Assembly: GCF_000299035.1 (NCBI RefSeq)
Contig: NZ_JH921522.1
Location: forward strand, 24,378 to 88,377
Length of the DNA: 64,000 bases
DNA from: Bacillus bingmayongensis
Lineage (GTDB): Bacteria; Bacillota; Bacilli; Bacillales; Bacillaceae_G
Direction: 5' to 3'
Shown: in pieces, positions 1-64,000 of the stretch
Layout: the number at the start of each line of letters is the position of its first letter
How positions within the stretch are numbered: position 1 is the first letter of the stretch
Notes under the pieces: generated by a model
Seen by the model: the letters and a program-made list of their open reading frames with translations, nothing else
What the model was told of the DNA's origin: nothing
Database searches by the model: none
Position numbers and translations under genes: made by a program

Positions 1-132
1 ATAAATACATAAAATTTATTACATTTTTTTTACGACATTATTTGCAAACATTCATAAACCCCTTTATATAGCGTTTTCCGACACGTATACATTTGTAACA
101 TTAATGTAATATTATGATTACAAAACGAAATA

Positions 133-178
133 AAAAAGTAGTAGAAAGAGTCCCAAATAGCTCTTCTACTACTTTTTG
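133..178 (-). terminator. Rho-independent terminator of the NagD-like HAD gene
   Basis: An inverted repeat (AAAGTAGTAGAAAGAG, a 10-nt loop, then CTCTTCTACTACTTT) is flanked by A and T runs on both sides. It lies just after the stop codon of the minus-strand phosphatase gene and may also act on plus-strand transcription. The first 130 bases of the window hold no gene that I can see. Confidence 0.85.
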
Positions 179-219
179 TACAATATGAACGTAAAAACAC
201 CGATTTTTAACAGCCGATA

Positions 220-1032
220 TCAAACCTTTTTTCTCACATCAAGATGTAGTTGTTTATGTAATTCTTTTACAGTGCCTACAATAATATCTGCCTTCAAAAC
301 TGATTTCATTGCCATTTCATAAGAAGTGACACCTGTTAGTACAAGGGCCGTCCTCATATTTGCTTGCTTTCCAAATAAAATATCAGTATCTAAACGGTCT
401 CCTATAACTAAGCATTCCTCTGGCTGTAAACATAAAGAAAGCATGACTTTATGAATATAGTAGTAAGAAGGTTTACCAATTGTGACTGTCGCTTTTGTAT
501 CAGTCGCTACTTCAATCGCTTTTACCAATGAACCTGTATCTGGAATACGATCACCTTGAATAGGGCAAAACGAGTCCGGGTTGATTTCAACCAGCTGTGC
601 TCCGCTTTGAATTGCCTGCATACACTCATGTAGTTTTTTATATGAAAATGTTTTATCCAATCCAACAAGAACATGTGTAGCTTCTAGCGGATTATTTGTC
701 ACCCTAATATGAAAGGTTTTTAATTCTTGGAAGACGTGTTCGCTCCCAACAACAAATACATTGGCATCCCGATTTGTCTCATAAAAATATTGAGCTGCCA
801 GAAAAGCTGCTGTCATAATTTCAGACAAATCGACTTGTAATCCTAAGTTAGCTAAACTCTTCTGAATACAAACCCTTGTTTTAATGGACGTATTCGTAAT
901 AAACATAAGCTTCTTATTTTGAGCACGTACATAAGAAATAATCTCTATTACACCTGGCAACAACTGATCCTCTAAATAGATTGTGCCATCTAAATCAAAT
1001 AAATAAGCTTGAAGATTTAAAGGATTCCTCAA
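220..1032 (-). CDS. HAD-superfamily phosphatase, NagD/AraL type (putative sugar- or glycerol-phosphate phosphatase)
   Basis: This 270-residue protein is a HAD hydrolase of the NagD/p-nitrophenylphosphatase branch. Motif I is FDLDGT near residues 12-17, with the nucleophile and acid/base aspartates. The NagD-type C2 cap lies between about residues 80 and 190. Motif IV is VIGDRLDTDI near residue 213. The start is TTG at 1030-1032 behind an AAAGGAG box about 13 nt upstream; no earlier in-frame start exists. Members hydrolyse small phosphate esters in the cytoplasm, including glycerol 3-phosphate or phosphoglycolate in some bacteria. The gene faces a GlpP-family antiterminator and has a long leader with a terminator hairpin, so glycerol phosphate is an attractive but unproven substrate. 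Confidence 0.85.
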   Translation of the reverse strand: MRNPLNLQAYLFDLDGTIYLEDQLLPGVIEIISYVRAQNKKLMFITNTSIKTRVCIQKSLANLGLQVDLSEIMTAAFLAAQYFYETNRDANVFVVGSEHVFQELKTFHIRVTNNPLEATHVLVGLDKTFSYKKLHECMQAIQSGAQLVEINPDSFCPIQGDRIPDTGSLVKAIEVATDTKATVTIGKPSYYYIHKVMLSLCLQPEECLVIGDRLDTDILFGKQANMRTALVLTGVTSYEMAMKSVLKADIIVGTVKELHKQLHLDVRKKV

Positions 1033-1108
1033 TTTTCTAAAACAACTCCTTTCTAAAAAATAGAAACAAAATCAGAGCCTCACATATTTTAAATCTCAAA
1101 ATGAATAC

Positions 1109-1196
1109 GTAAAAAAAGCCTTTCAAAAAGCAATAGTAAACAAATCCGTACAACAGTGTACAGCTTCACTTCTCTATTACCTCATGAAAGGCTTTC
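1109..1196 (-). promoter_or_regulatory. Leader terminator upstream of the HAD gene, candidate GlpP-type antitermination target
   Basis: Read on the minus strand, a long interrupted stem is formed by GAAAGCCTTTCA...TAATAG and CTATTG...TGAAAGGCTTT, followed by a T run. It ends about 75 nt upstream of the HAD start codon, inside the transcribed leader. Such a terminator ahead of the coding region implies conditional read-through. Because the divergent gene encodes a GlpP-type antiterminator, I infer that GlpP (with glycerol 3-phosphate) may control it. The rest of 1033-1391 holds the two divergent promoter regions. Confidence 0.6.
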
Positions 1197-1391
1197 TCTT
1201 CGTCTCCTGCCTCGTGAATTCCCATATGTTTATATTTCAAAAATAACAAAGTAATATTAAGAAAATGTTAAGGAACATGTCGTCATTTGTAAATATATGG
1301 AACAAGTTTTGTTAACATTAGTTTAAAACTTCCTTAACATTATCCGCTTACAATGAGGTTATAGAGTCTTATTGTAAAGGAAGGATATCCA

Positions 1392-1967
1392 TTGAACACA
1401 CAATCTTTCTTCAAAAAGCAACGCCTCATCGCTGCGTGCACATGCGAAAATATTAACAAAGCGCTTACCTCTGATGCCGATGCACTACTATTGATGAATG
1501 GAACATTATCATTTTTCATCAAATATAGAAAAGTACTAAAAGAATGCCCAAAGCCACTATTCATTCATCTCGATTTAATAAAAGGTTTATCTAATGATAT
1601 AGAAGCAATTCATTTTCTAAAGAAGTACTGTACACCAACTGGGATTGTTTCAACGAAAGGCATGTCTATTAAAGCAGCAAAAAAAGAAGGTTTACTTGCC
1701 ATTCAGCGCATCTTCTTAATTGATAGCAATTCACTTCATACAGCCATGCATAATATCAAAGTAAATAAACCTGATATAGTAGAAATCATGCCAGGTATCG
1801 CTCCAAATATCGTCCCTATCTTAAAACAACAACTATCACAACCCATCATTCTAGGGGGTCTTATTTGGACAGAAGAACAAGTAAAGGCTGCACTACATTC
1901 TCAAGTAGAAGGTATTTCATTAAGTAAAGAAAAATTATGGAATCAGAAAATTATGGAAGGAGTATAA
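1392..1967 (+). CDS. glpP: Glycerol-3-phosphate-responsive antiterminator, GlpP family
   Basis: A 191-residue GlpP-family protein with a TIM-barrel-like fold. Family hallmarks visible are the TKG-type segment (STKGMSIKAAKKEGL), VEIMPGIAPNIVP and PIILGGLIWTEEQV. Members bind glycerol 3-phosphate and then bind leader mRNA to prevent termination in glycerol utilisation operons. The start is TTG at 1392 with AAGGAAGGA just upstream; no ATG is suitable. The gene is not next to glpF, glpK or glpD here, so it may be a second copy with a local target, the divergent HAD gene. It overlaps the next gene and is probably co-transcribed with it. Confidence 0.88.
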   Translation: MNTQSFFKKQRLIAACTCENINKALTSDADALLLMNGTLSFFIKYRKVLKECPKPLFIHLDLIKGLSNDIEAIHFLKKYCTPTGIVSTKGMSIKAAKKEGLLAIQRIFLIDSNSLHTAMHNIKVNKPDIVEIMPGIAPNIVPILKQQLSQPIILGGLIWTEEQVKAALHSQVEGISLSKEKLWNQKIMEGV

Positions 1968-2782
1968 CGATACAAATTGATTATTCGGATTTATTGTTAT
2001 TCCCGGCAAGCATAGAAGAAAAAATCCCAATGTTTATGGAGCAGGAAGCAGACTATATAGAATTATTGCTAGATGGCAGTGAGTGGTATGATTTAGCCTC
2101 CATATATCAAGAAAAAGTAGTTTCACTAAAAAATTTAAATGTAACCTATGCTATTCATCCACCAGCGTGGGGTGTGAATTTAGCCATTGAAAATAAGGAA
2201 TTGCGTAATGCGGCGCTGAAACAACATATAACAGCTCTTCATTTTGCATATAATATAGATGCTCATTATTTCGTTGTTCATCCTGGTTTTTATGTTTCAC
2301 CTTTGTTTCACTTACATACTGCGCAAGAATTAGCTACCGAGGCTGTCTATACTCTATATAAAGAAGCAAAAGAATTAGGGATTAAATTAGTAATTGAAAA
2401 CGTTGGATATAATGGAACATCTTTATTTACAGAACAAGAATACATTTCATTTGTAGATCAATTTGATCCAAATATAATTGGATATGTTCTCGATACAGGG
2501 CATGCCTATCTCAACAACTGGAATATCCCAAATGTTATTGAGCAAACTTCCTCTCGCCTATGGACAATGCATTTAAATGATAACCACGGAGTAGAAGATG
2601 AACATTTACCAATTGGTAACGGCTCTATTAACTGGGAACTAATTTTTTCAGCCTTGCACAAACAGCCACAGCTCCCCTCTTACTTTTTACTAGAATATGG
2701 ATTCGACGTAAATATAAAAAAACTACGAGAACATAATCAATTATTACTGAACAAGATCATTCAGGCACACACCTCTCTCTAA
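1937..2782 (+). CDS. Sugar phosphate isomerase/epimerase-like TIM-barrel protein (AP endonuclease 2 superfamily)
   Basis: A 281-residue xylose-isomerase-like TIM barrel. Metal-ligand type segments are visible: FVVHPGFY near 112-119, LVIENVGYNG near 151, YVLDTGHAY near 183, MHLNDNHG near 210 with HLPIGNGSINW, and LLEYG near the C terminus. These are typical of the family that isomerises or epimerises sugars, inositols or hydroxypyruvate; the substrate cannot be read from the sequence. The chosen ATG overlaps the glpP-like gene by 31 nt. An AGGAG box lies inside the first codons (about 1953-1958), so a slightly later non-ATG start is possible. A terminator follows immediately. Confidence 0.8.
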   Translation: MESENYGRSITIQIDYSDLLLFPASIEEKIPMFMEQEADYIELLLDGSEWYDLASIYQEKVVSLKNLNVTYAIHPPAWGVNLAIENKELRNAALKQHITALHFAYNIDAHYFVVHPGFYVSPLFHLHTAQELATEAVYTLYKEAKELGIKLVIENVGYNGTSLFTEQEYISFVDQFDPNIIGYVLDTGHAYLNNWNIPNVIEQTSSRLWTMHLNDNHGVEDEHLPIGNGSINWELIFSALHKQPQLPSYFLLEYGFDVNIKKLREHNQLLLNKIIQAHTSL

Positions 2783-2785
2783 AAT

Positions 2786-2808
2786 AGACTGTACGCAGTC
2801 TTTTTTTA
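2786..2808 (+). terminator. Rho-independent terminator after the glpP-like/isomerase pair
   Basis: A short stem GACTG/CAGTC with a 4-nt loop is followed by seven T residues directly after the stop codon at 2782. Confidence 0.8.
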
Positions 2809-2819
2809 TTCCTTTCATA

Positions 2820-3180
2820 ACTATATAAAGCGAAACGTTAATCAGTGGGGGTTTTCTCCATCCCCACTGATTATTAGCCCTCACCAGTCGGGCTTTTACA
2901 GACAGTTCATCCCCCACCTAACTTCTTTTATTCCGCTGAATTTTGAGGTAGGAGTGTTACTGTCCATTAATGCGAGATAAATCCATTTTGATTTTTCAAC
3001 ATATAATTCGCTTCTACGAAGAACAAAAGGTGACCTGCACTCGTTTTCTATCTTTGTTTTAACTTGGCTGGAGCAGGAAAAGGATCTGGCTGCTTCTATA
3101 CATGGACGGATGCTCTCTCTCCCACCTAAAAAGAAAGGTTCTATGTCAGTTTTTCAATTTGTACTTATATATGTATAATA
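2820..3180. repeat. Dispersed intergenic repeat, copy 1 (bcr-like)
   Basis: This gene-free stretch shares long, nearly identical segments with 28680-28950 and 45975-46215: a block starting TATATAAAG.GAAAC.TTAATCAG, a block CCCACCTAACTTC, a block TTTTGATTTTTC.ACATATAA, a block GGTGACCTGCACTCG, and a block TCTCCCACCTAAAAA. It contains an internal palindrome GTGGGGG/CCCCCAC-type near 2845-2870. It matches the general description of the bcr dispersed repeats of the Bacillus cereus group; the exact family was not determined. The repeat reaches into the region just upstream of the Cof-type HAD gene. Confidence 0.75.
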
Positions 3181-3200
3181 AAAGCAAAGAGGTGGTCAGT

Positions 3201-4073
3201 TTGAAATTAATCGCACTAGATATGGATGGTACACTACTATCATCTAATCTTGAAATCTCCAAGGAAAATTTACAAGCTATTCAGAGTGCTAAAGCAGCCG
3301 GTCATGTGGTAATGATTTGTTCTGGTCGTGCGAAAGAAGACGCTTTAAAACTATTGGAAGAGTATCAATTATCACTTCCAGTTGGAGCAAGCAATGGGGC
3401 AATTGTTTATGTTGATGGAAAAGTAATTAACGCACGTTGTTTACAAAATGATAAAGTATACAAGCTTGCGAAATTACTAGAAGCTGAAGGATTTCCATAT
3501 AAGCTGTACACAAATAAAGGCGTTTATTCTCCTTACAATTGGAATGAAAAAGTAATGCATACATTCGAAGAAAATAAGCATGTGCTTGATGTTACAATTG
3601 AAGAATTGGAAAGAATTACAGAGAAGCAAAAAAAATCTAACTTAATTACTGATTTCCAAAAAATTGAAGATGTCGTAAATAATCCAGAGTTAGAAATCTC
3701 GAAATTCTTTATTTTAACGTTTGATGCAGATCATCGTTCACAGCTACTGCATTCTTTACAAGAAGATAAAGAAATTATGGTCACAGCATCAGCTCCGACA
3801 AATTTAGAAATTATGGACAAGCATGGCCATAAAGGAAATGGATTACAAGAAATGGCATCATATTTCAACATTCCAATTCAAGATACAATTGCAATTGGTG
3901 ATAACTTTAATGATGTACCGATGCTTGAAGTAGCCGGTCTATCTGTTGCGATGGGAAATGCTGAAGAAGATGTAAAGAAATTATGTGATGTTGTTACATT
4001 AACAAATGATGAACACGGTGTTGCACATGCAATTGAACAATATGTACTAAAACAACCATCATCAAGTAAATAA
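3201..4073 (+). CDS. HAD-superfamily phosphatase, Cof type (IIB)
   Basis: A 290-residue cytoplasmic HAD hydrolase of the Cof/YcsE/YwpJ class that dephosphorylates sugar phosphates, flavin or vitamin B6 phosphates. Motif I is LDMDGTLL near residues 6-13, motif II is ICSGRA near 40, the cap domain spans about 80-190, and motif IV is IAIGDNFNDVPML near 235. I chose the TTG at 3201 because AGAGGTGG lies 6-8 nt upstream and homology begins at KLIALDMDGT. An upstream in-frame ATG at 3102 would add residues encoded by the dispersed repeat and is unlikely. The gene is monocistronic and ends at a bidirectional terminator. Confidence 0.88.
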   Translation: MKLIALDMDGTLLSSNLEISKENLQAIQSAKAAGHVVMICSGRAKEDALKLLEEYQLSLPVGASNGAIVYVDGKVINARCLQNDKVYKLAKLLEAEGFPYKLYTNKGVYSPYNWNEKVMHTFEENKHVLDVTIEELERITEKQKKSNLITDFQKIEDVVNNPELEISKFFILTFDADHRSQLLHSLQEDKEIMVTASAPTNLEIMDKHGHKGNGLQEMASYFNIPIQDTIAIGDNFNDVPMLEVAGLSVAMGNAEEDVKKLCDVVTLTNDEHGVAHAIEQYVLKQPSSSK

Positions 4074-4076
4074 AAT

Positions 4077-4114
4077 AAGGACTCTTCCATAATGCGGAAG
4101 AGTCCTTTTCTTTT
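4077..4114. terminator. Bidirectional terminator between the Cof-type HAD gene and the opp operon
   Basis: A perfect 12-bp stem AAGGACTCTTCC/GGAAGAGTCCTT is flanked by A and T runs on both sides and separates two convergent genes. Confidence 0.88.
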
Positions 4115-5078
4115 ATACATGATGACAAGCAACAAGATGTCCTTCTCCAACATCACGAAATTCCGGTACAGTCTGCTTACAAATATCTGTTGCAAATGGG
4201 CAACGTGTATGAAAGCGGCAGCCTGATGGTGGATTCGCTGGACTTGGAATATCCCCTTGTAGAATAATCCTTTCTCGCTTAACAGTTGGATCAGGAATTG
4301 GTACTGCGGATAACAAAGCCTTCGTATATGGATGAAGCGGATTTGCAAATAGCTCATCACGAGGTGCTGTTTCCACGATTGTCCCTAAATACATAATACC
4401 TATTTTTGTACATAAGTGTTCGACAACACTTAAATCATGTGAAATAAATAAATAGGATAAACCTTTTTTCTCTTGTAAATCGCTAAACAAATTAATAATT
4501 TGTGCTTGAATCGATACATCTAATGCCGCAACGGGTTCATCAGCAACAATAAATTCTGGATTTAATACCATCGCCCTTGCAATAACAATACGCTGACGTT
4601 GTCCACCAGAAAACTCATGAGGATAACGATCGATATGATAAGGTGCTAATCCACATAACTCTAACACTTCTAATACCTTTTCACGAACATTTTCTTTCGT
4701 TGCTAAACCGTGAGCTAACATCGGTTCACCAAGCGCTTCTCCAATTCGCATCCGTGGATTTAATGAACTAAATGGATCTTGGAATACAAGTTGCATATTA
4801 GGACGATGTTTCCGCAGTTCTTCTTTCGATAACGTGTGAACATCTTGACCTTTAAATTTCACTTCGCCCTCTGTTTTTTGAACGAGACGAAGAATTGTTT
4901 TACCAATCGTCGTCTTTCCACTTCCGGATTCACCGACTAGACCAAATACTTCACCTTTATTAATCGTAAAGCTAACTCCATCTACCGCTTTTACATGCCC
5001 AATCGTTCTACTAAATACGCCGCCTTTAATAGGAAAATACGTTTTTAAATTCTTTACTTCTAATAACGGTTCACTCAT
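4113..5078 (-). CDS. oppF: Peptide ABC transporter ATP-binding protein, OppF type
   Basis: A 321-residue ATPase of a peptide importer. Walker A is GESGSGKTT near residue 50, the signature SGGQRQR is near 157, Walker B is FIVADEPVAALD near 175-186, and the switch histidine is in LFISHDLSV. The C-terminal oligopeptide/dipeptide extension carries HPYTKALL and a CRFHTRCPF-type cysteine segment. It should pair with the OppD-like ATPase on the cytoplasmic face of the permease dimer. Its ATG overlaps the stop of the oppD gene by 4 nt (ATGA), indicating translational coupling. It is the last gene of the operon. Confidence 0.93.
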   Translation of the reverse strand: MSEPLLEVKNLKTYFPIKGGVFSRTIGHVKAVDGVSFTINKGEVFGLVGESGSGKTTIGKTILRLVQKTEGEVKFKGQDVHTLSKEELRKHRPNMQLVFQDPFSSLNPRMRIGEALGEPMLAHGLATKENVREKVLEVLELCGLAPYHIDRYPHEFSGGQRQRIVIARAMVLNPEFIVADEPVAALDVSIQAQIINLFSDLQEKKGLSYLFISHDLSVVEHLCTKIGIMYLGTIVETAPRDELFANPLHPYTKALLSAVPIPDPTVKRERIILQGDIPSPANPPSGCRFHTRCPFATDICKQTVPEFRDVGEGHLVACHHV

Positions 5079-6055
5079 TGCTCAGCACGCTCCTCATATA
5101 ACCAGCAAGCTACTTTATGATTATCTTCATGTACTTCAAGATCGGGTACTGCATTTTTGCATATGTCCATGCAATGTTCACAGCGACCACTAAAGTAGCA
5201 AAATTCTCCTAGGCCAACTAAGTTTGGAACTTGTCCTGGAATTGAATAAAGCTTATCTGTTCGTTTTCCCATCACCGGCTTTGATTTTAATAAACCTTTT
5301 GTATATGGATGTTTCGGATTTTGGAATAGCTCCAGTACAGGTGCTTCTTCAATGACTTTACCACCATACATCACAACAACGTAATCTGCCATTTCTGCTA
5401 CTACACCTAAATCATGTGTAATTAATAAAATGGATGTTTTAAATTCCTCTTTTACTTGTCTTAGTAGATCTAATATTTGCGCCTGGATTGTAACATCCAG
5501 GGCTGTTGTAGGCTCATCGGCAATTAATAGTTTAGGGTTACAACTTAGTGCAATCGCAATCATAATCCGTTGCAACATTCCACCACTTAGCTCATGTGGA
5601 TAGGAATGTACTATTTCATCCGCACGTGCAATACCAACTTTACGAATTAATTCAATTGCTTTCTTATACGCTTCATTTTTACTAAGAAGTTCATGTTCTC
5701 TTAACGTCTCAACAATTTGTTCCCCAACAGTAAAAACCGGGTTAAGGGATGTCATCGGCTCTTGGAAAATCATCGCAATATCGTTTCCTCTTAAACTTCG
5801 AAGCTCCTTCTCTTTCATGCCCAAAAGACTTTGACCTTCATAAAGGATATCACCACCAACAATGCCGCCAGATTCAGCAATAAGTCCCATAATAGATAAA
5901 GCCGTTACACTTTTCCCACAACCTGATTCTCCTACTACACAAACAGTTTCACCCTCTCGTACCGAAAAACTAACATGATTGACAGCCTTTACTGTACCTT
6001 CTTCCGTCTGAAAGTACGTTTGTAAATCCTTTAGCTCTACTACTGCTTTACCCAT
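5075..6055 (-). CDS. oppD: Peptide ABC transporter ATP-binding protein, OppD type
   Basis: A 326-residue ATPase. Walker A is GESGCGKS near residue 42, the signature is LSGGMLQR near 155, and Walker B is LLIADEPTTALD near 173. The C-terminal extension contains HPYTKGLL and several cysteines (CYFSGRCEHCMDIC). With OppF it powers import of oligopeptides. An AGGGAG box precedes the ATG. It sits 10 nt after oppC and overlaps oppF by 4 nt, so the four transport genes are tightly coupled. Confidence 0.93.
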   Translation of the reverse strand: MGKAVVELKDLQTYFQTEEGTVKAVNHVSFSVREGETVCVVGESGCGKSVTALSIMGLIAESGGIVGGDILYEGQSLLGMKEKELRSLRGNDIAMIFQEPMTSLNPVFTVGEQIVETLREHELLSKNEAYKKAIELIRKVGIARADEIVHSYPHELSGGMLQRIMIAIALSCNPKLLIADEPTTALDVTIQAQILDLLRQVKEEFKTSILLITHDLGVVAEMADYVVVMYGGKVIEEAPVLELFQNPKHPYTKGLLKSKPVMGKRTDKLYSIPGQVPNLVGLGEFCYFSGRCEHCMDICKNAVPDLEVHEDNHKVACWLYEERAEQ

Positions 6056-6065
6056 GCTCCCTCAC

Positions 6066-6989
6066 CTACCGCTTCATTTTTGGATCCAATGCATCACGAA
6101 GTGCATCACCAAGTAAGTTAATTGATACAACTGTTATAAAAATCGCAAAACCAGGCGGTATCCATAACCATGGACGTTTTTGGAAATCAATTAATGAGTT
6201 TGCAGCACTAATCATATTTCCCCATGATGGTGTTGGTGGGACAACCCCAAGCCCTAAATAACTTAATGCCGATTCGCTTAAAATAGATCCCGCCACACCT
6301 AACGTTGCCACAACAATTAATAGCGGAAAAACATTCGGAATTAAATGATGGAGAATTTTGCGAGAATCTTTTAATCCTAATACATCAGCAGCTTGCATAA
6401 ACGCCTGTTCACGAAGCGTCAAAATTTGTCCTCTAACAAGACGGGCAAGCCCTGGCCAACCTACTAGACTTAAGATAATCATGATTACGTAAAGACGATA
6501 TTCAGATGGGAGTTTCCATTCAGATAAGATAGCTCCCATAATTATCAGTAATGGTAATCCTGGGATAGACATTAACACATCCGCGATGCGCATAATAATA
6601 TGATCTACAATACCACGGTAAAAACCGGAAATAGCCCCTAATATTGCTCCAAGTATGACAGATAAAACCATCGAAGCTAAACCAATTGTTAATGAAATCC
6701 GGCCGGCTTGCATTAATCGTGTTAAAATATCTCGTCCCAATTGATCTGTGCCAAGCCAATGTGAAAAATTCGGTGGTTTATTAATTTGTGTTACTTGTAC
6801 TGTTCCTTCAGCATACGGCGAAAAGAATGGCCCAATGAAACTAAATAAAAACATAAAAATTAAAACATACAAACCAAACAGTGCTAATTTATTTTTCTTT
6901 ATTTTCTTATAAGCCTGACGCCATGGTGATGCTTCATTGTCCTTTTTCTGTTCTTTCTTTTTCTTAATTATTGTTGTAACAGTTTCCAT
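6066..6989 (-). CDS. oppC: Peptide ABC transporter permease, OppC type
   Basis: A 307-residue inner-membrane permease. It has a charged, lysine-rich cytoplasmic N terminus, a first membrane helix near residues 37-58, an extracytoplasmic segment containing HWLGTDQLGRDILTR (typical of OppC/DppC), and further helices. The EAA-type loop (QAADVLGLKDSRKILHHLIPN) contacts the ATPases near residues 200-220. A GGGGGGAAGAG box precedes the ATG. The gene lies 12 nt downstream of oppB. Confidence 0.92.
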   Translation of the reverse strand: METVTTIIKKKKEQKKDNEASPWRQAYKKIKKNKLALFGLYVLIFMFLFSFIGPFFSPYAEGTVQVTQINKPPNFSHWLGTDQLGRDILTRLMQAGRISLTIGLASMVLSVILGAILGAISGFYRGIVDHIIMRIADVLMSIPGLPLLIIMGAILSEWKLPSEYRLYVIMIILSLVGWPGLARLVRGQILTLREQAFMQAADVLGLKDSRKILHHLIPNVFPLLIVVATLGVAGSILSESALSYLGLGVVPPTPSWGNMISAANSLIDFQKRPWLWIPPGFAIFITVVSINLLGDALRDALDPKMKR

Positions 6990-7001
6990 CTCTTCCCCCC
7001 C

Positions 7002-7958
7002 TTACTTCAGCCGAATACGCGGATCAACAAGCGCATATACAATATCCGCAAAAAAGTTTGCCATAATCGTTAAACATGAAAGAAACATTGTAAATGCCAT
7101 TAACACTGTGTAATCACGGAAGTTCAATGCTTCCAATTGGATACTACCAATACCTGGCCAGTTAAAAATTTGTTCAATAATAATTGCTCCTGAGAACAAT
7201 CCTGGTAATTCAAATGCAAGTAATGTAATCGCTGGTAAAATCGCATTTTTTAGTGCATGTTTATAAATAACAGCTTTTTCTTTCAAACCTTTTGCACGTG
7301 CAGTACGGATATAATCTTGTCTTACGACCTCAAGCATACCCGTTCTAAAATAACGCGTTAATGATCCTACCCCAAGAAGCGTTAAAATAAACACCGGTAA
7401 AATCATATGTCGTAATACTTCTAATATGTATGTAATGCCAGTCGAATTACTCCCAATGTCAATCATACCGCCAATTGGCAATAAATTTAGATCAACTGCC
7501 AATACCTTAATTAGAAATAATCCGATAAAGAATGATGGAAATGACATCGCAGCAAAAACACCAATTGTGACAAATCTATCAAACCATGAATGTTGTTTTG
7601 TCGCTGAAACAACGCCAATAATAAGTGCGATTATCCAAGTGAAAAATAAAGCTGCCACTGCAACAATAAAAGTATTCCAAATGAATTTATTTAGTAATGA
7701 TGTCACCGGCTCTTGATATTGCAACGAGAAACCGAAATCACCGTGTAATGCATTGCCTAACCAATGAAAGTATCGCTCAATAATTGGCTTATTTAATCCA
7801 TATAATTCTCTTAATTCTTGTGCTCGTTCTGGCGTTAACTTTGGATTAGAATCAACATAATCGCCCGGCAGGAGGGCAAATAAGAAAAAGATAATAATAG
7901 ATGTACCAAACAATGTAGGAATCATTTGCAGAAACCTACGAATGATATATGTCTTCAC
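7002..7958 (-). CDS. oppB: Peptide ABC transporter permease, OppB type
   Basis: A 318-residue permease with an N-terminal helix (RRFLQMIPTLFGTSIIIFF), an extracytoplasmic loop with LYGLNKPIIERYFHWL, five further helices and the EAA loop RTARAKGLKEKAVIYKHALKN. I placed the start at GTG 7958 because GGGGAG lies 7 nt upstream; a TTG 15 nt earlier overlaps that box. It forms the membrane channel with OppC. A potential attenuating hairpin lies between it and the preceding binding-protein gene. Confidence 0.9.
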   Translation of the reverse strand: MKTYIIRRFLQMIPTLFGTSIIIFFLFALLPGDYVDSNPKLTPERAQELRELYGLNKPIIERYFHWLGNALHGDFGFSLQYQEPVTSLLNKFIWNTFIVAVAALFFTWIIALIIGVVSATKQHSWFDRFVTIGVFAAMSFPSFFIGLFLIKVLAVDLNLLPIGGMIDIGSNSTGITYILEVLRHMILPVFILTLLGVGSLTRYFRTGMLEVVRQDYIRTARAKGLKEKAVIYKHALKNAILPAITLLAFELPGLFSGAIIIEQIFNWPGIGSIQLEALNFRDYTVLMAFTMFLSCLTIMANFFADIVYALVDPRIRLK

Positions 7959-7991
7959 TTTTTGTCTCCCCAATCATATTTACTTAAAAAT

Positions 7992-8049
7992 AGAAGAACA
8001 TTTTTTCAAATCAGCATCTTATCACTTGCTGTATGAAAAAATGTCTTCT
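7992..8049 (-). promoter_or_regulatory. Intra-operon hairpin between binding protein and oppB
   Basis: Two arms, AGAAGAACATTTTTTCA and TGAAAAAATGTCTTCT, form a near-perfect 16-bp stem with a loop of about 25 nt. On the minus strand the 3' arm is followed by ATTTTT. Such structures commonly cause partial termination or protect the upstream mRNA, giving more binding protein than permease. That function is inferred. Confidence 0.5.
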
Positions 8050-8066
8050 ATTATACTCACTTATCT

Positions 8067-9794
8067 TTATTCTTCAATTGATAACACTGGTAAGTTTGAG
8101 CTAATGCCATCGTATTTTTCTGGATTAATCCCTTTTATTCGAGCATTATAACCATAAAGTAATTTACGGTAGTTTAATAAAATAACTGGTGGATCATCAC
8201 TTAACTCTTTATATAATTCTTTATAAATTTGCTTGCGCTTCTCAATGTCAACTGTTTCTATACCTTTTACAATCAATTCATCCACTTTTACATTTTTATA
8301 ACCTGTATCATTTTTAGGATTAGTCGACAAGTAGTCAATGACAACTTCGCTTGGATCACTAATACCTGGCGTTGATACAGACGCTAAATCATAGTCACCT
8401 TTTCCAAGTTTTGAAAGCATTGTATTAAAGTCCATCAACTCTGGATTAAACTCGATTCCTATCGCTTTATAATTTTCCTTAGCAATTGGAATAAAGATAT
8501 CATTTGTTTTCCCTGTACTTGATGCATAATACGTTAATTTTAATTTTTGACCATCTTTTTCACGAATTCCATCAGAACCAACTTTCCATCCTGCTTCATC
8601 CAATAATTTTTTTGCTTTTTCTACATCATATTCGTATTTATTAATTCCTTCTTCCGTATACGCCCAAGAGACTGGAGCAATTGGTACATTTGCAACGGAT
8701 CCGTAACCTTGTAAAGCTGTATCTACATATTTTTTACGATCTAATCCATAAATCAGTGCCTGACGCACTTTTTTATCTTTTAAATACGGTTTCTTATTAT
8801 TCATATAGATATAGGCAATATCACTTGATGATTCCAGATGAATATTCGCAAATCCTAAACCTTTTAATTGCTCAATATTTTCTGGATTCGCTCTAAATCC
8901 AGTATAGTCAAGTTCTCCTGTTTGGAATAACTGGAATCCTGTGTCACCTGATGTAATTTTATAAATGAAATTTTTAATTTTTGGTTTTCCTGCATAGTAG
9001 TGTTCGTTCGCAACAAAACGAACTTCTTGTCCTGGAACATACTTATCAAACTTATAAGGACCAGCAGCAATTGGCTGACCATATAATGCTTTCAAATAAT
9101 CTAAACTTGTATTTTGTTTATAATCTTTCCCATAATATGCTTTAGATAAGACAGGTCCTCCAAGGCTTGTTAACGCTTGAGAATTTACCTTCTCTGTTGT
9201 AATTTTAATTGTTTGTGGATCAACTACTTTAATCCCCTCAATAGAAGTTGCTTTTCCTTCTTTATAATCTTTTCCGCCCTTAATTGCATACTGGGAAATG
9301 TCTTCACTACCTTCATATGCTTTGTCATGTAACAGCGTTAATGTAAATGCCACATCATCTGCCGTTAATGGTGAACCGTCACTAAACTTTAAATCCTTAC
9401 GTAAATGAAATGTATATGTTAACTGATCAGCAGAAACATCCCATTTTTCTGCAAGCTCTGGAATTGGTTTTCCTTGCTTATCCCTTGTAACAAGAGAAGC
9501 AAAAATAACAGATGTTACGTTGCCATCCCAACCATTATCCTGAAAATATGGTAAGAACACACCACCTGGTTTAGAAATGGCAGTAATGAAAGTATCTTTC
9601 CGCTGGTTGGCTTTCTCTGGACTTTTCTTCTTATCTGTAGCTACAATTTTTTCTATCTTTAAATCTTTTAAATCCTGCTGCTTAACTGGTTCCGTCGAAG
9701 CTTTATCCTCTTGTCCCCCACAAGCGGATAACACAAGCGAACTACTCAGTAATACTGAAAATACACCAGCCCATTTTCTGGTTTTTTTCTTCAT
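8067..9794 (-). CDS. Peptide-binding lipoprotein of the opp operon (OppA/AppA type), copy 1
   Basis: A 575-residue extracellular solute-binding lipoprotein (SBP_bac_5 family). The N terminus has a KKKTRKW positive region, a hydrophobic stretch and a lipobox LSACG with the cysteine near residue 25. The family signature WDVSADQLTYTFHLR...FSDGSPLTADDVAFT lies near residues 115-150. I chose the ATG at 9794, preceded by AGGGTG; a GTG 9 nt earlier sits within that box. The protein is closely similar throughout to the next binding protein upstream, so the two are tandem paralogues that probably feed the same permease with different peptides. Confidence 0.9.
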   Translation of the reverse strand: MKKKTRKWAGVFSVLLSSSLVLSACGGQEDKASTEPVKQQDLKDLKIEKIVATDKKKSPEKANQRKDTFITAISKPGGVFLPYFQDNGWDGNVTSVIFASLVTRDKQGKPIPELAEKWDVSADQLTYTFHLRKDLKFSDGSPLTADDVAFTLTLLHDKAYEGSEDISQYAIKGGKDYKEGKATSIEGIKVVDPQTIKITTEKVNSQALTSLGGPVLSKAYYGKDYKQNTSLDYLKALYGQPIAAGPYKFDKYVPGQEVRFVANEHYYAGKPKIKNFIYKITSGDTGFQLFQTGELDYTGFRANPENIEQLKGLGFANIHLESSSDIAYIYMNNKKPYLKDKKVRQALIYGLDRKKYVDTALQGYGSVANVPIAPVSWAYTEEGINKYEYDVEKAKKLLDEAGWKVGSDGIREKDGQKLKLTYYASSTGKTNDIFIPIAKENYKAIGIEFNPELMDFNTMLSKLGKGDYDLASVSTPGISDPSEVVIDYLSTNPKNDTGYKNVKVDELIVKGIETVDIEKRKQIYKELYKELSDDPPVILLNYRKLLYGYNARIKGINPEKYDGISSNLPVLSIEE

Positions 9795-9873
9795 TGTCCC
9801 CACCCTAACTTTTTTTAATAATTACACCTTATGAACTGCTTGCCTTATGTATGCCTCCCACAGCAACATTTTT

Positions 9874-9974
9874 AATAACCTATCGGAAAAGTCGGTTTTA
9901 AATACAAAAAAAATAGATATTTTATGAGGGGTAACATTATTATTCCGACTTTCCCGGTAGACTTTATGGTTATT
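9874..9974. repeat. 100-bp inverted-repeat element between two binding-protein genes
   Basis: The outer arms AATAACC/GGTTATT and inner arms TATCGGAAAAGTCGG/CCGACTTTCCCGGTA form a long interrupted stem around a loop of about 49 nt. The arms differ by two changes that remain G-U compatible in the minus-strand transcript. It could be a processing or partial-termination hairpin, or a small mobile repeat. No poly-T run follows, so it is not a classical terminator. It takes up much of the gap 9795-10040. Confidence 0.6.
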
Positions 9975-10040
9975 AGCTTATATCGTTCACTATATTTTGT
10001 CAATTCTTTCTATATAAATATTTTAAGAATTTTCATGAAA

Positions 10041-11744
10041 TTATTGTTGAATCTTTAATTTAGGTAAACTTAACAATATTCCATTATAATTATCTTCCTG
10101 TAATCCTTGTATTCTCGCATTATGAGCAGAAACTTCTTTACTATTATTTAAGAATATAACGGGCGGATCTTCGCTAAGTTCTTGATATAGCTTCTTATAA
10201 ATTTCTTTTCTTTTCTCAATATCCAATGTTTGTAATGCTTGCGTTGCTAATTCATCCACTTTGGGGTTATGATATCCATCATAGTTCCGTTTACTTGTTG
10301 AAACGAACTCTTCAATTGTACCACTTGGATCATCAATTATTGGCGTCGACACCATCGCTAGGTCATAATCCCCTTTGATTACCTTCGAAATCATCGTATT
10401 AAAGTCCATATATTCTGGATTGAAGTCTACACCAATTTTTTTATAATCTTCTTTCATAATCGGTATCAAAACATCATTCATTTTACTATCAGAAGAAGCA
10501 AAGTAACTCACTTTCAATTTCTGACCGTCTTTTTCACGAATTCCATCTGAACCTTCTTTCCAACCAGCTTCATCAAGTAATTTCTTCGCCTTATCTAAGT
10601 TATACTCATACTTATTAATGCCCTCTTCTGTATACGCCCAAGAAACAGGAGTAATCGGTATGTTAACAAGTGAAGCATACCCTTGAAAATACGTATCAAT
10701 GACCTTTTGGCGCTCTAATCCGTAAATAAATGCCTGACGAACACGCTTATCTTTAAAGTACGGTTTCTTATAATTCATTTTAATATAGCCATAGGAACTT
10801 CCCGTATACACATTGATATTCGCAAAACCTAACCCTTTTAACTGCTCGACCGTTTCTTCATTTGTTGCAAAGCCATCATAGTCGACTTCACCTGTTTGAA
10901 ACTGCTGCAGCTTCGTATCACCTTTTGTAATTTTGTAGATAAAATGCTCAATCTTCGGTTTTCCTTCAAAATAATTTTCATTTGCCACAAAACGAACTTC
11001 TTGTCCTGGAATATACTTATCTAATTTATAAGCCCCTGCTCCCATTGGTTTTCCGTATAACTCTTTTAAATACTCTAAATTTCCTTGCTTGTACTCTTTT
11101 CCGTAATAAGCCTTTGATATAACTTCCCCACCTATAAGAGATAATGTTTGTGCATTTACTTTTTCTGTCGTAATTATAATTGTCTTAGGATCAACAACTT
11201 GGATTCCTTCAATGGTATTTACTTTCCCTTCCTTATATGCTTGCCCACCCTTAATAGCTGTCTGACTTATATCTGTTGCCCCGCTATAAGTTGGGTCATG
11301 TAATAGTGTTAATGTAAACGCCACATCATCTGCTGTTACTGGAGATCCATCACTAAATTTCAAATCATCTTTTAAATGAAACGTATATGTCAGCTGATCA
11401 GCAGAAATATCCCATTTCTTTGCCAGAATCGGGATTGGCTTCCCTTCCTTACCTAATCCAACAAGTGGTGCAAAAATAGCTTGTGTGATATTTCCATCCC
11501 ACCCATTTTCCATAAAGTGCGGAAGGAATATTCCTCCTGGACTGGGCATTCCAATTACAAAGGTATCTTTTCTTTCTTTTGCTTTTGCTGGATTTTTTGC
11601 TTTGTCACTCGCTTGGATAAATTCATCTTTTACTTTCGGTACGTTTGCTTTTTCATTTGTACTTGCTTCTTCTTGTCCACATCCCACCAGCAGCATGGAT
11701 GTACTAAAGAGAGTAGCAAGTAAACCAGTAAATACCTTTCTCAT
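10041..11744 (-). CDS. Peptide-binding lipoprotein of the opp operon (OppA/AppA type), copy 2
   Basis: A 567-residue solute-binding lipoprotein: MRKVFTG start, hydrophobic segment, lipobox LLVGCG with cysteine near residue 22, then the SBP_bac_5 signature WDISADQLTYTFHLK...FSDGSPVTADDVAFT. The reading frame is open for 35 codons upstream, but the ATG at 11744 has AGGGTGAG just ahead and begins a normal signal peptide. It is the first gene of the transcription unit running down to oppF. It aligns with the following binding protein over its whole length. Confidence 0.9.
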   Translation of the reverse strand: MRKVFTGLLATLFSTSMLLVGCGQEEASTNEKANVPKVKDEFIQASDKAKNPAKAKERKDTFVIGMPSPGGIFLPHFMENGWDGNITQAIFAPLVGLGKEGKPIPILAKKWDISADQLTYTFHLKDDLKFSDGSPVTADDVAFTLTLLHDPTYSGATDISQTAIKGGQAYKEGKVNTIEGIQVVDPKTIIITTEKVNAQTLSLIGGEVISKAYYGKEYKQGNLEYLKELYGKPMGAGAYKLDKYIPGQEVRFVANENYFEGKPKIEHFIYKITKGDTKLQQFQTGEVDYDGFATNEETVEQLKGLGFANINVYTGSSYGYIKMNYKKPYFKDKRVRQAFIYGLERQKVIDTYFQGYASLVNIPITPVSWAYTEEGINKYEYNLDKAKKLLDEAGWKEGSDGIREKDGQKLKVSYFASSDSKMNDVLIPIMKEDYKKIGVDFNPEYMDFNTMISKVIKGDYDLAMVSTPIIDDPSGTIEEFVSTSKRNYDGYHNPKVDELATQALQTLDIEKRKEIYKKLYQELSEDPPVIFLNNSKEVSAHNARIQGLQEDNYNGILLSLPKLKIQQ

Positions 11745-11848
11745 TTTTCTCACCCTTACTTTATATTTTCTACCTATGTAACGAAACAACAGACTCCTTT
11801 CTGTAACTATCTTTACTTTACCCATAAAAATAGTATGAATTAATTTCA

Positions 11849-11877
11849 AGATTATTCCTTTTTTTAAATTGTGTCAA
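11849..11877 (-). promoter_or_regulatory. Probable sigma-A promoter of the opp operon
   Basis: On the minus strand, TTGACA (11877-11872) is separated by 17 bp from TAATCT (11854-11849), about 100 nt upstream of the first binding-protein gene. Confidence 0.45.
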
Positions 11878-11982
11878 TCATTCCTTACTATTTTTTACTA
11901 TAAAGAAACGATTTAAAAATGATTCTATTATTCAGCGAACGAGCATAGACTACTAACAAACTATCAAAAAGGGGGCGAAAAT

Positions 11983-12180
11983 ATGGACAAACTATTCCAA
12001 TATGTCTTGCACTATGTTGCATTAACACTCATGATAGTCGGGGCATTGTTACTCTTCCCGTTTTTCCCAAAGTTCGTCCTCTTTTTAGCATTCTTCTTTA
12101 TGCTCGGACTTGCGATTATCATCTCTATGGGAGAAGACGATACACAAAAAGAAAGCAGAGTTCAGCGCGTTAAGCTGTAA
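11983..12180 (+). CDS. Small two-helix membrane protein, unknown function
   Basis: A 65-residue protein with a strong AAAGGGGGC box before its ATG. Residues 10-30 and 30-49 form two hydrophobic segments rich in phenylalanine and leucine; the tail is polar and charged (GEDDTQKES). I do not recognise the family. It is divergent from the opp operon. Its last codons form one arm of its own terminator, an economical arrangement that supports it being a real gene. Confidence 0.75.
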   Translation: MDKLFQYVLHYVALTLMIVGALLLFPFFPKFVLFLAFFFMLGLAIIISMGEDDTQKESRVQRVKL

Positions 12181-12195
12181 ACTCTGCTTTTTTTC
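12153..12195. terminator. Terminator overlapping the 3' ends of two convergent genes
   Basis: AGCAGAGTT pairs with AACTCTGCT, followed by seven T on the plus strand. The 5' arm lies inside the small membrane gene; the T run abuts the stop of lnrN on the other strand. Confidence 0.8.
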
Positions 12196-13339
12196 AATCA
12201 TAACGTATTCTTGTTAAACCAATTACAAAGAATACACCAGCAAATAAAATGAGTATACCAACATATCCTGCTATATCTACCAAGGTGCCTCCCCTTACAA
12301 TCAATTCGGTAAATCCGCGCATTGCCCAAGTTTGAGGAACAAAGTTTGCTACCGTTTGCATCCATTCTGGTTCTATTTCAATTGGCCAGTACAGACCACT
12401 AATCATACACGTTGAAACGACAACGATATTACCTAATGCTGATTGCTGCTCCGTTGTCTTCACAATACTTGCTAATAATAACGCTAAACCAATCACTGCT
12501 AGCAATAACACTGAAACAAGTGTAATCGTCCCTAACAAATTTCCCCACTGTACATCGAACAAAATATTCGTTAATAACATTAACATCCCAAATTGAATCC
12601 AACCAATTAAAAAGAAGGAAAGTATATATCCTCCCAGGATTTTAGCCTTTGAAACCGGTGTTACTAATAAACGATACCAAACGCCAAGTTGTCTTGATTT
12701 TAAAATTGTTCCTGTCGCACTTAGCATCACAATCATTACAAATAGAATCGAAAATCCTGCCGCTCGCCCTGTTACGTTATTCAGCTTCTCCTCTCCAGAT
12801 ATAATGGATTCCTTTTGAAGTGAAACTGGTTCTGCTTTTGTATGAATCGTTTCATACATCTTCTCCCAAGACGTTCCCCCTTTTTTCTCTGAATCCCTTG
12901 CTCCCGCTACTTCTACTTCCATCTTTTTCATTGCGCTTTGTAATACTTGTTCTACAGATGCTCCTCCTGTAAAATCAGCGCTTGATTGGAATTTAACCTT
13001 CTCTATCTTCCCGTCTGCCATACTCTTTTGAAATTCTTTTGGGATTGTTACAATACCCGAGGACTTCTTATTTTCGATTTTCTGTTTCGCTTCTTCATAC
13101 GTTACCTTTTCTATAGAAATCAAATCACTTTTCTCTATTTCTTTATAATAGGAGTTGGATAACGTAGATTCATCTTGATCTACTAAACTAATATTTACTT
13201 TCTCGTTTCCACTTCCACCTAAAAGTCCACCAAAAATGAGTGTAAAAATAATCGGCATTCCGAACATGAGTATATAGCTTTGTGGCCTAATTAAGATTTG
13301 TTTTAATTCTAACCAACAAAGTGCCCAAACTTTCTTCAT
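12194..13339 (-). CDS. lnrN: ABC-2 type exporter permease (LnrN-like)
   Basis: A 381-residue ABC-2 permease with one N-terminal membrane helix (near 21-41), a large extracytoplasmic domain (about 45-190) and five C-terminal helices. It forms an exporter with the next permease and ATPase upstream. The gene order histidine kinase, response regulator, ATPase, permease, permease is that of B. subtilis yfiJKLMN (lnrJKLMN), which confers resistance to linearmycin-type polyenes. An AGGAGG box precedes the ATG. The substrate here is inferred from that match only. Confidence 0.82.
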   Translation of the reverse strand: MKKVWALCWLELKQILIRPQSYILMFGMPIIFTLIFGGLLGGSGNEKVNISLVDQDESTLSNSYYKEIEKSDLISIEKVTYEEAKQKIENKKSSGIVTIPKEFQKSMADGKIEKVKFQSSADFTGGASVEQVLQSAMKKMEVEVAGARDSEKKGGTSWEKMYETIHTKAEPVSLQKESIISGEEKLNNVTGRAAGFSILFVMIVMLSATGTILKSRQLGVWYRLLVTPVSKAKILGGYILSFFLIGWIQFGMLMLLTNILFDVQWGNLLGTITLVSVLLLAVIGLALLLASIVKTTEQQSALGNIVVVSTCMISGLYWPIEIEPEWMQTVANFVPQTWAMRGFTELIVRGGTLVDIAGYVGILILFAGVFFVIGLTRIRYD

Positions 13340-13350
13340 TGACTTTCCTC

Positions 13351-14547
13351 CTATCTTGTACGTAAACGGAATGTTCCAATGATAACGGAAATAATACCTG
13401 CACTAGATAAACTTAAGATAACTGGAAGTAATGCATACCATGTTGTTCCCGACATAATATCTAAAAAACTTGTAAGAGCCCATTTATTTGGGGCAATGTT
13501 AGCAATTGTTTGAAGGGTATCTGGAAATGCATAGATCGGTAACATACAGCCTCCTAATACTGCTAACAACTGAATTCCGATCCCTCCCATTAAATCTGCT
13601 GTTTTTTCCTCACGAATAAATGCTGCAATAAGCATAGATAAACCAGCAACACAAAATGCATAAGCGATCCCTACTACAATAATCTGAGTAATATCTTCAC
13701 CCCAGTTCACATGAAAGGCATAATGAGTAGCAATTACAAATACCCCAAATTGAATACAAGCAAATAGTAATGTGCCAAAAAATTTACCTAATAAAATAGC
13801 AAAAGAACTTGTCGGTGTACTGAATAGCCTTGCTAATGTTTCAGTTCGTTGCTCTGTCACAATAGATTTTGCGCCTACTGTTATGTTAAATAATAAAAAC
13901 ATGACTAACATGGCCGCAGCATAATATTGCATCGCAGCAACTGTTTTTTTGCCAATCGTCCCTTTCTCAATTCCAACCGTATTCGAAGTCGCCACTGTTT
14001 GTAAGTTAGCACTTACCTCTTTTGCAACCTGTTCCATATTTCCTGGCTGTGACTGCGCTAAGTCTGTTACGATACTCCTAGTAGAAACAGCAATTGTTTG
14101 AGCACGTTCCGAAAAAGAATGAATAAGCGATTCCGTGATTTTTGCTTGTATATCTTTTGATGGATCTGTAATCAATTTTGGCTCTTTTAATTTTCCATCC
14201 TTGATATGTTCACTCCACCCGTTTGGAATCATAATTCCAACATCAATTTTCTGCTTCCTTAGCAGATTCTCCAGCTCTTTTTGTGAGGTGACTACTTCTA
14301 CTTTTACATCATCTTTTATTTCCCTTGATTGTAATACATCCTTTTGAAATACATTTGCAAACTCATCCGTTCCTTCTTGATAATAACCAATTACCGTTTT
14401 AGGTAATCCGCTATTATCAAATATGTTACTTAGTGCTGATCCTAAAATAGCTGTTAATAAGAGTGGCATAAGTAACATCATCATAAATCCACGCCGATCT
14501 ATTAAACGAATTTTTAAATCTTTCCATGCAATAATAAAACTTTTCAT
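13351..14547 (-). CDS. lnrM: ABC-2 type exporter permease (LnrM-like)
   Basis: A 398-residue permease with the same architecture as its downstream partner: N-terminal helix with RRGFMMMLLMPLLLTAI, a large external loop, and a C-terminal block of about five helices (TEQRTETLARLFSTPTSS marks its start). It lies 11 nt from lnrN and 15 nt from the ATPase gene, all on the minus strand. Confidence 0.82.
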   Translation of the reverse strand: MKSFIIAWKDLKIRLIDRRGFMMMLLMPLLLTAILGSALSNIFDNSGLPKTVIGYYQEGTDEFANVFQKDVLQSREIKDDVKVEVVTSQKELENLLRKQKIDVGIMIPNGWSEHIKDGKLKEPKLITDPSKDIQAKITESLIHSFSERAQTIAVSTRSIVTDLAQSQPGNMEQVAKEVSANLQTVATSNTVGIEKGTIGKKTVAAMQYYAAAMLVMFLLFNITVGAKSIVTEQRTETLARLFSTPTSSFAILLGKFFGTLLFACIQFGVFVIATHYAFHVNWGEDITQIIVVGIAYAFCVAGLSMLIAAFIREEKTADLMGGIGIQLLAVLGGCMLPIYAFPDTLQTIANIAPNKWALTSFLDIMSGTTWYALLPVILSLSSAGIISVIIGTFRLRTR

Positions 14548-14562
14548 GTGTTCCTAACCCCC

Positions 14563-15495
14563 TTAATCACGAAGCGAACGCCCTGTTAACTGTAAAAAGA
14601 GGGCTTCTAAATTTGGCTCTTGTACTTCAAGCTTTAAAATTTGCATATGATTTTCTACAACCACCGAAACAACAGTACCGACAGCTTCTCCATTCTTCAA
14701 TCCAATATCAAGTGTATTTGTATCTTCATCGATGATAATCCGTTCAACAGTAGGGATTTCTTTTAATTTCTTCAATAAATCTTGGCTATAACGATTCAGT
14801 TGTAACTTCACCATAAAACCATCAGCAAGACGATTACATAACTCCGTTTTCGTCCCTGATGCGATTACCTTTCCATAATCAACAATAGCGATCCGTTCAC
14901 ATAAATACTCCACTTCTTCCATGTAATGACTCGTATAAATCACCGTCATACCCTTTTCATTTAATCCTTTTACCGTTTCTAAAATGTGGTTCCGTGATTG
15001 CGGATCAATTCCAACTGTCGGTTCATCCATAATTAATAACTCTGGTTCGTGCATAAGTGCTGCACCAATGTTAATTCGGCGTTTCATTCCACCTGAAAAT
15101 GTTTCAATTTTATCTTTTGCACGATCTTGTAAGCCTACATATACTAGTACCTCGTCTGCCCGCTTCTTTGCAGTAGCTCCACTTAAACCGTACATTTTTC
15201 CCCAGAAGATTAAATTCTCTTTGGCGGAAAGCGTTGGGTATAACGCGATATCTTGCGGAACAATACCAATCTTCTTTTTCACATCTAATGGATAATCTTT
15301 TACAGACTTCCCCCCAACCTTTATATCTCCACCTTCATATGGAATAAGTCCACAAATCATTGATATCGTCGTTGACTTTCCTGCACCGTTTGGACCAAGC
15401 AAACCAAATGTTTCTCCTTTCTTCACTTCAAAAGATACATTCTTTACCACTTCTTTCTTCCCAAATGACTTTGTAATATGATCTACGACTAACAT
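14563..15495 (-). CDS. lnrL: ABC exporter ATP-binding protein (LnrL-like)
   Basis: A 310-residue ATPase. Walker A is GPNGAGKST near residue 36, the signature FSGGMKRR is near 134, Walker B is LLIMDEPTVGID near 155, and the switch region is YTSHYMEEVEYLC. A C-terminal regulatory extension follows as in DrrA/LnrL. It drives the two ABC-2 permeases encoded downstream. The AAAGGGG box is 9-10 nt from the ATG. Confidence 0.87.
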   Translation of the reverse strand: MLVVDHITKSFGKKEVVKNVSFEVKKGETFGLLGPNGAGKSTTISMICGLIPYEGGDIKVGGKSVKDYPLDVKKKIGIVPQDIALYPTLSAKENLIFWGKMYGLSGATAKKRADEVLVYVGLQDRAKDKIETFSGGMKRRINIGAALMHEPELLIMDEPTVGIDPQSRNHILETVKGLNEKGMTVIYTSHYMEEVEYLCERIAIVDYGKVIASGTKTELCNRLADGFMVKLQLNRYSQDLLKKLKEIPTVERIIIDEDTNTLDIGLKNGEAVGTVVSVVVENHMQILKLEVQEPNLEALFLQLTGRSLRD

Positions 15496-15584
15496 GTCGA
15501 TTCAGCCCCTTTGTATTCATCTACAGTTTCATTGTAAAAAAATATCCTCTTTCTTCCATCTCCCTTAAGATAGAAATGCAAAAT

Positions 15585-15615
15585 AAAAAAGCAGCACAAT
15601 CTGCTGCTTTTCCTT
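15585..15615 (-). terminator. Terminator between the LnrJK-like pair and the exporter genes
   Basis: A 10-bp stem AAAAGCAGCA/TGCTGCTTTT lies between the response regulator stop and the ATPase start on the minus strand. It suggests that regulator and exporter are separate units, with the exporter promoter between 15496 and 15585. Confidence 0.75.
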
Positions 15616-15633
15616 ATTTTTCTATGCCAAAAG

Positions 15634-16296
15634 TCATGTGTATGTTGTAACACCGTATCTTACTGCATATATAGCTGCTTGCGTCCGATCTCTAAGCTCT
15701 AGCTTACTAATTAGATTAGATACATGATTTTTTACAGTTCCCTCTGTAATAAACAATTTCTCAGCAATTTCTTTATTATTTAATCCAAGACCTATTTCTC
15801 TTAATACATCTATTTCACGCTCTGTTAATTGTTCCATTTGCCTTGGCTTACTTTTCTCCGATATTTCTACTACTTTTGTTCTTTTTAGTTCCTTCACAAT
15901 TTGCGCTGTTATATCTTGAGGAAGAACGGCTCCTCCTCCATGGACCGTCAATATTGCCTGAACAATTGCATCCGTCTCCATATCTTTTAATAAATAACCG
16001 CTCGCTCCTTGTTCTAATGCTTCAAAAATAAGTTCACTATCATTAAAAGTCGTCAGCATAAGAACCTTCATATCAGGAAATCTTTCTCTTATTAAACGAG
16101 TTCCTTCAACACCATTTATACGTGGCATTCGAATATCCATCAAAATAATTTCAGGGTGTAGTTGTTCCGCCTTTTGAACTACTTCATCCCCATCATTCGC
16201 TGTTCCCACCACCTCAAGTTCTGAACGTAAATTTAATAGCATTGCTAAACCATCACGAATAAGTGATTGATCATCAACGATCATAATACGAATCAT
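15634..16296 (-). CDS. lnrK: NarL/LuxR-family response regulator (LnrK-like)
   Basis: A 220-residue response regulator. The receiver domain (1-120) has the acidic pair DD near 8-9, phosphorylatable aspartate in LMDIRMP near 54, a conserved threonine in LMLTTF and lysine in YLLKDME. The C-terminal LuxR-type helix-turn-helix reads LTEREIDVLREIGLG...NKEIAEKLFITEGTVKNH. The start ATG at 16296 follows AGGAGG by 6 nt and overlaps the kinase stop by 4 nt (ATGA), so the pair is translationally coupled. It most likely activates the adjacent exporter genes. Confidence 0.9.
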   Translation of the reverse strand: MIRIMIVDDQSLIRDGLAMLLNLRSELEVVGTANDGDEVVQKAEQLHPEIILMDIRMPRINGVEGTRLIRERFPDMKVLMLTTFNDSELIFEALEQGASGYLLKDMETDAIVQAILTVHGGGAVLPQDITAQIVKELKRTKVVEISEKSKPRQMEQLTEREIDVLREIGLGLNNKEIAEKLFITEGTVKNHVSNLISKLELRDRTQAAIYAVRYGVTTYT

Positions 16297-17486
16297 ACTG
16301 TTCCTCCTATTACCCACTTCTTCTCCTTAAGTGGGAACTCAATCTGCAATCGAAACCCCTTCTCTTTTTCACACTCAAATCGAATGATCCCCCCATGCTC
16401 TTCTACACGTTCTTTCATATTCATTAGCCCAAAACCTGGACTCACTTCATTTACACCGACACCATTATCTGAAATAGATAACATAACTTTTTCGTCCAAA
16501 CAAATAAGTCTAACTTCACACGCGCTAGCTTTTCCGTGTCGCTTCGCATTTGTTAATGATTCCTGTATAACCCGTAGTAAAGGAGGATGTAATGACAGTG
16601 GAATCGTAACTGGATCACCTTGTAAATGAAATGTTACTTGTACTTTCGTTACCTTTGAAAATTCGTTTAGCATTTCACGCACATTCTCTATTATATTTCC
16701 TAAGTTTTGTTCCTCTTTCAATGTACGAACCGATGCTCTTACTTCTTGCAGAGATTTTCTAGCTAATTCATGACATGTATGTAAAACTTCTTCTGTAACT
16801 TCCGACTTTTGCTTCCATAAAGCCTCAGCAAGCTGCAATTGAACAAGTAAAGCCGTCATATTATGACCAACTGTGTCATGAATTTCTCGGGCAATATCGT
16901 TCCTCTCCCGAACTGTAGTTAATTCCTCTACTTCTTTTGCATAAAGCTGCAACTGTTCATATGCTTCTTTTAGAGCTGTATGTGATAATGTCAATTTTTC
17001 ATATTGATCATCAACAGTTTGGCGAGCTACTGTAAGTTTTTTAATTAAGTTTCCCGCTAAAGCACTGAAGACAATGAACATAAAATTAATGGCATTTTCC
17101 CAAATCCTTATCTCTCCAGCATACCAATATGTATATAGTAAAATAGCAAACCAGCATACAAAGAAAAAACTCGCAAACAAATATACGACTACTTTCCGTT
17201 GTGTATTCATAAATAAGCCTACTGCATCAATCCCAAATATAATTAAATATAAAGATGTCTGTGGAACTAAGAATCCTAATAGGGCTGTAATTACCCCATT
17301 TGAAAGTAATATATATAAATTACGCCGCTTCTCTTGATGTGAGTGCATAAGTAGAATGTGATTTACAATGTAAACAAATAATGAAAAACCAACGAAGATT
17401 TTCAAGTCTACTGTTTCACGTGAAACATAAATCATATATACAATACAAATAATAACAATCGTAATGATACGCGCGTACCCTAACAT
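16293..17486 (-). CDS. lnrJ: Sensor histidine kinase, HisKA_3 type (LnrJ-like)
   Basis: A 397-residue kinase with five to six N-terminal membrane helices (1-150) and almost no external domain, an intramembrane-sensing layout. A short coiled coil precedes the phosphoacceptor segment NDIAREIHDTVGHNM near 205. The HATPase_c domain includes SISDNGVG and GFGLMNMKERVEEHGG. The start at 17486 follows GAGGGGGG; the upstream extension in the same frame lacks a ribosome binding site. Known relatives sense membrane-active compounds. Confidence 0.88.
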   Translation of the reverse strand: MLGYARIITIVIICIVYMIYVSRETVDLKIFVGFSLFVYIVNHILLMHSHQEKRRNLYILLSNGVITALLGFLVPQTSLYLIIFGIDAVGLFMNTQRKVVVYLFASFFFVCWFAILLYTYWYAGEIRIWENAINFMFIVFSALAGNLIKKLTVARQTVDDQYEKLTLSHTALKEAYEQLQLYAKEVEELTTVRERNDIAREIHDTVGHNMTALLVQLQLAEALWKQKSEVTEEVLHTCHELARKSLQEVRASVRTLKEEQNLGNIIENVREMLNEFSKVTKVQVTFHLQGDPVTIPLSLHPPLLRVIQESLTNAKRHGKASACEVRLICLDEKVMLSISDNGVGVNEVSPGFGLMNMKERVEEHGGIIRFECEKEKGFRLQIEFPLKEKKWVIGGTV

Positions 17487-17607
17487 AAGGCCCCCCTCAT
17501 ATTTTTTAACTCTCATTTAAAATTACGCCCCTGTTTTGAAAATCATATTCATAATATAACGAAAGGGAATTTATAACAATGATGAACAAAACGCCCCTCC
17601 ATTCCCA

Positions 17608-17668
17608 TAAAGAAAAGCAAGCCTCCTTACTCACATACTACGAGAGGATAACTTGCTTTTCTTTTACT
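17608..17668 (-). terminator. Terminator of the ABC-F gene
   Basis: TAAAGAAAAGCAAG and CTTGCTTTTCTTTTA form a 14-bp stem with a 30-nt loop, followed on the minus strand by a T-rich stretch. Confidence 0.7.
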
Positions 17669-19548
17669 TATTCCATCATACTGTCTAATCTGTTATATAA
17701 TTCTACACGTAATAACTCTTTCTCTGTTTTTTCTTTATATAGCTGTTCTAGCACTTCAACATCACGTTCGTCTTCCATTGTACACTCCAGCGCATATATA
17801 TCTTCTTCTATATGCATAAGCTTATTTTCAATTCCTTCTACATCACTAGATTCCTTCTTCTTTACATTCATTACTTTTATTTTTGGAACCTCTTGCTGCT
17901 CTTGTTTCACTACTTGATTCTCTATTCTTTCTGCCCATTTCTGACGTGCCCAAGCATAGTTCCCTGCAAACTCAAACAATTTATGCTCATCAATCCAATA
18001 CGTTTTCTCAAATAACTTATTTAAAAAGTAGCGGTCATGTGAAACAGCAAGGATTGTTCCATTATATTGTTCGAGTGCTTCTTCCAACACTTCCCTCGAT
18101 TCGATATCAAGATGGTTTGTGGGCTCATCTAACACAAGGAAGTTTATATCTTGATACATAAGCTGTGCCAAACGTAATCTCATTCGTTCACCACCGCTAA
18201 GTTGATTGACCTTTTTAAAAACAGCTGGGCCATAAAATAAAAAGCGAGCTAATATGTGGCGAGCTTCTCCTTCTGTTACAGCTACATGCTCCCGGAAAGC
18301 TTCCAGTACCTTAGTTTTTATATTTCCATAAGCATGCTGTGATAAATAACCGATTTTCACACCACTACCGATTCGAATCTCGCCAGTATCTGGTTTCATT
18401 TCCTCCAATAACAATTTTAATAATGTTGTTTTCCCTGTACCGTTACGCCCAACAATAGCCGCACGCTCTTGAAAACGAACATGTAAATTCGCCCCCTGGA
18501 ATAAAGAACGCTCAGCAAAACTTTTGCCAACTTCCTTCATTACAATAACGTCTTTTCCACTTCTCTCTTGTCCTTCAAACTGAAGTCCCATCTGTTTTCT
18601 TTCTATAATTGGCTTCTTTAACTTTTCCATCCGTTCTAAAGCGCGCTCCATATTTCTAGCCCGTTTATGCAGTCCTTCATTCGGAGGATTCGCTTGATTC
18701 GCCCATTCTTTTAGGCGCTTAATTGCTTCTTTCATTTTCTTTATTTTCTTTTGCTGTTCCTGATAAGATTGGAACTCTTGCAGTAGCCTTTCCTCCTTTT
18801 CTTTCACAAATTGCGAGTAATTGGTATAGTACACGTGAAGTTCGCCATCTTCTAAATCAAAAATTTTCGTAACGACTTCATCTAGAAAATAACGATCATG
18901 TGAAATCACAATAACTGTTCCTGTATACTCTTTCAAGAATTGTTCAAGCCACTCCACTGCAAATAAATCTAAATGATTTGTTGGTTCATCTAACAGGAGT
19001 AAATCTGGTTTCTGCAATAGCATATAGGCGAGACTCACCTTTGTTTGTTCTCCTCCACTTAACTGCGTAAAAATACGTGAAAATAGCTCTGTTACTTGTA
19101 GACCATTTGCTACCTTCATGATATTCGCTTCTATTTCATAGCCGCCCAAGAACGCAAATTGTTCCTGTACTACTCCATATTTCTCCATTAATTTTTGTAA
19201 ATCAGCTGGCTCTTGTTCCTCTGCCATACGTTTCTCTAAACTACGCATTTCTATTTCCAATTCTTTCTCTTTTACAAAAGCAGAGCTTAATACATCGTAT
19301 ACAGTCGCTTCACCAGCAAACTTTGGAATTTGTGCTACATGACCAATACGTGTCCCTTTCTTCATATGAATTGCACCAGCATCTATATTCTCTATTCCTG
19401 TTAACAACTGAAAAATTGTGGTCTTCCCACTACCATTGCGGCCAACTAATCCAATGCGTTCGCCATTCTTTATTTCAAGCGATATATTTTCAAATATGAT
19501 ATTTCCACCAAAAGATTTCGTTATATTGTTTACACTACAAATTGTCAT
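17668..19548 (-). CDS. ABC-F family ATPase (ribosome-associated, possible antibiotic resistance/ribosome protection factor)
   Basis: A 626-residue soluble protein with two ATPase domains and no membrane segments, the ABC-F plan. Domain 1: Walker A GRNGSGKTT near 39, signature LSGGEQTKV near 157, Walker B LLLLDEPTNHLD. The interdomain linker (about 250-320) is charged and helical. Domain 2: GRNGTGKTTLL near 360, LSGGERMRL near 448, FLVLDEPTNHLD. A C-terminal coiled-coil extension follows. ABC-F proteins act in the ribosomal E site and either rescue stalled ribosomes or displace antibiotics. The start at 19548 follows AAAGGAG. The preceding leader peptide and attenuator favour a drug-inducible resistance type; the exact subfamily is not certain. 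Confidence 0.87.
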   Translation of the reverse strand: MTICSVNNITKSFGGNIIFENISLEIKNGERIGLVGRNGSGKTTIFQLLTGIENIDAGAIHMKKGTRIGHVAQIPKFAGEATVYDVLSSAFVKEKELEIEMRSLEKRMAEEQEPADLQKLMEKYGVVQEQFAFLGGYEIEANIMKVANGLQVTELFSRIFTQLSGGEQTKVSLAYMLLQKPDLLLLDEPTNHLDLFAVEWLEQFLKEYTGTVIVISHDRYFLDEVVTKIFDLEDGELHVYYTNYSQFVKEKEERLLQEFQSYQEQQKKIKKMKEAIKRLKEWANQANPPNEGLHKRARNMERALERMEKLKKPIIERKQMGLQFEGQERSGKDVIVMKEVGKSFAERSLFQGANLHVRFQERAAIVGRNGTGKTTLLKLLLEEMKPDTGEIRIGSGVKIGYLSQHAYGNIKTKVLEAFREHVAVTEGEARHILARFLFYGPAVFKKVNQLSGGERMRLRLAQLMYQDINFLVLDEPTNHLDIESREVLEEALEQYNGTILAVSHDRYFLNKLFEKTYWIDEHKLFEFAGNYAWARQKWAERIENQVVKQEQQEVPKIKVMNVKKKESSDVEGIENKLMHIEEDIYALECTMEDERDVEVLEQLYKEKTEKELLRVELYNRLDSMME

Positions 19549-19660
19549 TTTCCGTACTCCTTTCAACGTAAAAAACCATGGGGAAAGAAACTTTCCCCAT
19601 GGTTTTTGGCATAGAAAAAGGAAGCTAAATAGCTCCCTTTTCACACGTCTTATAAAAATG
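19549..19660 (-). promoter_or_regulatory. Attenuator leader of the ABC-F gene (two hairpins)
   Basis: Reading the minus strand, the leader peptide stop is followed by a hairpin AGGGAGCTA/TAGCTTCCT with a T run (about 19645-19617). Then comes a perfect 16-bp stem AAACCATGGGGAAAG/CTTTCCCCATGGTTT ending in six T (19607-19570). The second hairpin ends about 22 nt before the ABC-F start and only a few bases before its ribosome binding site. Terminators placed there imply conditional expression. Confidence 0.75.
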
Positions 19661-19673
19661 GGTGAAGAGATTT

Positions 19674-19808
19674 CTATCGTTCAATAGCTACTATGCAATT
19701 GCTAAAAAAGGGCATACGTATCCCGTTGGCAACCACATCATGAAAAATCGCACGACAAAAATAGAGGAAATCTAAAAATTTTGTGCGCACAGCTAAAGAA
19801 CATTTCAT
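19674..19808 (-). CDS. Leader peptide (44 aa) upstream of the ABC-F gene
   Basis: An ATG at 19808 with AAAGGAGTG upstream opens a 44-codon frame. It begins MKCSLAVRTKF, is rich in phenylalanine, cysteine and arginine, and ends IVAIER. It stops 125 nt before the ABC-F gene, just ahead of two terminator-like hairpins. A -10 box TATAAT (19856-19851) lies upstream. This is the arrangement of translation-attenuated ABC-F and Erm resistance genes, where a drug-stalled ribosome on the leader changes the downstream RNA fold. I infer that role. Confidence 0.65.
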   Translation of the reverse strand: MKCSLAVRTKFLDFLYFCRAIFHDVVANGIRMPFFSNCIVAIER

Positions 19809-19937
19809 CTCATTCACTCCTTTCGTACGAAATTTGATACTTACTTCTTTATTATACTTCCCCATTTAATGTTTGAATAGTCATTTTTCTGAAAATAATG
19901 AAGATAGACTAAACATTTCAACAAATTACATCCAATC

Positions 19938-20001
19938 TTACAAAACTGTTATGTTCACGTAATGGAAAGCGATAGTACGAAATGAAGCCTCCTTATACAA
20001 T
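19938..20001 (+). promoter_or_regulatory. Shared regulator-type promoter H (TTACA-N4-TGTTA ... CGATAG ... TACAAT)
   Basis: TTACAAAACTGTTA starts at 19938; GTAAT and CGATAG follow at offsets 21 and 32; the -10 TACAAT begins at 19996, exactly 58 bp from the first T. The same offsets recur at seven other loci in the window. It drives the three tiny genes at 20042-20353. Confidence 0.7.
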
Positions 20002-20041
20002 AAAGATGTAAACAAGAGATAAACAAAAGGAGAAAATAATC

Positions 20042-20122
20042 ATGATGAAAGAAATCGTAAAAGCAATCTTCGAAGTGTTAGTAAACGGACAAGCAGTTGT
20101 AAAAGAACTAAACCAACTATAA
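20042..20122 (+). CDS. 26-aa peptide, DAKAV-type family (member 1)
   Basis: An ATG-ATG start behind AAAGGAG opens a 26-codon frame: MMKEIVKAIFEVLVNGQ then AVVKELNQL. It is an amphipathic helix without a signal peptide. It aligns with the next ORF and with the peptides at 39377, 40486 and 43050 through the pattern V-x(3)-L-x-x-L-x-[DN]-x-[KQ]-A-V-x(3)-L-N. Function unknown. It is the first gene of a three-gene operon under the shared 58-bp promoter architecture. Confidence 0.7.
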   Translation: MMKEIVKAIFEVLVNGQAVVKELNQL

Positions 20123-20136
20123 AAGGAGGAATAAAA

Positions 20137-20214
20137 ATGATGAACATGGTAAAAATGATTCTCCACGCTTTAATTGATGCAAAAGCAGTTAGCCAAGAAT
20201 TAAATGAACAATAA
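20137..20214 (+). CDS. 25-aa peptide, DAKAV-type family (member 2)
   Basis: An AAAGGAGGA box and ATG-ATG start, 14 nt after the preceding stop. The peptide begins MMNMVKMILHALIDAKAV and ends SQELNEQ. It is closer than its upstream neighbour to the 33-aa peptides near 39-43 kb (ALVDAKAVATTLN). Conservation of ribosome binding site, double ATG and LI/VDAKAV core across loci argues that it is translated. Function unknown. Confidence 0.72.
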   Translation: MMNMVKMILHALIDAKAVSQELNEQ

Positions 20215-20230
20215 AAAGGGGAAAACGAAT

Positions 20231-20353
20231 ATGAAGAAAGCCATTTTTACAATTGTAGGTACAATCTTTGCCTTACACACACTAAAAAATAGAAAAAAGA
20301 AACAGAATGAAAATACTCTATATTATCCATATACATTATTACAGAAAAAATAA
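20231..20353 (+). CDS. 40-aa small membrane peptide
   Basis: ATG at 20231 follows AAAGGGG. The N-terminal half (KKAIFTIVGTIFALHTL) is a single hydrophobic helix; the C-terminal half is basic and polar (KNRKKKQNEN...YYPYTLLQKK). It is the third gene of the tiny-peptide operon and ends in the arm of a terminator. No family is recognised. Confidence 0.65.
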   Translation: MKKAIFTIVGTIFALHTLKNRKKKQNENTLYYPYTLLQKK

Positions 20354-20401
20354 AAGACAAGATACCCATGTGCAATTAGGATATCTTGTCTTTTGTTTTT
20401 T
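20352..20401. terminator. Terminator of the tiny-peptide operon
   Basis: AAAAGACAAGATA pairs with TATCTTGTCTTTT around an 18-nt loop, followed by a T-rich tail. Confidence 0.8.
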
Positions 20402-20513
20402 CTATTAAAAATTGTTGTTCCTTCTCCTCTTCTCACTACAAAGGATTTCCCTTTCCTTTTCACGAATATAGTAGACGGGAATTTTACATATATTTTCAAA
20501 GGGGCATATACGA

Positions 20514-21284
20514 ATGGATACACAACAACTTTATTTTTTAAATGATATTGGAAAACAAAAACCAGAAAGTATTCGCAATAAAAGCACCGCTTGTCCTTTT
20601 TGCGATACAGAAAACCTCACTGATATTTTAGAAACCGAAAATTCTATCATCTGGTTAAAAAATAAATTTCCAACATTGAAAGATACGTTCCAAACAGTTC
20701 TTATCGAAACGGATAATTGTGATGATCATATCGCAACCTATACACAAGAACATATGCAAAAATTAATTCGTTTCTCAATTAAACATTGGCTCGCTTTAGA
20801 AAAGAGCAATGAATTTACTTCCGTTATTTTATATAAAAATCACGGTCCATTTTCAGGGGGAAGTTTGCACCATGCGCATATGCAAATTATCGGAATGAAG
20901 TATGTAGACTGCCTGGAAAACATAGCACCTAAAAACTTTCAAGGCGTAATCGTAAAAAAAGACGAACAGATTGAACTTAATATTTCTACACGACCAATTA
21001 TCGGCTTCACCGAGTTTAATATTGTCATTGAAGACATGAAATCGATCGATATGATGGCACACTATATTCAGCAAACTGTGCGTTACATACTAACAGATTT
21101 TCATAAAGGATGTAGCAGCTATAATTTATTCTTCTATCATCTCCATGAAAAAATAGTCTGTAAAGTTGTTCCTCGTTTTGTTGTTTCACCATTATATGTC
21201 GGGTATAAAATCCCTCAAGTTTCTACAAAGCTAGAAGATGTGAAGCAACAACTCGCACGATATTTTACGAGAAAAGGTGAGTAA
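20514..21284 (+). CDS. DUF4931 / galactose-1-phosphate uridylyltransferase-like protein
   Basis: A 256-residue cytoplasmic protein. The N-terminal zinc-knuckle-like pair CPFC lies near residue 28. A HIT-superfamily segment GGSLHHAHMQIIG near 118-130 has the HxHxQ arrangement of GalT-type nucleotidyltransferases. The C terminus has a second histidine cluster and a basic tail. The GGGGC box is 8-9 nt from the ATG. The family is widespread in Bacillus, and its substrate is not known to me. The next gene follows at 2 nt and is probably translated by coupling. Confidence 0.78.
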   Translation: MDTQQLYFLNDIGKQKPESIRNKSTACPFCDTENLTDILETENSIIWLKNKFPTLKDTFQTVLIETDNCDDHIATYTQEHMQKLIRFSIKHWLALEKSNEFTSVILYKNHGPFSGGSLHHAHMQIIGMKYVDCLENIAPKNFQGVIVKKDEQIELNISTRPIIGFTEFNIVIEDMKSIDMMAHYIQQTVRYILTDFHKGCSSYNLFFYHLHEKIVCKVVPRFVVSPLYVGYKIPQVSTKLEDVKQQLARYFTRKGE

Positions 21285-21286
21285 AA

Positions 21287-21787
21287 ATAAATTATATAGC
21301 TCGAAAAGCTACTATAAATGATATAGAGTCATTAATTGATTTGCGCGTTTCCTTACTTAAAGAAGTAGATGGGCTGCATTCATATGAAGAGGAAGGTTCT
21401 TTCAGGCGCGCTACAGAACAATATTTACAAGTTGAAATACAAACAGGAAATTTTATCGCTTATATAGCTACCGTCAATGAAAAAGTTGTTAGTATAAGTG
21501 GAGTAACTTTCTTTCATCGACCACCTTATATAGAAAATTTAGAAGGCAAGGAAGCCTACATTTTGAACATGTATACTCTGCCGAAGTACCGTGGACATGG
21601 TATAGCCAAAAAATTACTAGAATACCGCTTAGAGGAATGTAAAGAAAACGGCGTAAAACGAATATGGCTTCATTCGTCTAAAGATGGTGAACCGCTATAC
21701 AAAAAAATAGGCTTTACTAATAAACAAAATGAAATGGAGCTTTTTCTGTTAGAAAAACAGAGTAGGTTCTTAGCACCTACTCTTTGA
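21287..21787 (+). CDS. GNAT-family N-acetyltransferase (start codon appears to be ATA)
   Basis: Homology to GNAT proteins begins at NYIARKATINDIESLIDLR, immediately after codon ATA at 21287. A GGTGAG box sits 5 nt upstream. No ATG, GTG or TTG occurs in frame between the stop at 21278-21280 and TTG 21341, which would remove the first conserved strand. The acetyl-CoA binding motif YRGHGIAKKLLE is near residue 103 and the C-terminal PLYKKIGF segment is present. The full reading is 166 residues. I infer that an ATG start mutated to ATA, leaving weak or downstream initiation. The gene overlaps the convergent transglycosylase gene by 11 nt. Confidence 0.7.
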   Translation: MNYIARKATINDIESLIDLRVSLLKEVDGLHSYEEEGSFRRATEQYLQVEIQTGNFIAYIATVNEKVVSISGVTFFHRPPYIENLEGKEAYILNMYTLPKYRGHGIAKKLLEYRLEECKENGVKRIWLHSSKDGEPLYKKIGFTNKQNEMELFLLEKQSRFLAPTL

Positions 21788-22310
21788 TTACCCCTTTATT
21801 TCGATAGTACACGTCCTCTAGCCCAACGTTATACTTCATATTTTGATCTGTCCACTCAGTTCCTAGATTGCCAGGCCACCCGGACGTATTTGCTATATAT
21901 TTTAGTAATGCTAAATCTGTTAAACCCTTTTGCACACCTCTTTTATACCCTTTCATTAAATGAGGCATGGCAATTTGGGCATTTGTCCGCGGGTCTTTCA
22001 ATTGCTCGTCCGTTAGGTGATCAGGAGCAAGTCCCCCGCCTCGATGTAACTGAAATAATCCAAAAGAAGTGCCATTGTCTCCAACACTTCGCGGGTTCAA
22101 ACGACTTTCATGCTCGGCAATTGTAAGAGGTATCCATTCTGGGAGATTTACTTTCTTTGCTTCTTCAATAATAATTTGTTTCATTTGTTTTGCTTCCTCT
22201 GAATCAACGTAACTTGTTTGATTCGTCAATCTTTCCATTCCTTCAGATTCTCCTTGGAAATATAAATACATCCCAAGAACAACTAAAAATCCTACAAAGA
22301 ATTTTTTCAC
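21777..22310 (-). CDS. Lytic transglycosylase-like protein (SLT domain)
   Basis: A 177-residue secreted or membrane-anchored protein. Residues 2-18 form an uncleaved signal/anchor, and an SLT fold follows. The catalytic glutamate lies in IAEHESRLNPRSVGDNGTSFGLFQLH near residues 65-90. Such enzymes cleave the peptidoglycan MurNAc-GlcNAc bond with 1,6-anhydro product. The start is GTG at 22310 behind GAGGTAGAGGT. The 292-nt region upstream (22311-22602) holds only promoter-like AT-rich sequence. Confidence 0.83.
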   Translation of the reverse strand: MKKFFVGFLVVLGMYLYFQGESEGMERLTNQTSYVDSEEAKQMKQIIIEEAKKVNLPEWIPLTIAEHESRLNPRSVGDNGTSFGLFQLHRGGGLAPDHLTDEQLKDPRTNAQIAMPHLMKGYKRGVQKGLTDLALLKYIANTSGWPGNLGTEWTDQNMKYNVGLEDVYYRNKGVIKE

Positions 22311-22602
22311 TACCTCTACCTCTTTCTATGCTGAAATTTGTCCCCTTTCAGCCCTTCCTTTACAATTACCTGCAATCTATCATCCTATTACTCTTAAATC
22401 ATATCAAACAAGCATTCATCTTAACATCATGCTTTAGACCGATTTTATGAACAATGCATAATAAAATAGTAAGAAAAATGTAGCATTCTTTCTCTATTAT
22501 ATATATGTAATTTTTACCATAACCCATTTTACATGGATTCCACCTTTTTATTTGTATATAATTGTAAATTGAATTCTACAAAAAGAACAGGAGACTGCCT
22601 AC

Positions 22603-24255
22603 ATGAAAGGAAAGTTATTACTCTTTCTCACCATTTTACTACTCATTCCTATCCATACTTCTGCTCAAACAACGAAAAAGCCAAAAGTACTGATTTTGCA
22701 TAGCACAGAAAACGGACAAGTTACAAATGATATACAAATTTTAAATAATTTACTCGGACATTTTACAAGTGATATAACACTAAAAAATGCAGCACAGCCA
22801 AACGAACTTCCTACACAATCATCTTATACACATGTCATTTACATAGGAGAGAAAAAAGAGCACTTTTCTGATGAAACAAAACAATTTTTAGAAAGTTTTT
22901 CAGGCCCCTTATTATTTCTCGGGGAAAATATAGAACAATTACCAAATCGTTTTTCCTTTATTACGCTTAAAGAAGAACAAGTGCGAGTTCATACTTTACA
23001 ATATCCAACACATCATCTCAAAAACAACTTGCACGAAGATCGTTTGATTCAACAATTTGATACAGCTGGGGAATCTCCTCTTGCATATGCAATTGGTTCA
23101 AACGGTACATATCCCTTTATCGTGAAACAAAATCAATCCTATTACGTAGCGACATCACAGCTGTTTAATTGGACATCTCATTACGTTGGTGAAATGCTCT
23201 TTTCTTACTTCCAACAAAAACCGGAAACAAATAAACATCGTGCCTATTTACGCTTAGAAGATATACACCCAACAGCCGATACGAAGCAATTACAGAAAAT
23301 CGCTGAACTATTAAAAGAAAAGAATATACCTTATATGATTGCTGTCATCCCAGTGTATAAAGATCCAAGTACAGGAAAGACAATACACTTACAAGATAAA
23401 CCTGAGTTAATAGATGTATTACGTTTTATGCAAGATAACGGCGGCTCCATCGTTATGCATGGCTATACCCACCAATTTTATGATAGTGAAACAGGAGAAG
23501 GATTTGAATTTTGGGATGTAAAAACTGATCAACCGATCCGCCATCCTAATCATGAACAACCAAAAGCGAGACAGGATTTCGAGTCAGATACTGCTTATAA
23601 GGAATACGTGGAAAATGGTAAAAAATTTGAAGAAACGTATATAACAGAACATATTGAAAAAGGAATTGAAGAACTCGTAGCAGCTAAATTATACCCGCTC
23701 GCTTTTGAAGCACCGCACTATGCAATTTCACAAAAAGGGTATGAGATATTATCACGCTACTTTTCAACTTATGTAGGGCAATTACAGTTAGGTGACGCAA
23801 CATGGAAAACCATGCACGCAACAGCCTTTTCAAGTAAACCATCTTTTTTACATGGGATGAAGGTGCTCCCTGAAACAGTTGGATTTATAGAGGCAGATCA
23901 TCCTCATGCAGCTTCTAAAATGAAAGAACGTGCATTATCATTTACAAAGCTATCAGATGGCATAATCGGTTCCTTCTATCACCCATACTTAGGGATCACA
24001 CCTCTCAAACAACTATTAAGTGAATTAGAAGGCATTCCAAATATAGAATGGATTGATTTACAAAGAGAATCAAATGAAGTAAAGATGAAGGATATCCACA
24101 TTACTTCTAATAAAGATGGTATCCATATTGATAAACCTTTTTCTTTAAGTGACACGATTGAATCTCTGAAGAAGTATGGATTTTTTCTCATACTTGGAAT
24201 CGTCTTAATTGTATTTTTGTTATTAATACGGCGTGCAAAACGGCTCGAATCATAA
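22603..24255 (+). CDS. DUF2334 membrane-anchored polysaccharide deacetylase-like protein
   Basis: A 550-residue protein with a cleavable signal peptide (1-21, ending TSAQ), an extracellular domain, and one C-terminal membrane helix (about 523-543) with a basic tail. The DUF2334 core begins YLRLEDIHPTAD near 224 and includes IPYMIAVIPVY and GGSIVMHGYTHQF, the aspartate/histidine motifs of NodB-like carbohydrate esterases. EAPHYAIS and GSFYHPYLG complete the domain. It may modify a wall or matrix polysaccharide; no biosynthetic neighbours support a specific substrate. AACAGGAG precedes the ATG. Confidence 0.82.
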   Translation: MKGKLLLFLTILLLIPIHTSAQTTKKPKVLILHSTENGQVTNDIQILNNLLGHFTSDITLKNAAQPNELPTQSSYTHVIYIGEKKEHFSDETKQFLESFSGPLLFLGENIEQLPNRFSFITLKEEQVRVHTLQYPTHHLKNNLHEDRLIQQFDTAGESPLAYAIGSNGTYPFIVKQNQSYYVATSQLFNWTSHYVGEMLFSYFQQKPETNKHRAYLRLEDIHPTADTKQLQKIAELLKEKNIPYMIAVIPVYKDPSTGKTIHLQDKPELIDVLRFMQDNGGSIVMHGYTHQFYDSETGEGFEFWDVKTDQPIRHPNHEQPKARQDFESDTAYKEYVENGKKFEETYITEHIEKGIEELVAAKLYPLAFEAPHYAISQKGYEILSRYFSTYVGQLQLGDATWKTMHATAFSSKPSFLHGMKVLPETVGFIEADHPHAASKMKERALSFTKLSDGIIGSFYHPYLGITPLKQLLSELEGIPNIEWIDLQRESNEVKMKDIHITSNKDGIHIDKPFSLSDTIESLKKYGFFLILGIVLIVFLLLIRRAKRLES

Positions 24256-24292
24256 AAAAATACCAAGCACAAATTTGTGCTTGGTATTTTTT
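24254..24292. terminator. Bidirectional terminator, perfect palindrome
   Basis: AATACCAAGCACAAA/TTTGTGCTTGGTATT is a perfect 15-bp stem flanked by A7 and T6, serving two convergent genes. Confidence 0.88.
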
Positions 24293-25799
24293 ATTCCAAA
24301 TCAAAACGAGGCACTTTATCTACTACCCATTGCTTATTCTCGTAGATCAACTCTATTTCTACTTCTTTTTTCACATCTTCATAGTCATTATACGTTTCTG
24401 CCGTCGCCAATATTTTTCCATCTTTTAGCTTAGCAGAAATAATTTTGGTATATTTAGTACCTGCTCCTGATCCCAAATCTCCAACAACATAGTGCATCTT
24501 TCCACCTATTTCCTTTATGTATTCACTTTTCATATACTTCGTAATGAAATCCTTTGAGAAATAAGTAGCTAATGATGTCTCTAATGCCGTCTTCGTATTA
24601 TATGTAGGAAGTGTTAATTCCCCGTATGAAAAACGGTCTACTGGTTTCGTATTCCCTGTTGATGCTGAAACGGCAATATTAATAATCTCTTGTTGAGCGT
24701 TGACTACCTTTCGTAGCAATGCATCATCAGATAGTCGTTTATCTTGCTTTTCATTTGATTTCTTTGTATCAAGATTTAGAATTAGACCATTATCTGTATA
24801 TAAATGCATGTCACCGGCTATAAAGTATAAATAAGATTTAGATGGTTCAACCGCTCCATCATAAATTTGCTTTTCATTCCCACCATTAATCTTTCTTTTA
24901 TAAACACCGTCTTTTTTTAAGTAATAGAAGGAATCTCCTTTTATATTCATCTTTAAGGCATCTTTTATTTCTAATGTCTCTCTATTTTGTTGAACATCCA
25001 ACTCATATATACCCTTATCTCGTTTTTGATTATCTAAATTCAACGAAAAATCTACAATTGCATATAGTTTTTCCTTATTGTATGTACCACTAGATATTTC
25101 TGCAAAACTTTCCTTTGACCAAGTTTGGTCACCTTTGCTCACTTGTGTGCCACGAAATTTATTCCAGTGCACAATATTATCATCGATCGTTTCAGCCCAA
25201 CCAGATGTTTTAATCGGTGACTCTTCTTCTTGTCCTGTTTTCAAATCCAATTTCACAATCCCTACAATATCAAACCCACCATGTTCAGAATACTTTTTCG
25301 TATAGAATAACGATTGATCCTTTACGTAAACGTAATTTGTATTTGTTTTCAGCGTATCTAATTTCTTTGTAGAAATATCATATTTCATCAAAGAAGGCAT
25401 TACATTTGTATTCGTATTTTTCTCTCGATCCCAGTGGATAAAATATAAAGCCTTATCTTTTATATTTATATAAGAAGCGTTTACTCCCTTTACGACAAGC
25501 TCCGATGTTTGAAACTTATCTTTCGTACGATAAATGCCCCCTGTATTTTTATCACCATTTACCGCATAGTAGATCCAACCATCACCTTCTGCCATTTTTC
25601 CTTTATTAGAGATATTTCCGATCGCATTTCCTCTTTTCTCATTTTCTTTCATTTGTTCTTTTACTGCTGGATCAACTTCTTTTATTTCTTGTCCTATACT
25701 TGTGGTCGTCGCTTTCTTCTCTGTTTCACATCCCAATACAGAAATCACCATAGCTGCCGTCATAATAGCAACAGCCATTTTTTTATATACTCTCCCCAC
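24291..25799 (-). CDS. Lipoprotein with DUF5050-like beta-propeller region
   Basis: A 502-residue putative lipoprotein: basic N terminus, hydrophobic stretch and lipobox VLGCE with cysteine near residue 24. Repeated W/YIYY and K-LYFIHW type strands between about 70 and 330 (for example GDGWIYYAVNGDKNTGGIYR) resemble the DUF5050 propeller. The C-terminal 150 residues form a second globular domain. GTG at 25799 follows GGGGAAAAAGA; an ATG seven codons later is also possible. Function unknown, exposed on the outer face of the membrane. Confidence 0.72.
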   Translation of the reverse strand: MGRVYKKMAVAIMTAAMVISVLGCETEKKATTTSIGQEIKEVDPAVKEQMKENEKRGNAIGNISNKGKMAEGDGWIYYAVNGDKNTGGIYRTKDKFQTSELVVKGVNASYINIKDKALYFIHWDREKNTNTNVMPSLMKYDISTKKLDTLKTNTNYVYVKDQSLFYTKKYSEHGGFDIVGIVKLDLKTGQEEESPIKTSGWAETIDDNIVHWNKFRGTQVSKGDQTWSKESFAEISSGTYNKEKLYAIVDFSLNLDNQKRDKGIYELDVQQNRETLEIKDALKMNIKGDSFYYLKKDGVYKRKINGGNEKQIYDGAVEPSKSYLYFIAGDMHLYTDNGLILNLDTKKSNEKQDKRLSDDALLRKVVNAQQEIINIAVSASTGNTKPVDRFSYGELTLPTYNTKTALETSLATYFSKDFITKYMKSEYIKEIGGKMHYVVGDLGSGAGTKYTKIISAKLKDGKILATAETYNDYEDVKKEVEIELIYENKQWVVDKVPRFDLE

Positions 25800-25883
25800 T
25801 CTTTTTCCCCATCTCCTTTTATTAAAACCTCGATGTATATTATAAATTATAGAAAATAATAGAAATAATATCCATATACTTCA

Positions 25884-25924
25884 AATAAAAAAGGATAGAG
25901 GCTTTTCTTTACCTCTACCTTTTC
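25884..25924 (-). terminator. Terminator of the TatD-like gene
   Basis: AAAGGATAGAGG and CCTCTACCTTT form a stem. On the minus strand it is followed by TTTTTTA. The 5' arm overlaps the last codons of the TatD gene. Confidence 0.75.
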
Positions 25925-26679
25925 CCATAAAACTGAACTGTATTTTGATATATTTGCTCTGCTACCTCTTCTATTGGCAATTGTTTAATCTGACTAATCT
26001 CCACTAGCACATCTTTAATCATATTCGGATGTGTCATTATATCTTCTTGAAATTCCCAAGGTCCATCGGTTTCTACCATCATATATTCTAATGGATAAAA
26101 CGATACAATCTTTCTAATTTTCTCCTTCTTCATAACATCTGGTGTGATTGAAATGTAGTATCCATTTTGAATCATTCGCTCCATCGTTTTTTTACTCCCC
26201 TTAAACCAATGAAAATGCGCACGTGATATCTCATACTGTTCCAGTAAATCACATACAATATCAGCGTCTTCATAGACTGCATGTAAAACAATCGGTAAAT
26301 TGAACCTTTTCGCAAGTATGATAAATCTCTCTAACACCTCTACATAATAACCTAATACGATATCTTGCTGTTCTTGCCTTAAGTAATATGGCAAGCCGAC
26401 CTCTCCTACAGCAACAAGCTTTTTTGCATTCTCCTCAATTAACTTATAAATTTGCTCACATTCTTTTTCATTGATTACTTGCTCCGGATGAAAACCAAGT
26501 GCTGGATGTACAAATGAATGTTGTTTGGCTAAAGATAATGTTTGTTGACAAGAATGATAGTTCATCGATACCGCAATCATACCTTCAATCTCGTCCGCTC
26601 CTCTTACATTATCAATTAAATGTATTTGTTCTTCTTTCCTATATTGATCTAAATGTATATGACTATCGATCCACCGCAT
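25915..26679 (-). CDS. TatD-family metal-dependent hydrolase
   Basis: A 254-residue TIM-barrel hydrolase. Metal-ligand motifs in order: DSHIHLD near residues 5-11, HPALGFHPE near 64, GEVGL near 95, HAVYED near 131, HFHWFKGS near 156, and VETDGPW near 205. The family shows deoxyribonuclease or related phosphoesterase activity. The ATG at 26679 was chosen because TAGGAG lies 10 nt upstream; the ATG three codons earlier abuts that box. The gene is single. Confidence 0.85.
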   Translation of the reverse strand: MRWIDSHIHLDQYRKEEQIHLIDNVRGADEIEGMIAVSMNYHSCQQTLSLAKQHSFVHPALGFHPEQVINEKECEQIYKLIEENAKKLVAVGEVGLPYYLRQEQQDIVLGYYVEVLERFIILAKRFNLPIVLHAVYEDADIVCDLLEQYEISRAHFHWFKGSKKTMERMIQNGYYISITPDVMKKEKIRKIVSFYPLEYMMVETDGPWEFQEDIMTHPNMIKDVLVEISQIKQLPIEEVAEQIYQNTVQFYGKR

Positions 26680-26732
26680 CTTTATCATCTCCTACACCCA
26701 TTTTAATATGATATTCAAGAGTGAGTGCAAAT

Positions 26733-26764
26733 AAAAAACAAGAAGGAAGCTCCTTCTTGTTTTA
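26733..26764. terminator. Bidirectional terminator
   Basis: AACAAGAAGGA/TCCTTCTTGTT with a 3-nt loop, flanked by A and T runs, terminates the 37-aa peptide transcript on the minus strand. Confidence 0.8.
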
Positions 26765-26773
26765 TCATCTATA

Positions 26774-26887
26774 TTATTTAACAATTAAATTTGTAATTAT
26801 ATCAAAAAGTCCAACACATACGACAGCAACAGTAAAGTATCTACAGAAATCTTTTATCGGAAACTTAACTACTTCTTCTTTTTGCAT
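26774..26887 (-). CDS. 37-aa single-pass membrane peptide under promoter E
   Basis: On the minus strand, ATG at 26887 with GGGAGAAG upstream opens a 37-codon frame: MQKEEVVKFPIKDFCRYF then a hydrophobic helix TVAVVCVGLFDIITNLIV and a final lysine. It lies between promoter E and a terminator, about 45 nt downstream of the expected transcription start, which supports translation. It is unrelated in sequence to the DAKAV or LASGAALLTA peptides but shares size, hydrophobicity and promoter type. Function unknown. Confidence 0.65.
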   Translation of the reverse strand: MQKEEVVKFPIKDFCRYFTVAVVCVGLFDIITNLIVK

Positions 26888-26936
26888 CCCATTCTTCTCC
26901 CTTCTTATTACCTTTCCTAATTTTTTATCTATTTTT

Positions 26937-27000
26937 ATTATGCAAAAAATGTGACAAATAAGCTATCGAATTAACTTACGAAAACATTACAATGTTGTAA
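26937..27000 (-). promoter_or_regulatory. Shared regulator-type promoter E
   Basis: Read on the minus strand: TTACAACATTGTAA from 27000, GTAAG at offset 21, CGATAG at offset 32, and -10 CATAAT from 26942, exactly 58 bp from the first T. It drives the 37-aa membrane peptide gene. Confidence 0.75.
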
Positions 27001-27006
27001 GGTTTT

Positions 27007-27033
27007 AAAAAATAGCCTCATCTCATAATGAGA
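27007..27033 (-). terminator. Half of a terminator hairpin split by the IS3 element
   Basis: AATAGCCTCATCTCATAATGAGA lies left of the IS, and TAAGGCCTATT lies right of it at 28354-28364. Rejoined without the IS and one AGA duplicate, the minus strand reads a hairpin with arms AATAGGCCTTATCTCA/TGAGATGAGGCTATT and a T6 tail. It is a Rho-independent terminator that the element interrupted. Confidence 0.7.
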
Positions 27034-27116
27034 TGGTATTATCCCCTTTAAGTAGACAGTGTAAAAAGACCATGTACATACATGGGTGTTACACTATTAC
27101 TTGGAGGGGATTTTTC

Positions 27117-27437
27117 GTGGTTAAAAAAGGTACAACATTCAATACGTATTCAGATGGATTAAAACTATCAGCTGTTCAAAGTTATTTAAATGGAGAAGGC
27201 AGTTATCAAGCTATAGCTAAGCAATATAATATCAGGAGCTCTACACAACTTAAGGATTGGGTGAAAAAATATAAAGAATTGGGTGATATTACAGATACTC
27301 GTGGAAAAAATAGCGGAACTCAAGGTATTCCTAATCCTCTAAAAGGAAAACGTGTCCATTTTAACAGTGTGGAGGAAGAGAGAGACTACTACAAGGCACA
27401 GGTTGCATATTTAAAAAAGCGTTATCCAAATCTGTAA
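27117..27437 (+). CDS. IS3-family transposase OrfA (helix-turn-helix)
   Basis: A 106-residue DNA-binding subunit. The helix-turn-helix region SYLNGEGSYQAIAKQYNI..STQLKDWVKKY occupies residues 22-58, and the C-terminal part is a coiled coil (VEEERDYYKAQVAYLKKRY). GTG at 27117 follows TGGAGGGG; the upstream extension of the frame runs into the terminal repeat. Near 27411-27419 the heptamer A-AAA-AAG permits a -1 shift into the orfB frame, producing the OrfAB transposase. Confidence 0.85.
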   Translation: MVKKGTTFNTYSDGLKLSAVQSYLNGEGSYQAIAKQYNIRSSTQLKDWVKKYKELGDITDTRGKNSGTQGIPNPLKGKRVHFNSVEEERDYYKAQVAYLKKRYPNL

Positions 27438-27490
27438 ATGGAGGTGCACTGAGGCACAAGGAGCGATATCGTATCATTGAATCGTTAAAA

Positions 27491-28312
27491 ATGAAATATC
27501 CGATCACTTGGCTTACTAAATTCGCAGGTGTACATCGAGCGGGTTATTATAAATGGATCCGTGCGAAAACAGCTAAAAATGTACGATCAGAAGCGGATCA
27601 ACAATTAAAAAAAGTGATACAATCTATCCACCTGAAGTACAAACAATACGGCTATCCACGTATGAAAATAGCTTTACAGGAGGAAGGTTTCTTTGTAAAT
27701 CATAAAAAGGTTTATCGATTAATGAGTGAGCTCAACATTCAATCTATTATTCGTAAGAAGCGACGCTTCTTTAAAGGGAATTATTCGAATACTTTTCCGA
27801 ATGTTTTAAACCGTGAATTTAAAAATCGAAAACAAAATGAAGCGCTCGTTACAGATATTACGTATTTACGAATCCAAGATGGATTTCGCTATCTTTCTGT
27901 CGTGCAAGACATTTATAATAATGAAATTGTTTCTTGGAAAATCTCTAGACGCAATGACAATGAACTCGTATTAGATACGCTTGAAAATTTGGTACAAAAA
28001 AGAGATGTGCGTGGAACCATTCTTCATTCAGATCAAGGGTTCCAGTACACATCTCATGTCTACAACAAACGACTTTCAGATTTGGGTATCATCGGCAGCC
28101 ACTCTCGCAAAGGAAACTGCCATGATAATGCCTGCATCGAGTCATTTTTCTCCCATTTTAAATCGGAGATGTTGTATTTACACCATTTTAAAACAGAAGA
28201 AGAAGTAGTACAAGCAATTGAGGAATATATCTACTTCTATAACTATAAACGATTCCAAAAACGACTCAACCACCGAGCTCCGATAGAATATCGAATCTTG
28301 ATGGCTGCCTAG
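27491..28312 (+). CDS. IS3-family transposase OrfB (DDE integrase core)
   Basis: A 273-residue catalytic subunit. An HTH_21-like N-terminal region (KYKQYGYPRMKIALQEEGF) is followed by the rve core with DITYLRIQDGFRYLSVVQDIYN (first D), LHSDQGFQYTS (second D) and CIESFFSHFKSEML (E) at typical DD35E spacing. The frame is open upstream of the ATG back into the orfA overlap, so the natural product is probably the OrfAB fusion made by -1 frameshifting. Confidence 0.9.
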   Translation: MKYPITWLTKFAGVHRAGYYKWIRAKTAKNVRSEADQQLKKVIQSIHLKYKQYGYPRMKIALQEEGFFVNHKKVYRLMSELNIQSIIRKKRRFFKGNYSNTFPNVLNREFKNRKQNEALVTDITYLRIQDGFRYLSVVQDIYNNEIVSWKISRRNDNELVLDTLENLVQKRDVRGTILHSDQGFQYTSHVYNKRLSDLGIIGSHSRKGNCHDNACIESFFSHFKSEMLYLHHFKTEEEVVQAIEEYIYFYNYKRFQKRLNHRAPIEYRILMAA

Positions 28313-28353
28313 TCTTTTTTATAGCTGTCTACTTGACAGGGCTAACACCAAGA

Positions 28354-28431
28354 TAAGGCCTATTCAATAGTTGGTTGTTTTTCAAACATTCATCATCATT
28401 TCAGACAGAAAGTTATATGTTCAAACTTTCT
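28354..28431 (-). ncRNA. Candidate small RNA driven by promoter I, 3' end disrupted by the IS
   Basis: From the expected start near 28431 the minus strand encodes a hairpin AGAAAGTT/AACTTTCT, a purine-rich stretch and then the terminator that is now split by the IS3 element. The only ATG-initiated frames are a handful of codons. The ancestral transcript would have been about 105 nt. I infer a small RNA; no transcript evidence is available. Confidence 0.45.
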
Positions 28432-28437
28432 ACTTGT

Positions 28438-28501
28438 ATTGTAATAGAATTCGCATATGGCAACTATCGAATTACCTTACATGTACCTTACAATGTTGTC
28501 A
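28438..28501 (-). promoter_or_regulatory. Shared regulator-type promoter I
   Basis: Minus strand: TGACAACATTGTAA from 28501, TGTAAGG then TAATTCGATAG at the usual offsets, and -10 TACAAT from 28443, exactly 58 bp from the first base. It points toward the right end of the IS3 element. Confidence 0.75.
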
Positions 28502-28662
28502 TGAACAATATCACTTTTAACAAATTAGCTGTAATCAGACTTGCTAGCGTTGCAGCTCTACTTACAGCTTGGCCTAGTATAAACTTGTTTCTACTTTCTT
28601 GTTATATAGTTAGAGCTCCTAGATTCCATACTCACTGTCTAATTAAAACATATTATATATAA
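28501..28662 (+). pseudogene. Decayed copy of the LASGAALLTA-type peptide gene
   Basis: ATG at 28501 starts MNNITFNKLAVIRLASVAALLTAW, clearly related to the second peptides at 39492, 40601 and 43164 over about 23 codons. It then runs into unrelated sequence (PSINLFLLSCYIV...). There is no ribosome binding site, and the ATG overlaps promoter I of the opposite strand. It looks like a rearranged remnant. Confidence 0.6.
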
Positions 28663-28674
28663 AACTATCTTGAT

Positions 28675-28955
28675 TTTTCGACATATAAGTCACTGCTACG
28701 AAGAATAAAAGGTGACCTGCACTCGTTTTCTCCCTTTGTTTTAACTTGGCATGATGCAGAAGAGGGTCTGACCGCTTCTATGCTTGGCCGGATGCTCTCT
28801 CCCACCTAAAAAGAAAGGTTTATGTCAGTTTTTCAATTCGTATTTATATAGTAATTGTATATTCAAATACTGATAACGAAAAATTTCTTCTTTAAAAGAT
28901 TTATCCCGCATTAACGGGCAGTAAGATTCCCACTGATTAAAGTTTCACTTTATAT
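28675..28955. repeat. Dispersed intergenic repeat, copy 2 (rearranged)
   Basis: Bases 28675-28850 match the right half of copy 1 (GGTGACCTGCACTCG, TCTCCCACCTAAAAA, TTTATGTCAGTTTTTCAATT). Bases 28905-28955 carry the reverse complement of the left half (CACTGATTAAAGTTTCACTTTATAT). This suggests an inversion within the element. No gene is seen in 28663-29005. Confidence 0.7.
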
Positions 28956-28960
28956 GCAAT

Positions 28961-28998
28961 AAAAGACTGTAATACACTCGCCATGTTACAGTTTTTTA
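28961..28998 (-). terminator. Terminator of the YxeA-like gene
   Basis: CTGTAA and TTACAG arms around a 13-nt loop, followed by TCTTTTATT on the minus strand (and T6 on the plus strand). Confidence 0.65.
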
Positions 28999-29005
28999 CA
29001 ATGTT

Positions 29006-29377
29006 TTACCTCATCTTCAAAAGCTGACTTCTCGCCTGCACAGGAATATTTTGATCCTCAATCTCTACTAATGATTCACCATAACGTCCTTTTGCGAAAA
29101 TTTTCAATGCCTCATCTCTTTTTAACATATTTTTTACCGTTTTCTTTATAGTTTGTTCTCTTCCTTTTTCATCGTATGCAACAAATTCATATTCGTACCA
29201 ATCATCGCCAACGTGCTGACCGATACCATTTACAATCGTATAGTATTCTTTCGTTTTATAAAATGGATTATATTTATCAATTACTGGTCCAAGCTTTGTT
29301 GGTAGTAGTAGTATAGTTGCAGCTACCGTCGCAATCCCAGTAATAATTACTCGCTTTTTTACCCTTTCCCACTCCAA
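29006..29377 (-). CDS. YxeA-family (DUF1093) small membrane-anchored protein
   Basis: A 123-residue protein with an N-terminal signal/anchor helix (about 10-30) and an OB-fold-like extracellular domain. EYEFVAYDEKGREQTI, LKIFAKGRYGESLVEIE and the ending IPVQARSQLLK are typical of the YxeA family. TTG at 29377 follows GGAGGA by 7 nt; the ATG six codons earlier lies inside the ribosome binding site region. In B. subtilis, yxeA belongs to the operon controlled by the YxdJK system. Here the gene sits behind promoter F of the shared regulator type, which fits that regulation. Confidence 0.72.
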   Translation of the reverse strand: MEWERVKKRVIITGIATVAATILLLPTKLGPVIDKYNPFYKTKEYYTIVNGIGQHVGDDWYEYEFVAYDEKGREQTIKKTVKNMLKRDEALKIFAKGRYGESLVEIEDQNIPVQARSQLLKMR

Positions 29378-29422
29378 GATGGATTCCTCCTCCATACAAT
29401 ATGTGTAGTTTTCTATAAACTT

Positions 29423-29486
29423 ATTTTAAAGAGAAAGACTCAATTCCGCCATTGAATCCCATTACATTTCCCTTACATTTTTGTAA
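29423..29486 (-). promoter_or_regulatory. Shared regulator-type promoter F upstream of the YxeA-like gene
   Basis: Minus strand: TTACAAAAATGTAA from 29486, GTAAT at offset 21, CAATGG at offset 32 and -10 TAAAAT from 29428, exactly 58 bp from the first T. The inverted repeat also reads on the plus strand toward nirB but without a -10 at the conserved distance. Confidence 0.7.
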
Positions 29487-29539
29487 GAATTCGAATGAAA
29501 TTTTATAATATTTTTAACAATTTGTGAACCCTCCAAAAC

Positions 29540-29582
29540 TGTGATAAACATCACACCCTCTATTTTCCAAATATTCTATAAT
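29540..29582 (+). promoter_or_regulatory. FNR-dependent class II promoter of nirBD
   Basis: TGTGATAAACATCACA (29540-29555) is a perfect FNR/CRP-type palindrome, TGTGA-N6-TCACA. Its centre lies 41.5 bp upstream of the start predicted from the -10 box TATAAT at 29577-29582. That is the standard activating position for FNR in Bacillus, indicating induction under oxygen limitation. Confidence 0.82.
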
Positions 29583-29632
29583 ACGAGTATAAAAGTTTGT
29601 TAAACATTTCACATTTAAGAGGGGAAATGAAT

Positions 29633-32038
29633 ATGAAAAAACGTTTAGTCATGATCGGGAATGGTATGGCTGGTATACGCTGCATTGAAGAGATTTTAAA
29701 ACAAGATCCGAAGCTTTATGACATTACCATTTTTGGTGATGAACCTCACCCAAACTACAATCGTATTATGCTATCTCACGTCCTACAAAGAAAAACAAAT
29801 ATACAAGATATCATTATGAACGAATACAGTTGGTACGAAGAAAATGATATTACACTGTATACAAATGAAAAAGTAATAAATATTGATCGTGAAGAACAAG
29901 TCATTGTTACAGAAAAGAACCGTATCGTTATGTACGACAAGCTCATTGTTGCAACAGGGTCTAGTGCTTTTATCTTACCTGTTGAAGGTTCGGAGCTTCC
30001 AGGTGTAACAGGATTTCGTACAATTGAAGATACACAATTTATGATGGATGCTGCTAAGCAATATAAAAAAGCTGTTGTAATAGGCGGTGGATTACTTGGT
30101 TTAGAAGCCGCACGAGGGCTTATTGACCTTGGCATGGACGTACACGTTGTACATTTAATGCCTCACTTAATGGAGCAACAACTTGATGCTAAAGCTGCTT
30201 CATTACTGCGTGAAGATTTAGAAGCACAAGGTATGAAGTTTCTTATGGAAAAGAAAACAGTGAAAATTCTTGGTACTGACCATGTTGAAGGTATCCAATT
30301 TGAAGATAGCAGTGTTGTAACATGCGATTTAATTGTAATGGCTGTGGGGATACGTCCAAATACACAGTTAGCTAAAGATGCTGGTTTACTTGTAAACCGC
30401 GGCATCGTTACGAATAACTATATGCAAACAGATGATGAATCCATCTATGCAGTTGGTGAATGTGCCGAGCATAATGGTATTGCCTATGGTCTTGTCGCTC
30501 CTTTATACGAACAAGGTGCCATACTGGCAAAACATATAACGAACTCACAAACAGGCGGGTATACAGGTAGTATTGTCGGTACACAGCTTAAAGTTGCAGG
30601 ATGCGATTTATTCTCTGCCGGACAAATTTATGAAGATGATAAGACAAAAGCAATCTCAATCTTTAATGATTGTACACGTTCCTATAAAAAAGTATTAATT
30701 CGCGACAACAAAGTCGTTGGTATTGTTTTATACGGAGACACCACTGAAGGTACACGGCTCTTTAGTATGTTGAAAAAGGAAGAAGATATACAAGAATACA
30801 CACCAGCTTCTCTTCTTCATAAAGCTGGTGAAGAAAGCGGACTTGACGTTGCAAGCATGAGTGCTGATGACACTGTTTGTGGGTGTAACGGTGTGACAAA
30901 AGGAACAATTGTTCATGCCATTTTAGAACAAGATTTAACAACTTTTGAAGAAGTAAAAGGATGCACAAAAGCTGCTGGATCATGTGGTAAATGTCGTCCA
31001 CTTGTTGAACAAATTTTATCACATACACTCGGGGATAGCTTCGATGCATCTGCACAATCTGTTGGTATGTGCGGATGTACAACTTTATCACGTGATGAAG
31101 TTGTCACAGCGATTCATGAAAAAGGGTTAAAATCGCCAAAAGAAGTACGAAACGTCCTTGGCTTCGCACATGAAGATGGCTGTTCAAAATGCCGTCCTGC
31201 ATTAAATTACTATTTACGTATGGCACGTCCAGAAGAATATGCAGATGATAAGGCATCCCGATTCGTTAATGAAAGAATGAATGGTAATATTCAGCATGAT
31301 GGCACATTTTCTGTTATTCCTCGTATGTATGGCGGTGTTACTACTGCAGATGATTTAATGAGAATTGCTGAAGTTGCGAAAAAGTATGATGTGCCGCTCG
31401 TAAAAATAACAGGCGCAAGTCGAATCGGCTTATACGGTGTTAAAAAAGAAGATTTACCAAGAGTTTGGGCTGACCTCGATATGACTTCTGGTTATGCTTA
31501 TTCGAAATCCCTTCGCAATGTAAAATCTTGCGTCGGCTCTCGCTTCTGTCGCTTTGGTACAAAAGATTCATTAGGGCTTGGTATGTTACTTGAACAATCG
31601 TTAGAAATGGTAGATACACCGCACAAAATGAAAATGGGCGTAACGGGTTGTCCACGTAACTGTGCAGAAGCATTAACAAAAGACTTCGGCGTCGTTTGTG
31701 TTGAAAATGGATTCCAACTTTATATTGGCGGTAACGGTGGGACAGAAGTTCGTGAAGCTGATTTTGTAATGATTGTCCCTACAGAAGAAGATGTACTTCG
31801 CATTGCCACAGCTTATGTACAACATTACCGTGAAACTGGCATTTATGGCGAACGAACAGCCTATTGGGTCGAACGAATCGGCTTAGATCACATAAAAGAA
31901 ATACTGCAAGATAAGCAAATGGTCGCTATGCTAAATGAACGTTTCCAAAAAGCGCGTAACACATATGAAGAAGCTTGGGGACAAGCGCTAGAAACTAAAT
32001 CCTTAAAAGCCATGTATGAAGTAGAAACTGTAAAGTAA
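29633..32038 (+). CDS. nirB: Nitrite reductase [NAD(P)H] large subunit
   Basis: An 801-residue cytoplasmic enzyme that reduces nitrite to ammonium with NADH. Order of domains: FAD/NAD(P) pyridine nucleotide-disulfide oxidoreductase (IGNGMAGIRC near 8; VVIGGGLLGLEAARGL near 145; AVGECAEHNG near 280), BFD-like [2Fe-2S] segments with CGCNGVTKG and CGKCRP (about 415-460), a second cysteine pair CGCTT...CSKCRPA, then the siroheme/[4Fe-4S] reductase domain with CVGSRFCRFG and TGCPRNCAEA near 625-680. ATG at 29633 follows AAGAGGGG. The gene is first in a unit with nirD and followed by siroheme genes. Confidence 0.95.
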   Translation: MKKRLVMIGNGMAGIRCIEEILKQDPKLYDITIFGDEPHPNYNRIMLSHVLQRKTNIQDIIMNEYSWYEENDITLYTNEKVINIDREEQVIVTEKNRIVMYDKLIVATGSSAFILPVEGSELPGVTGFRTIEDTQFMMDAAKQYKKAVVIGGGLLGLEAARGLIDLGMDVHVVHLMPHLMEQQLDAKAASLLREDLEAQGMKFLMEKKTVKILGTDHVEGIQFEDSSVVTCDLIVMAVGIRPNTQLAKDAGLLVNRGIVTNNYMQTDDESIYAVGECAEHNGIAYGLVAPLYEQGAILAKHITNSQTGGYTGSIVGTQLKVAGCDLFSAGQIYEDDKTKAISIFNDCTRSYKKVLIRDNKVVGIVLYGDTTEGTRLFSMLKKEEDIQEYTPASLLHKAGEESGLDVASMSADDTVCGCNGVTKGTIVHAILEQDLTTFEEVKGCTKAAGSCGKCRPLVEQILSHTLGDSFDASAQSVGMCGCTTLSRDEVVTAIHEKGLKSPKEVRNVLGFAHEDGCSKCRPALNYYLRMARPEEYADDKASRFVNERMNGNIQHDGTFSVIPRMYGGVTTADDLMRIAEVAKKYDVPLVKITGASRIGLYGVKKEDLPRVWADLDMTSGYAYSKSLRNVKSCVGSRFCRFGTKDSLGLGMLLEQSLEMVDTPHKMKMGVTGCPRNCAEALTKDFGVVCVENGFQLYIGGNGGTEVREADFVMIVPTEEDVLRIATAYVQHYRETGIYGERTAYWVERIGLDHIKEILQDKQMVAMLNERFQKARNTYEEAWGQALETKSLKAMYEVETVK

Positions 32039-32050
32039 GGAGCGATCTAC

Positions 32051-32368
32051 ATGTTACAAACAAAAGAGAAAATAAAAATAATGCGCGCCGAAGATCTTCC
32101 CATGCAAATCGGTAAGGAAGTGCGAATGAAGGACATATCCATCGCCTTGTTTCGTCTTTCAAATGGCGACATTCGCGCTGTAGAAAATCGGTGTCCTCAT
32201 AAAACTGGGCCTTTAGCGGAAGGAATTGTTTCTGGAGAATTCGTCTTCTGTCCGTTGCATGATTGGAAAATTTCATTAATAACAGGTGAAGTTCAAAAAC
32301 CTGATGATGGTTGTATTCAAACATATGAAGTAGAAGTTATTGATGGGGATATTTATATATACATGTAA
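32051..32368 (+). CDS. nirD: Nitrite reductase [NAD(P)H] small subunit (Rieske-type)
   Basis: A 105-residue Rieske-like [2Fe-2S] protein: CPHKTGPLAEGIV (Cys-x-His) near residue 41 and CPLHDWKI (Cys-x2-His) near 60, so all four cluster ligands are present. It forms the functional assimilatory/fermentative nitrite reductase with NirB. AAGGAGCG precedes the ATG, 12 nt after nirB. Confidence 0.93.
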   Translation: MLQTKEKIKIMRAEDLPMQIGKEVRMKDISIALFRLSNGDIRAVENRCPHKTGPLAEGIVSGEFVFCPLHDWKISLITGEVQKPDDGCIQTYEVEVIDGDIYIYM

Positions 32369-32427
32369 CTTGTACAAGAAATCCTTTTTGGGGTTTCCTT
32401 TCAAGTAAAAATAGATGAGGTGGAGAG

Positions 32428-33852
32428 ATGAACGGATACGTATATTTAGTTGGTGCAGGGCCTGGTGATGAAGGACTTATTACAAAAAAAGCAATAGATT
32501 GCCTAAAAAAAGCAGATGTTGTTTTATATGACCGCTTATTGAATCAAAATTTACTTCGCTATACAAAGCCAACATGCGAACTCGTTTACTGCGGGAAAAT
32601 GCCAACAAATCATATTATGCGACAAGAAATGATTAACACGCATTTAATTAAGTCTGCCAAAGAAGGTAAAATTGTCGTCCGCTTAAAAGGCGGAGATCCA
32701 TCGATTTTTGGCCGCGTTGGTGAAGAAGCAGCAGCTTTAGCAGCTGAAGATATTCTATATGAAATTGTTCCAGGTATTACATCTAGTATTGCCGCTAGTG
32801 CGTATGCCGGCATCCCTCTTACCCATCGCAACTATAGTAATAGTGTCACGTTGCTAACTGGTCATACAAAGGGAGCAATTAGCGACCAAGTCAATTACAG
32901 TGCCCTCTTAAACAGCGATACAATCGCCTTTTACATGGGTGTTAAAAACTTACCGGTAATTTGCGAAAACTTATTGCAAACAGGAAGAAAAAAGGATACA
33001 CCCGTAGCAGTCATTGAATGGGGTACAACGGGAAAACAACGAGTTGTTACAGGTACATTGTCTACAATCGTTGATTCCGTAAAGAAAGAACATATTTCAA
33101 ATCCTTCGATGACAATCGTTGGTGAGGTTGTATCTTTACGTAAACAAATTGCTTGGCAAGAACACAAACCACTACACGGAAAAAAAGTTTTATTTGCCTC
33201 TGCAACAAATAAAACAAGTATACTAGCGCAAAAGTTACAAACAAATGGAGCAGAAATATATCAAATACCAACTTTCAAAAAGCGGGAATATCAGTTAACA
33301 TCCGATCAACTCTGTGAAATATTTAAAGCCGAGCGCCTTGTTTTCTGTTCACCTGAGAGTGTAGCAATCTTATTACAATCATGTGAGCAGCATCAAAAAG
33401 ATATTCGCTCCTTACAAGCAACACTACAACATATGAATAGCGCTACTCAAAAAACGCTTATGCAGTATGGATTATTAAGCGAATCAGCAAGATTCTCTAC
33501 CGAAACAACTATTTACTTAGGACGAAATATTAACCGCATTGCCATCATTCAAGAAAAAATAGGTGCGGGTTCTCATATCCTAACGCATGAATATCAAATT
33601 GATTATCGTTTTGATGAAGTTCATACATGTACACTGACTGAATTCACATGGGATAGTATTGTATTCGAAGGACGCGCTGCAATTGATACGTTTATAACAG
33701 AAGTAAAACGCCTCGGATTCATGGATATTCTTCATTTACCATTCTCATATGCCGATGAACCGACTCTGCAATATGCAAATAAAGTCGGATTCCATAATAT
33801 CGATCATCAGCTGCAAGCTATCATCGAGGAGAAAGAAGTGGTGGCAGGGTGA
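32428..33852 (+). CDS. Uroporphyrinogen-III C-methyltransferase fused to a uroporphyrinogen-III synthase-like domain
   Basis: A 474-residue fusion. Residues 1-245 are a SUMT/CobA methyltransferase: YLVGAGPGDEGLIT near 5-18, VVRLKGGDPSIFGRVGEE near 80-97, and GITSSIAASAYAGIPLTHR near 112. It uses SAM to make precorrin-2, the siroheme precursor. The remaining residues (about 255-470) resemble HemD-type uroporphyrinogen-III synthase. Its place between nirD and sirB/sirC shows that it supplies siroheme for NirB. The stop overlaps the next start by 4 nt. Confidence 0.88.
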   Translation: MNGYVYLVGAGPGDEGLITKKAIDCLKKADVVLYDRLLNQNLLRYTKPTCELVYCGKMPTNHIMRQEMINTHLIKSAKEGKIVVRLKGGDPSIFGRVGEEAAALAAEDILYEIVPGITSSIAASAYAGIPLTHRNYSNSVTLLTGHTKGAISDQVNYSALLNSDTIAFYMGVKNLPVICENLLQTGRKKDTPVAVIEWGTTGKQRVVTGTLSTIVDSVKKEHISNPSMTIVGEVVSLRKQIAWQEHKPLHGKKVLFASATNKTSILAQKLQTNGAEIYQIPTFKKREYQLTSDQLCEIFKAERLVFCSPESVAILLQSCEQHQKDIRSLQATLQHMNSATQKTLMQYGLLSESARFSTETTIYLGRNINRIAIIQEKIGAGSHILTHEYQIDYRFDEVHTCTLTEFTWDSIVFEGRAAIDTFITEVKRLGFMDILHLPFSYADEPTLQYANKVGFHNIDHQLQAIIEEKEVVAG

Positions 33853-34559
33853 AAGGTATCGTTTATATTGGACATGGTAGCCGATTACAAGAAGGCAACG
33901 AACAGTTCATTCACTTTGTTCAGTCCGTTATAAAAGAACGAAGCGAGATCATCCAAAAAATTGGATTTCTTGAACTAACCACACCGACTGTACAAGACGC
34001 AATTGCAGAAGCCATCCAAGACGGTGCGACTGAGGTTTTAATTGTCCCTGTTTTATTATTTGCAGCAGCCCATTATAAACGTGATGTCCCTTTTGAAATT
34101 GAGAAAATACAAAAACGCTATCCACACATTACATTTTCAATTGCACCACCTTTCAGTACGCATCCGTTTATGATTGAACTTGTGATAAAACGAATACGTG
34201 AAGCTATGCCCATACAAGGTAGTGAAGTCTTACTTGTCGGCCGTGGTAGTAGTGATTCTCAGCCTATACATGAATTAAGGCAAATTGGATCAGTAGTCGA
34301 GCAAAAACTCTGCTTGTCTGTTTCCTGTTCCTTTTTAACAAAAGGAACACCTTCTTTTACTGATGAACTCAATGAAAAGGCCGCATCCGAAAAGCATGTA
34401 TATGTCATGCCGTATCTTCTCTTCACCGGCTTATTACTTCAGAAAATAAATCGGCATGCCAAAAAATACGCTAACGTTACAACTTGTAACTGCCTTCAAT
34501 TTGATTCCTACATGAAGTCTGCTTTATTAGAGCGAATGGAGGAACATGTACATGCATAA
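33849..34559 (+). CDS. sirB: Sirohydrochlorin ferrochelatase (CbiX/SirB type)
   Basis: A 236-residue chelatase with two CbiX-like halves. The first catalytic histidine is in YIGHGSRLQEGNEQF near residue 8, and a second site is PVLLFAAAHYKRDVPFEI near 70. It inserts Fe(II) into sirohydrochlorin in the siroheme pathway. GTG at 33849 overlaps the upstream stop (GTGA), so translation is coupled. The next start overlaps its end by 14 nt. Confidence 0.88.
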   Translation: MKGIVYIGHGSRLQEGNEQFIHFVQSVIKERSEIIQKIGFLELTTPTVQDAIAEAIQDGATEVLIVPVLLFAAAHYKRDVPFEIEKIQKRYPHITFSIAPPFSTHPFMIELVIKRIREAMPIQGSEVLLVGRGSSDSQPIHELRQIGSVVEQKLCLSVSCSFLTKGTPSFTDELNEKAASEKHVYVMPYLLFTGLLLQKINRHAKKYANVTTCNCLQFDSYMKSALLERMEEHVHA

Positions 34560-35001
34560 CATCTATCCTATTATGTGTAATCTACAAGGCAAAACGGTTG
34601 TAATTATCGGTGGTGGGAAAATTGCATACCGAAAGGCAGCTGGATTAGAGAACACAGGAGCTCATGTTACTATTGTGAGCCCATATATTTGTGAAGAAAT
34701 GAAGAATCTTACCTATATTACATGGAAGAAAAAAACATTTACAGAAGAAGATATTAAAGATGCCCATCTCATTTATGCTGCAACAAATTATCATGATGTA
34801 AATATGATGGTCAAACACGCTGCTCATGATTTTCAATGGGTGAATATCGTAAGTGATGGGACAGAGTCATCCTTTCATACACCTGCAATCATTCGAAATG
34901 ACGAATATGTTATAAGCATATCAACTTCTGGTAAAAATCCATCCTTTGCAAAACGAATCAAGCAAAAACTAATGACGCTCTTTCCTCAAATTATAAAATA
35001 A
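34546..35001 (+). CDS. sirC: Precorrin-2 dehydrogenase (SirC type)
   Basis: A 151-residue NAD-dependent dehydrogenase. The Rossmann motif VVIIGGGKIAYRKAAGLENTGA is near 15-36, and ISISTSGKNPSFAKRIKQKL lies near the C terminus. It oxidises precorrin-2 to sirohydrochlorin, between the SUMT and SirB steps. It is short, like other Bacillus SirC proteins that lack the methyltransferase part of CysG. Two ATGs (34546 and 34552) follow GGAGGAAC; either could start it. Confidence 0.87.
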   Translation: MYMHNIYPIMCNLQGKTVVIIGGGKIAYRKAAGLENTGAHVTIVSPYICEEMKNLTYITWKKKTFTEEDIKDAHLIYAATNYHDVNMMVKHAAHDFQWVNIVSDGTESSFHTPAIIRNDEYVISISTSGKNPSFAKRIKQKLMTLFPQIIK

Positions 35002-35037
35002 AAAAGATGAACGAATCCCCCTCGTTCATCTTTTTAG
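35002..35037. terminator. Bidirectional terminator after the nir/siroheme operon
   Basis: AAAGATGAACGA/TCGTTCATCTTT around a 7-nt loop with flanking A and T runs, between convergent genes. Confidence 0.87.
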
Positions 35038-35870
35038 CTTGCTTTAAAACCACCGCCAAGTACATCTCGTACGTCATGAATAACAACAAACGCATCTTCA
35101 TCCACGTTACTGATTACTTGTTTTAATTTTACAAGCTCTTGTTTATTAATTACAACATATAGTACTTCTTTATTTTTTCCAGTATAACCACCGCGTCCTT
35201 CTAAAACAGTAACACCGCGTGTCATATGTTTTGTAATCGTTTCACGAATTAAATCGGGTTGACTCGATATAATCGTAACCGCTGTTTTCGTATTAATTCC
35301 TTCTACAATGAAGTCGATTACTTTTGCTCCGATAAATACTGCAACGAGCGTATACATTGCTTTTTCTTGCCCAATGATAAACACCGAACCGGCAATTACA
35401 ACAATATCAATAATAAGAACACCTTTTCCAACGCTCCACCCTAAATATTGATTCGCTAATTGTGCTAAAATTGCAGATCCTCCAGATGTACCTCCCGCTC
35501 GGAACATACAACCTAAACCAATCCCAACAAACACTCCAGCAAACAAAGCTGCTAATAACGTATCGCTGTTTACTCTATGTCCAATGTGTTCTGTTGCATA
35601 TAAAAACAAGGAAGTTTCTACAATACCGAGGATTGTGTAAACTATCGTTTTTTTATCAAAAAATTTATAACCAATAGCTAATAAAACCGCATTCAACGCA
35701 AAGTTCACAATCCCTGGTGACCATCCAAATAAATAATAGGTGACAACTGTTAAACCGATGATTCCACCTTCCGATAAACGGTTTGGAATTGCAAAATAGT
35801 TAATACCAATTGCAAATAATAGTGAACCAATTGTAATTAATGCAATTTCTTTCATACGTTGATTAAACAT
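35034..35870 (-). CDS. YitT-family membrane protein (DUF161 + DUF2179)
   Basis: A 278-residue integral membrane protein with about five to six helices in residues 1-195 (DUF161 repeats; AIPNRLSEGGIIGL and FRAGGTSGGSAILAQ are the family glycine motifs). The cytoplasmic C-terminal DUF2179 domain contains GRGGYTGKNKEVLYVV. ATG at 35870 follows GGAGGGGGG; a longer in-frame reading lacks a ribosome binding site. The family's transport role is not established. Confidence 0.85.
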   Translation of the reverse strand: MFNQRMKEIALITIGSLLFAIGINYFAIPNRLSEGGIIGLTVVTYYLFGWSPGIVNFALNAVLLAIGYKFFDKKTIVYTILGIVETSLFLYATEHIGHRVNSDTLLAALFAGVFVGIGLGCMFRAGGTSGGSAILAQLANQYLGWSVGKGVLIIDIVVIAGSVFIIGQEKAMYTLVAVFIGAKVIDFIVEGINTKTAVTIISSQPDLIRETITKHMTRGVTVLEGRGGYTGKNKEVLYVVINKQELVKLKQVISNVDEDAFVVIHDVRDVLGGGFKAS

Positions 35871-35989
35871 AAGTTGTAACCCCCCTCCATTTGACATTGT
35901 ATCACTATCTTACAGAGGTATAGAAATAGTTTTTACCACACTCTTTTTTCTTATAACAGCTATATAATTATGTTTACATAAATGTTTGT

Positions 35990-36319
35990 TTAGTTATACA
36001 AGTTCGCCCTAACAGCATCAACAAATTTCTTCACGTTCCCCGCTTGAACATACTTAGCCACCACAACTTCACTATTATGAATAAACACTAACCGTGGAAA
36101 TATTTCTATATCATCTATACAAAAATACGAGTATTCTTCAAATATTATAGGGTAATATGGAAATTCTCCATAAAAAAGAATCCGCTTATTAGTAGCAACA
36201 AATATACCTTGTTGGTATGAAAAGGAAAAGTTATCCTTCTCGAATATTCCTACCACAAAAGATAAAATTTGTTCATCAGATTCTAAATACTTTTTTACAT
36301 TCAATAATAGGTCGTTCAT
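35990..36319 (-). CDS. PH-domain protein (YokE/bPH type)
   Basis: A 109-residue protein. Residues 15-105 form a bacterial PH-like fold: LESDEQILSFVVG, GIFVATNKRILFYGEF (the strand-turn signature of YokE-type PH domains), and an amphipathic C-terminal helix VKKFVDAVRANL. TGGAGGAA precedes the ATG. Function unknown. A perfect LacI-family-like palindrome lies 90 bp upstream. Confidence 0.75.
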   Translation of the reverse strand: MNDLLLNVKKYLESDEQILSFVVGIFEKDNFSFSYQQGIFVATNKRILFYGEFPYYPIIFEEYSYFCIDDIEIFPRLVFIHNSEVVVAKYVQAGNVKKFVDAVRANLYN

Positions 36320-36409
36320 GAATATTCCTCCAAATTCAATTCATTGTCGTAACACTTGAAAAGAATCCATGGATTACTACATAACCGGTATAGCTTAGTT
36401 ATAAAGTAT

Positions 36410-36421
36410 GAAACGCGTTTC
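36410..36421. promoter_or_regulatory. Palindrome GAAACGCGTTTC, candidate LacI-family operator
   Basis: A perfect 12-bp palindrome lies between the LacI-type regulator stop (36478) and the PH-domain gene start (36319). LacI-family operators have this form. It could be the binding site of the adjacent regulator acting on the PH gene. Confidence 0.5.
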
Positions 36422-36438
36422 CAGTCAAACACATTTTC

Positions 36439-36474
36439 AAAAAAATCCGTTATGCCATTACACATAACGGATTC
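36439..36474 (-). terminator. Terminator of the LacI-type regulator gene
   Basis: AATCCGTTATG/CATAACGGATT around an 8-nt loop, followed by seven T on the minus strand. Confidence 0.83.
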
Positions 36475-36477
36475 CAG

Positions 36478-37455
36478 TTAAACGGTAGAGCGTTCCACCA
36501 AATTATAAGGAATTTCTATCTTTTCTTGTTTCCAATCATCATTGCTTATTTGTTTGTAAAATAGTTCAAAAGCACTTTTACCAATCTCTTTCACATGTTG
36601 ATCAATTGTTGTGATTTGTAACACTTGGGAAATGGGTTGATTATCGAAACCAATAATCGCTAAATCCTGTGGAACATTTATGCCTAATTTTTTAGCTTCT
36701 GTCATAATTCCAATAGCAACTTCATCCCCAGCTACTAGCAACGCCTCAGGAACATGCTCCATCTCTTTTAACTTATCTGCAACCCTCACACCATCTTCTA
36801 ATGTAAAGCATTCCGTAAAAATTCGATTTTCGATAATTTCTTCATCTATCAGTTGTAAAGCTTGCTTATAAGCCTCAAATCTCTTTTTACTACTAGCTCC
36901 TCTCTGCCTCCCTGTGCAATATCCAATTTTTTTGTAGCCTTTCTTGATCAAGTAATTCATCCCTAATTGAAAAGCTCCAAAATGATTTATATATACGCTG
37001 GATATGCCCAAAACGTCGGTCTCTTCACAAGCAATAATCGCCCCATATGAAGCATAGTGCTTAATTACATCCCAATCATTCGAGCGTGAACAAATAATGA
37101 TACCATCTAGTTGTTTTGTTTTTAACATATGTAAACTTTCTATTTCTTCTCGCTTATTATAATTAGTCTGACAAAGAAGGACTCGGTAATTATGAGCTAA
37201 TGCACCTTCCATAATTCCTCCAACGATTGCATCGAAATGTGGATGGTCAATATAAGGTAAAATCACACCAACAATATTTGTTTTTCCTTTTGATAAATGA
37301 ACTGCCTTTGCATTTTGCGAGTAATTCAATTTCTCAACAACCTCTAAAACCGCTTGTCGTTTTTCTTTACTTACATATGGATGGTCATTCAACACTCGTG
37401 AAACAGTTGTAACCGACACACCTGCTAGCTTTGCAATATCTCTAATATTAGCCAT
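36478..37455 (-). CDS. LacI-family transcriptional regulator
   Basis: A 325-residue repressor. The N-terminal HTH is NIRDIAKLAGVSVTTVSRVLN (residues 3-23), followed by the hinge (YSQNAKAVHLSKGKTNIVGVI) and a periplasmic-binding-protein-like effector domain ending in IGFDNQPISQV and VERSTV. ATG at 37455 follows GAGGTGAG; an earlier frame start lacks support. No sugar operon is adjacent, so the effector cannot be guessed. It has its own terminator. Confidence 0.87.
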   Translation of the reverse strand: MANIRDIAKLAGVSVTTVSRVLNDHPYVSKEKRQAVLEVVEKLNYSQNAKAVHLSKGKTNIVGVILPYIDHPHFDAIVGGIMEGALAHNYRVLLCQTNYNKREEIESLHMLKTKQLDGIIICSRSNDWDVIKHYASYGAIIACEETDVLGISSVYINHFGAFQLGMNYLIKKGYKKIGYCTGRQRGASSKKRFEAYKQALQLIDEEIIENRIFTECFTLEDGVRVADKLKEMEHVPEALLVAGDEVAIGIMTEAKKLGINVPQDLAIIGFDNQPISQVLQITTIDQHVKEIGKSAFELFYKQISNDDWKQEKIEIPYNLVERSTV

Positions 37456-37481
37456 CTGCTCACCTCTTTCCCTCATCTTAT

Positions 37482-37519
37482 AAAAAAGAAGATTATCCTA
37501 AGATAATCTCCTTTTTTAT
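37482..37519. terminator. Terminator between lipoprotein gene and LacI-type gene
   Basis: AGATTATC/GATAATCT arms, extended by AAAAAAGA and TCCTTTTTT, form a U-tailed hairpin after the 37516 stop on the minus strand. Confidence 0.75.
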
Positions 37520-38592
37520 AACGTATTTACATCCTTTTGGCTATCTTGCTCCTGCTTTTCAGGCTGGTAGATAAATACATGTTCCTCATATCGACCTGGT
37601 TTATCACCTACACGAGCTCCTCCAGCTATAAATTTAATCGCAAACTCTTTTGCCTCAATCATTGGAAAACTAATGATATATTCCTTCGCCTCACCATCTT
37701 GAATATCTGCAGCATCTGTTATTGGTAGCTTATCGCGATCTAATGGAGAAATTTGTTTACCATCTTGCAAAATAACTGTATTGTTTGGATACATATTCAT
37801 CTTCAGCCCAGTTCGATTCTCAACTCTGACTTTTAGCGTAATTCGATCACCAGTTAATTTTTTATAATCAAATTCGCCTTCTTTAATTTGTACAGTATAC
37901 CCTTCAAAATCAATTCGATTTCCATTTATAATTGTTCCGCCCTTAGTATCGGGTCTATCTACATATTTTGCTCTCATACTTGCACTGGACTGAGGAGGTT
38001 GATTTTGATTACCTTTCTCTTTCAAACTATCCTTTGCTTTATCTTCAGCAGCAGGGGGTTGTGAAGAACTTGCACTACCTTTATTTCCATCCGATGAAAA
38101 CAATTCATTTGGAGATTTAATTTCTTTTCCATCCAATGTTTTGATCGATTTTATTGATGTACTTTTTATTCTCCATTTTTTATCTTCTTTATCAAGTGTA
38201 TGCACGGCTTCCGTTACATTATCTGTATAATTCTCACTTTCCCTTTTACTCTTTGTTTCTTGTTTCACTTCTACAGTTGCATACTTATCAGAATAAGAAA
38301 GTACCTTTACCTTTTTTAAACTAGCTTTTAAATCAAGTAATTCGAACATCTGTCCTGTTGTTTTTTTTGAAATTTCATAACTATAAACCTTACTCGAAAG
38401 CGTGTCTAGATATCCGTCCAAGTCTTCTTTATTAAATGCTTCTACATTCTCTTCTAATGCTTGTTTCACTTCTTTTTCTACATTACTCTCTTTAGGCTTC
38501 GCATTACTTTTTGTTGAGCATCCCATAGTTCCAAGTAATAAGACACCAGCTAACAACGACATTCCCCATTTTATATGTACTACTTTTTTCAT
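37516..38592 (-). CDS. Lipoprotein with NTF2-like and DUF4352-like domains
   Basis: A 358-residue lipoprotein. The signal peptide ends in lipobox LGTMGC (cysteine near 25). Residues 40-150 form an NTF2-like alpha/beta domain (ALEENVEAFNKEDLDGYLDTL...YATVEVKQ). A serine/proline/glutamine-rich linker follows, and the C-terminal region (about 215-345) resembles DUF4352/telokin-like folds (LKVRVENRTGLKMNMYPN). AAAGGGG precedes the ATG. The N-terminal half is clearly homologous to the next lipoprotein gene. Function unknown. Confidence 0.72.
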   Translation of the reverse strand: MKKVVHIKWGMSLLAGVLLLGTMGCSTKSNAKPKESNVEKEVKQALEENVEAFNKEDLDGYLDTLSSKVYSYEISKKTTGQMFELLDLKASLKKVKVLSYSDKYATVEVKQETKSKRESENYTDNVTEAVHTLDKEDKKWRIKSTSIKSIKTLDGKEIKSPNELFSSDGNKGSASSSQPPAAEDKAKDSLKEKGNQNQPPQSSASMRAKYVDRPDTKGGTIINGNRIDFEGYTVQIKEGEFDYKKLTGDRITLKVRVENRTGLKMNMYPNNTVILQDGKQISPLDRDKLPITDAADIQDGEAKEYIISFPMIEAKEFAIKFIAGGARVGDKPGRYEEHVFIYQPEKQEQDSQKDVNTL

Positions 38593-38682
38593 ATTAAATC
38601 CCCTTTATTTTATAACTTTTTCTTTGATTGTTTCGTACACACTATTACTAGATTTCCTCTTTCTTTATTCTACATTTTAATA

Positions 38683-39189
38683 TCAAGATTCTTTTCCAGT
38701 TCTCTCTTTTAATAAAGACTCCCCATCCAATGTCTCAGCAGTTAACATCCCTTGACTTGTAATAACCCATTTATCTTTTTCTTTTTCTAATACAAAGCGC
38801 GTCTTTACAACATTATCCGTATACTCTACACTCTTATCCTTATTTTTAGCTGTTGTTTTTGCCTCTATTGTTGCATATTTATCATTTATAGATAAAACCT
38901 GCATCCGATCAATTGTAATTTTGACATCATACTCATCTAATAAAGTCTCATTCTCTTCTTTTATTACGTCATATGCAAATATGTCTTTCGAATATGTTTT
39001 CATATAATCATCAGTATCTTTCTGATTAAATGCTTTTACTTGGTCTGAAATTACCTTTTCTACCTCTTTTTTTGCTTTTGCTTGTGCATTTTCATCTTCT
39101 TTCTTTTTGTCTACACCACAACCACTTATCCCTAATGCCAAAACCATACAAGCTAATACCCCGTATTTTTTCTTACTTAATTTTCCCAT
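38683..39189 (-). CDS. Small lipoprotein, NTF2-like (paralogue of the 37516 protein)
   Basis: A 168-residue lipoprotein with lipobox GISGC (cysteine near 24). The NTF2-like part (VISDQVKAFNQKDTDDYMKTYS...YATIEAKTTAKN...YTDNVVKTRFVLEKEKDKW) matches residues 40-165 of its downstream neighbour segment by segment. The two genes therefore probably arose by duplication. GGGGGAAC precedes the ATG. No partner or function is known. Confidence 0.72.
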   Translation of the reverse strand: MGKLSKKKYGVLACMVLALGISGCGVDKKKEDENAQAKAKKEVEKVISDQVKAFNQKDTDDYMKTYSKDIFAYDVIKEENETLLDEYDVKITIDRMQVLSINDKYATIEAKTTAKNKDKSVEYTDNVVKTRFVLEKEKDKWVITSQGMLTAETLDGESLLKERTGKES

Positions 39190-39267
39190 GATGTTCCCCC
39201 TTTTAATTCCCTTAATATTCCACTAGTATATTTTATCACAAAAATGATTATTAAAATGAATTATCTC

Positions 39268-39331
39268 TTACAAAAATGTAATCTTGCTGTAAGCTAATTC
39301 GATAGTTGCCCCTACCTGTATTTCATATAAT
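39268..39331 (+). promoter_or_regulatory. Shared regulator-type promoter A
   Basis: TTACAAAAATGTAA at 39268-39281, GTAAG at offset 21, CGATAG at offset 32, and TATAAT at 39326-39331, 58 bp from the first T. It drives the two-peptide operon 39377-39587. Confidence 0.78.
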
Positions 39332-39376
39332 TAAGTTAGAAAGTAACAACAACCATTCGAAAAGGAGCGGATATAC

Positions 39377-39478
39377 ATGATGAACGAATTAAAAACTAAC
39401 AAATTCTTAAATACAATGAGCATGGTGTTATCCGCTCTTGTCGACGCAAAAGCTGTTGCTACTACTTTAAACAAGTAA
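39377..39478 (+). CDS. 33-aa DAKAV-type peptide, operon A
   Basis: AAAGGAGCGG precedes a double ATG. The peptide (MMNELKTNKFLNTMSMV then LSALVDAKAVATTLNK) has a polar N terminus and an amphipathic C-terminal helix. It is almost identical to the products at 40486 and 43050, and related to 20042 and 20137. Three copies keep identical reading frame and start while third positions vary between copies A/B and C (for example GTTATCC versus GCTATCT), which indicates selection on the protein. Function unknown. Confidence 0.8.
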   Translation: MMNELKTNKFLNTMSMVLSALVDAKAVATTLNK

Positions 39479-39491
39479 GGAGAGAATACCT

Positions 39492-39587
39492 ATGAACAAC
39501 ATTACTTGTAACAAATTAGATTTTATTGGACTAGCTAGCGGCGCTGCTCTTCTTACAGCTTTCATTTATGCTGCTACGCTTATATAA
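39492..39587 (+). CDS. 31-aa hydrophobic peptide, LASGAALLTA type, operon A
   Basis: AAGGAGAG lies 6-8 nt before ATG 39492, 13 nt after the first peptide stop. The sequence MNNITCNKLDFIG is followed by a hydrophobic helix LASGAALLTAFIYAATLI, a likely single membrane span without signal cleavage. It is nearly identical in operon B, and in operon C has a changed tail. Its fixed pairing with the DAKAV peptide suggests that the two act together. Confidence 0.8.
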   Translation: MNNITCNKLDFIGLASGAALLTAFIYAATLI

Positions 39588-39589
39588 CT

Positions 39590-39657
39590 TTGTGTCCCCT
39601 TCCCCTTTATATAAATAGTAATAGAAAAGACGACCGTCTATGCCCGGTCGTCTTTTC
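39590..39657 (+). terminator. C-rich 3' element and terminator of operon A
   Basis: A conserved unpaired stretch GTCCCCTTCCCCTTTATATA is followed by the hairpin AAAAGACGACCG/CGGTCGTCTTTT with T tail. The same C-rich stretch follows operons B and C and the ORF-less transcript D. The hairpin also terminates plsC on the other strand. Confidence 0.78.
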
Positions 39658-40263
39658 CTACTTGTTATTTCTTTGTAATGTTTCTGTTAGTTCTTCAAAT
39701 GTTTCGTTCAATCGATCTGTCATCAATTTCATTGCTGTTTTTCGATCTACTGCTTCTCCCGCTTCTACTTGAATCGGATTACCAAAAATTAATTTTGCTC
39801 TTTTCCCCTTAATTAATTCTTTTACACTTGATGGCCCAACATAAGCTGCAGGTACTAAAGGAACATTAGAACGCATCGCAATCGTAACAGCTCCCGCTTT
39901 TAAAGAAACGTCCTCCGTCGACCTCGTTCCACTTGGAAAAATCCCCACTACCTTTCCATCCTTTAATAACCGAGATGGAATTTTCAATGTACTTGGGCCT
40001 GGATTTGCACGATCTACCGGAAAAGCATTCACATTCTTAAAAAACCAATTTGTAAATTTACTTTCAAACAGTTCCTTTTTTGCCATATAATGAATTTCCG
40101 TTGGATACATCCCGGCCGCTAACATTAAAACATCCATAAAACTCGTATGTGTACAAGCAACAACATATGGTCCACCTTGAGGTAAATTTTCTCTCCCTTG
40201 TACTTCCACTTTCCCAATAGTCTTAAATATATATTTCAACAAAAATGTAATTAGTTTATACAT
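39658..40263 (-). CDS. plsC: 1-acyl-sn-glycerol-3-phosphate acyltransferase
   Basis: A 201-residue membrane-associated acyltransferase that converts lysophosphatidate to phosphatidate. The HX4D motif is HTSFMD near residue 37; the glycerophosphate-binding block GIFPSGTRSTED near 108 has serine where many homologues have glutamate (PEGTRS). The N-terminal hydrophobic segment (LITFLLKYIFKTIG) anchors it. AAAGGAAC precedes the ATG. It lies between duplicated peptide operons A and B on the opposite strand. Confidence 0.88.
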   Translation of the reverse strand: MYKLITFLLKYIFKTIGKVEVQGRENLPQGGPYVVACTHTSFMDVLMLAAGMYPTEIHYMAKKELFESKFTNWFFKNVNAFPVDRANPGPSTLKIPSRLLKDGKVVGIFPSGTRSTEDVSLKAGAVTIAMRSNVPLVPAAYVGPSSVKELIKGKRAKLIFGNPIQVEAGEAVDRKTAMKLMTDRLNETFEELTETLQRNNK

Positions 40264-40376
40264 TCATTTCGTTCCTTTCCCAATATCCAAAGTTTAATTA
40301 TATCCTTACACAAATTATAACACTAACTTTTAGTAGTTGGTAATAAAATTAAGTGACAATTTTTAAAAATTAATTC

Positions 40377-40440
40377 TTACAAAAATGTAATCTTGCTGTA
40401 AGCTAATTCGATAGTGACATCTCTCCACATTTTGTACAAT
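40377..40440 (+). promoter_or_regulatory. Shared regulator-type promoter B
   Basis: TTACAAAAATGTAA at 40377-40390, GTAAG and CGATAG at the standard offsets, and TACAAT at 40435-40440, 58 bp from the first T. Sequence between CGATAG and -10 differs from operon A, so the conserved elements stand out. Confidence 0.78.
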
Positions 40441-40485
40441 TAAGTCAGAAAGTAACAACAACCATTCGAAAAGGAGCGGATATAC

Positions 40486-40587
40486 ATGATGAACAAAATC
40501 AACACAAATAAATTCGTAAATACAATGAGCATGGTGTTATCCGCTCTTGTCGACGCAAAAGCTGTTGCTACTACATTAAACAAGTAA
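40486..40587 (+). CDS. 33-aa DAKAV-type peptide, operon B
   Basis: Same AAAGGAGCGG box and double ATG as operon A. The peptide reads MMNKINTNKFVNTMSMV then LSALVDAKAVATTLNK and differs from copy A only near the N terminus. Operon B is a near-exact duplicate of A from the promoter through the terminator, with plsC between. Confidence 0.8.
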   Translation: MMNKINTNKFVNTMSMVLSALVDAKAVATTLNK

Positions 40588-40600
40588 GGAGAAAATATCA

Positions 40601-40696
40601 ATGAACAACATTACTTGTAACAAATTAGATTTTATCGGACTAGCTAGCGGCGCTACTCTTCTTACAGCTTTCATTTACGCTGCTACGCTTATATAA
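40601..40696 (+). CDS. 31-aa hydrophobic peptide, LASGAALLTA type, operon B
   Basis: ATG 40601 with AAGGAGAA upstream. The peptide differs from copy A by one residue (ALLTA context: GATLLTA). A single predicted membrane helix follows a short polar head containing one cysteine. Confidence 0.8.
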   Translation: MNNITCNKLDFIGLASGATLLTAFIYAATLI

Positions 40697-40733
40697 TTTT
40701 GTGTCCCCTTTCCCCTTTATATAAATAGTAATG

Positions 40734-40767
40734 AAAAGACGACCGTCTATGCCCGGTCGTCTTTTCA
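40734..40767. terminator. Terminator shared by operon B and the 46-aa gene
   Basis: The same AAAAGACGACCG/CGGTCGTCTTTT hairpin as after operon A; convergent genes on both sides. Confidence 0.83.
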
Positions 40768-40908
40768 TTATATTTTTCTTTCATGTAATTCTTTTAATAG
40801 CTGTATCATTTCAGCTTGTTGTTTTATCTTCTTACGACCATTTCGATTAATCGCTGCAAGCTCACATGCAATTCCAACGGCAAAGAAAAACAATAAACTT
40901 TCTAACAT
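40768..40908 (-). CDS. 46-aa small membrane protein downstream of the EamA exporter gene
   Basis: ATG 40908 follows TGGAGGA. MLESLLFFFAVGIACELAAI forms one membrane helix, followed by a basic, helical tail (NRNGRKKIKQQAEMIQLLKEL). It begins 26 nt after the EamA stop on the same strand and is probably co-transcribed with it. Function unknown. Confidence 0.68.
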   Translation of the reverse strand: MLESLLFFFAVGIACELAAINRNGRKKIKQQAEMIQLLKELHERKI

Positions 40909-40934
40909 ATAAAATCCTCCACATGCATTGTCTA

Positions 40935-41903
40935 TTAGACAGCTTGACGCAACTCCTCTTCTTCTAAAACCTGCTTATCCTTGCTTTCTTCTTTACGCTG
41001 ACATACGTTATTTCGGATAAGAGCCGTCATAACAAGCATTGTTCCTACTATATCAAAAATTGTTATTTTATATCCTTGCATCATCATAATGACCAATGTA
41101 GTAATTGGAACAAAGTTAATAAATAAAATCCCATTAATTGATGATAAAATTTTTACACCATAATTCCAAGTAAGTAGTGCCACAATACCTGGTAATGTCA
41201 TCATAAATAATAAATCGTACTTAACAATAGAAATCGTTTCCACACTTGGTACCGATACATATCCTAACATTGTAATGATCATCGTTATGACACCTGTTAC
41301 AGCTGTACCAAATACACATGTCAATGTAGAATAGCGAAGTGTCGACCAATCACTAAAGGATTGGCCACCCATCGTATAGATTACCCATCCCACAACACCT
41401 ATAAAAATAAATGCTAGTGAAAATAGATTATCTTTCAATGTAAGGAAGAAACTCATATCACCTTTTGTAATAACAAAAATAGCTCCAATAAAAGCGATTA
41501 TCATACTTGTAATCATGTACCTCTTCGGTTTTATATGTTTATATCCCCATAGAATACCAATTGAAATCATCGGCATAAGCGCCTCCATAATAGACGCTAC
41601 CATAACACCGGATTTCCCCATTAACATTTGGCCTAAGAAAACAAGTACATTATATACAGTAAACGCCATCGTTCCGAAGAAGACGAGTAGCTTTCCTTTC
41701 CCTTCTAAACGAAATGCCTTCTTGCCTTCTTTCATCAATAATAATAAAACTAATACAATCGCTACTGCCCCGTAACGAATGAACGAAAAGTAAAATGGAT
41801 CTATATACTCTAGTGCATGATCTGCAACTGGAAACATTGCTCCCCATGACATGCTTGCGATTAAACATGCCAGTGCCCCCATTATCATTTGACCTTTTCT
41901 CAC
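40935..41903 (-). CDS. EamA/DMT-superfamily transporter
   Basis: A 322-residue membrane protein with ten predicted helices in two EamA repeats. ASMSWGAMFPVADHALEYIDPFYFSFIRY is the first-repeat signature, and the second repeat starts near residue 150 (VGWVIYTMGGQ). Such proteins export metabolites or amino acids. GTG 41903 follows GCGGGGG. The divergent LysR regulator and the palindrome between them indicate specific control. Confidence 0.85.
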   Translation of the reverse strand: MRKGQMIMGALACLIASMSWGAMFPVADHALEYIDPFYFSFIRYGAVAIVLVLLLLMKEGKKAFRLEGKGKLLVFFGTMAFTVYNVLVFLGQMLMGKSGVMVASIMEALMPMISIGILWGYKHIKPKRYMITSMIIAFIGAIFVITKGDMSFFLTLKDNLFSLAFIFIGVVGWVIYTMGGQSFSDWSTLRYSTLTCVFGTAVTGVITMIITMLGYVSVPSVETISIVKYDLLFMMTLPGIVALLTWNYGVKILSSINGILFINFVPITTLVIMMMQGYKITIFDIVGTMLVMTALIRNNVCQRKEESKDKQVLEEEELRQAV

Positions 41904-41991
41904 CGTAATCCCCCGCTTCTATGTAATTCTCGATGCATTGCACAATGAGAATTGTAAAAGAAAAAATATATCACGTAAAATGATTCAAAAT

Positions 41992-42026
41992 GATGTTAAC
42001 TATCATTTATAATGATAGTTAACATC
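41992..42026. promoter_or_regulatory. Perfect 16-bp inverted repeat, likely LysR operator
   Basis: GATGTTAACTATCATT, a 3-nt spacer, then AATGATAGTTAACATC. It ends 15 bp before the LysR TTG start and lies about 90 bp upstream of the EamA start. The position fits autoregulation plus divergent control. Confidence 0.7.
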
Positions 42027-42041
42027 AAGGGGGAATGCTCA

Positions 42042-42908
42042 TTGGAACTACGAGACTTACAAATTTTCCAATGCGTTGCAGATTACGGAAGTGTCAGCAA
42101 CGCAGCAAAAGAATTAAATTATGTACAATCCAATGTAACAGCACGTATTAAACAATTAGAAAACGAGCTCAAAACGCCGCTTTTTTATCGCCATAAAAAA
42201 GGGATGACATTAAATGCAGAAGGACGAAAAATGCTTGCTTACGTTAATAAAATTTTGCAGGATGTTGAAGAACTGAAACAAGTATTTCTAGATAGTAACA
42301 TGCCATCTGGAACCTTAAAAATCGGGACAGTCGAAACAGTGAGTACATTACCTACCATCCTATCTTCTTACTACAAAGAATATCCAAATGTCGACTTATC
42401 ACTGCAAGCTGGTTTAACCGAGGAACTCATTAAAGAGGTTATTGACCACCAATTAGATGGCGCTTTTATATCAGGACCTATTAAACATCCACTATTAGAA
42501 CAATATGATGTATGTACAGAAAAACTCGTTCTCGTTACGCAAAATAAAGCCTTTCATATAGAAGAATTTATAACAACACCACTCCTTGTCTTTAATCAAG
42601 GGTGCGGCTATCGTTCTAAGCTAGAGCGTTGGCTCAAAGATGAGGGATTACTTCCAAAAAGAATTATGGAATTCAATATATTAGAGACAATTTTAAATAG
42701 CGTTGCACTCGGCCTCGGGATTACACTCGTGCCGCAGTCCGCTGTTAGGCACCTTTCTACTACAGGAAAAGTTCATTGTCATCCGATTCCTGAAAAATAT
42801 GGGAGCATTTCAACTGTCTTTATAAGGCGGAAAGATACCTATCTGACCAACTCAATGCAGAGCTTTTTAAAAACAATTGAAGAGCATCATCATATCAATA
42901 TGCTTTAA
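42042..42908 (+). CDS. LysR-family transcriptional regulator
   Basis: A 288-residue regulator. The N-terminal winged HTH is [38 protein letters not shown] (residues 2-40), and the LysR substrate-binding domain spans about 88-285. TTG 42042 was chosen: AAGGGGG is 8-9 nt upstream and homology starts at ELRDLQIF; an ATG ten codons earlier lies in the operator palindrome. It most likely controls the divergent EamA transporter gene. Confidence 0.88.
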
Positions 42909-42938
42909 GAGACATTCTTACACGAATGTCTTTTTTTC
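42909..42938 (+). terminator. Terminator of the LysR gene
   Basis: GACATTC/GAATGTC around a 6-nt loop with seven T, directly upstream of promoter C. Confidence 0.82.
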
Positions 42939-43002
42939 TTACAAAACTGTAATGCTGCCGTAAGCTAATTCGATAGTTACCCCTGCCCACATTTCATATA
43001 AT
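42939..43002 (+). promoter_or_regulatory. Shared regulator-type promoter C
   Basis: TTACAAAACTGTAA at 42939-42952, GTAAG and CGATAG at the standard offsets, and TATAAT at 42997-43002, 58 bp from the first T. It drives the operon 43050-43268. Confidence 0.78.
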
Positions 43003-43049
43003 TAAGACAGAAACAAGGGCAACAACAATTCGAAAAGGAGCGGATACGC

Positions 43050-43151
43050 ATGATGAACAAAATGAAAACAAACAAATTTGTTAATACAATGGGCATGGTG
43101 CTATCTGCTCTAATCGATGCAAAAGCAGTTGCTACAACTTTAAACAAATAA
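43050..43151 (+). CDS. 33-aa DAKAV-type peptide, operon C
   Basis: AAAGGAGCGG and double ATG. The peptide reads MMNKMKTNKFVNTMGMV then LSALIDAKAVATTLNK. Compared with operons A and B many changes are synonymous, so this copy is older and still constrained. Confidence 0.8.
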   Translation: MMNKMKTNKFVNTMGMVLSALIDAKAVATTLNK

Positions 43152-43163
43152 GGAGAGATAACT

Positions 43164-43268
43164 ATGAACGACATTACTTTTAACAAATTAGACTTTATTG
43201 GACTTGCAAGCGGCGCAGCTCTTCTTACAGCTTTTATTTACGCACTTGCTCAAGGCCTCATCTTATAA
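43164..43268 (+). CDS. 34-aa hydrophobic peptide, LASGAALLTA type, operon C
   Basis: ATG 43164 after AAGGAGAG. The head MNDITFNKLDFIG and helix LASGAALLTAFIYA match copies A and B; the tail LAQGLIL is longer. The single cysteine of copies A and B is phenylalanine here, so the cysteine is not essential. Confidence 0.8.
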   Translation: MNDITFNKLDFIGLASGAALLTAFIYALAQGLIL

Positions 43269-43274
43269 AATCGT

Positions 43275-43336
43275 TTCCCCTAACCCCTTTATATAGAGAA
43301 AAATCTGCTCGTCTTATGGACAAGCAGATTTTTTAA
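43275..43336. terminator. C-rich 3' element and terminator of operon C
   Basis: TTTCCCCTAACCCCTTTATATA is present in shortened C-rich form, followed by AAAAATCTGCT/AGCAGATTTTTT around an 11-nt loop. It is also the terminator of the convergent regulator gene. Confidence 0.75.
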
Positions 43337-44253
43337 TTTGTTTCATATATAACTTGGCCCGTTTTACTTATATCGTATCCACCAATTGCTCGCAGTTCAT
43401 TTTGAAATTCTAGAGATTGTAGTATTTCTTTTACAGCTTCAATGAGTTGTTCATTTTCTTTATTTTTTAAGATTATCAAGTCATATTGTTCTTTCATAAG
43501 TGGAATAAAATCTACATTCACAATTTGCGCTACCTTTTCTGATCCTACGCCGACATCGGCTTTCCCATTAGCAATTTGAGAGGCAACGCCAAGATGATTA
43601 GACTCTTCCCAATCATATCCTCGAATATTTGCTTTAGCTAAATTTTGAATTCTCACCTGTTCATCTACTAGTACACGAATTCCTGATCCTTTTTCACGAT
43701 TCACAAATTGAATCGATGAGTCATTCAAGTCAGCCCACGTTTGTATTCCTTTTGGATTTCCTTTTTGGACATAAAATCCAACATTTCTCGCTAATAAGTT
43801 CATCACAATACATGGTTGTCCAACTAAAATTCGTTTTACATACGGAATGTTATATTCACCTGTATCGCCATCAAACAAATGTAAGCTAACGATACTCCCT
43901 TCTCCTTGAGACATCTTAATTAAGCTCATTAAACTCCCCTGATAAGCCCTAAGCATACTAGAGCTTGGTAAAAGTTTTTCAAGATGCTTCGCTAGCATAT
44001 CTAATGTTAACTCTTGCCCACTAATGACACAGGAAGATTCCCTATGCTTCTTCTCTAGTTTCATAGAAGCAGCCTGCACTTTCCCCGTTTTCATTTGCTT
44101 AATATATTGTTCTAAGTCCACCGCATCGATACGCATTTGTCTACCAACTCTGTAAGAAGGTAGTTCACCTTTTTTTATTAAATCATACACTGTTAACTTT
44201 GAGACTTTTAATCTGGTTGCTACCTCTTCCGTTGTGTAGGAATGATAATCCAT
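43333..44253 (-). CDS. HTH/periplasmic-binding-domain regulator of molybdate uptake (YvgK-like)
   Basis: A 306-residue cytoplasmic protein. An excisionase/MerR-type HTH (YTTEEVATRLKVSKLTVYDLIKKGELPSYRVGRQMRI) occupies residues 6-45, and a PBP-like domain (about 95-300; FVNREKGSGIRVLVDEQ, GVASQIANGKADVGVGSEKVA) binds a ligand, probably molybdate or molybdopterin-related. B. subtilis has the same neighbour order yvgK, yvgL (modA), yvgM (modB). ATG 44253 follows GTGAGGA; the longer frame lacks homology. Confidence 0.82.
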   Translation of the reverse strand: MDYHSYTTEEVATRLKVSKLTVYDLIKKGELPSYRVGRQMRIDAVDLEQYIKQMKTGKVQAASMKLEKKHRESSCVISGQELTLDMLAKHLEKLLPSSSMLRAYQGSLMSLIKMSQGEGSIVSLHLFDGDTGEYNIPYVKRILVGQPCIVMNLLARNVGFYVQKGNPKGIQTWADLNDSSIQFVNREKGSGIRVLVDEQVRIQNLAKANIRGYDWEESNHLGVASQIANGKADVGVGSEKVAQIVNVDFIPLMKEQYDLIILKNKENEQLIEAVKEILQSLEFQNELRAIGGYDISKTGQVIYETN

Positions 44254-44334
44254 AGACGATTCCTCACTTTCTCTTTTCATTGTAACAAAGAATGAAAATT
44301 TCTCCTATTTTTTCAAAAAGTGATTTATTTCACA

Positions 44335-44370
44335 TTATATTTAATTATATCTATTTATAATTAAATATAA
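44335..44370. promoter_or_regulatory. 15-bp perfect inverted repeat in the modR-modA intergenic region
   Basis: TTATATTTAATTATA, 6-nt spacer, then TATAATTAAATATAA. A further partial copy TATAATTA is at 44376-44383. It lies between the divergent regulator and modA, the expected place for the operator of the HTH/PBP regulator, although AT-rich sequence makes chance symmetry more likely than usual. Confidence 0.55.
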
Positions 44371-44412
44371 TTAGTTATAATTAATGCGATGAAAAGAAAG
44401 GGGATTATATGT

Positions 44413-45219
44413 ATGAGCAAATTTACATTACGGTACATTGGGGTATTCATGCTTTCTTTCCTTCTTATATTTAGTGCCGCTTGCACAAGCGGAGAAAAGA
44501 AAGAAAAAACAAATGCTAAAGAAGAAAAAGCAGTTGAACTTACAATATCTGCAGCTGCAAGTTTACAAGATGCTTTTAAAGAAATTGAAAAACAATATAA
44601 ACAAAAAGAACCAAACATAAAGCTTGCCTTTAACTTTGGTGGTTCTGGCGCACTTCAGCAGCAAATTGAACAAGGTGCTCCTGCTGATTTATTCTTCTCT
44701 GCAGCAGAAGATAAATTTCAAACGCTTGTCAAAAAAGGATTTATTAATGAAAAAGAGGGGAAAAGCCTTCTTGGAAATGAACTTGTTTTAATCGTTCCAA
44801 AGGAAAGCTCTATTAAAACATTTCAAGAATTAAAAGAGGAGAAAGTGAAAAAACTAGCAATCGGTACACCAGAATCTGTACCAGCTGGAAAATATGCAAA
44901 AGCTTCTCTTACACATGGAAATTTATGGAATGACCTCCAAAACAAAACTGTATTTACAAAAGACGTTCGCCAAGTGTTAACATATGTAGAAACAGGAAGT
45001 GTAGATGCTGGAATTGTATACAAAACAGATGCTCTTATTTCAGATAAAGTAAAAATCGCAGGTGCAGCACCTGCTAATTCTCATGAACCTATTCATTATC
45101 CAGTAGGAGTCATAAAAGAATCCAAGCATAAGAAAGAGGCGACTTCATTTTATGAATATTTACAGTCAAAAGATACACAATCTATCTTTAAAAAATATGG
45201 ATTTACAATCCTATCGTAA
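44413..45219 (+). CDS. modA: Molybdate ABC transporter substrate-binding lipoprotein
   Basis: A 268-residue lipoprotein with lipobox LIFSAAC (cysteine near 23). The ModA fold begins LTISAAASLQDAFKEIEKQY, with molybdate-ligand regions FGGSGALQQQIEQGAPADLFFSA and VDAGIVYKTDA. ATG 44413 follows AAAGGGG; an ATG eight codons earlier precedes that box. ModA delivers molybdate to ModB; molybdenum serves molybdopterin enzymes such as nitrate reductase. Confidence 0.9.
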   Translation: MSKFTLRYIGVFMLSFLLIFSAACTSGEKKEKTNAKEEKAVELTISAAASLQDAFKEIEKQYKQKEPNIKLAFNFGGSGALQQQIEQGAPADLFFSAAEDKFQTLVKKGFINEKEGKSLLGNELVLIVPKESSIKTFQELKEEKVKKLAIGTPESVPAGKYAKASLTHGNLWNDLQNKTVFTKDVRQVLTYVETGSVDAGIVYKTDALISDKVKIAGAAPANSHEPIHYPVGVIKESKHKKEATSFYEYLQSKDTQSIFKKYGFTILS

Positions 45220-45224
45220 CTACT

Positions 45225-45899
45225 ATGACATTTGATACACTTTGGCTGCCTGTTTTTCTTTCCTTACGAGTAGCTGCACTCGCCACCATTATTGTTATGA
45301 TTTTTGGCACAGTTATCGGACGAGTATTAGCTCGCTCCTCATGGCGTTATAAAGTGTTATTAGAAACTATTTTTCTGTTACCGATGGTACTTCCACCAAC
45401 TGTTATTGGGTTCTTTCTCATTATTATTTTTGGGAATAACAGCCCTGTTGGAAAGTGGATTGAATCATTATTTCAACAATCGATTATGTTTACATCATGG
45501 GCAGCTGTCATCGCTTCAACAGTCGTTTCATTTCCACTGATGTATCAATCGGCAAAGACAGGGTTTTCTATTGCAAACAAGCAAATCGAAGATGGTGCCC
45601 GCGATCTTGGAGCAAGTGAATATCAAGTCTTTTTACACGTCACACTACCACTTGCATTTCCTGCATTACTTAGTGGAATGATTTTAAGCTTTGTACGCGC
45701 ACTCGGTGAGTTTGGAGCAACACTTATGTTTGCTGGTAACATTCCAGGCAAAACACAAACGATTCCAACAGCTATTTATATGGCAATTGATGCAAGTAAT
45801 ATGAACCTTGCTTGGACACTCGTTATCATAACAGTCAGTATGTCACTCATATTTTTATTGTGCATTCAGCTGATTAATAAAAGAATCACTACTTCTTAA
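45225..45899 (+). CDS. modB: Molybdate ABC transporter permease
   Basis: A 224-residue permease with five to six membrane helices. The EAA loop EDGARDLGASEYQVFLHVTLPLAFPALLSG lies near 120-150, and LGEFGATLMFAGNIPGKTQT is the ModB/CysT signature. It begins 5 nt after modA, with no strong ribosome binding site of its own, so it is translationally coupled. No ModC ATPase follows; the ATPase must be encoded elsewhere. Confidence 0.9.
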   Translation: MTFDTLWLPVFLSLRVAALATIIVMIFGTVIGRVLARSSWRYKVLLETIFLLPMVLPPTVIGFFLIIIFGNNSPVGKWIESLFQQSIMFTSWAAVIASTVVSFPLMYQSAKTGFSIANKQIEDGARDLGASEYQVFLHVTLPLAFPALLSGMILSFVRALGEFGATLMFAGNIPGKTQTIPTAIYMAIDASNMNLAWTLVIITVSMSLIFLLCIQLINKRITTS

Positions 45900-45931
45900 A
45901 GCAGCTTTCAACAAAAGCTGCTTTCTTTTTA
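45898..45931 (+). terminator. Terminator after modAB
   Basis: AAAGCAGCTTT/AAAGCTGCTTT with 5-nt loop and TCTTTTT tail, confirming that the operon ends without modC. Confidence 0.85.
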
Positions 45932-45974
45932 TATTATTTCCCGAAAAATAAAGTATTTTGTAGAATGAAAGGAA

Positions 45975-46215
45975 ACTCTATATAAAGTGAAACTTTAATC
46001 AGCCTGCACCAATCGGGCTTCTACGAGCAGTTTATCTCCCACCTAACTTCTTTGCTTTCTCAGAATTTTGAGGTGGGAGTATTACTGCCCACAAATAGCG
46101 GGATACATCCATTTTGATTTTTGACATATAAGTTGTTGCTATAAAAAAGGGGACTTACACCCGTCTTCTCTCTTCCACCCAAAAATGGTTTATGTCCTTT
46201 TTTTATTTGGATTTA
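45975..46215. repeat. Dispersed intergenic repeat, copy 3
   Basis: It shares TATATAAAGTGAAACTTTAATCAG, the CCCACCTAACTTC block, the AATTTTGAGGTGGGAGTATTACTG-type block, TTTTGATTTTTGACATATAAG and a shortened right end with copies 1 and 2. A segment of copy 1 around the GGTGACCTGCACTCG block is decayed here. No coding sequence is seen. Confidence 0.72.
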
Positions 46216-46243
46216 TATAATTCATCACCTATATCTTTCCACC

Positions 46244-46307
46244 TTACAAAAATGTAATCATCTTGTAAGGTAATTCGATAGTTACCATTGTCCATATCTC
46301 ATATAAT
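46244..46307 (+). promoter_or_regulatory. Shared regulator-type promoter D
   Basis: TTACAAAAATGTAA at 46244-46257, TGTAAGG and TAATTCGATAG at standard offsets, and TATAAT at 46302-46307, 58 bp from the first T. Confidence 0.78.
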
Positions 46308-46313
46308 CAAAAT

Positions 46314-46443
46314 ATAAAGTAAAGCTTTCGGGAATTGGATTGTCCCCCCTCTTCCCATTAGCGAAAAAAGAGTTAAATAACTTTATTCCCCTAACCCCTT
46401 TAAATAAAAAAGATCTCAATCGAAAAATTGAGATCTTTTTTTA
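46314..46443 (+). ncRNA. Candidate small RNA driven by promoter D
   Basis: From the expected start near 46314 to the terminator AAAAAAGATCTCAAT/ATTGAGATCTTTTTT (46405-46443) the transcript would be about 130 nt. No frame longer than a few codons with a ribosome binding site is present. It contains two C-rich unpaired stretches (TTGTCCCCCCTCTTCCC and TTCCCCTAACCCCTTTA); the second matches the 3' element of the peptide operons. C-rich loops are typical of Gram-positive sRNAs that pair with Shine-Dalgarno sequences. Function is inferred. Confidence 0.55.
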
Positions 46444-46644
46444 TTATAATAAAATAACAGAATTTTAATATTTATAAAAATATACATTCTATTTGAATTT
46501 ACTTTCTAAAAAGGGCAATTTCCTGTTATTATATTTAGGTGTTTGAAAAAATGAAGAAATGAAAACGCATTTATACTGTGAGTTCTTCATCATGTTTTAA
46601 CGATTTAAATTATATTGATATAGCAATACGAAGGGAGTCTTGTA

Positions 46645-47496
46645 ATGGACATTTTATTAGCGCTTCTTCCTGCAATTGCATGGGGGAACATTTTATTAGT
46701 AAGCGTAAAAATGGGCGGCGGCGCATATAGCCAAACGTTAGGTATGACAATCGGTGCCTTATTCTTCGCAATAATTATGTATATATTTACTCAACCAGCT
46801 TTAACTATGACGATCTTAATTGTCGGCTTTATTTCAGGTTTATTCTGGGCTTTAGGACAAGCGAACCAATTAAAAACTGTAGAAAAACTAGGTGTTTCTA
46901 CAACTGTTACTATTTCTACAGGCATGCAACTTGTTGCGACTTCTATCTTTGGCGTTATCGCTTTCCGTGAGTGGACTACTACTACTACGATCATTCTGGG
47001 AACGATTGCAATCCTTTTAATTGTAGTTGGTGTTGTCTTCACTTCATTGGATGATAAAGAAAATGCACAGCCACCAGGACAATTGAAAAAAGGACTTTTA
47101 ACTTTAATTGTTTCTACTTTCGGCTACCTTGTATATGTAATTATTATTCGTTGGTACAATATCGATGGTTGGTCTGCTATTCTACCACAAGCAGTCGGTA
47201 TGTTTGTTGGTGCAGTTGTACTGACATCTAAACATAAACCATTTAACAAATACGCAATTCGTAACGCTTTATCTGGTCTACTTTGGGGAACAGGTAACTT
47301 ATTCTTACTTCTTTCTTTACCAAAAGTTGGAGTGGCAACAAGTTTCCCACTATCACAAACTGGTATCGTTATCTCGACATTCGGTGCAATTGTCTTCTTA
47401 GGCGAAAAGAAAACAAAGCGCCAAATGGTATTTATTGCACTAGGTAGTGTTCTAATTATCGGCGGTGCTGTTCTACTTGGTATGACAAAAGCATAA
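46645..47496 (+). CDS. glcU: GRP-family sugar (glucose) uptake transporter
   Basis: A 283-residue membrane protein with ten helices of the RhaT/GlcU glucose-ribose porter family. It starts LLALLPAIAWGNILLVSVKMGGG and contains GFISGLFWALGQANQLKTVEKLGVSTTVTISTGMQL, the family signature; ALSGLLWGTGNLFLLLSLPKVGVATSFPLSQTG forms the second repeat. It imports glucose by proton symport. Unlike B. subtilis glcU, glucose dehydrogenase is not adjacent. AAGGGAG precedes the ATG. A weak cre-like sequence TGAAAACGCATTTA occurs near 46559, with mismatches. Confidence 0.87.
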   Translation: MDILLALLPAIAWGNILLVSVKMGGGAYSQTLGMTIGALFFAIIMYIFTQPALTMTILIVGFISGLFWALGQANQLKTVEKLGVSTTVTISTGMQLVATSIFGVIAFREWTTTTTIILGTIAILLIVVGVVFTSLDDKENAQPPGQLKKGLLTLIVSTFGYLVYVIIIRWYNIDGWSAILPQAVGMFVGAVVLTSKHKPFNKYAIRNALSGLLWGTGNLFLLLSLPKVGVATSFPLSQTGIVISTFGAIVFLGEKKTKRQMVFIALGSVLIIGGAVLLGMTKA

Positions 47497-47515
47497 TTAC
47501 ACAAGCTATGAATCA

Positions 47516-47548
47516 AACCCCCGAAGCATATCTGCTTCGGGGGTTTCC
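47516..47548 (+). terminator. Terminator of glcU
   Basis: AACCCCCGAAGCA/TGCTTCGGGGGTT with a 4-nt loop and short T tail. Confidence 0.85.
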
Positions 47549-47654
47549 TATTATTAATTATTAAAATCTCTTTATAAGACTTTTCTTTTTACAAAAATCT
47601 CCCCAAAATGTTATCGTTTTTATAACATATTCTAAGCAGGAAGGAATAAAGGAT

Positions 47655-48458
47655 ATGCCAAAAAAAAATAGAATTTTATTTATTGGTGCCGGTCGTATGG
47701 CGGAAGCAACCTTCGCCGGACTGCTCAAAACAAGTAATGAATACATCGAAGAAATTATTGTATCCAATCGAAGTAATATAGAGAAACTTAAGCAATTAGA
47801 GAAAAAATATGACATCTCAATTACAAATGATTGGAAAAAGCACATTAAAAATGCAGATACCATTGTTTTAGCGATGCCACCAGCTGCACATGAACAGTTA
47901 TTAGCGGAGTTATCACCTCTCCTAACCCATCAGTTTGTTGTAACAGTTGCTGCAGGAATTGGTCCATCTTATTTAGAAGAAAAACTCCCTCAAGGTACAC
48001 CTGTTGCCTGGATTATGCCAAATACAGCTGCAACAATTGGAAAGTCTATTTCTCTATATACAATGGGGCGTTTCGTAAATGACGAGCATCAAGAAACACT
48101 GCAACTACTCTTAAAGGGAATTGGCACAGCACAGCTCTGCACGGAAGAAGAGGTTCATCAGCTAACCGCTGTTACTGGAAGTGCGCCTGCCTTCCTTTAC
48201 CACTTTGCTGAAGGTTTAATTGAAGCAACAAAAAGCTATGGAATCGATGAAGCAACAGCAAAACACCTTGTTATTCAAATGATCGCTGGCTCTGCTGCTA
48301 TGCTCGAGCAAGAACAAGATCCAGCTATGCTTCGTGAACAAGTAACAACACCAGGTGGTTCCACTGCAGAAGGTTTAAAGGTTTTATATGAATATAATTT
48401 TTCAAAGATGATTCACCAAGCAATTGAATCAACAAATAAAAAAGCTAGGGGGAATTAA
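47655..48458 (+). CDS. proC: Pyrroline-5-carboxylate reductase
   Basis: A 267-residue NAD(P)H-dependent enzyme for the last step of proline synthesis. The Rossmann motif [18 protein letters not shown] is near residues 6-23, and the C-terminal dimerisation domain has the P5CR signature region [23 protein letters not shown]-like sequence near 180 and [11 protein letters not shown] near 234. AGGAAGGA lies upstream of the ATG. The aldo/keto reductase gene starts 1 nt after the stop, so they form an operon. Confidence 0.9.
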
Positions 48459-48459
48459 T

Positions 48460-49293
48460 ATGACAGTAAAAAGCTTACAAGATTACACAACATTACATAA
48501 TGGAGTAAAGATGCCTTGGTTTGGCTTAGGTGTTTTTAAAGTTGAAGATGGCTCAGAAGTAATCGACTCTGTAAAAGCAGCCATAAAAAACGGATATCGT
48601 AGCATCGATACAGCTGCCATTTATAAAAATGAAGAAGGCGTTGGACAAGCAATTCGAGAATCCGGTATGCCACGTGAAGAATTATTTATCACATCAAAGG
48701 TATGGAATAGCGATCAAGGTTATGAGTCAACATTACAAGCTTTCGAAACAACATTACAAAAGTTAGGCTTGGAATATTTAGATTTATACTTAGTGCATTG
48801 GCCTGTAAAAGGGAAATACACTGAAACGTGGAAAGCACTAGAAAAGCTTTATAAAGATGGCCGTGTTCGTGCAATCGGTGTGAGTAATTTTCACATCCAT
48901 CATCTACAAGATGTATTAGAAATCGCTGAAATTAAACCAATGATTAACCAAGTGGAATATCACCCACGCTTAACACAAGAAGAGCTTCATGCTTTCTGTA
49001 AAGAACATAACATTCAGCTTGAAGCTTGGTCACCATTAATGCAAGGGCAATTACTTAACCATCCGACATTACAAGAAATTGCTACAAAATATAACAAATC
49101 CACAGCACAAATCATTTTACGCTGGGATCTGCAAAACGAAGTTGTAACTATTCCTAAATCAATTAAAGAACACCGCATTATCGAAAATGCAAACATCTTT
49201 GATTTTGAATTAAGCGCTGAAGATATGAAAGCCATTCAGTCATTAAATGAAAATCACCGTGTTGGTCCAGACCCTGATAATTTCGATTTTTAA
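48460..49293 (+). CDS. Aldo/keto reductase
   Basis: A 277-residue NADPH-dependent oxidoreductase. The catalytic tetrad is visible: Asp and Tyr in [15 protein letters not shown] (near 45-55), Lys in TSKVWN (near 76), His in LVHWPVKG (near 108). The cofactor segment is [22 protein letters not shown] 48460 follows AGGGGG and touches the proC stop; a longer frame into proC is unlikely. It resembles YvgN/YtbE-type methylglyoxal reductases. Confidence 0.9.
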
Positions 49294-49298
49294 AATGA

Positions 49299-49336
49299 GA
49301 GTCACTGTGTAATTGCACAGTGACCTTTCTTTTTGT
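49299..49336 (+). terminator. Terminator of proC-aldo/keto reductase operon
   Basis: GTCACTGTG/CACAGTGAC around a short loop, followed by CTTTCTTTTT. Confidence 0.82.
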
Positions 49337-49457
49337 ATCACCACTTAAAAAACTAAAAATTTAAACTATATTTCGTTTCATCGACAGTTCATTCTCCCAG
49401 GTGTAATATTTTGAATAATCAAAGAAACAAAAAATTAATACGACTTATTTGTTTACT

Positions 49458-49645
49458 CATTGTATCAAGAGAGGTGGAGGGACTGGCCCTTTGAAACCTC
49501 GGCAACAGGTTCACTTTGAATACTGTGCCACTTCCTGCAAGCTTTATGCTTGAAAGATAGAATGAGGGACCTCGTTTATATACAAGTACATGTCTTATAA
49601 ACAAAAATCCCTCTTTCTCGATAAGAAAAGAGGGATTTTTTCTTT
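49458..49645 (+). promoter_or_regulatory. SAM-I (S-box) riboswitch upstream of a peptide-binding protein gene
   Basis: ATCAAGAGAGGTGGAGGGAC, then TGGCCCTTTGAAACCTCGGCAACAG, are the hallmark P1/P2/J segments of S-box leaders (conserved core in 49461-49567). A terminator with arms AAAATCCCTCTTT/AAGAGGGATTTTTT spans 49603-49643. SAM binding should favour termination, so the downstream gene is expressed when methionine/SAM is scarce. Confidence 0.93.
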
Positions 49646-49709
49646 CCCTCATAAATTGTTCAACACTCATTTTTTGAAAATAACTAAACAATTTAGGGAG
49701 GAATTCAAA

Positions 49710-51350
49710 ATGAAAAAGAAATTTGTACCCACTGTAGCATCAGTTTTAGGAGCAAGTATTTTATTAACAGGGTGCGGTAGCTATAAAGATGATGCAAGCG
49801 GAGCGAAAGCAAAAGATAAAGTTCCTGATAAACAAGTATTGAACTTAGCTACTGGCACAGAAATCCGTACAATGGACACTGCTCGTGCTACAGATACTGA
49901 CTCTGGCCAAGTAATGAGAAACGTATTTGAAGGCCTATATAATCTTGGTGAGGGAAATAAGCCTATTCCTGGTGTTGCAAAGTCTCATGAGGTAAGTCCC
50001 GATAAAACAAAATATACATTCCATTTACGAGATTCAAAATGGTCAAACGGTACTCCCGTTACAGCAAAAGATTTTGTCTTTGCTTGGCAACGTGCAGTTG
50101 ACCCAGCGACCGCTTCTGAATACGCATTTCTATTCTTTGATATAAAAAATGCGAAAAAAATCAATAATAAAGAACTTCCAGCTGATCAGCTTGGGGTAAA
50201 AGCAATCGATGACCACACTTTTGAAGTAGAATTAGAGCGCCCTGTTCCCTACTTTATTAGCTTAACGGCATTCCCAACATTCTTACCAATTAATGAAGAG
50301 TTCTTCAAATCTCAAGGGGATAAATATGCATTAGAAGATAATACAATTATATATAATGGGGCCTTTACATTAAGTGATTGGAAACATGAACAAAGCTTTA
50401 AATTTAAGAAAAATCCTGACTATTGGGATAAGGATACTGTTAAAATTGAAGAAATTAACTTTAATATCGTTAAAGACCATTCAACGGCAGTTAATTTATA
50501 TGAATCCAAACAAATTGATCGCCTTACTTTAACATCTGATCTTGTTGATAAATATCGCAAAGATAGTAACTTTAAAGAACGTCCGGATGTTGGGGTACAA
50601 TTCGTACGTATGAACCAAAAAAATAAAACATTACAAAATGTAAATGTCCGCCAAGCTATTGATAAATCAATAGATAAAAAAGCATTTGTAAATGTTCTTT
50701 TGAATGACGGTTCTCTCCCAGCATATTCTTTAATTCCAAAGAACTTTGCAAAAGGACCAAACGGGAAAGACTTCCGGGAGGAGAACGGTAATTTAACGAA
50801 GGAAAATACAAAAGATGCACAGAAATTCTGGAAACAAGCAAAACAAGAATTAGGCTCAGATAAAATTTCAATTGAATTATTAACAAGTGATAATGACCTT
50901 TCTAGAAAAACAGGTGAATATTTAAAAGAACAACTAGAAAAAAACTTAGAAGGTTTAACAATAAACGTGAAGCCTCAACCACGCAAACAACAAGTCACAT
51001 TATTATTACAAGGAAATTATGATATTGCTGTCGATGGTTGGAGTCCTGATTTTGCTGATCCGATTACATTCTTAGAGTTATTTACAACCGATAACTCATA
51101 CAACTTAGATCACTATTCTAATAAAGAATTTGATGATTTAATTCAAAAAGTTAAAACTGACTTAGCTGGTGATGAAAAGGCACGCTGGGAAGCTTTAAAA
51201 CAAGCAGAAAAAATCTTATTTAAAGATGCTGTTATTTCTCCTCTATACCAAAATGGTACATCTTATTTAGAACGTTCTTATGTAAAAGGGATCATTGAAG
51301 TTGATTTCGCAGGACCTCTTAACTTCAAATGGGCTAAAATTGAAAAATAA
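49710..51350 (+). CDS. Peptide-binding lipoprotein under S-box control (OppA type)
   Basis: A 546-residue extracellular binding lipoprotein. Lipobox LTGCG (cysteine near 22), then the SBP_bac_5 signature HEVSPDKTKYTFHLRDSKWSNGTPVTAKDFVFAW near 90-125, and DGWSPDFADPITFLELF near 445. ATG 49710 follows GGGAGGAA; the frame is open upstream through the riboswitch terminator, which is not coding. Methionine-dependent control suggests uptake of peptides as a methionine source, through permeases encoded elsewhere. It is closer to classical OppA/DppE than the two binding proteins at 8-12 kb. Confidence 0.9.
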   Translation: MKKKFVPTVASVLGASILLTGCGSYKDDASGAKAKDKVPDKQVLNLATGTEIRTMDTARATDTDSGQVMRNVFEGLYNLGEGNKPIPGVAKSHEVSPDKTKYTFHLRDSKWSNGTPVTAKDFVFAWQRAVDPATASEYAFLFFDIKNAKKINNKELPADQLGVKAIDDHTFEVELERPVPYFISLTAFPTFLPINEEFFKSQGDKYALEDNTIIYNGAFTLSDWKHEQSFKFKKNPDYWDKDTVKIEEINFNIVKDHSTAVNLYESKQIDRLTLTSDLVDKYRKDSNFKERPDVGVQFVRMNQKNKTLQNVNVRQAIDKSIDKKAFVNVLLNDGSLPAYSLIPKNFAKGPNGKDFREENGNLTKENTKDAQKFWKQAKQELGSDKISIELLTSDNDLSRKTGEYLKEQLEKNLEGLTINVKPQPRKQQVTLLLQGNYDIAVDGWSPDFADPITFLELFTTDNSYNLDHYSNKEFDDLIQKVKTDLAGDEKARWEALKQAEKILFKDAVISPLYQNGTSYLERSYVKGIIEVDFAGPLNFKWAKIEK

Positions 51351-51399
51351 TCTACCCTTGCAGAATTTCATTTTAGCCAAAGCTTTCATTACAAGAGAA

Positions 51400-51433
51400 A
51401 AAGGGTATCCCTCAAAAGGATGCCCTTTTTCTT
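51400..51433. terminator. Terminator after the S-box peptide-binding gene
   Basis: AAAGGGTATCC/GGATGCCCTTT with a 7-nt loop and TTTC tail. Confidence 0.78.
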
Positions 51434-51970
51434 TATGCTTCTTTTACTACAGACCTCTTTCCCTTTAATACAAATGATACCCCTACAGCCATTAAAGCTA
51501 AAATTTGTGTAATAACAATTATAAATAATAGAGAAATAATATTCCCTTTTAAATTCCCACCGCCAAATATTATTGTATAATAACCATTCGCAGCGTACGT
51601 GGCGGGAAATAATTCACCGATTGTTTGATATGTTTTTGATAACATTGCATGTGGTACCATCACACCGGAGCTTACGAGCTGCAAAGAAAGTGAAATAATA
51701 TTAAAAAGCATGCCCACATTTCCAAATAAGGTGATAAACATTTGAGTTATTGATAGGAAAGCAAAAAAGACTATTGTCAATCCACTTTTTGTAAATGATT
51801 AAGAACGATATTCGTATAAACAACAAAAAATTTGAAGTATGATTAATATCAAACTAACTAAAGACAGAGCTAGCATACTTATGTGTAGAGATGGCTGAAA
51901 CATAATAATTGCTCCCCAAACCCCTATACTAAAAAAGAAAAATTGAGCGATAACTCCAAATACATTTTAG
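51433..51970 (-). pseudogene. C-terminal remnant of a YhgE/Pip-type ABC-2 membrane protein
   Basis: An open frame of 115 codons (51433-51780) encodes three to four hydrophobic helices with the Pip/YhgE ending (LSLQLVSSGVMVPHAML...FPATYAANGYYTIIFGG). Reading further upstream in the same frame continues the protein (IGVWGAIIMFQPSLHISML...LYEYRS) but meets a TAA just before SFTKSGL and has no start. The large N-terminal part is absent, so this is a decayed fragment. Confidence 0.68.
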
Positions 51971-52140
51971 CCCCTCCCTACACTCCAAATTTACCATATA
52001 TATATATAAATTTTTTTGATTTAAATTGCGAAGTATCCTGTATGGCACAAGGGAAATAATTTATTTCAAACGCATACATAATTACATAGATTTGGGAAAA
52101 ACTTGTATAGAAGGAAAGATACAATAAGGAGGAATATATA

Positions 52141-52611
52141 ATGAGAATTCTACTTTCAATTCTTTTAACTCTTATGCTTGTACCCGTAATGACAGGGTGT
52201 AATCCAAATAATCAGAACAACGCAGCATCTGATGATAAGAAAACAACTGAAGAAACAAAACAGGAAGCAACGCAAGATTTAAAACTTAATTTTAATGAAT
52301 TTAGTTTAGATACTGATTATCAAGATACGAAAAAAGACTATGAAGCAGACTACAAAAATAAAGCAAATGAAAAACAAATGGAAGCAAAAATTGAGGATCA
52401 TAAAACAGATGCAAAATTAACAGGCGATGAAGCTGTTACAAAACTAGGACCACTTCTACAAAAATTAAAATTTGATAAAGACACACCAGACCAAGAAGTA
52501 ATTGATCAAGTTGTTGATGTATTCCAACTTGATAAAGACTATCAAAAATTTGATTTAGAAGTTGTTTTCTCTGATGGAACGAAGAAAGAATATAAGAAGG
52601 AAGTAAAATAA
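52141..52611 (+). CDS. YusW-like lipoprotein
   Basis: A 156-residue lipoprotein with signal peptide and lipobox VMTGC (cysteine near 20). A lysine/threonine-rich linker is followed by a compact domain with FNEFSLDTDYQDTKKDYEADY and a repeat-like FDLEVVFSDGTKKEYKKEV ending, as in YusW proteins. AAGGAGGA precedes the ATG. Function unknown. Confidence 0.75.
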   Translation: MRILLSILLTLMLVPVMTGCNPNNQNNAASDDKKTTEETKQEATQDLKLNFNEFSLDTDYQDTKKDYEADYKNKANEKQMEAKIEDHKTDAKLTGDEAVTKLGPLLQKLKFDKDTPDQEVIDQVVDVFQLDKDYQKFDLEVVFSDGTKKEYKKEVK

Positions 52612-52647
52612 AGAAGTAGGCAATGTGCCTACTTCTTTATTTTTTCT
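52610..52647 (+). terminator. Terminator of the YusW-like gene
   Basis: AAAGAAGTAGGC/GCCTACTTCTTT with a 5-nt loop and ATTTTTT tail. Confidence 0.85.
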
Positions 52648-52862
52648 CATATCGTAAACTTGGCTCAGAACCAACTATATATTCTAAACCGGATACAGAT
52701 AATTTTTGTAAATAAGAATCTGTTGGGAAAAGAATTGGAATTAAAGGCTATTCTGTAAACATAATATCTTCTGCTTTATGCAATAAATCAAAACGCTTAT
52801 TTTCATCCTGTTTTACTTTTGCTTGATTAATTAAACTATCATAATATTTAAGGTAAGGAAGA
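52648..52862 (-). pseudogene. C-terminal remnant of an OppA-type peptide-binding protein
   Basis: Translating the minus strand gives YYDSLINQAKVKQDENKRFD, LLHKAEDIMFTE, a stop (TAG), then PLIPILFPTDSYLQKLSVSGLEY. This matches the C-terminal region of OppA-type proteins. The remainder of the gene is missing and an in-frame stop interrupts it. Confidence 0.65.
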
Positions 52863-52896
52863 AAATTATTCCTTCTTATTAGAAAGGAGATATACA

Positions 52897-53112
52897 ATGG
52901 ATCCATTACTTATGGCTGTTATAGGATTACCGTTAACAATTGTAATCTTAGTCATAATCGGCTTCTATAAATTATTTGTTAAAAAGAAAAGTATCACTTC
53001 CTTCTACACCCCTTTTGACAACATTACTGGCCAAACAATTTCAGAATTTCATGAAGAGCAAAAAGTCTTAGTAGCTGAAGACGAAGACGGGGATGGGAAA
53101 AAGAAAAAATAA
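52897..53112 (+). CDS. Small membrane protein, DUF3951-like
   Basis: A 71-residue protein: one N-terminal membrane helix (LLMAVIGLPLTIVILVIIGF), then KLFVKKKS, a conserved-looking block TSFYTPFDNITGQT and an acidic/lysine tail. AAAGGAGA precedes the ATG. It resembles the DUF3951 family of Bacillus. Function unknown. Confidence 0.7.
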   Translation: MDPLLMAVIGLPLTIVILVIIGFYKLFVKKKSITSFYTPFDNITGQTISEFHEEQKVLVAEDEDGDGKKKK

Positions 53113-53138
53113 CCTTGCGCATCGCAAGGTTATTTTTG
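53111..53138. terminator. Terminator between convergent small genes
   Basis: AACCTTGCG/CGCAAGGTT with a 3-nt loop and ATTTTT tail. Confidence 0.82.
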
Positions 53139-53633
53139 TGCTTCTTTTTGAAAACGTTTATAGTATGTTGAAGCTGTCGAGAAATGAACCTCTATATCAC
53201 GAATTAATGATGAATCTTCCTCTTTCGCTAATTTCTCTAACTTTTTTATTGCTTGTTCTGTTTCATCTAAGAAGCCAATATATAACTGATGTTCTTGTTC
53301 TTTTGATTTCGGAACACGGATTTCTTTACGAACATGATCAATATCTTCTAGCATACTTGCTGTTACTTTTTGTACATCTTCTTTAAACTTCGGGTGACCT
53401 AACGTTTTCCCGCCTTTTTCTTTTGCTTCTTCCCATAACTTCAGAGATTCATTTAACTCTTTATTCATTTTCTCATCATATTTCTTATGCACATCACGAT
53501 ATGCTTTCATATCTTCTGACTGAGCAGTTGATTGCTCTACTTTTTCTTTTGATTCTTTTACATCCTTGTCTCCATTACATCCTGCTAGAAGGAGCATACT
53601 TCCAAGCAAGACAATACCCCATACTTTCTTCAT
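53130..53633 (-). CDS. Small lipoprotein of unknown function
   Basis: A 167-residue lipoprotein with lipobox LLAGC (cysteine near 19). The rest is highly charged and predicted helical, possibly a coiled-coil bundle (EDMKAYRDVHKKYDEKMNKEL...EVHFSTASTYYKRFQKE). AAAGGAGAG precedes the ATG. The family was not recognised. Confidence 0.72.
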   Translation of the reverse strand: MKKVWGIVLLGSMLLLAGCNGDKDVKESKEKVEQSTAQSEDMKAYRDVHKKYDEKMNKELNESLKLWEEAKEKGGKTLGHPKFKEDVQKVTASMLEDIDHVRKEIRVPKSKEQEHQLYIGFLDETEQAIKKLEKLAKEEDSSLIRDIEVHFSTASTYYKRFQKEAQK

Positions 53634-53912
53634 CTGTTACTCTCCTTTTATCTACGTCTACTACTTGTCTCCTCTTGTTATTATAACGAGAACGATTCAA
53701 ATTTTGCACTTATGAACTTACTTTTAGATATATATCATCATCTTTATCACAGTACCGTCACTTTATACAGCCAGTATCTCCATAAGTTTTCCCTATGCCT
53801 TACAAAACTGTAAGCACACATATAGAACATTGCATGGTAGACTGGCATATACATGAAGTAACTATATTAAAAAATCATTATTCATTTTTATAAAATAAAA
53901 GGAGCAATATAT

Positions 53913-54347
53913 ATGTACAACAAAATATCATTTATGGAAGAGGAACTCTCTATTCTCATACGTGAAAGATCACTCCATATTGAAAATACAGATAGTCTCC
54001 ACCGCGTACTAAAAAAGAAACACACCCATCTCAAACTCGCTCAATATTTAAAACAAGAACATACAAACCAATATGGTACAATTCTCAATATATCTAATCA
54101 ATCACTAGCAATTGAAATTATTGGCCATGTTTATATTGGAAACTTTGCCGATATATTAAAAAATATTCCTCGTATACCAAAAATCGCTCCGATAATCGTA
54201 GAACGAGCTTATAGAATTACAGACCATACAGATATTATTGACTGCGGGGAAAAAGAGGTTGATTCGAATCGATGGGTTTGGGATAAACTAGCTGTTTTAT
54301 ACGATGCAATTACGAATAACATGTATGACATAATTCAAAAAAAATAA
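53913..54347 (+). CDS. Hypothetical protein, 144 aa
   Basis: An AAAGGAGC box precedes the ATG and a good terminator follows, supporting a real gene. The N-terminal half is helical and charged (EEELSILIRERSLHIEN...VLKKKHTHLKLAQYL). The middle has hydrophobic strands (SLAIEIIGHVYIGNFADIL), and there is no signal peptide. I do not recognise the family. A TTACA-N4-TGTAA repeat occurs at 53800-53813, but the other conserved promoter elements are absent. Confidence 0.65.
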   Translation: MYNKISFMEEELSILIRERSLHIENTDSLHRVLKKKHTHLKLAQYLKQEHTNQYGTILNISNQSLAIEIIGHVYIGNFADILKNIPRIPKIAPIIVERAYRITDHTDIIDCGEKEVDSNRWVWDKLAVLYDAITNNMYDIIQKK

Positions 54348-54349
54348 TA

Positions 54350-54383
54350 AAAACCCGGTAATATCTTTACCGGGGCTCTTTTA
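54350..54383 (+). terminator. Terminator of the 144-aa gene
   Basis: CCCGGTAA/TTACCGGG with GCTCTTTT tail. Confidence 0.75.
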
Positions 54384-54417
54384 AACGGAAGAATCCAATA
54401 TGTATCTTTACCGCTTA

Positions 54418-55986
54418 TTATTTATTAACAGTTGTACGACTGCGTTTATATACAAAAGCACCACCAGCAAGCATTACAACTCCAAGTAATGTCAATAAAT
54501 TATCGCTACTTGAAGCACCTGTTTTTGGAAGAGATTTTGTATTATCTACCTTTGGTGTTGTAATAACTTTTGTTGGTGTTGGTGTCGGTGTAACCTTTGT
54601 TGGTTGATTATTTACCTGATTTGGATTTGGCGCTTGTGTATCAGGCTTGTTGCCACTATTCCCTTTACCATCATCGTTGTTATTTCCACCTGTATTTTTA
54701 TTATCTTGTTTCTTGCAATCCTTTTGTTCTACTTTCTCTATTGGCACTTGTATTGCAATTGTTTGATCTCCACGTTTTGCTGTAAATGTAACTTTTAATT
54801 CTTTTAATTCTTTCGTTGTTTCCCCAACAACTTGGAAGTATAAAGCAGATCCTTCTCCAGCTCTCATTGTTTTAACTGGAATTGTTGCTGTATTTCCATT
54901 CCATTTAATATCTAAGTTCATTGTTCCTTTATCTGTTCCACCTTGCAAAGAACCATCTTTTAGATAATCCGGAATTTCTCCTTGTGTATAATGATCTGGA
55001 ATTGTTAATTTAATATCTTTTGGAACATCGATTTGCACATCAAAGCCCTTTAACGCATCCATTGTTAAGTTTTGAGTCGTTAATAAGAAATCTAATGTAA
55101 ATTGGTTTTCCTTTAAATTCGGTACACAAGTTGTAGCTTTTGCCTTACCTTCAAAACGTAAATCTTTATTCATCTCGGAAAAATCAAGATTCGCGCTTCC
55201 TTTAATTTTTCCAAGAGGTTCATATCTACCCTTATTAAGTAAATATAGTCCAATATCTTTATTTACTTCTTTTCCAGCTACATTTCCAAGCACAGGTATT
55301 TTCACATTTTTTGTAACAGTTTTTCCCGGTTCCATATCTGGCAATGGCAGTGACATAGCTTCAGAACCATCCTCAAGTTCTATGTCTCCACCTAGCCCTT
55401 CAGGGATAGAAACACCAAGATATACACCACTTACCTTTTCTTTTGAGTTATTCGTCACAGTTGCAGTGACATCTAATACATAATGATTTTTTTGTGCATC
55501 CCATTTCGCTTTACCTGTCACACTCCCGCTAAAATCAGCAGTAGATATCTGATTTAAATCCTTAGCATCCTCTTTTGATTCTTTGGCTGGGGGTGTATTT
55601 ACCGGCTGTCCTGATGGATTTGCAGCTTCTGGTTTTTCTGGCTTACTCTTCACATTTGACTCGTTCTTTTCTTCTTTTTCAGCTTCTTTTACTGATTCGC
55701 CTTTCTTTTCTGAAGTAGGCTGTTGTTTTTGTGGGTCTATCTTCTCTTGTTGTACATCCTTCACTACTTCTTTAGACTCTTCTTTCTTTACTTCCACATC
55801 GCCTTGTTCCTGTTGTACTTTATTCCCGTTTACTGTCGGATCCTTGATGTCATTTTGCTTTGTAGTTACCTTTTCTTGATTTTACATCTGTGTTTCTTTT
55901 ACAATTTCCTCAGGTGCCGCCAAAGCCGCAACAGGCGAAAAAGCTAAAAGTGATACGAGAGTTACGGCACTTACTTTCTTCAGCAT
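54418..55986 (-). pseudogene. LPXTG cell-wall-anchored surface protein, interrupted by a nonsense codon after the signal peptide
   Basis: ATG 55986 with GAGGAG upstream starts a clear Sec signal peptide (MLKKVSAVTLVSLLAFSPVA...AAPEE). Codon 35 is TAA (55884-55882). The frame then continues unbroken for 487 codons to the stop: a lysine/glutamate-rich segment, two or more beta-rich domains (about 95-370), a proline/threonine/asparagine linker, then the sortase signal LPKTGASSSDN, a hydrophobic helix and a basic tail. Without read-through only an internal fragment lacking a signal (ATG near 55797) could be made, so the protein would not reach the wall. This could also be a sequencing error. Confidence 0.75.
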
Positions 55987-56230
55987 ACTAACACTCCTCA
56001 TCCCATTTTTGTTCTAGTTTATGGATTTTATAGTTTCATTGAATAATAAAATACAAAGAATCCCATAAGCTAGACCAAATATCCATTATAAGGAAATAAC
56101 CTAGCAAAAACAATTAATTTATCGAATAATGAGATTTTTTAGATTCTATATATACTCCCTTAGAAATTTCAACTAGGGTCTTTACAACTCTTATTGATGG
56201 ACCATATTTTGTTTGGTTACTTGTTAATAA

Positions 56231-56271
56231 TAAAAGAAAGCCGCAACCATACGTTGCGGCTTTCTTTTATG
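56231..56271. terminator. Terminator of the Bcr/CflA gene
   Basis: AAAGAAAGCCGCAA/TTGCGGCTTTCTTT with 7-nt loop. The region 55987-56230 holds no gene that I can see. Confidence 0.85.
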
Positions 56272-57526
56272 CCTCTAAATCTTTCTTTTCTTGCAATATA
56301 AACTGCCTTTCACTAGGCTTTGCCATCAAGAGATAACATAAAACTGCTCCCATTTCACAAAGAGCAATAATAACCCCCATAGGCAATGCAGTATGGGTTC
56401 CTCCAATACCTACTAAAGGTGCAACAAGTGCCCCAGAAATAAACTGCAATAATCCAAGCAAAGCTGAAGCTGTTCCTGCAGCTTGTTTTTGATTTCTCAT
56501 CGCTAGCGAAAAACCTGTTGTTGATACAATCCCAACGCTCGATACAACAAGGAATAATGAACATAACACACCAATTAATCCAATCCCTAGTACAATCGTG
56601 AGAAGTAAGGAAATACCACCGACAGCTGCAACTCCAATACCAGTTACAAATAAAGTTTTCTCACTTATCTTCCCTGCTAAACGGCCGGTAATTTGGCTAG
56701 CAATAATAATACCAATACCATTAATAGCAAAGAATAAGCTAAATTCTTGTGGTGATGCCCCGTATATATTTTGCAACACAAACGGTGATCCCGAAATGTA
56801 AGCAAACATGGCTGCTGATACTAATCCTTGGGACAAAGCATATCCCATAAACAAACGATCTTTTAGCAAATTCCCATACGTCGCCAATGTTCCTGATAAA
56901 CCACCTGTTTCCCTCTCTTCAAGAGGTAATGTCTCACGTAACACAAAAGTAGCGGATACTAACATAAATACACTTATCGCTCCAAGAACGATAAAAACTC
57001 CGCGCCACGATGTAAATTGTAACAATTGCCCCCCAATAATTGGAGCTAAAATCGGAGCTGCTCCGTTTACTAGCATAAGCAGCGAGAAAAACTTCGTCAT
57101 TTCAGAGCCTGAGTACATATCACGTACCATAGCACGCGATATAACAATTCCAGCTGAACCTGAAGCTCCTTGTAAGAAACGCAAGAGAACTAAACTCCAA
57201 ATAGATGGTGCAACAGCACAAAGTAAAGAAGATGCAACATAAATAATAAGAGCAATAATAAGCGGTTTGCGCCGTCCATAAATATCACTAATTGACCCAA
57301 CAAATAGTTGTCCGACCGAAAGCCCTAGCAAGCAGGCTGTTAAAGTAAGCTGAGCGAGAGAAGCATTCGTTTGTAAATCATCCGTTAATTTTGGTAACGA
57401 AGGTAAATACATATCAATAGACAATGGCCCAATTGCTGTGAGTGTCCCTAATACAAGAATCATCCATAACCTGTTTGCTTTTACAGGTTTATATACATCG
57501 TGATTAACTTCATTCACTTCCATCAT
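56267..57526 (-). CDS. Bcr/CflA-family multidrug efflux MFS transporter
   Basis: A 419-residue, 12-helix MFS protein. The Bcr/CflA signature is present: GPLSIDMYLPSLPKL near 35-49, GQLFVGSISDIYGRRKPLI near 75, and RFLQGASGSAGIVISRAMVRDMY near 115. Members are proton-driven exporters of drugs such as bicyclomycin, chloramphenicol or sulfonamides; the substrate here is unknown. AAAGGATG precedes two adjacent ATGs. Confidence 0.88.
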   Translation of the reverse strand: MMEVNEVNHDVYKPVKANRLWMILVLGTLTAIGPLSIDMYLPSLPKLTDDLQTNASLAQLTLTACLLGLSVGQLFVGSISDIYGRRKPLIIALIIYVASSLLCAVAPSIWSLVLLRFLQGASGSAGIVISRAMVRDMYSGSEMTKFFSLLMLVNGAAPILAPIIGGQLLQFTSWRGVFIVLGAISVFMLVSATFVLRETLPLEERETGGLSGTLATYGNLLKDRLFMGYALSQGLVSAAMFAYISGSPFVLQNIYGASPQEFSLFFAINGIGIIIASQITGRLAGKISEKTLFVTGIGVAAVGGISLLLTIVLGIGLIGVLCSLFLVVSSVGIVSTTGFSLAMRNQKQAAGTASALLGLLQFISGALVAPLVGIGGTHTALPMGVIIALCEMGAVLCYLLMAKPSERQFILQEKKDLEA

Positions 57527-57620
57527 TCATCCTTTCCATTATAAACTCGGAATCGTAACAATTATAGTTACAACTTAAATATACGTCAAGCACATCGTAC
57601 TTTCCTGTGTAACGAAATGA

Positions 57621-57652
57621 AAAAAAGCGATAGAATCTCTATCGCTTTACTT
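57621..57652 (-). terminator. Terminator of the 575-aa membrane protein gene
   Basis: AAAGCGATAGA/TCTATCGCTTT with a 3-nt loop, followed by TTTTTTC on the minus strand and overlapping the gene end. Confidence 0.78.
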
Positions 57653-59374
57653 TTTCAAGTTGCCATTTGTAAATTTAGATACAGAAGACATCGTTTCTCC
57701 TGTGTCTAAATATGTAATTTGAATTGAATCTCCCACTTCTGTAAACATAGCGTACGGGAAATCTTTTGCTGAAATCATAAATACCTTTTGCTCATTTTCC
57801 AGCAGTACAAATACAATTGTGTTTTCACCTGATTTTTCTTTGTAGACGCGTTGTACAACGCCTTCCTTTTGTGCTTCTTTTCCACTTGAAGTCGGACGAA
57901 ATGAATCGCCGCTTCCAGTTAGCACACTCTTATAATTTTCAAGGGCTTCTTTTTGCGTTGAGCCTGTCGCAAATACTTTTGCATTTGAAGCATAGATAAC
58001 GGTATGGGCACGCACTAACCCTCCATCATCAATAACAGGTACAATCCAAGAAGGTTTGCCGTATACATTATAAATAACAGGCATTGTTCCATGCCATTTT
58101 TCCCTCTTAAAGGAATTATCCACCACTTCTGTAGCAGCCGAACCATCCATAATCCCTTTTACTTCTTTTCCATTATAGTAATATAGCTTCCCTGTACGTG
58201 CATCCACTAAGGAATAACCTAAAGCGGAATCGACACCTTCTTTTGGAGAAGTAAAATCTGTAAAGTAATACAGTTTTCCATCCTTCCCGAATATTGGTGT
58301 AACCCCTTCCTTCGTTCCCCATTCGGTTGGAATCTTTACATCACTTTGAGAGAATTTCGTATTCCAAAAACCATGTATGAACTTACCGAAGTACGTATTT
58401 AATGTTGATGCTGTCTCATGATTTAATACACCATCTATGAACTTAGGTGCTTGCCCTTTATCATATCTTTTCACATCACCTGTTTGTGCATCCACAACTA
58501 CAACGCCTTGCACTTCAAATCCTGACCTTCCGGAAATAAATTCACCATATGTCATTGTATAATATGGCTTTCCTTTATCATCTACTTCAAACTTCGGCTT
58601 TCCTTTAAAGATAAGGTTTGGTTCTGCTTTTCGAACAACCCTCTCCAAGTTATTACTAAAGAACATACTCGGCACATATTTCATTTTATATCCAAGTTGC
58701 AATTTAGCTTCTGCATCAGGATTTGTACCAGACATCGTCACATAACCTGGGATTGTTTCTGCCTTACGCGCTTTAAAGAATCCTGAGACTTCAATTGGAG
58801 CTACATATAACGCTTCTCCATTCACCATTTGTGGTGTAAGCTCCCCTAATTCAAAATAAGCCACTTTTGGAATATCTCCAAATACCTTTTTCATCTTATT
58901 TTCTGCCGTTTTTGGAGGAACAGTAAACGGTTGATCATTTTCCGTAAATGGCTCTGAAATATCTTTTTCTTCTTTTACAACAGAATCATATTTATTTTGC
59001 GAGATTACTAGATCATGCAAGTAACCAAAATATCCATAAGATACAAGTAAAACAAGCATCGCTATTGCTTTTAACTTAACTTCTAATCTTCCCCTTCTCT
59101 CTTGAGAAACGAGGACTACTCCAATTAACACTGCAATTACAACAGAATAATGTGTAAGAATCGAATCTACACGGTCATCAATTAACCAAAAATATTCATA
59201 GATTGCAATACCAATCCAAAGTAAAATTGGAATAACTAAAATGGGTGCTGTCTTCTTCTTTACGACTTTCTCAGATCCTTTTTTATCCACTGTACGAAGC
59301 GCCTTACCGCCCCTTGTCCATGGAATCAAAAACAACGTGAGAATAGCCAAAACTAAGAATTTAATCAAAGGCAA
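57647..59374 (-). CDS. Large membrane-anchored protein of unknown function
   Basis: A 575-residue protein. Residues 1-115 contain about four membrane helices, and the remainder is extracytoplasmic. Two segments read VVDAQTGDVKRYDKG and LVDARTGKLYYYNG, resembling the D-x-x-T-G strands of PepSY-like domains. The last about 70 residues form a small beta domain (GVVQRVYKEKSGENTIVFVLLE). TTG 59374 follows AAAAGGAG. I cannot assign a function. Confidence 0.7.
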   Translation of the reverse strand: MPLIKFLVLAILTLFLIPWTRGGKALRTVDKKGSEKVVKKKTAPILVIPILLWIGIAIYEYFWLIDDRVDSILTHYSVVIAVLIGVVLVSQERRGRLEVKLKAIAMLVLLVSYGYFGYLHDLVISQNKYDSVVKEEKDISEPFTENDQPFTVPPKTAENKMKKVFGDIPKVAYFELGELTPQMVNGEALYVAPIEVSGFFKARKAETIPGYVTMSGTNPDAEAKLQLGYKMKYVPSMFFSNNLERVVRKAEPNLIFKGKPKFEVDDKGKPYYTMTYGEFISGRSGFEVQGVVVVDAQTGDVKRYDKGQAPKFIDGVLNHETASTLNTYFGKFIHGFWNTKFSQSDVKIPTEWGTKEGVTPIFGKDGKLYYFTDFTSPKEGVDSALGYSLVDARTGKLYYYNGKEVKGIMDGSAATEVVDNSFKREKWHGTMPVIYNVYGKPSWIVPVIDDGGLVRAHTVIYASNAKVFATGSTQKEALENYKSVLTGSGDSFRPTSSGKEAQKEGVVQRVYKEKSGENTIVFVLLENEQKVFMISAKDFPYAMFTEVGDSIQITYLDTGETMSSVSKFTNGNLKK

Positions 59375-59497
59375 TTTCTCCTTTTATTGTGTCTTATATT
59401 TAATTATACCAAATAAGGGTTAATAAGGTGAAAATGGGAATATAAAATATTTTTATGATAAAATTGGAAATGAATACCTAAAAAGAAAGGAGTAATC

Positions 59498-60022
59498 ATG
59501 AAAACAAATACAGTATTAAAAGATGATCTTACCAAAGAACCGTCTATATTCAGCATGATCACTTCACCCACACTACAATTCCAAAGAATGCGTACTCACA
59601 AGCCAATTATCCTACCATTAATCATTATTTTACTTTTAACAATCATTACGAGCGCCCTTACCTCATATGTCACACTGAATAATCCTGCAATCAAACAAAT
59701 GAACAGTAATTCTGCTTTTCAAATTCCTACTCATATTACTTTCTTAACTACTTTCGGCTTTGCTGCAGTTAGCGGAATTATATCCGTGTTTTGCGCCCCT
59801 ATTTTCTATAAAAACATTATGATCTTTTTTGGAGTCGACACAACTTATAAAGAATTACTGTGCGTTACGCTCTATTCCGTATTCATTATGAAACTCGGTA
59901 TGTTATTGAATGGAACCATCGCTATTTTACTAGGAAATCATCAAATTTCCTATACGAGTTTAGCACCCCATACCCATCAACTTAAGAATGGAAACAAAGT
60001 GTACTTTCATTTTGTGGGGTAA
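59498..60022 (+). CDS. YIP1-family membrane protein, apparently truncated
   Basis: A 174-residue frame behind GAAAGGAG. Three to four hydrophobic helices (IILPLIIILLLTIITSALTSY, FLTTFGFAAVSGIISVFCAPIF, TLYSVFIMKLGMLLNG) match the N-terminal two thirds of Bacillus YIP1 proteins. The last about 20 residues (HQLKNGNKVYFHFVG) are polar and do not look like the expected final two helices, so a frameshift or deletion near 59960 is likely. Confidence 0.6.
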   Translation: MKTNTVLKDDLTKEPSIFSMITSPTLQFQRMRTHKPIILPLIIILLLTIITSALTSYVTLNNPAIKQMNSNSAFQIPTHITFLTTFGFAAVSGIISVFCAPIFYKNIMIFFGVDTTYKELLCVTLYSVFIMKLGMLLNGTIAILLGNHQISYTSLAPHTHQLKNGNKVYFHFVG

Positions 60023-60164
60023 AGCATTCCTAAAATAGAAGCATACTCTTAATAATACGCATACCAAATAAACCCTATCGTTTTATTAAAAGTCAAGGAA
60101 ATAGTAATGAAATCCTATATTTATGCGATTGAATATAATGTCACACATTTTATAAGGTAAAAAG

Positions 60165-60215
60165 GAAAGGATAGATGAACAGGAGAGTATACCTGTTTAC
60201 ATCTATCCTTTTTTA
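60165..60215. terminator. Terminator-like hairpin
   Basis: GGATAGATG-AACAGG pairs with CCTGTTTACATCTATCC (two-base bulge), followed by six T on the plus strand. Confidence 0.65.
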
Positions 60216-60289
60216 CAACAATATGACCACATTTACTACTACAACAAGGATTTTTACCACAACAAATTTTCATATAGTTATTGAACTAT

Positions 60290-60600
60290 TTTTTAAATAA
60301 CTAAATTAACCTCTTCGTTAACTTTAATTACGAATAAATGGTCTCCTTCACCTTCAATTGGATCAACTACATCTTCATTAAAAGATTCAGCATGTTGTCT
60401 ACCATATCTATTAAACTAGCGGTTTTTATTTTCCCTGATTCCTTTCCATACCTAAGGTACCCAAAAGTCCACTGGATTCCCGAGGCTACCATCCACATTT
60501 GTGTCTCTGAAAAGACATTTTGTGCCACTAGACGTAACTGTAGATTCCTGAACAAGCAAAATCATGAAAATACACACAAAGATAGATTATCATCCATTAC
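60290..60600 (-). pseudogene. Possible remnant of a decayed gene
   Basis: The minus strand encodes protein-like fragments in shifting frames: ESTVTSSGTKCLFRDTNVDG then SLGNPVDFWVP and a stop, and further on YGRQHAESFNEDVVDPIEGE then GDHLFVIKVNEEVNLVI and a stop. No start or ribosome binding site joins them. The family is not recognised. The composition suggests a broken gene rather than random sequence. Confidence 0.35.
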
Positions 60601-60601
60601 A

Positions 60602-61579
60602 TTACTGTTTTGCTTCGTTCGAATAGAAAAACTCGGAAGAACGCCACTTGTTCGATATCTCCTCAATGTGATAAGGTGTCGTTCTGCAGCATCCACCTAT
60701 TAAACGTGCACCTGCTTGGTACCATTCTTCAGATTGAATATCCAACGCGTTACATTGTTCATGACCATGCCATGTTTTTGTTTCTGGATTATAAGTTTCA
60801 CCAGAGTTTGGATAAACAATAATCGGTTTTTTGGTGTTTGCCCTCAACTCTTGGATTGCACCAGTCACAACGGTTACTGGCGCACAATTGATGCCTATCG
60901 CTACAATTTGTTCACTTTTCTCAAAAGCTCGTGCACACTCCACGAGTTTCATACCTTCACTAATCTCTTTCTCATTTTTTAGCGAAAAGGAAAGCCACGC
61001 ATATGTTTCTGGAAACTCACGCAATAATGTATCTAATACTCTTGCTTCTTGCAGGGAAGGGATCGTTTCAAATGCCAATAGATCTGCACCTGCTTCGATT
61101 AACGCTGACATTCTCGAACGGTGAAAGTCTGCTAATGTTTTATCTGTCACACCATAGTTGCCTACATACTCTGAACCATCTGCAAGGTAAGCCCCGTACG
61201 GCCCAACTGATGCAACAACCAATGGTTTAGGCCTATTCGTTTGCGTATTTTCCTTCCAAAAATCATCTCTTGCCCTTCTTGCAAGTAACACCGTTTTCTT
61301 AATTAATTCCAAAGCTTCCTGTTCTTGTATTCCACGCGCGGAAAAACCACTAATAGTAGCTTGATAGCTTGCTGTTATGGCACAGTCCGCTCCAGCACGA
61401 AAATAGTCCGAATGAACCTGATAAATTAGTTCCGGATTTTCTAGTAACACACGTGCCGACCAAAGGGGATCGTCCAAATTACATCCATGCGCCTCCAATT
61501 CTGTAGCTAATGCTCCGTCAAGAAGCATAATGGAATGTTGGGATAAAATAGCATCAATTGGGTTGATTTTGTTCGACAT
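60602..61579 (-). CDS. mmuM: Homocysteine S-methyltransferase
   Basis: A 325-residue zinc-dependent methyltransferase that uses S-methylmethionine (or SAM) to methylate homocysteine to methionine. [24 protein letters not shown] starts the Pfam S-methyl_trans domain; zinc ligands lie in IGINCAP (near 229) and [12 protein letters not shown] (near 298). Its start overlaps the permease gene by 26 nt, so the two are co-translated. Control is through the S-box upstream of mmuP. Confidence 0.92.
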
Positions 61580-62963
61580 AATCTACGCCCCTCTTTTTTA
61601 GATTTTTTGTTAGATAATAACTTCCATAGCAAAACAAAATAAACGGTATGCCGCAATATAAGGCAATTCTCTGTGTTGGATCGAATGCAATTCCAATACA
61701 CGATGCCAGACAAAGGATAAAAGAAGCAATTGGTACTAATGGATATAGTGGTGTGCGATAAATCAAGTCCTTTTCAGAATTTCCTTCTTCCAAAAATTGT
61801 CTGCGAAATAGGAACTGGGAAGCACTAATACTCATCCAAACTACAACTACTGCTAGACCGGAAATGGAAACAAGTACGATATAGACAGTATCTGGTGCCA
61901 CAATACTTGAGAGCAAAGCCAAAGCTCCACCCACCATGCTGAAAATGACGGCGTTGATTGGAACACCTTGCTTCGTCATTTTTCCAAAAATCGGGGATAT
62001 CGTATTCTTATTAGCAAGCGACCAAAGCATTCTAGAAGAGGCATAAAGGCCTGAGTTTGCCGCAGATAAAATGGCTGTTAAGATAACGAAATTCATTATG
62101 TCAGCTGAGTATGGCACCCCAATTCGTTCTAGAACTGCAACAAAAGGGCTCTCTAATACCCCTGCATCGGAAATAGGCAATAACGCAGATAAAACAACAA
62201 TCGTTCCTACAAAAAAGATGATCAATCTCCACAGAGTAGTTCGAATGGCCTTCGGTATCATTTTTTCCGGGTTCGCTGTTTCTCCAGCTGCAATGCCTAT
62301 TAATTCTGTTCCCGAAAAAGCAAAATTAACCGCAAGCATGGTCATTATAATGGCCGTAGCACCATGAGGAAATAAACCTCCACTTGTAAAATTAGAAAAG
62401 AATGGTGCTGCTTTTGAATGAGTCATCGGAAGAAACCCTAGCATTGCCGCTACTCCTAAAACAATAAAAATCACAATAGCTATAACCTTTATCGATGAAA
62501 ACCAAAATTCGGATTCGGCGAAAAATTTAACAGTCAGGACATTTAATACAAAGATCAAAATGGCAAAAAGAGCACTCCATACCCAAACATTAATCGATGG
62601 AAACCATCGCTTCATAAGTAATCCTGCGGCTGTAAATTCAGAACCTAAAGCAACAGTCCAAGTTAACCAATACAACCAGGCTACTGTATACCCTGTACCC
62701 GGTCCAATGTATTTAACTGCATAACTATGAAATGCGCCCGTTTCAGGCATATGTACGGAAAGCTCTCCTAAACATAGCATAACTAGATAAACCACTAGCG
62801 CACCAATCAGATAGGATAGAATTGTTCCAAACGGGCCAGCTTGTTGAATAGTGTAACCCGAGCTTAAGAATAAGCCAGTTCCAATCACCCCACCAAGTGA
62901 TAGCATGACTAAATGACGTGCTTGCATTTTCCTTTGAAATTCTTGCCCATTTTTGTTCTCCAT
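61554..62963 (-). CDS. mmuP: S-methylmethionine permease (AAT family)
   Basis: A 469-residue, 12-helix amino acid permease. [29 protein letters not shown] (residues 9-38) is the AAT-family N-terminal signature, and [30 protein letters not shown] follows near 67-97. Its coupling with mmuM and S-box control identify the substrate as S-methylmethionine with fair confidence. AAAGGAGAG precedes the ATG. Confidence 0.9.
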
Positions 62964-62989
62964 TTCTACTCTCCTTTAGTTACTATCCA

Positions 62990-63153
62990 GAAAAAACAAA
63001 AACGCACTCTAAAAAAGAGGGCGCTACTGACAAATAAAAACGGAAGCTCTCATCTATCAGGATTATCACCCGCTGGAATTAGCACAGTGTCTACTTAAGC
63101 AGACCTGTTGCTGAGGTTTCATAAGGCCAGTCCCTCCACCTCTCTGGATAAGA
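62990..63153 (-). promoter_or_regulatory. SAM-I (S-box) riboswitch of mmuPM
   Basis: Minus strand: CCAGAGAGGTGGAGGGAC, TGGCC, then GAAACCTCAGCAACAG and the remaining core down to 63046, followed by a terminator GCGCCCTCT/AGAGTGCG with TTTTTG (63023-62998). It should shut off S-methylmethionine uptake when SAM is abundant. Confidence 0.92.
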
Positions 63154-63403
63154 AATATTTTTTTATAACCTTATCAATCCATTCAATAACTGTCAAGATA
63201 ATTCTGTTTTTTTAAAAATTTATCTATTATAGAAATACAAAAAATAGAGTATTACTATAACTGCAACCCACTCCTTCTTGGGTATTATTTAAAAATCGAA
63301 CATACAAAACCTCATTTATTTATGATACGGTTCACAAGCACTTCCTCAAAATTTGATGCACTTCTAAATATCTTCTTACTTCTTTGGCTATGGGGTCACC
63401 ATA

Positions 63404-64000
63404 CATAACCATCAACTCAGGAGATTTTAATACCCTCAAATATCAAAAAACGTTATCCTTTCTAAACAAGCTAAATTAGAAAGGATGATGTTTTCTTATG
63501 AATCTCTCGATTCAAGATGAATTACTACCATTTGCAGAAGAATTACAACGATATGTTACACCTGTATTCTTAGAAGAACTTGCAAGAGAAATCGGATTTA
63601 TAAAGCGAAAACGTAAGTTTTCTGGCTCAGATTTAGCTACGATTTGTATTTGGATCAGTCAACGAGTAGCAAGTGATCCCTTAGTACGATTATGTAGTAG
63701 GCTTCATGCAGCCACTGGTACTTTACTCAGCCCTGAGGGCTTAAATAAGCGTTTAAACGCTAAAGCAGTTTTGTTTTTACAACATATTTTTTCTTTACTG
63801 TTACAACAAAAAATATGTGAACAAACGCAAATTTCTAACCATCTCTTCACTTATTTTGGACGAATCCGTATCCTAGATGCCACCGTATTTCAGGTGCCAA
63901 ATGCTTTAGATAATGTATATCCAGGCTCTGGAGGCTGTGCTCAAACAGCCGGAATCAAAATTCAATTAGAATATGATCTGCACAGTGGGGAATTTCTTAA
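63404..64000 (+). mobile_element. IS231-like (IS4 family) insertion sequence, left part
   Basis: CATAACCATCAACTCAGGAG at 63404-63423 resembles the terminal inverted repeat of IS231 elements. A transposase starts 75 nt later and runs off the window. The right end is not visible, so completeness is unknown. Bases 63154-63403 hold no gene that I can see. Confidence 0.75.
63498..64000 (+). CDS. IS231-type transposase (partial, cut by window end)
   Basis: ATG 63498 with AAAGGATG upstream. The first 167 codons read [20 protein letters not shown]... and include the N-terminal DNA-binding region ([20 protein letters not shown]) and the first catalytic aspartate in [13 protein letters not shown] near residue 127. 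The sequence is continuous to the window edge. Confidence 0.87.

Follow-up and report, generated by a model that had tools for sequence, protein, structure and literature searches.

Eight promoters with a shared, probably BceR/YxdJ-type operator are associated with micropeptide units and a YxeA-family gene

Results

Eight promoters of one architecture within 26 kb

The window analyzed here, the whole 64,000-nt stretch of DNA, contains short peptide units, a YxeA-family gene, a transposase element and eight promoters named H, E, I, F, A, B, C and D (Table 1). A preliminary description had listed these eight sites over a span of 26 kb; all are present, with the same coordinates and strands, and we confirm that they share one architecture. 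The core TNACA-N4-TGTWA was found in 8/8 sites (as the TGTTA variant in H), with TGTAA recurring after 11 bp (offsets 9 and 20) as a direct repeat. CGATAG at offset 32, described as present in most sites, is carried by seven sites but not by F. The fixed -10 spacing was borne out, since a search of offsets 40 to 79 placed the best TATAAT-like hexamer (5 or 6 of 6 matching positions) at offset 58 in every site. The reported lack of a good -35 box also held: at a 17-bp spacer, no more than 2 or 3 of the 6 positions match TTGACA, and the 5-of-6 hexamer of site B is present only at a 15-bp spacer.

The window contained 6 matches of the strict 38-bp pattern, whereas 100 shuffles gave none. The core combined with GTAAK at offset 21 was matched 8 times, compared to a mean of 0.01 and a maximum of 1 in 200 dinucleotide shuffles, and with the ATRG element added there were still 8 matches versus 0 in shuffles. 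Eight other entries with core matches in the window, two of which are both strands of one palindrome (53800/53813), were dropped as they had no further elements. A consensus promoter scan of 39190-46500 gave 28 matches versus 27.6 in shuffles and was thus uninformative, and an Rfam search of 19600-47000 gave no match.

Table 1. Promoters, open reading frames and other features at the locus
Feature	Position	Strand	Remarks
Promoter H	19938..20001	+	TTACA-N4-TGTTA, GTAAT at offset 21, CGATAG at offset 32, -10 TACAAT at offset 58
H1, 26-aa peptide MMKEIVKAIFEVLVNGQAVVKELNQL, micropeptide family	20042..20122	+	ORF with ribosome-binding site; alignments
H2, 25-aa peptide, same micropeptide family as H1	20137..20214	+	ORF reading, alignments
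H3, 40-aa hydrophobic/basic peptide, third ORF of unit H	20231..20353	+	ORF reading
Promoter E	26937..27000	-	operator from 27000 downwards; -10 CATAAT
E1, 37-aa hydrophobic peptide MQKEEVVKFPIKDFCRYFTVAVVCVGLFDIITNLIVK, followed by terminator-like hairpin	26774..26887	-	ORF reading
Promoter I	28438..28501	-	TGACA-N4-TGTAA, -10 TACAAT; no own ORF before transposase genes
Transposase element between promoters I and E	27033..28312	+	two ORFs
134-aa HTH ORF of transposase element	27033..27437	+	
273-aa rve integrase-core ORF of transposase element	27491..28312	+	
Promoter F	29423..29486	-	CAATGG replaces CGATAG; -10 TAAAAT
YxeA-family protein (DUF1093) behind promoter F	29006..29377	-	TIGR01655 E=2.9e-11; PF06486 E=2.3e-12
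Promoter A	39268..39331	+	-10 TATAAT
A1, 33-aa peptide, micropeptide family	39377..39478	+	ORF reading, alignments
A2, 31-aa hydrophobic peptide, DUF3948	39492..39587	+	PF13134 E=1.1e-12
Terminator-like hairpin, end of unit A	39624..39657	+	
Promoter B	40377..40440	+	-10 TACAAT
B1, 33-aa peptide, micropeptide family	40486..40587	+	ORF reading, alignment
B2, 31-aa peptide, DUF3948	40601..40696	+	PF13134 E=1.8e-13
Terminator-like hairpin, end of unit B	40728..40771	+	
Promoter C	42939..43002	+	-10 TATAAT
C1, 33-aa peptide, micropeptide family	43050..43151	+	ORF reading, alignments
C2, 34-aa peptide, DUF3948	43164..43268	+	PF13134 E=5.7e-16
Promoter D	46244..46307	+	-10 TATAAT
Short ORF-less leader of D	46308..46440	+	terminator-like hairpin at end

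Micropeptides, DUF3948 peptides and a YxeA-family protein lie behind the promoters

The targets are tiny peptides and a YxeA-like protein, as previously described. One point needs correcting: E carries a 37-aa ORF with a good ribosome-binding site, and the ORF-less pair is D and I. The YxeA-family protein scored above the curated cut-offs of both TIGR01655 (44.0 bits versus 29.65) and PF06486 (47.8 versus 26.3). The mechanical ORF of its gene starts at ATG 29395 (129 aa), but translation probably begins at TTG 29377 behind GGAGGAGG, giving 123 aa. In a plasmid search, its relatives, found in Enterococcus and Lactococcus plasmids, reached at most 33% identity. Promoter F resembles the YxdJK-YxdLM-YxeA system of B. 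subtilis in driving a YxeA-family gene, while differing from it in that the gene in the window stands alone behind its own operator.

The second peptides of units A, B and C exceeded the Pfam DUF3948 cut-off (PF13134; 47.9, 50.4 and 58.4 bits for A2, B2 and C2 versus 25) and so belong to the same family as the DUF3948 peptides of the Bacillus cereus group. In the window, though, the DUF3948 ORF comes second, after a different micropeptide and a BceR-type promoter. An excerpt of one report names five adjacent DUF3948 genes as the most up-regulated transcripts of the pBCX01-less strain of B. cereus G9241 at 37 C (PMC10196113), assigning them neither a function nor a promoter. The micropeptide type of H1, H2, A1, B1 and C1 has a consensus of about MKKxxEIxIAIxEVLxDGKxVAxELN. 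At E<=1, Pfam gave no match for A1, B1, C1, H1, H2, H3 or E1, and NCBIfam gave none for H1, H2, H3, A1 or E1, the ones in that run.

Some units are copies, others share only the operator and its spacing

The preliminary description had argued that the sites did not arise by simple copying. This is true of part of the set. Units A, B and C are paralogous, with identities of 91.5% (A-B), 82.4% (A-C) and 81.7% (B-C) over 387-399 aligned nt; between B1 and C1 there are 11 synonymous and 4 nonsynonymous changes. The alignment of D with C covers the promoter and resumes at the 3' end, but the ORFs are absent from D, so that its leader is probably a deletion remnant; otherwise it may be a small RNA. 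In contrast, H, E, I and F are separate: their similarity to A-D between the elements is low, at 10-55% in the 20-nt spacer. About five independent lineages (ABCD, H, E, I and F) follow from these relationships.

Ordinary regulation offers another account, in which a single peptide unit, duplicating or decaying, was spread along with its promoter, and the sites would be copies and remnants instead of a regulon under selection. It fits the 82-92% identity of A, B and C, the remnant D, and promoter I, which has no ORF of its own and runs into the transposase element lying between I and E. But H, E, I and F have different ORFs and hardly match A-D in the spacer, and nevertheless keep the operator and spacing; moreover, YxeA and peptide targets recur behind the same promoter in other genera (see below). 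We regard this account as unlikely.

The same architecture precedes bceA and related genes in other genomes

A survey for bceA in other Bacillales yielded 56 places in 49/199 genomes, and 30 of them with loci were examined. The core was present upstream of bceA in 28/30 loci, 92-131 nt before the start of the query match. Among the 28 core-bearing loci, 27 had a second half-site G[TA]AA[GT] at offset 21 and 25 had AT at offsets 34-35. The best or equal-best -10 box was at 58/59 in 26/28 (19/28 without ties). Offset 21 before bceA has GAAA in 20/28 and GTAA in 7/28, versus GTAA in 8/8 sites of the window. Outside the window, the -10 spacing is nearly but not absolutely fixed, mostly at offsets 57 to 59.

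Furthermore, a relaxed pattern found 22 sites in 299 genomes, compared to a single match of the reversed control pattern. According to the reading of downstream ORFs (with three YxeA relatives checked by Pfam), 12 of these sites precede BceAB/BceB, 4 YxeA-type genes, 4 tiny ORFs and 1 DUF418, and 1 is at a contig end. Pattern matches beyond the window also precede BceR-type genes, and a YxeA-type gene alone behind its own operator was also found at five loci (L010, L021 and L130-L132).

The 11-bp direct repeat could also point to a different OmpR-family regulator that reads direct repeats, such as WalR or PhoP, as the owner of the sites: TGTAAT-N5-TGTAAG resembles the WalR box (consensus TGTWAH-N5-TGTWAH). 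Yet in 6/8 sites the second repeat has G as its sixth base, outside this consensus, and the inverted upstream TTACA and the downstream CGATAG are equally conserved, both in the window and before bceA (28/30 loci). Since the matches in the 299 genomes, too, mostly precede Bce-type and YxeA-type genes, we consider ownership by WalR or PhoP highly improbable. The earlier assignment to a BceR/YxdJ-type regulator is supported by the architecture shared with bceA loci and by the BceAB-, BceR- and YxeA-type genes behind matches elsewhere. Also in agreement with the preliminary description, no BceR-type system is encoded in the window: tblastn revealed neither a response regulator nor a close homologue of BceA, only chance-level regulator matches and general ABC ATPases of at most 35% identity.

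A rare micropeptide family is linked to the promoter

A peptide profile built from the tiny peptides alone, without promoter information, had matches in 4/299 Bacillales genomes at E<=1e-4. The promoter was upstream of 4/4, with the -10 box at 58 or 59. The extended profile added a fifth promoter-linked relative in genome G357, where the linker is one base short and the -10 box accordingly lies at offset 57. Hence, all five relatives lie behind a BceR-type promoter, although at two loci (L083 and L084) the second half-site is degenerate, with GTCAT or GTCAC in place of GTAAK. The EVLxDGKxVAxELN-type peptide is thus tied to the promoter and sometimes, in other Bacillaceae and the Brevibacillus genus, to a bceRSAB or bceAB operon. 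In genome G001, the operator is followed by the peptide, a BceR-type regulator, a kinase and BceA; in G403, which has the relative from the Brevibacillus genus, operator and peptide are followed by bceA and bceB.

Nine weaker matches (E 3.1e-5 to 7.5e-3) had no core within 300 nt upstream, and six of the nine, L090-L095, are tiny ORFs with a clear relationship to the family, indicating a wider peptide family that is not bound to the BceR-type promoter. The peptide is rare, with matches in 14/397 Bacillales genomes at E<=0.01 (extended profile) and in 4/338 genomes at E<=1e-4 in a class-wide sample. A genome-contig scan gave 8 loci, all in other Firmicutes, and plasmid and phage searches with unit A and the C2 peptide gave nothing relevant. 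A search of 39 genomes of the Brevibacillus order gave 14 matches, 4 of them tiny ORFs; the other ten (9 inside 903-905 aa frames, 1 in a 157-aa frame) were dropped as chance. The Brevibacillus orthologues differ mostly by nonsynonymous changes (4-10 versus 2-4 synonymous), which counts against our preferred explanation.

Discussion

In Bce systems, a BceAB-type transporter and a histidine kinase sense an antimicrobial peptide, and the regulator, once phosphorylated, binds to the promoter of its target. Fang et al. 2017 reportedly described main and secondary BceR sites, and related work is by Dintner et al. 2011 and Joseph et al. 2004. We think it likely that a BceR/YxdJ-type regulator switches on the eight promoters, that the peptide units and YxeA are its targets, and that the peptides serve as defence helpers. 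The eight sites in the window, the bceA survey and the link between peptide and promoter together suggest that the Bce antimicrobial-peptide response has been extended, in several copies, to micropeptides and YxeA.

Starting from the observed promoter anatomy, we propose that the eight promoters are activated by an OmpR-family response regulator of the BceR/YxdJ type whose gene lies elsewhere in the genome. It would bind TTACA-N4-TGTAA together with further half-sites at offsets 20 and 31, i.e., in 11-bp steps, and the bound regulator would bring RNA polymerase to a -10 box lacking a usable -35. The predicted products are a YxeA-family membrane protein and, from the short units, hydrophobic or amphipathic peptides of 25-40 aa. 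One unit was duplicated (A, B, C and probably the remnant D), and one target (I) was presumably struck by the transposase element. The peptides are most likely produced rapidly and associate with the membrane to assist antimicrobial-peptide defence, and they may act at the membrane, in the lipid II cycle or at the BceAB-kinase complex. Alternatively, they may be independent products (toxic, bacteriocin-like or signals) that are merely placed under the antimicrobial-peptide response. Their size and hydrophobic or amphipathic character, the several copies and the strong terminators would suit such products, but cotranscription with BceRS or bceAB in G001 and G403 favours a role within the module, and independent products seem to us a rather improbable explanation.

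TNACA-N4-TGTAA is given as the consensus for regulators of bceAB-type genes in an excerpt of PMC9020739. The bceAB promoters of Bacillales (BceR, PsdR and YxdJ of B. subtilis) have the same TTACA-N4-TGTAA core, the half-site at offset 21, AT at 34-35 and the -10 box at 58/59. However, known bceAB promoters adjoin their own transporter, whereas the window has eight sites in 26 kb and no regulator or transporter nearby. According to excerpts of two reports, ApsR and PsdR of Lacticaseibacillus paracasei act on the derAB, mprF and dlt promoters (PMC10858260), and MadRS of Enterococcus faecalis acts on a gene network (PMC10614854). As far as these excerpts go, BceR-like regulators with scattered targets, as proposed here, are known, so that a dispersed Bce-type regulon in itself has precedents; the targets they name are transporters and envelope-modifying enzymes, in contrast to the micropeptide arrays of the window. 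A search of the open literature found no report of BceR-type control of DUF3948 or of these micropeptides.

More tentatively, and with the odds somewhat against it, the 25-37 aa micropeptide (about EVLxDGKxVAxELN) could be an unrecognised extra component of some Bce modules and, in some species, be cotranscribed with bceRSAB or bceAB. In the lineage of the window, it would have been released from the transporter locus and duplicated, leaving a BceR-type regulator, assumed so far to control a single adjacent operon, in command of scattered micropeptide units.

In summary, the tiny, largely uncatalogued peptides behind most of the promoters look like an extra, poorly known arm of antimicrobial-peptide defence. 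Peptides of which one type is known only as DUF3948 and the others gave no match in Pfam/NCBIfam are hereby tied to a specific, testable stress response. The promoter grammar (core, half-sites at offsets 20 and 31, -10 box at 58/59) is usable for target-finding in other Firmicutes, and the finding suggests that Bce modules may have peptide components overlooked by annotation pipelines.

Architecture of the eight promoters

The preliminary description listed eight promoters (A to F, H and I) with a BceR-type operator between positions 19938 and 46307 of the window, and all eight were found in place. The operator comprises a TNACA-N4-TGTWA core, GTAAK at offset 21 and a CGATAG-like element at offset 32. 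Core plus GTAAK occurred eight times in the window (35.5% GC), compared with a mean of 0.01 in 200 dinucleotide-preserving shuffles, and the strict 38-bp form matched six times, compared with none in 100 shuffles. The claimed fixed spacing was borne out, since the best −10 hexamer lay at offset 58 in 8/8 sites. Likewise, no good −35 box was present: at a 17-bp spacer, the match to TTGACA was just 2 or 3 of 6. Read from the site sequences, TGTAA-like half-sites stand at offsets 9, 20 and 31 (TCGAT at 31) behind an inverted TTACA; counted from offset 9, each step is one helical turn.

The same architecture precedes bceAB

The promoters were also approached in reverse, using a BceA fragment as the query, which matched at 56 places, spread over 49 of the 199 Bacillales genomes searched. 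In 28 of 30 loci read, which were among the best-scoring of the 56 and came in part from closely related genomes (the promoters of L113 and L119 are identical), the core lay 92 to 131 nt before the start of the BceA match. In these 28 loci, the second half-site was at offset 21 in 27, AT was at offsets 34-35 in 25 and CGAT at 32 in 17. Of the 28, 26 had their best −10 hexamer at 58 or 59 when ties were broken towards 58, and 19 when ties were left out. Because the operator features recur before bceA, the BceR-type architecture deduced earlier from the eight window sites is the general bceAB promoter architecture.

Window units

The ORFs of the units are listed in the table; units D and I carry none of their own. 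In the six units H, E, F, A, B and C, the distance from the operator to the start of the first ORF is 104 to 113 nt. Units A, B and C are copies (82 to 92% identity), A and B being closed by strong terminator-like hairpins, and unit D keeps just both ends of the duplicated unit. Between I and E lies a transposase element (HTH ORF plus rve ORF). The hydrophobic moments of helical stretches in the tiny-ORF peptides were moderate (0.46 to 0.48 for H1, A1, B1 and C1; 0.32 for H2), which is compatible with membrane association and no proof of it.

Two segments near promoters I and D carry a common repeat-like sequence, AAGTGAAACTTTAATCAG ... TACTGCCC ... GCGGGATA, which may be a repeat scattered through the genome. 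Upstream of promoter I, what looks like a short-peptide remnant, LGQAVSRAATLASLITANLLK, suggests older, decayed units.

Features associated with the BceR-type operator in the window and in other genomes
Feature	Position	Strand	Content
Unit H			Three short ORFs: 26, 25 and 40 aa
Unit E			One ORF, 37 aa
Unit F			YxeA/DUF1093 gene
Units A, B, C			Two ORFs each: 33 aa, then DUF3948 peptide of 31-34 aa
Remnant near I	28520-28600	minus	LGQAVSRAATLASLITANLLK
Repeat-like, near I	28920-28980	minus	AAGTGAAACTTTAATCAG/TACTGCCC/GCGGGATA
Repeat-like, near D	45980-46110		AAGTGAAACTTTAATCAG/TACTGCCC/GCGGGATA
L001			BceR-type regulator (ORF reading)
L002			DUF4870-type gene
L003			DUF1093 gene
L004, L007			BceAB-type transporters (ORF reading)
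L005 (read in L051)			Lytic-transglycosylase-like ORF
L006 (read in L052)			BceAB-type gene
L008			Unknown 105-aa ORF
L012, L013			One-mismatch sites, same genomes; upstream of bceAB
L014			One-mismatch site, Brevibacillus; upstream of tiny ORF
L048			One-mismatch site, Paenibacillus; upstream of 483-aa ORF
L133	G277:C1:1907136-1907526		Two divergent operators
L026, viral	1476-2092		Stretch with the near-identical operator
L021, viral	858-895	minus	Operator site; behind it a stand-alone YxeA/DUF1093 gene (PF06486, E=9.4e-22)

Genes behind the operator in other genomes

An operator scan of the genome collection returned eight stretches (L001 to L008 in the table). The relaxed pattern, TNACANNNNTGTWANNNNNNNGTAAKNNNNNNNNATRG, had 22 matches, spread over 19 of the 299 Bacillales genomes searched; the reversed control pattern matched once in the same 299. 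The targets of the 22 sites were BceAB (11), BceB alone (1), YxeA-type genes (4), tiny ORFs (4: L009, L137, L133 and its divergent neighbour L145), DUF418 (1) and a contig end (1). With eight relaxed-form sites in 64 kb, compared with at most four in any one of the 299 genomes, the window is exceptionally rich.

Several operator loci deserve separate mention. Each of the two L133 operators, which lie 0.35 kb apart, drives its own hydrophobic tiny ORF, one of 37 aa and the other of 23 aa. Their genome, G277, another member of the Bacillales, has five scattered sites in all, adding L083, L146 and L147, and looks like a second case, besides the window, of a scattered regulon that includes small membrane peptides. 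In three Brevibacillus-genus genomes (L059, L060, L064), the operator is followed by a 174-175 aa lytic-transglycosylase-like ORF and then directly by bceAB. DUF418-type membrane proteins stand behind the operator in L061 and L062 (Brevibacillus genus) and L144 (other Bacillales), the assignment being Pfam-checked for L144 only; they are another recurrent non-transporter target.

The operator of the viral contig L026 has near-identical equivalents, 31 of 32 viral-contig loci carrying it. Viral loci of sufficient length encode, behind this operator, a 161-aa protein (PHROG 18822, function unknown). Its gene is flanked in L026 by a phage integrase and by a gene for a Cys-Gly-repeat peptide, which resembles heterocycloanthracin-type bacteriocin precursors. 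The PHROG 18822 gene may have a role in immunity or conversion under a BceR-type response.

A micropeptide type tied to the promoter

The ORF behind the L014 site has 33 aa and is similar to H1; ORF and promoter are kept in 3/5 Brevibacillus-genus genomes, and in a fourth (G403), a related ORF of 36 aa separates the operator from bceA-bceB. Profile A1, built from nine peptides, five of them from the window, gave four matches at E<=1e-4 in the 299 Bacillales genomes, all tiny ORFs and all with the promoter upstream. L082 and L085 have the full operator pattern; in L083 and L084, the core, AT element and −10 are present and GTAAK is absent. In G001, the order is peptide, regulator, kinase, BceA. 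This regulator has a receiver and a winged-helix domain, and its closest solved relative is 5dcm/5dcl, presumably the nisin-resistance regulator NsrR; the HisKA match of the kinase fragment was sub-threshold.

The extended profile A2 includes the four A1 matches, whose later scores thus hold by construction. It added G357, where the same promoter, one base shorter, is followed by a transglycosylase gene. Nine weaker A2 matches lacked a core of this kind within 300 nt, and six of the nine are tiny ORFs with a clear relationship to the family. The peptide family is therefore wider than the promoter, with the members nearest to the window bound to it. In a class-wide sample, 4 of 338 genomes had the peptide, all four already known, and none was found beyond Bacillales and Brevibacillus.

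In L090 to L095, related micropeptides (about TLTVVEVMINGKKVVYELN) stand behind a conserved AGGGGAGTGAT-type leader without the BceR-type operator. They are probably a sister family under other control.

Relation to known systems and proposed mechanism

The BceR-type core consensus has been published (PMC9020739), and BceR-like regulators with scattered targets have been described (PMC10858260, PMC10614854). For B. subtilis 168, a strain lacking its three Bce-type loci is also on record (PMC3968067). DUF3948 genes of B. cereus G9241 respond strongly to plasmid loss (PMC10196113). The DUF3948 peptides of the window, together with its base composition, suggest an origin in the Bacillus cereus group. 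In the open-access papers searched, no link between BceR and such peptides was found. The novel elements are a complete promoter grammar linked to micropeptides, the finding that one micropeptide type recurs with a BceR-type promoter across genera, and the multiplication of this type in the window. Operator, spacing, gene order and recurrence were observed directly. In the mechanism that we propose, a phosphorylated BceR-type regulator would occupy the half-sites and, once bound, would replace the missing −35 contact, and the site of action of the peptides may be the membrane or the Bce complex.
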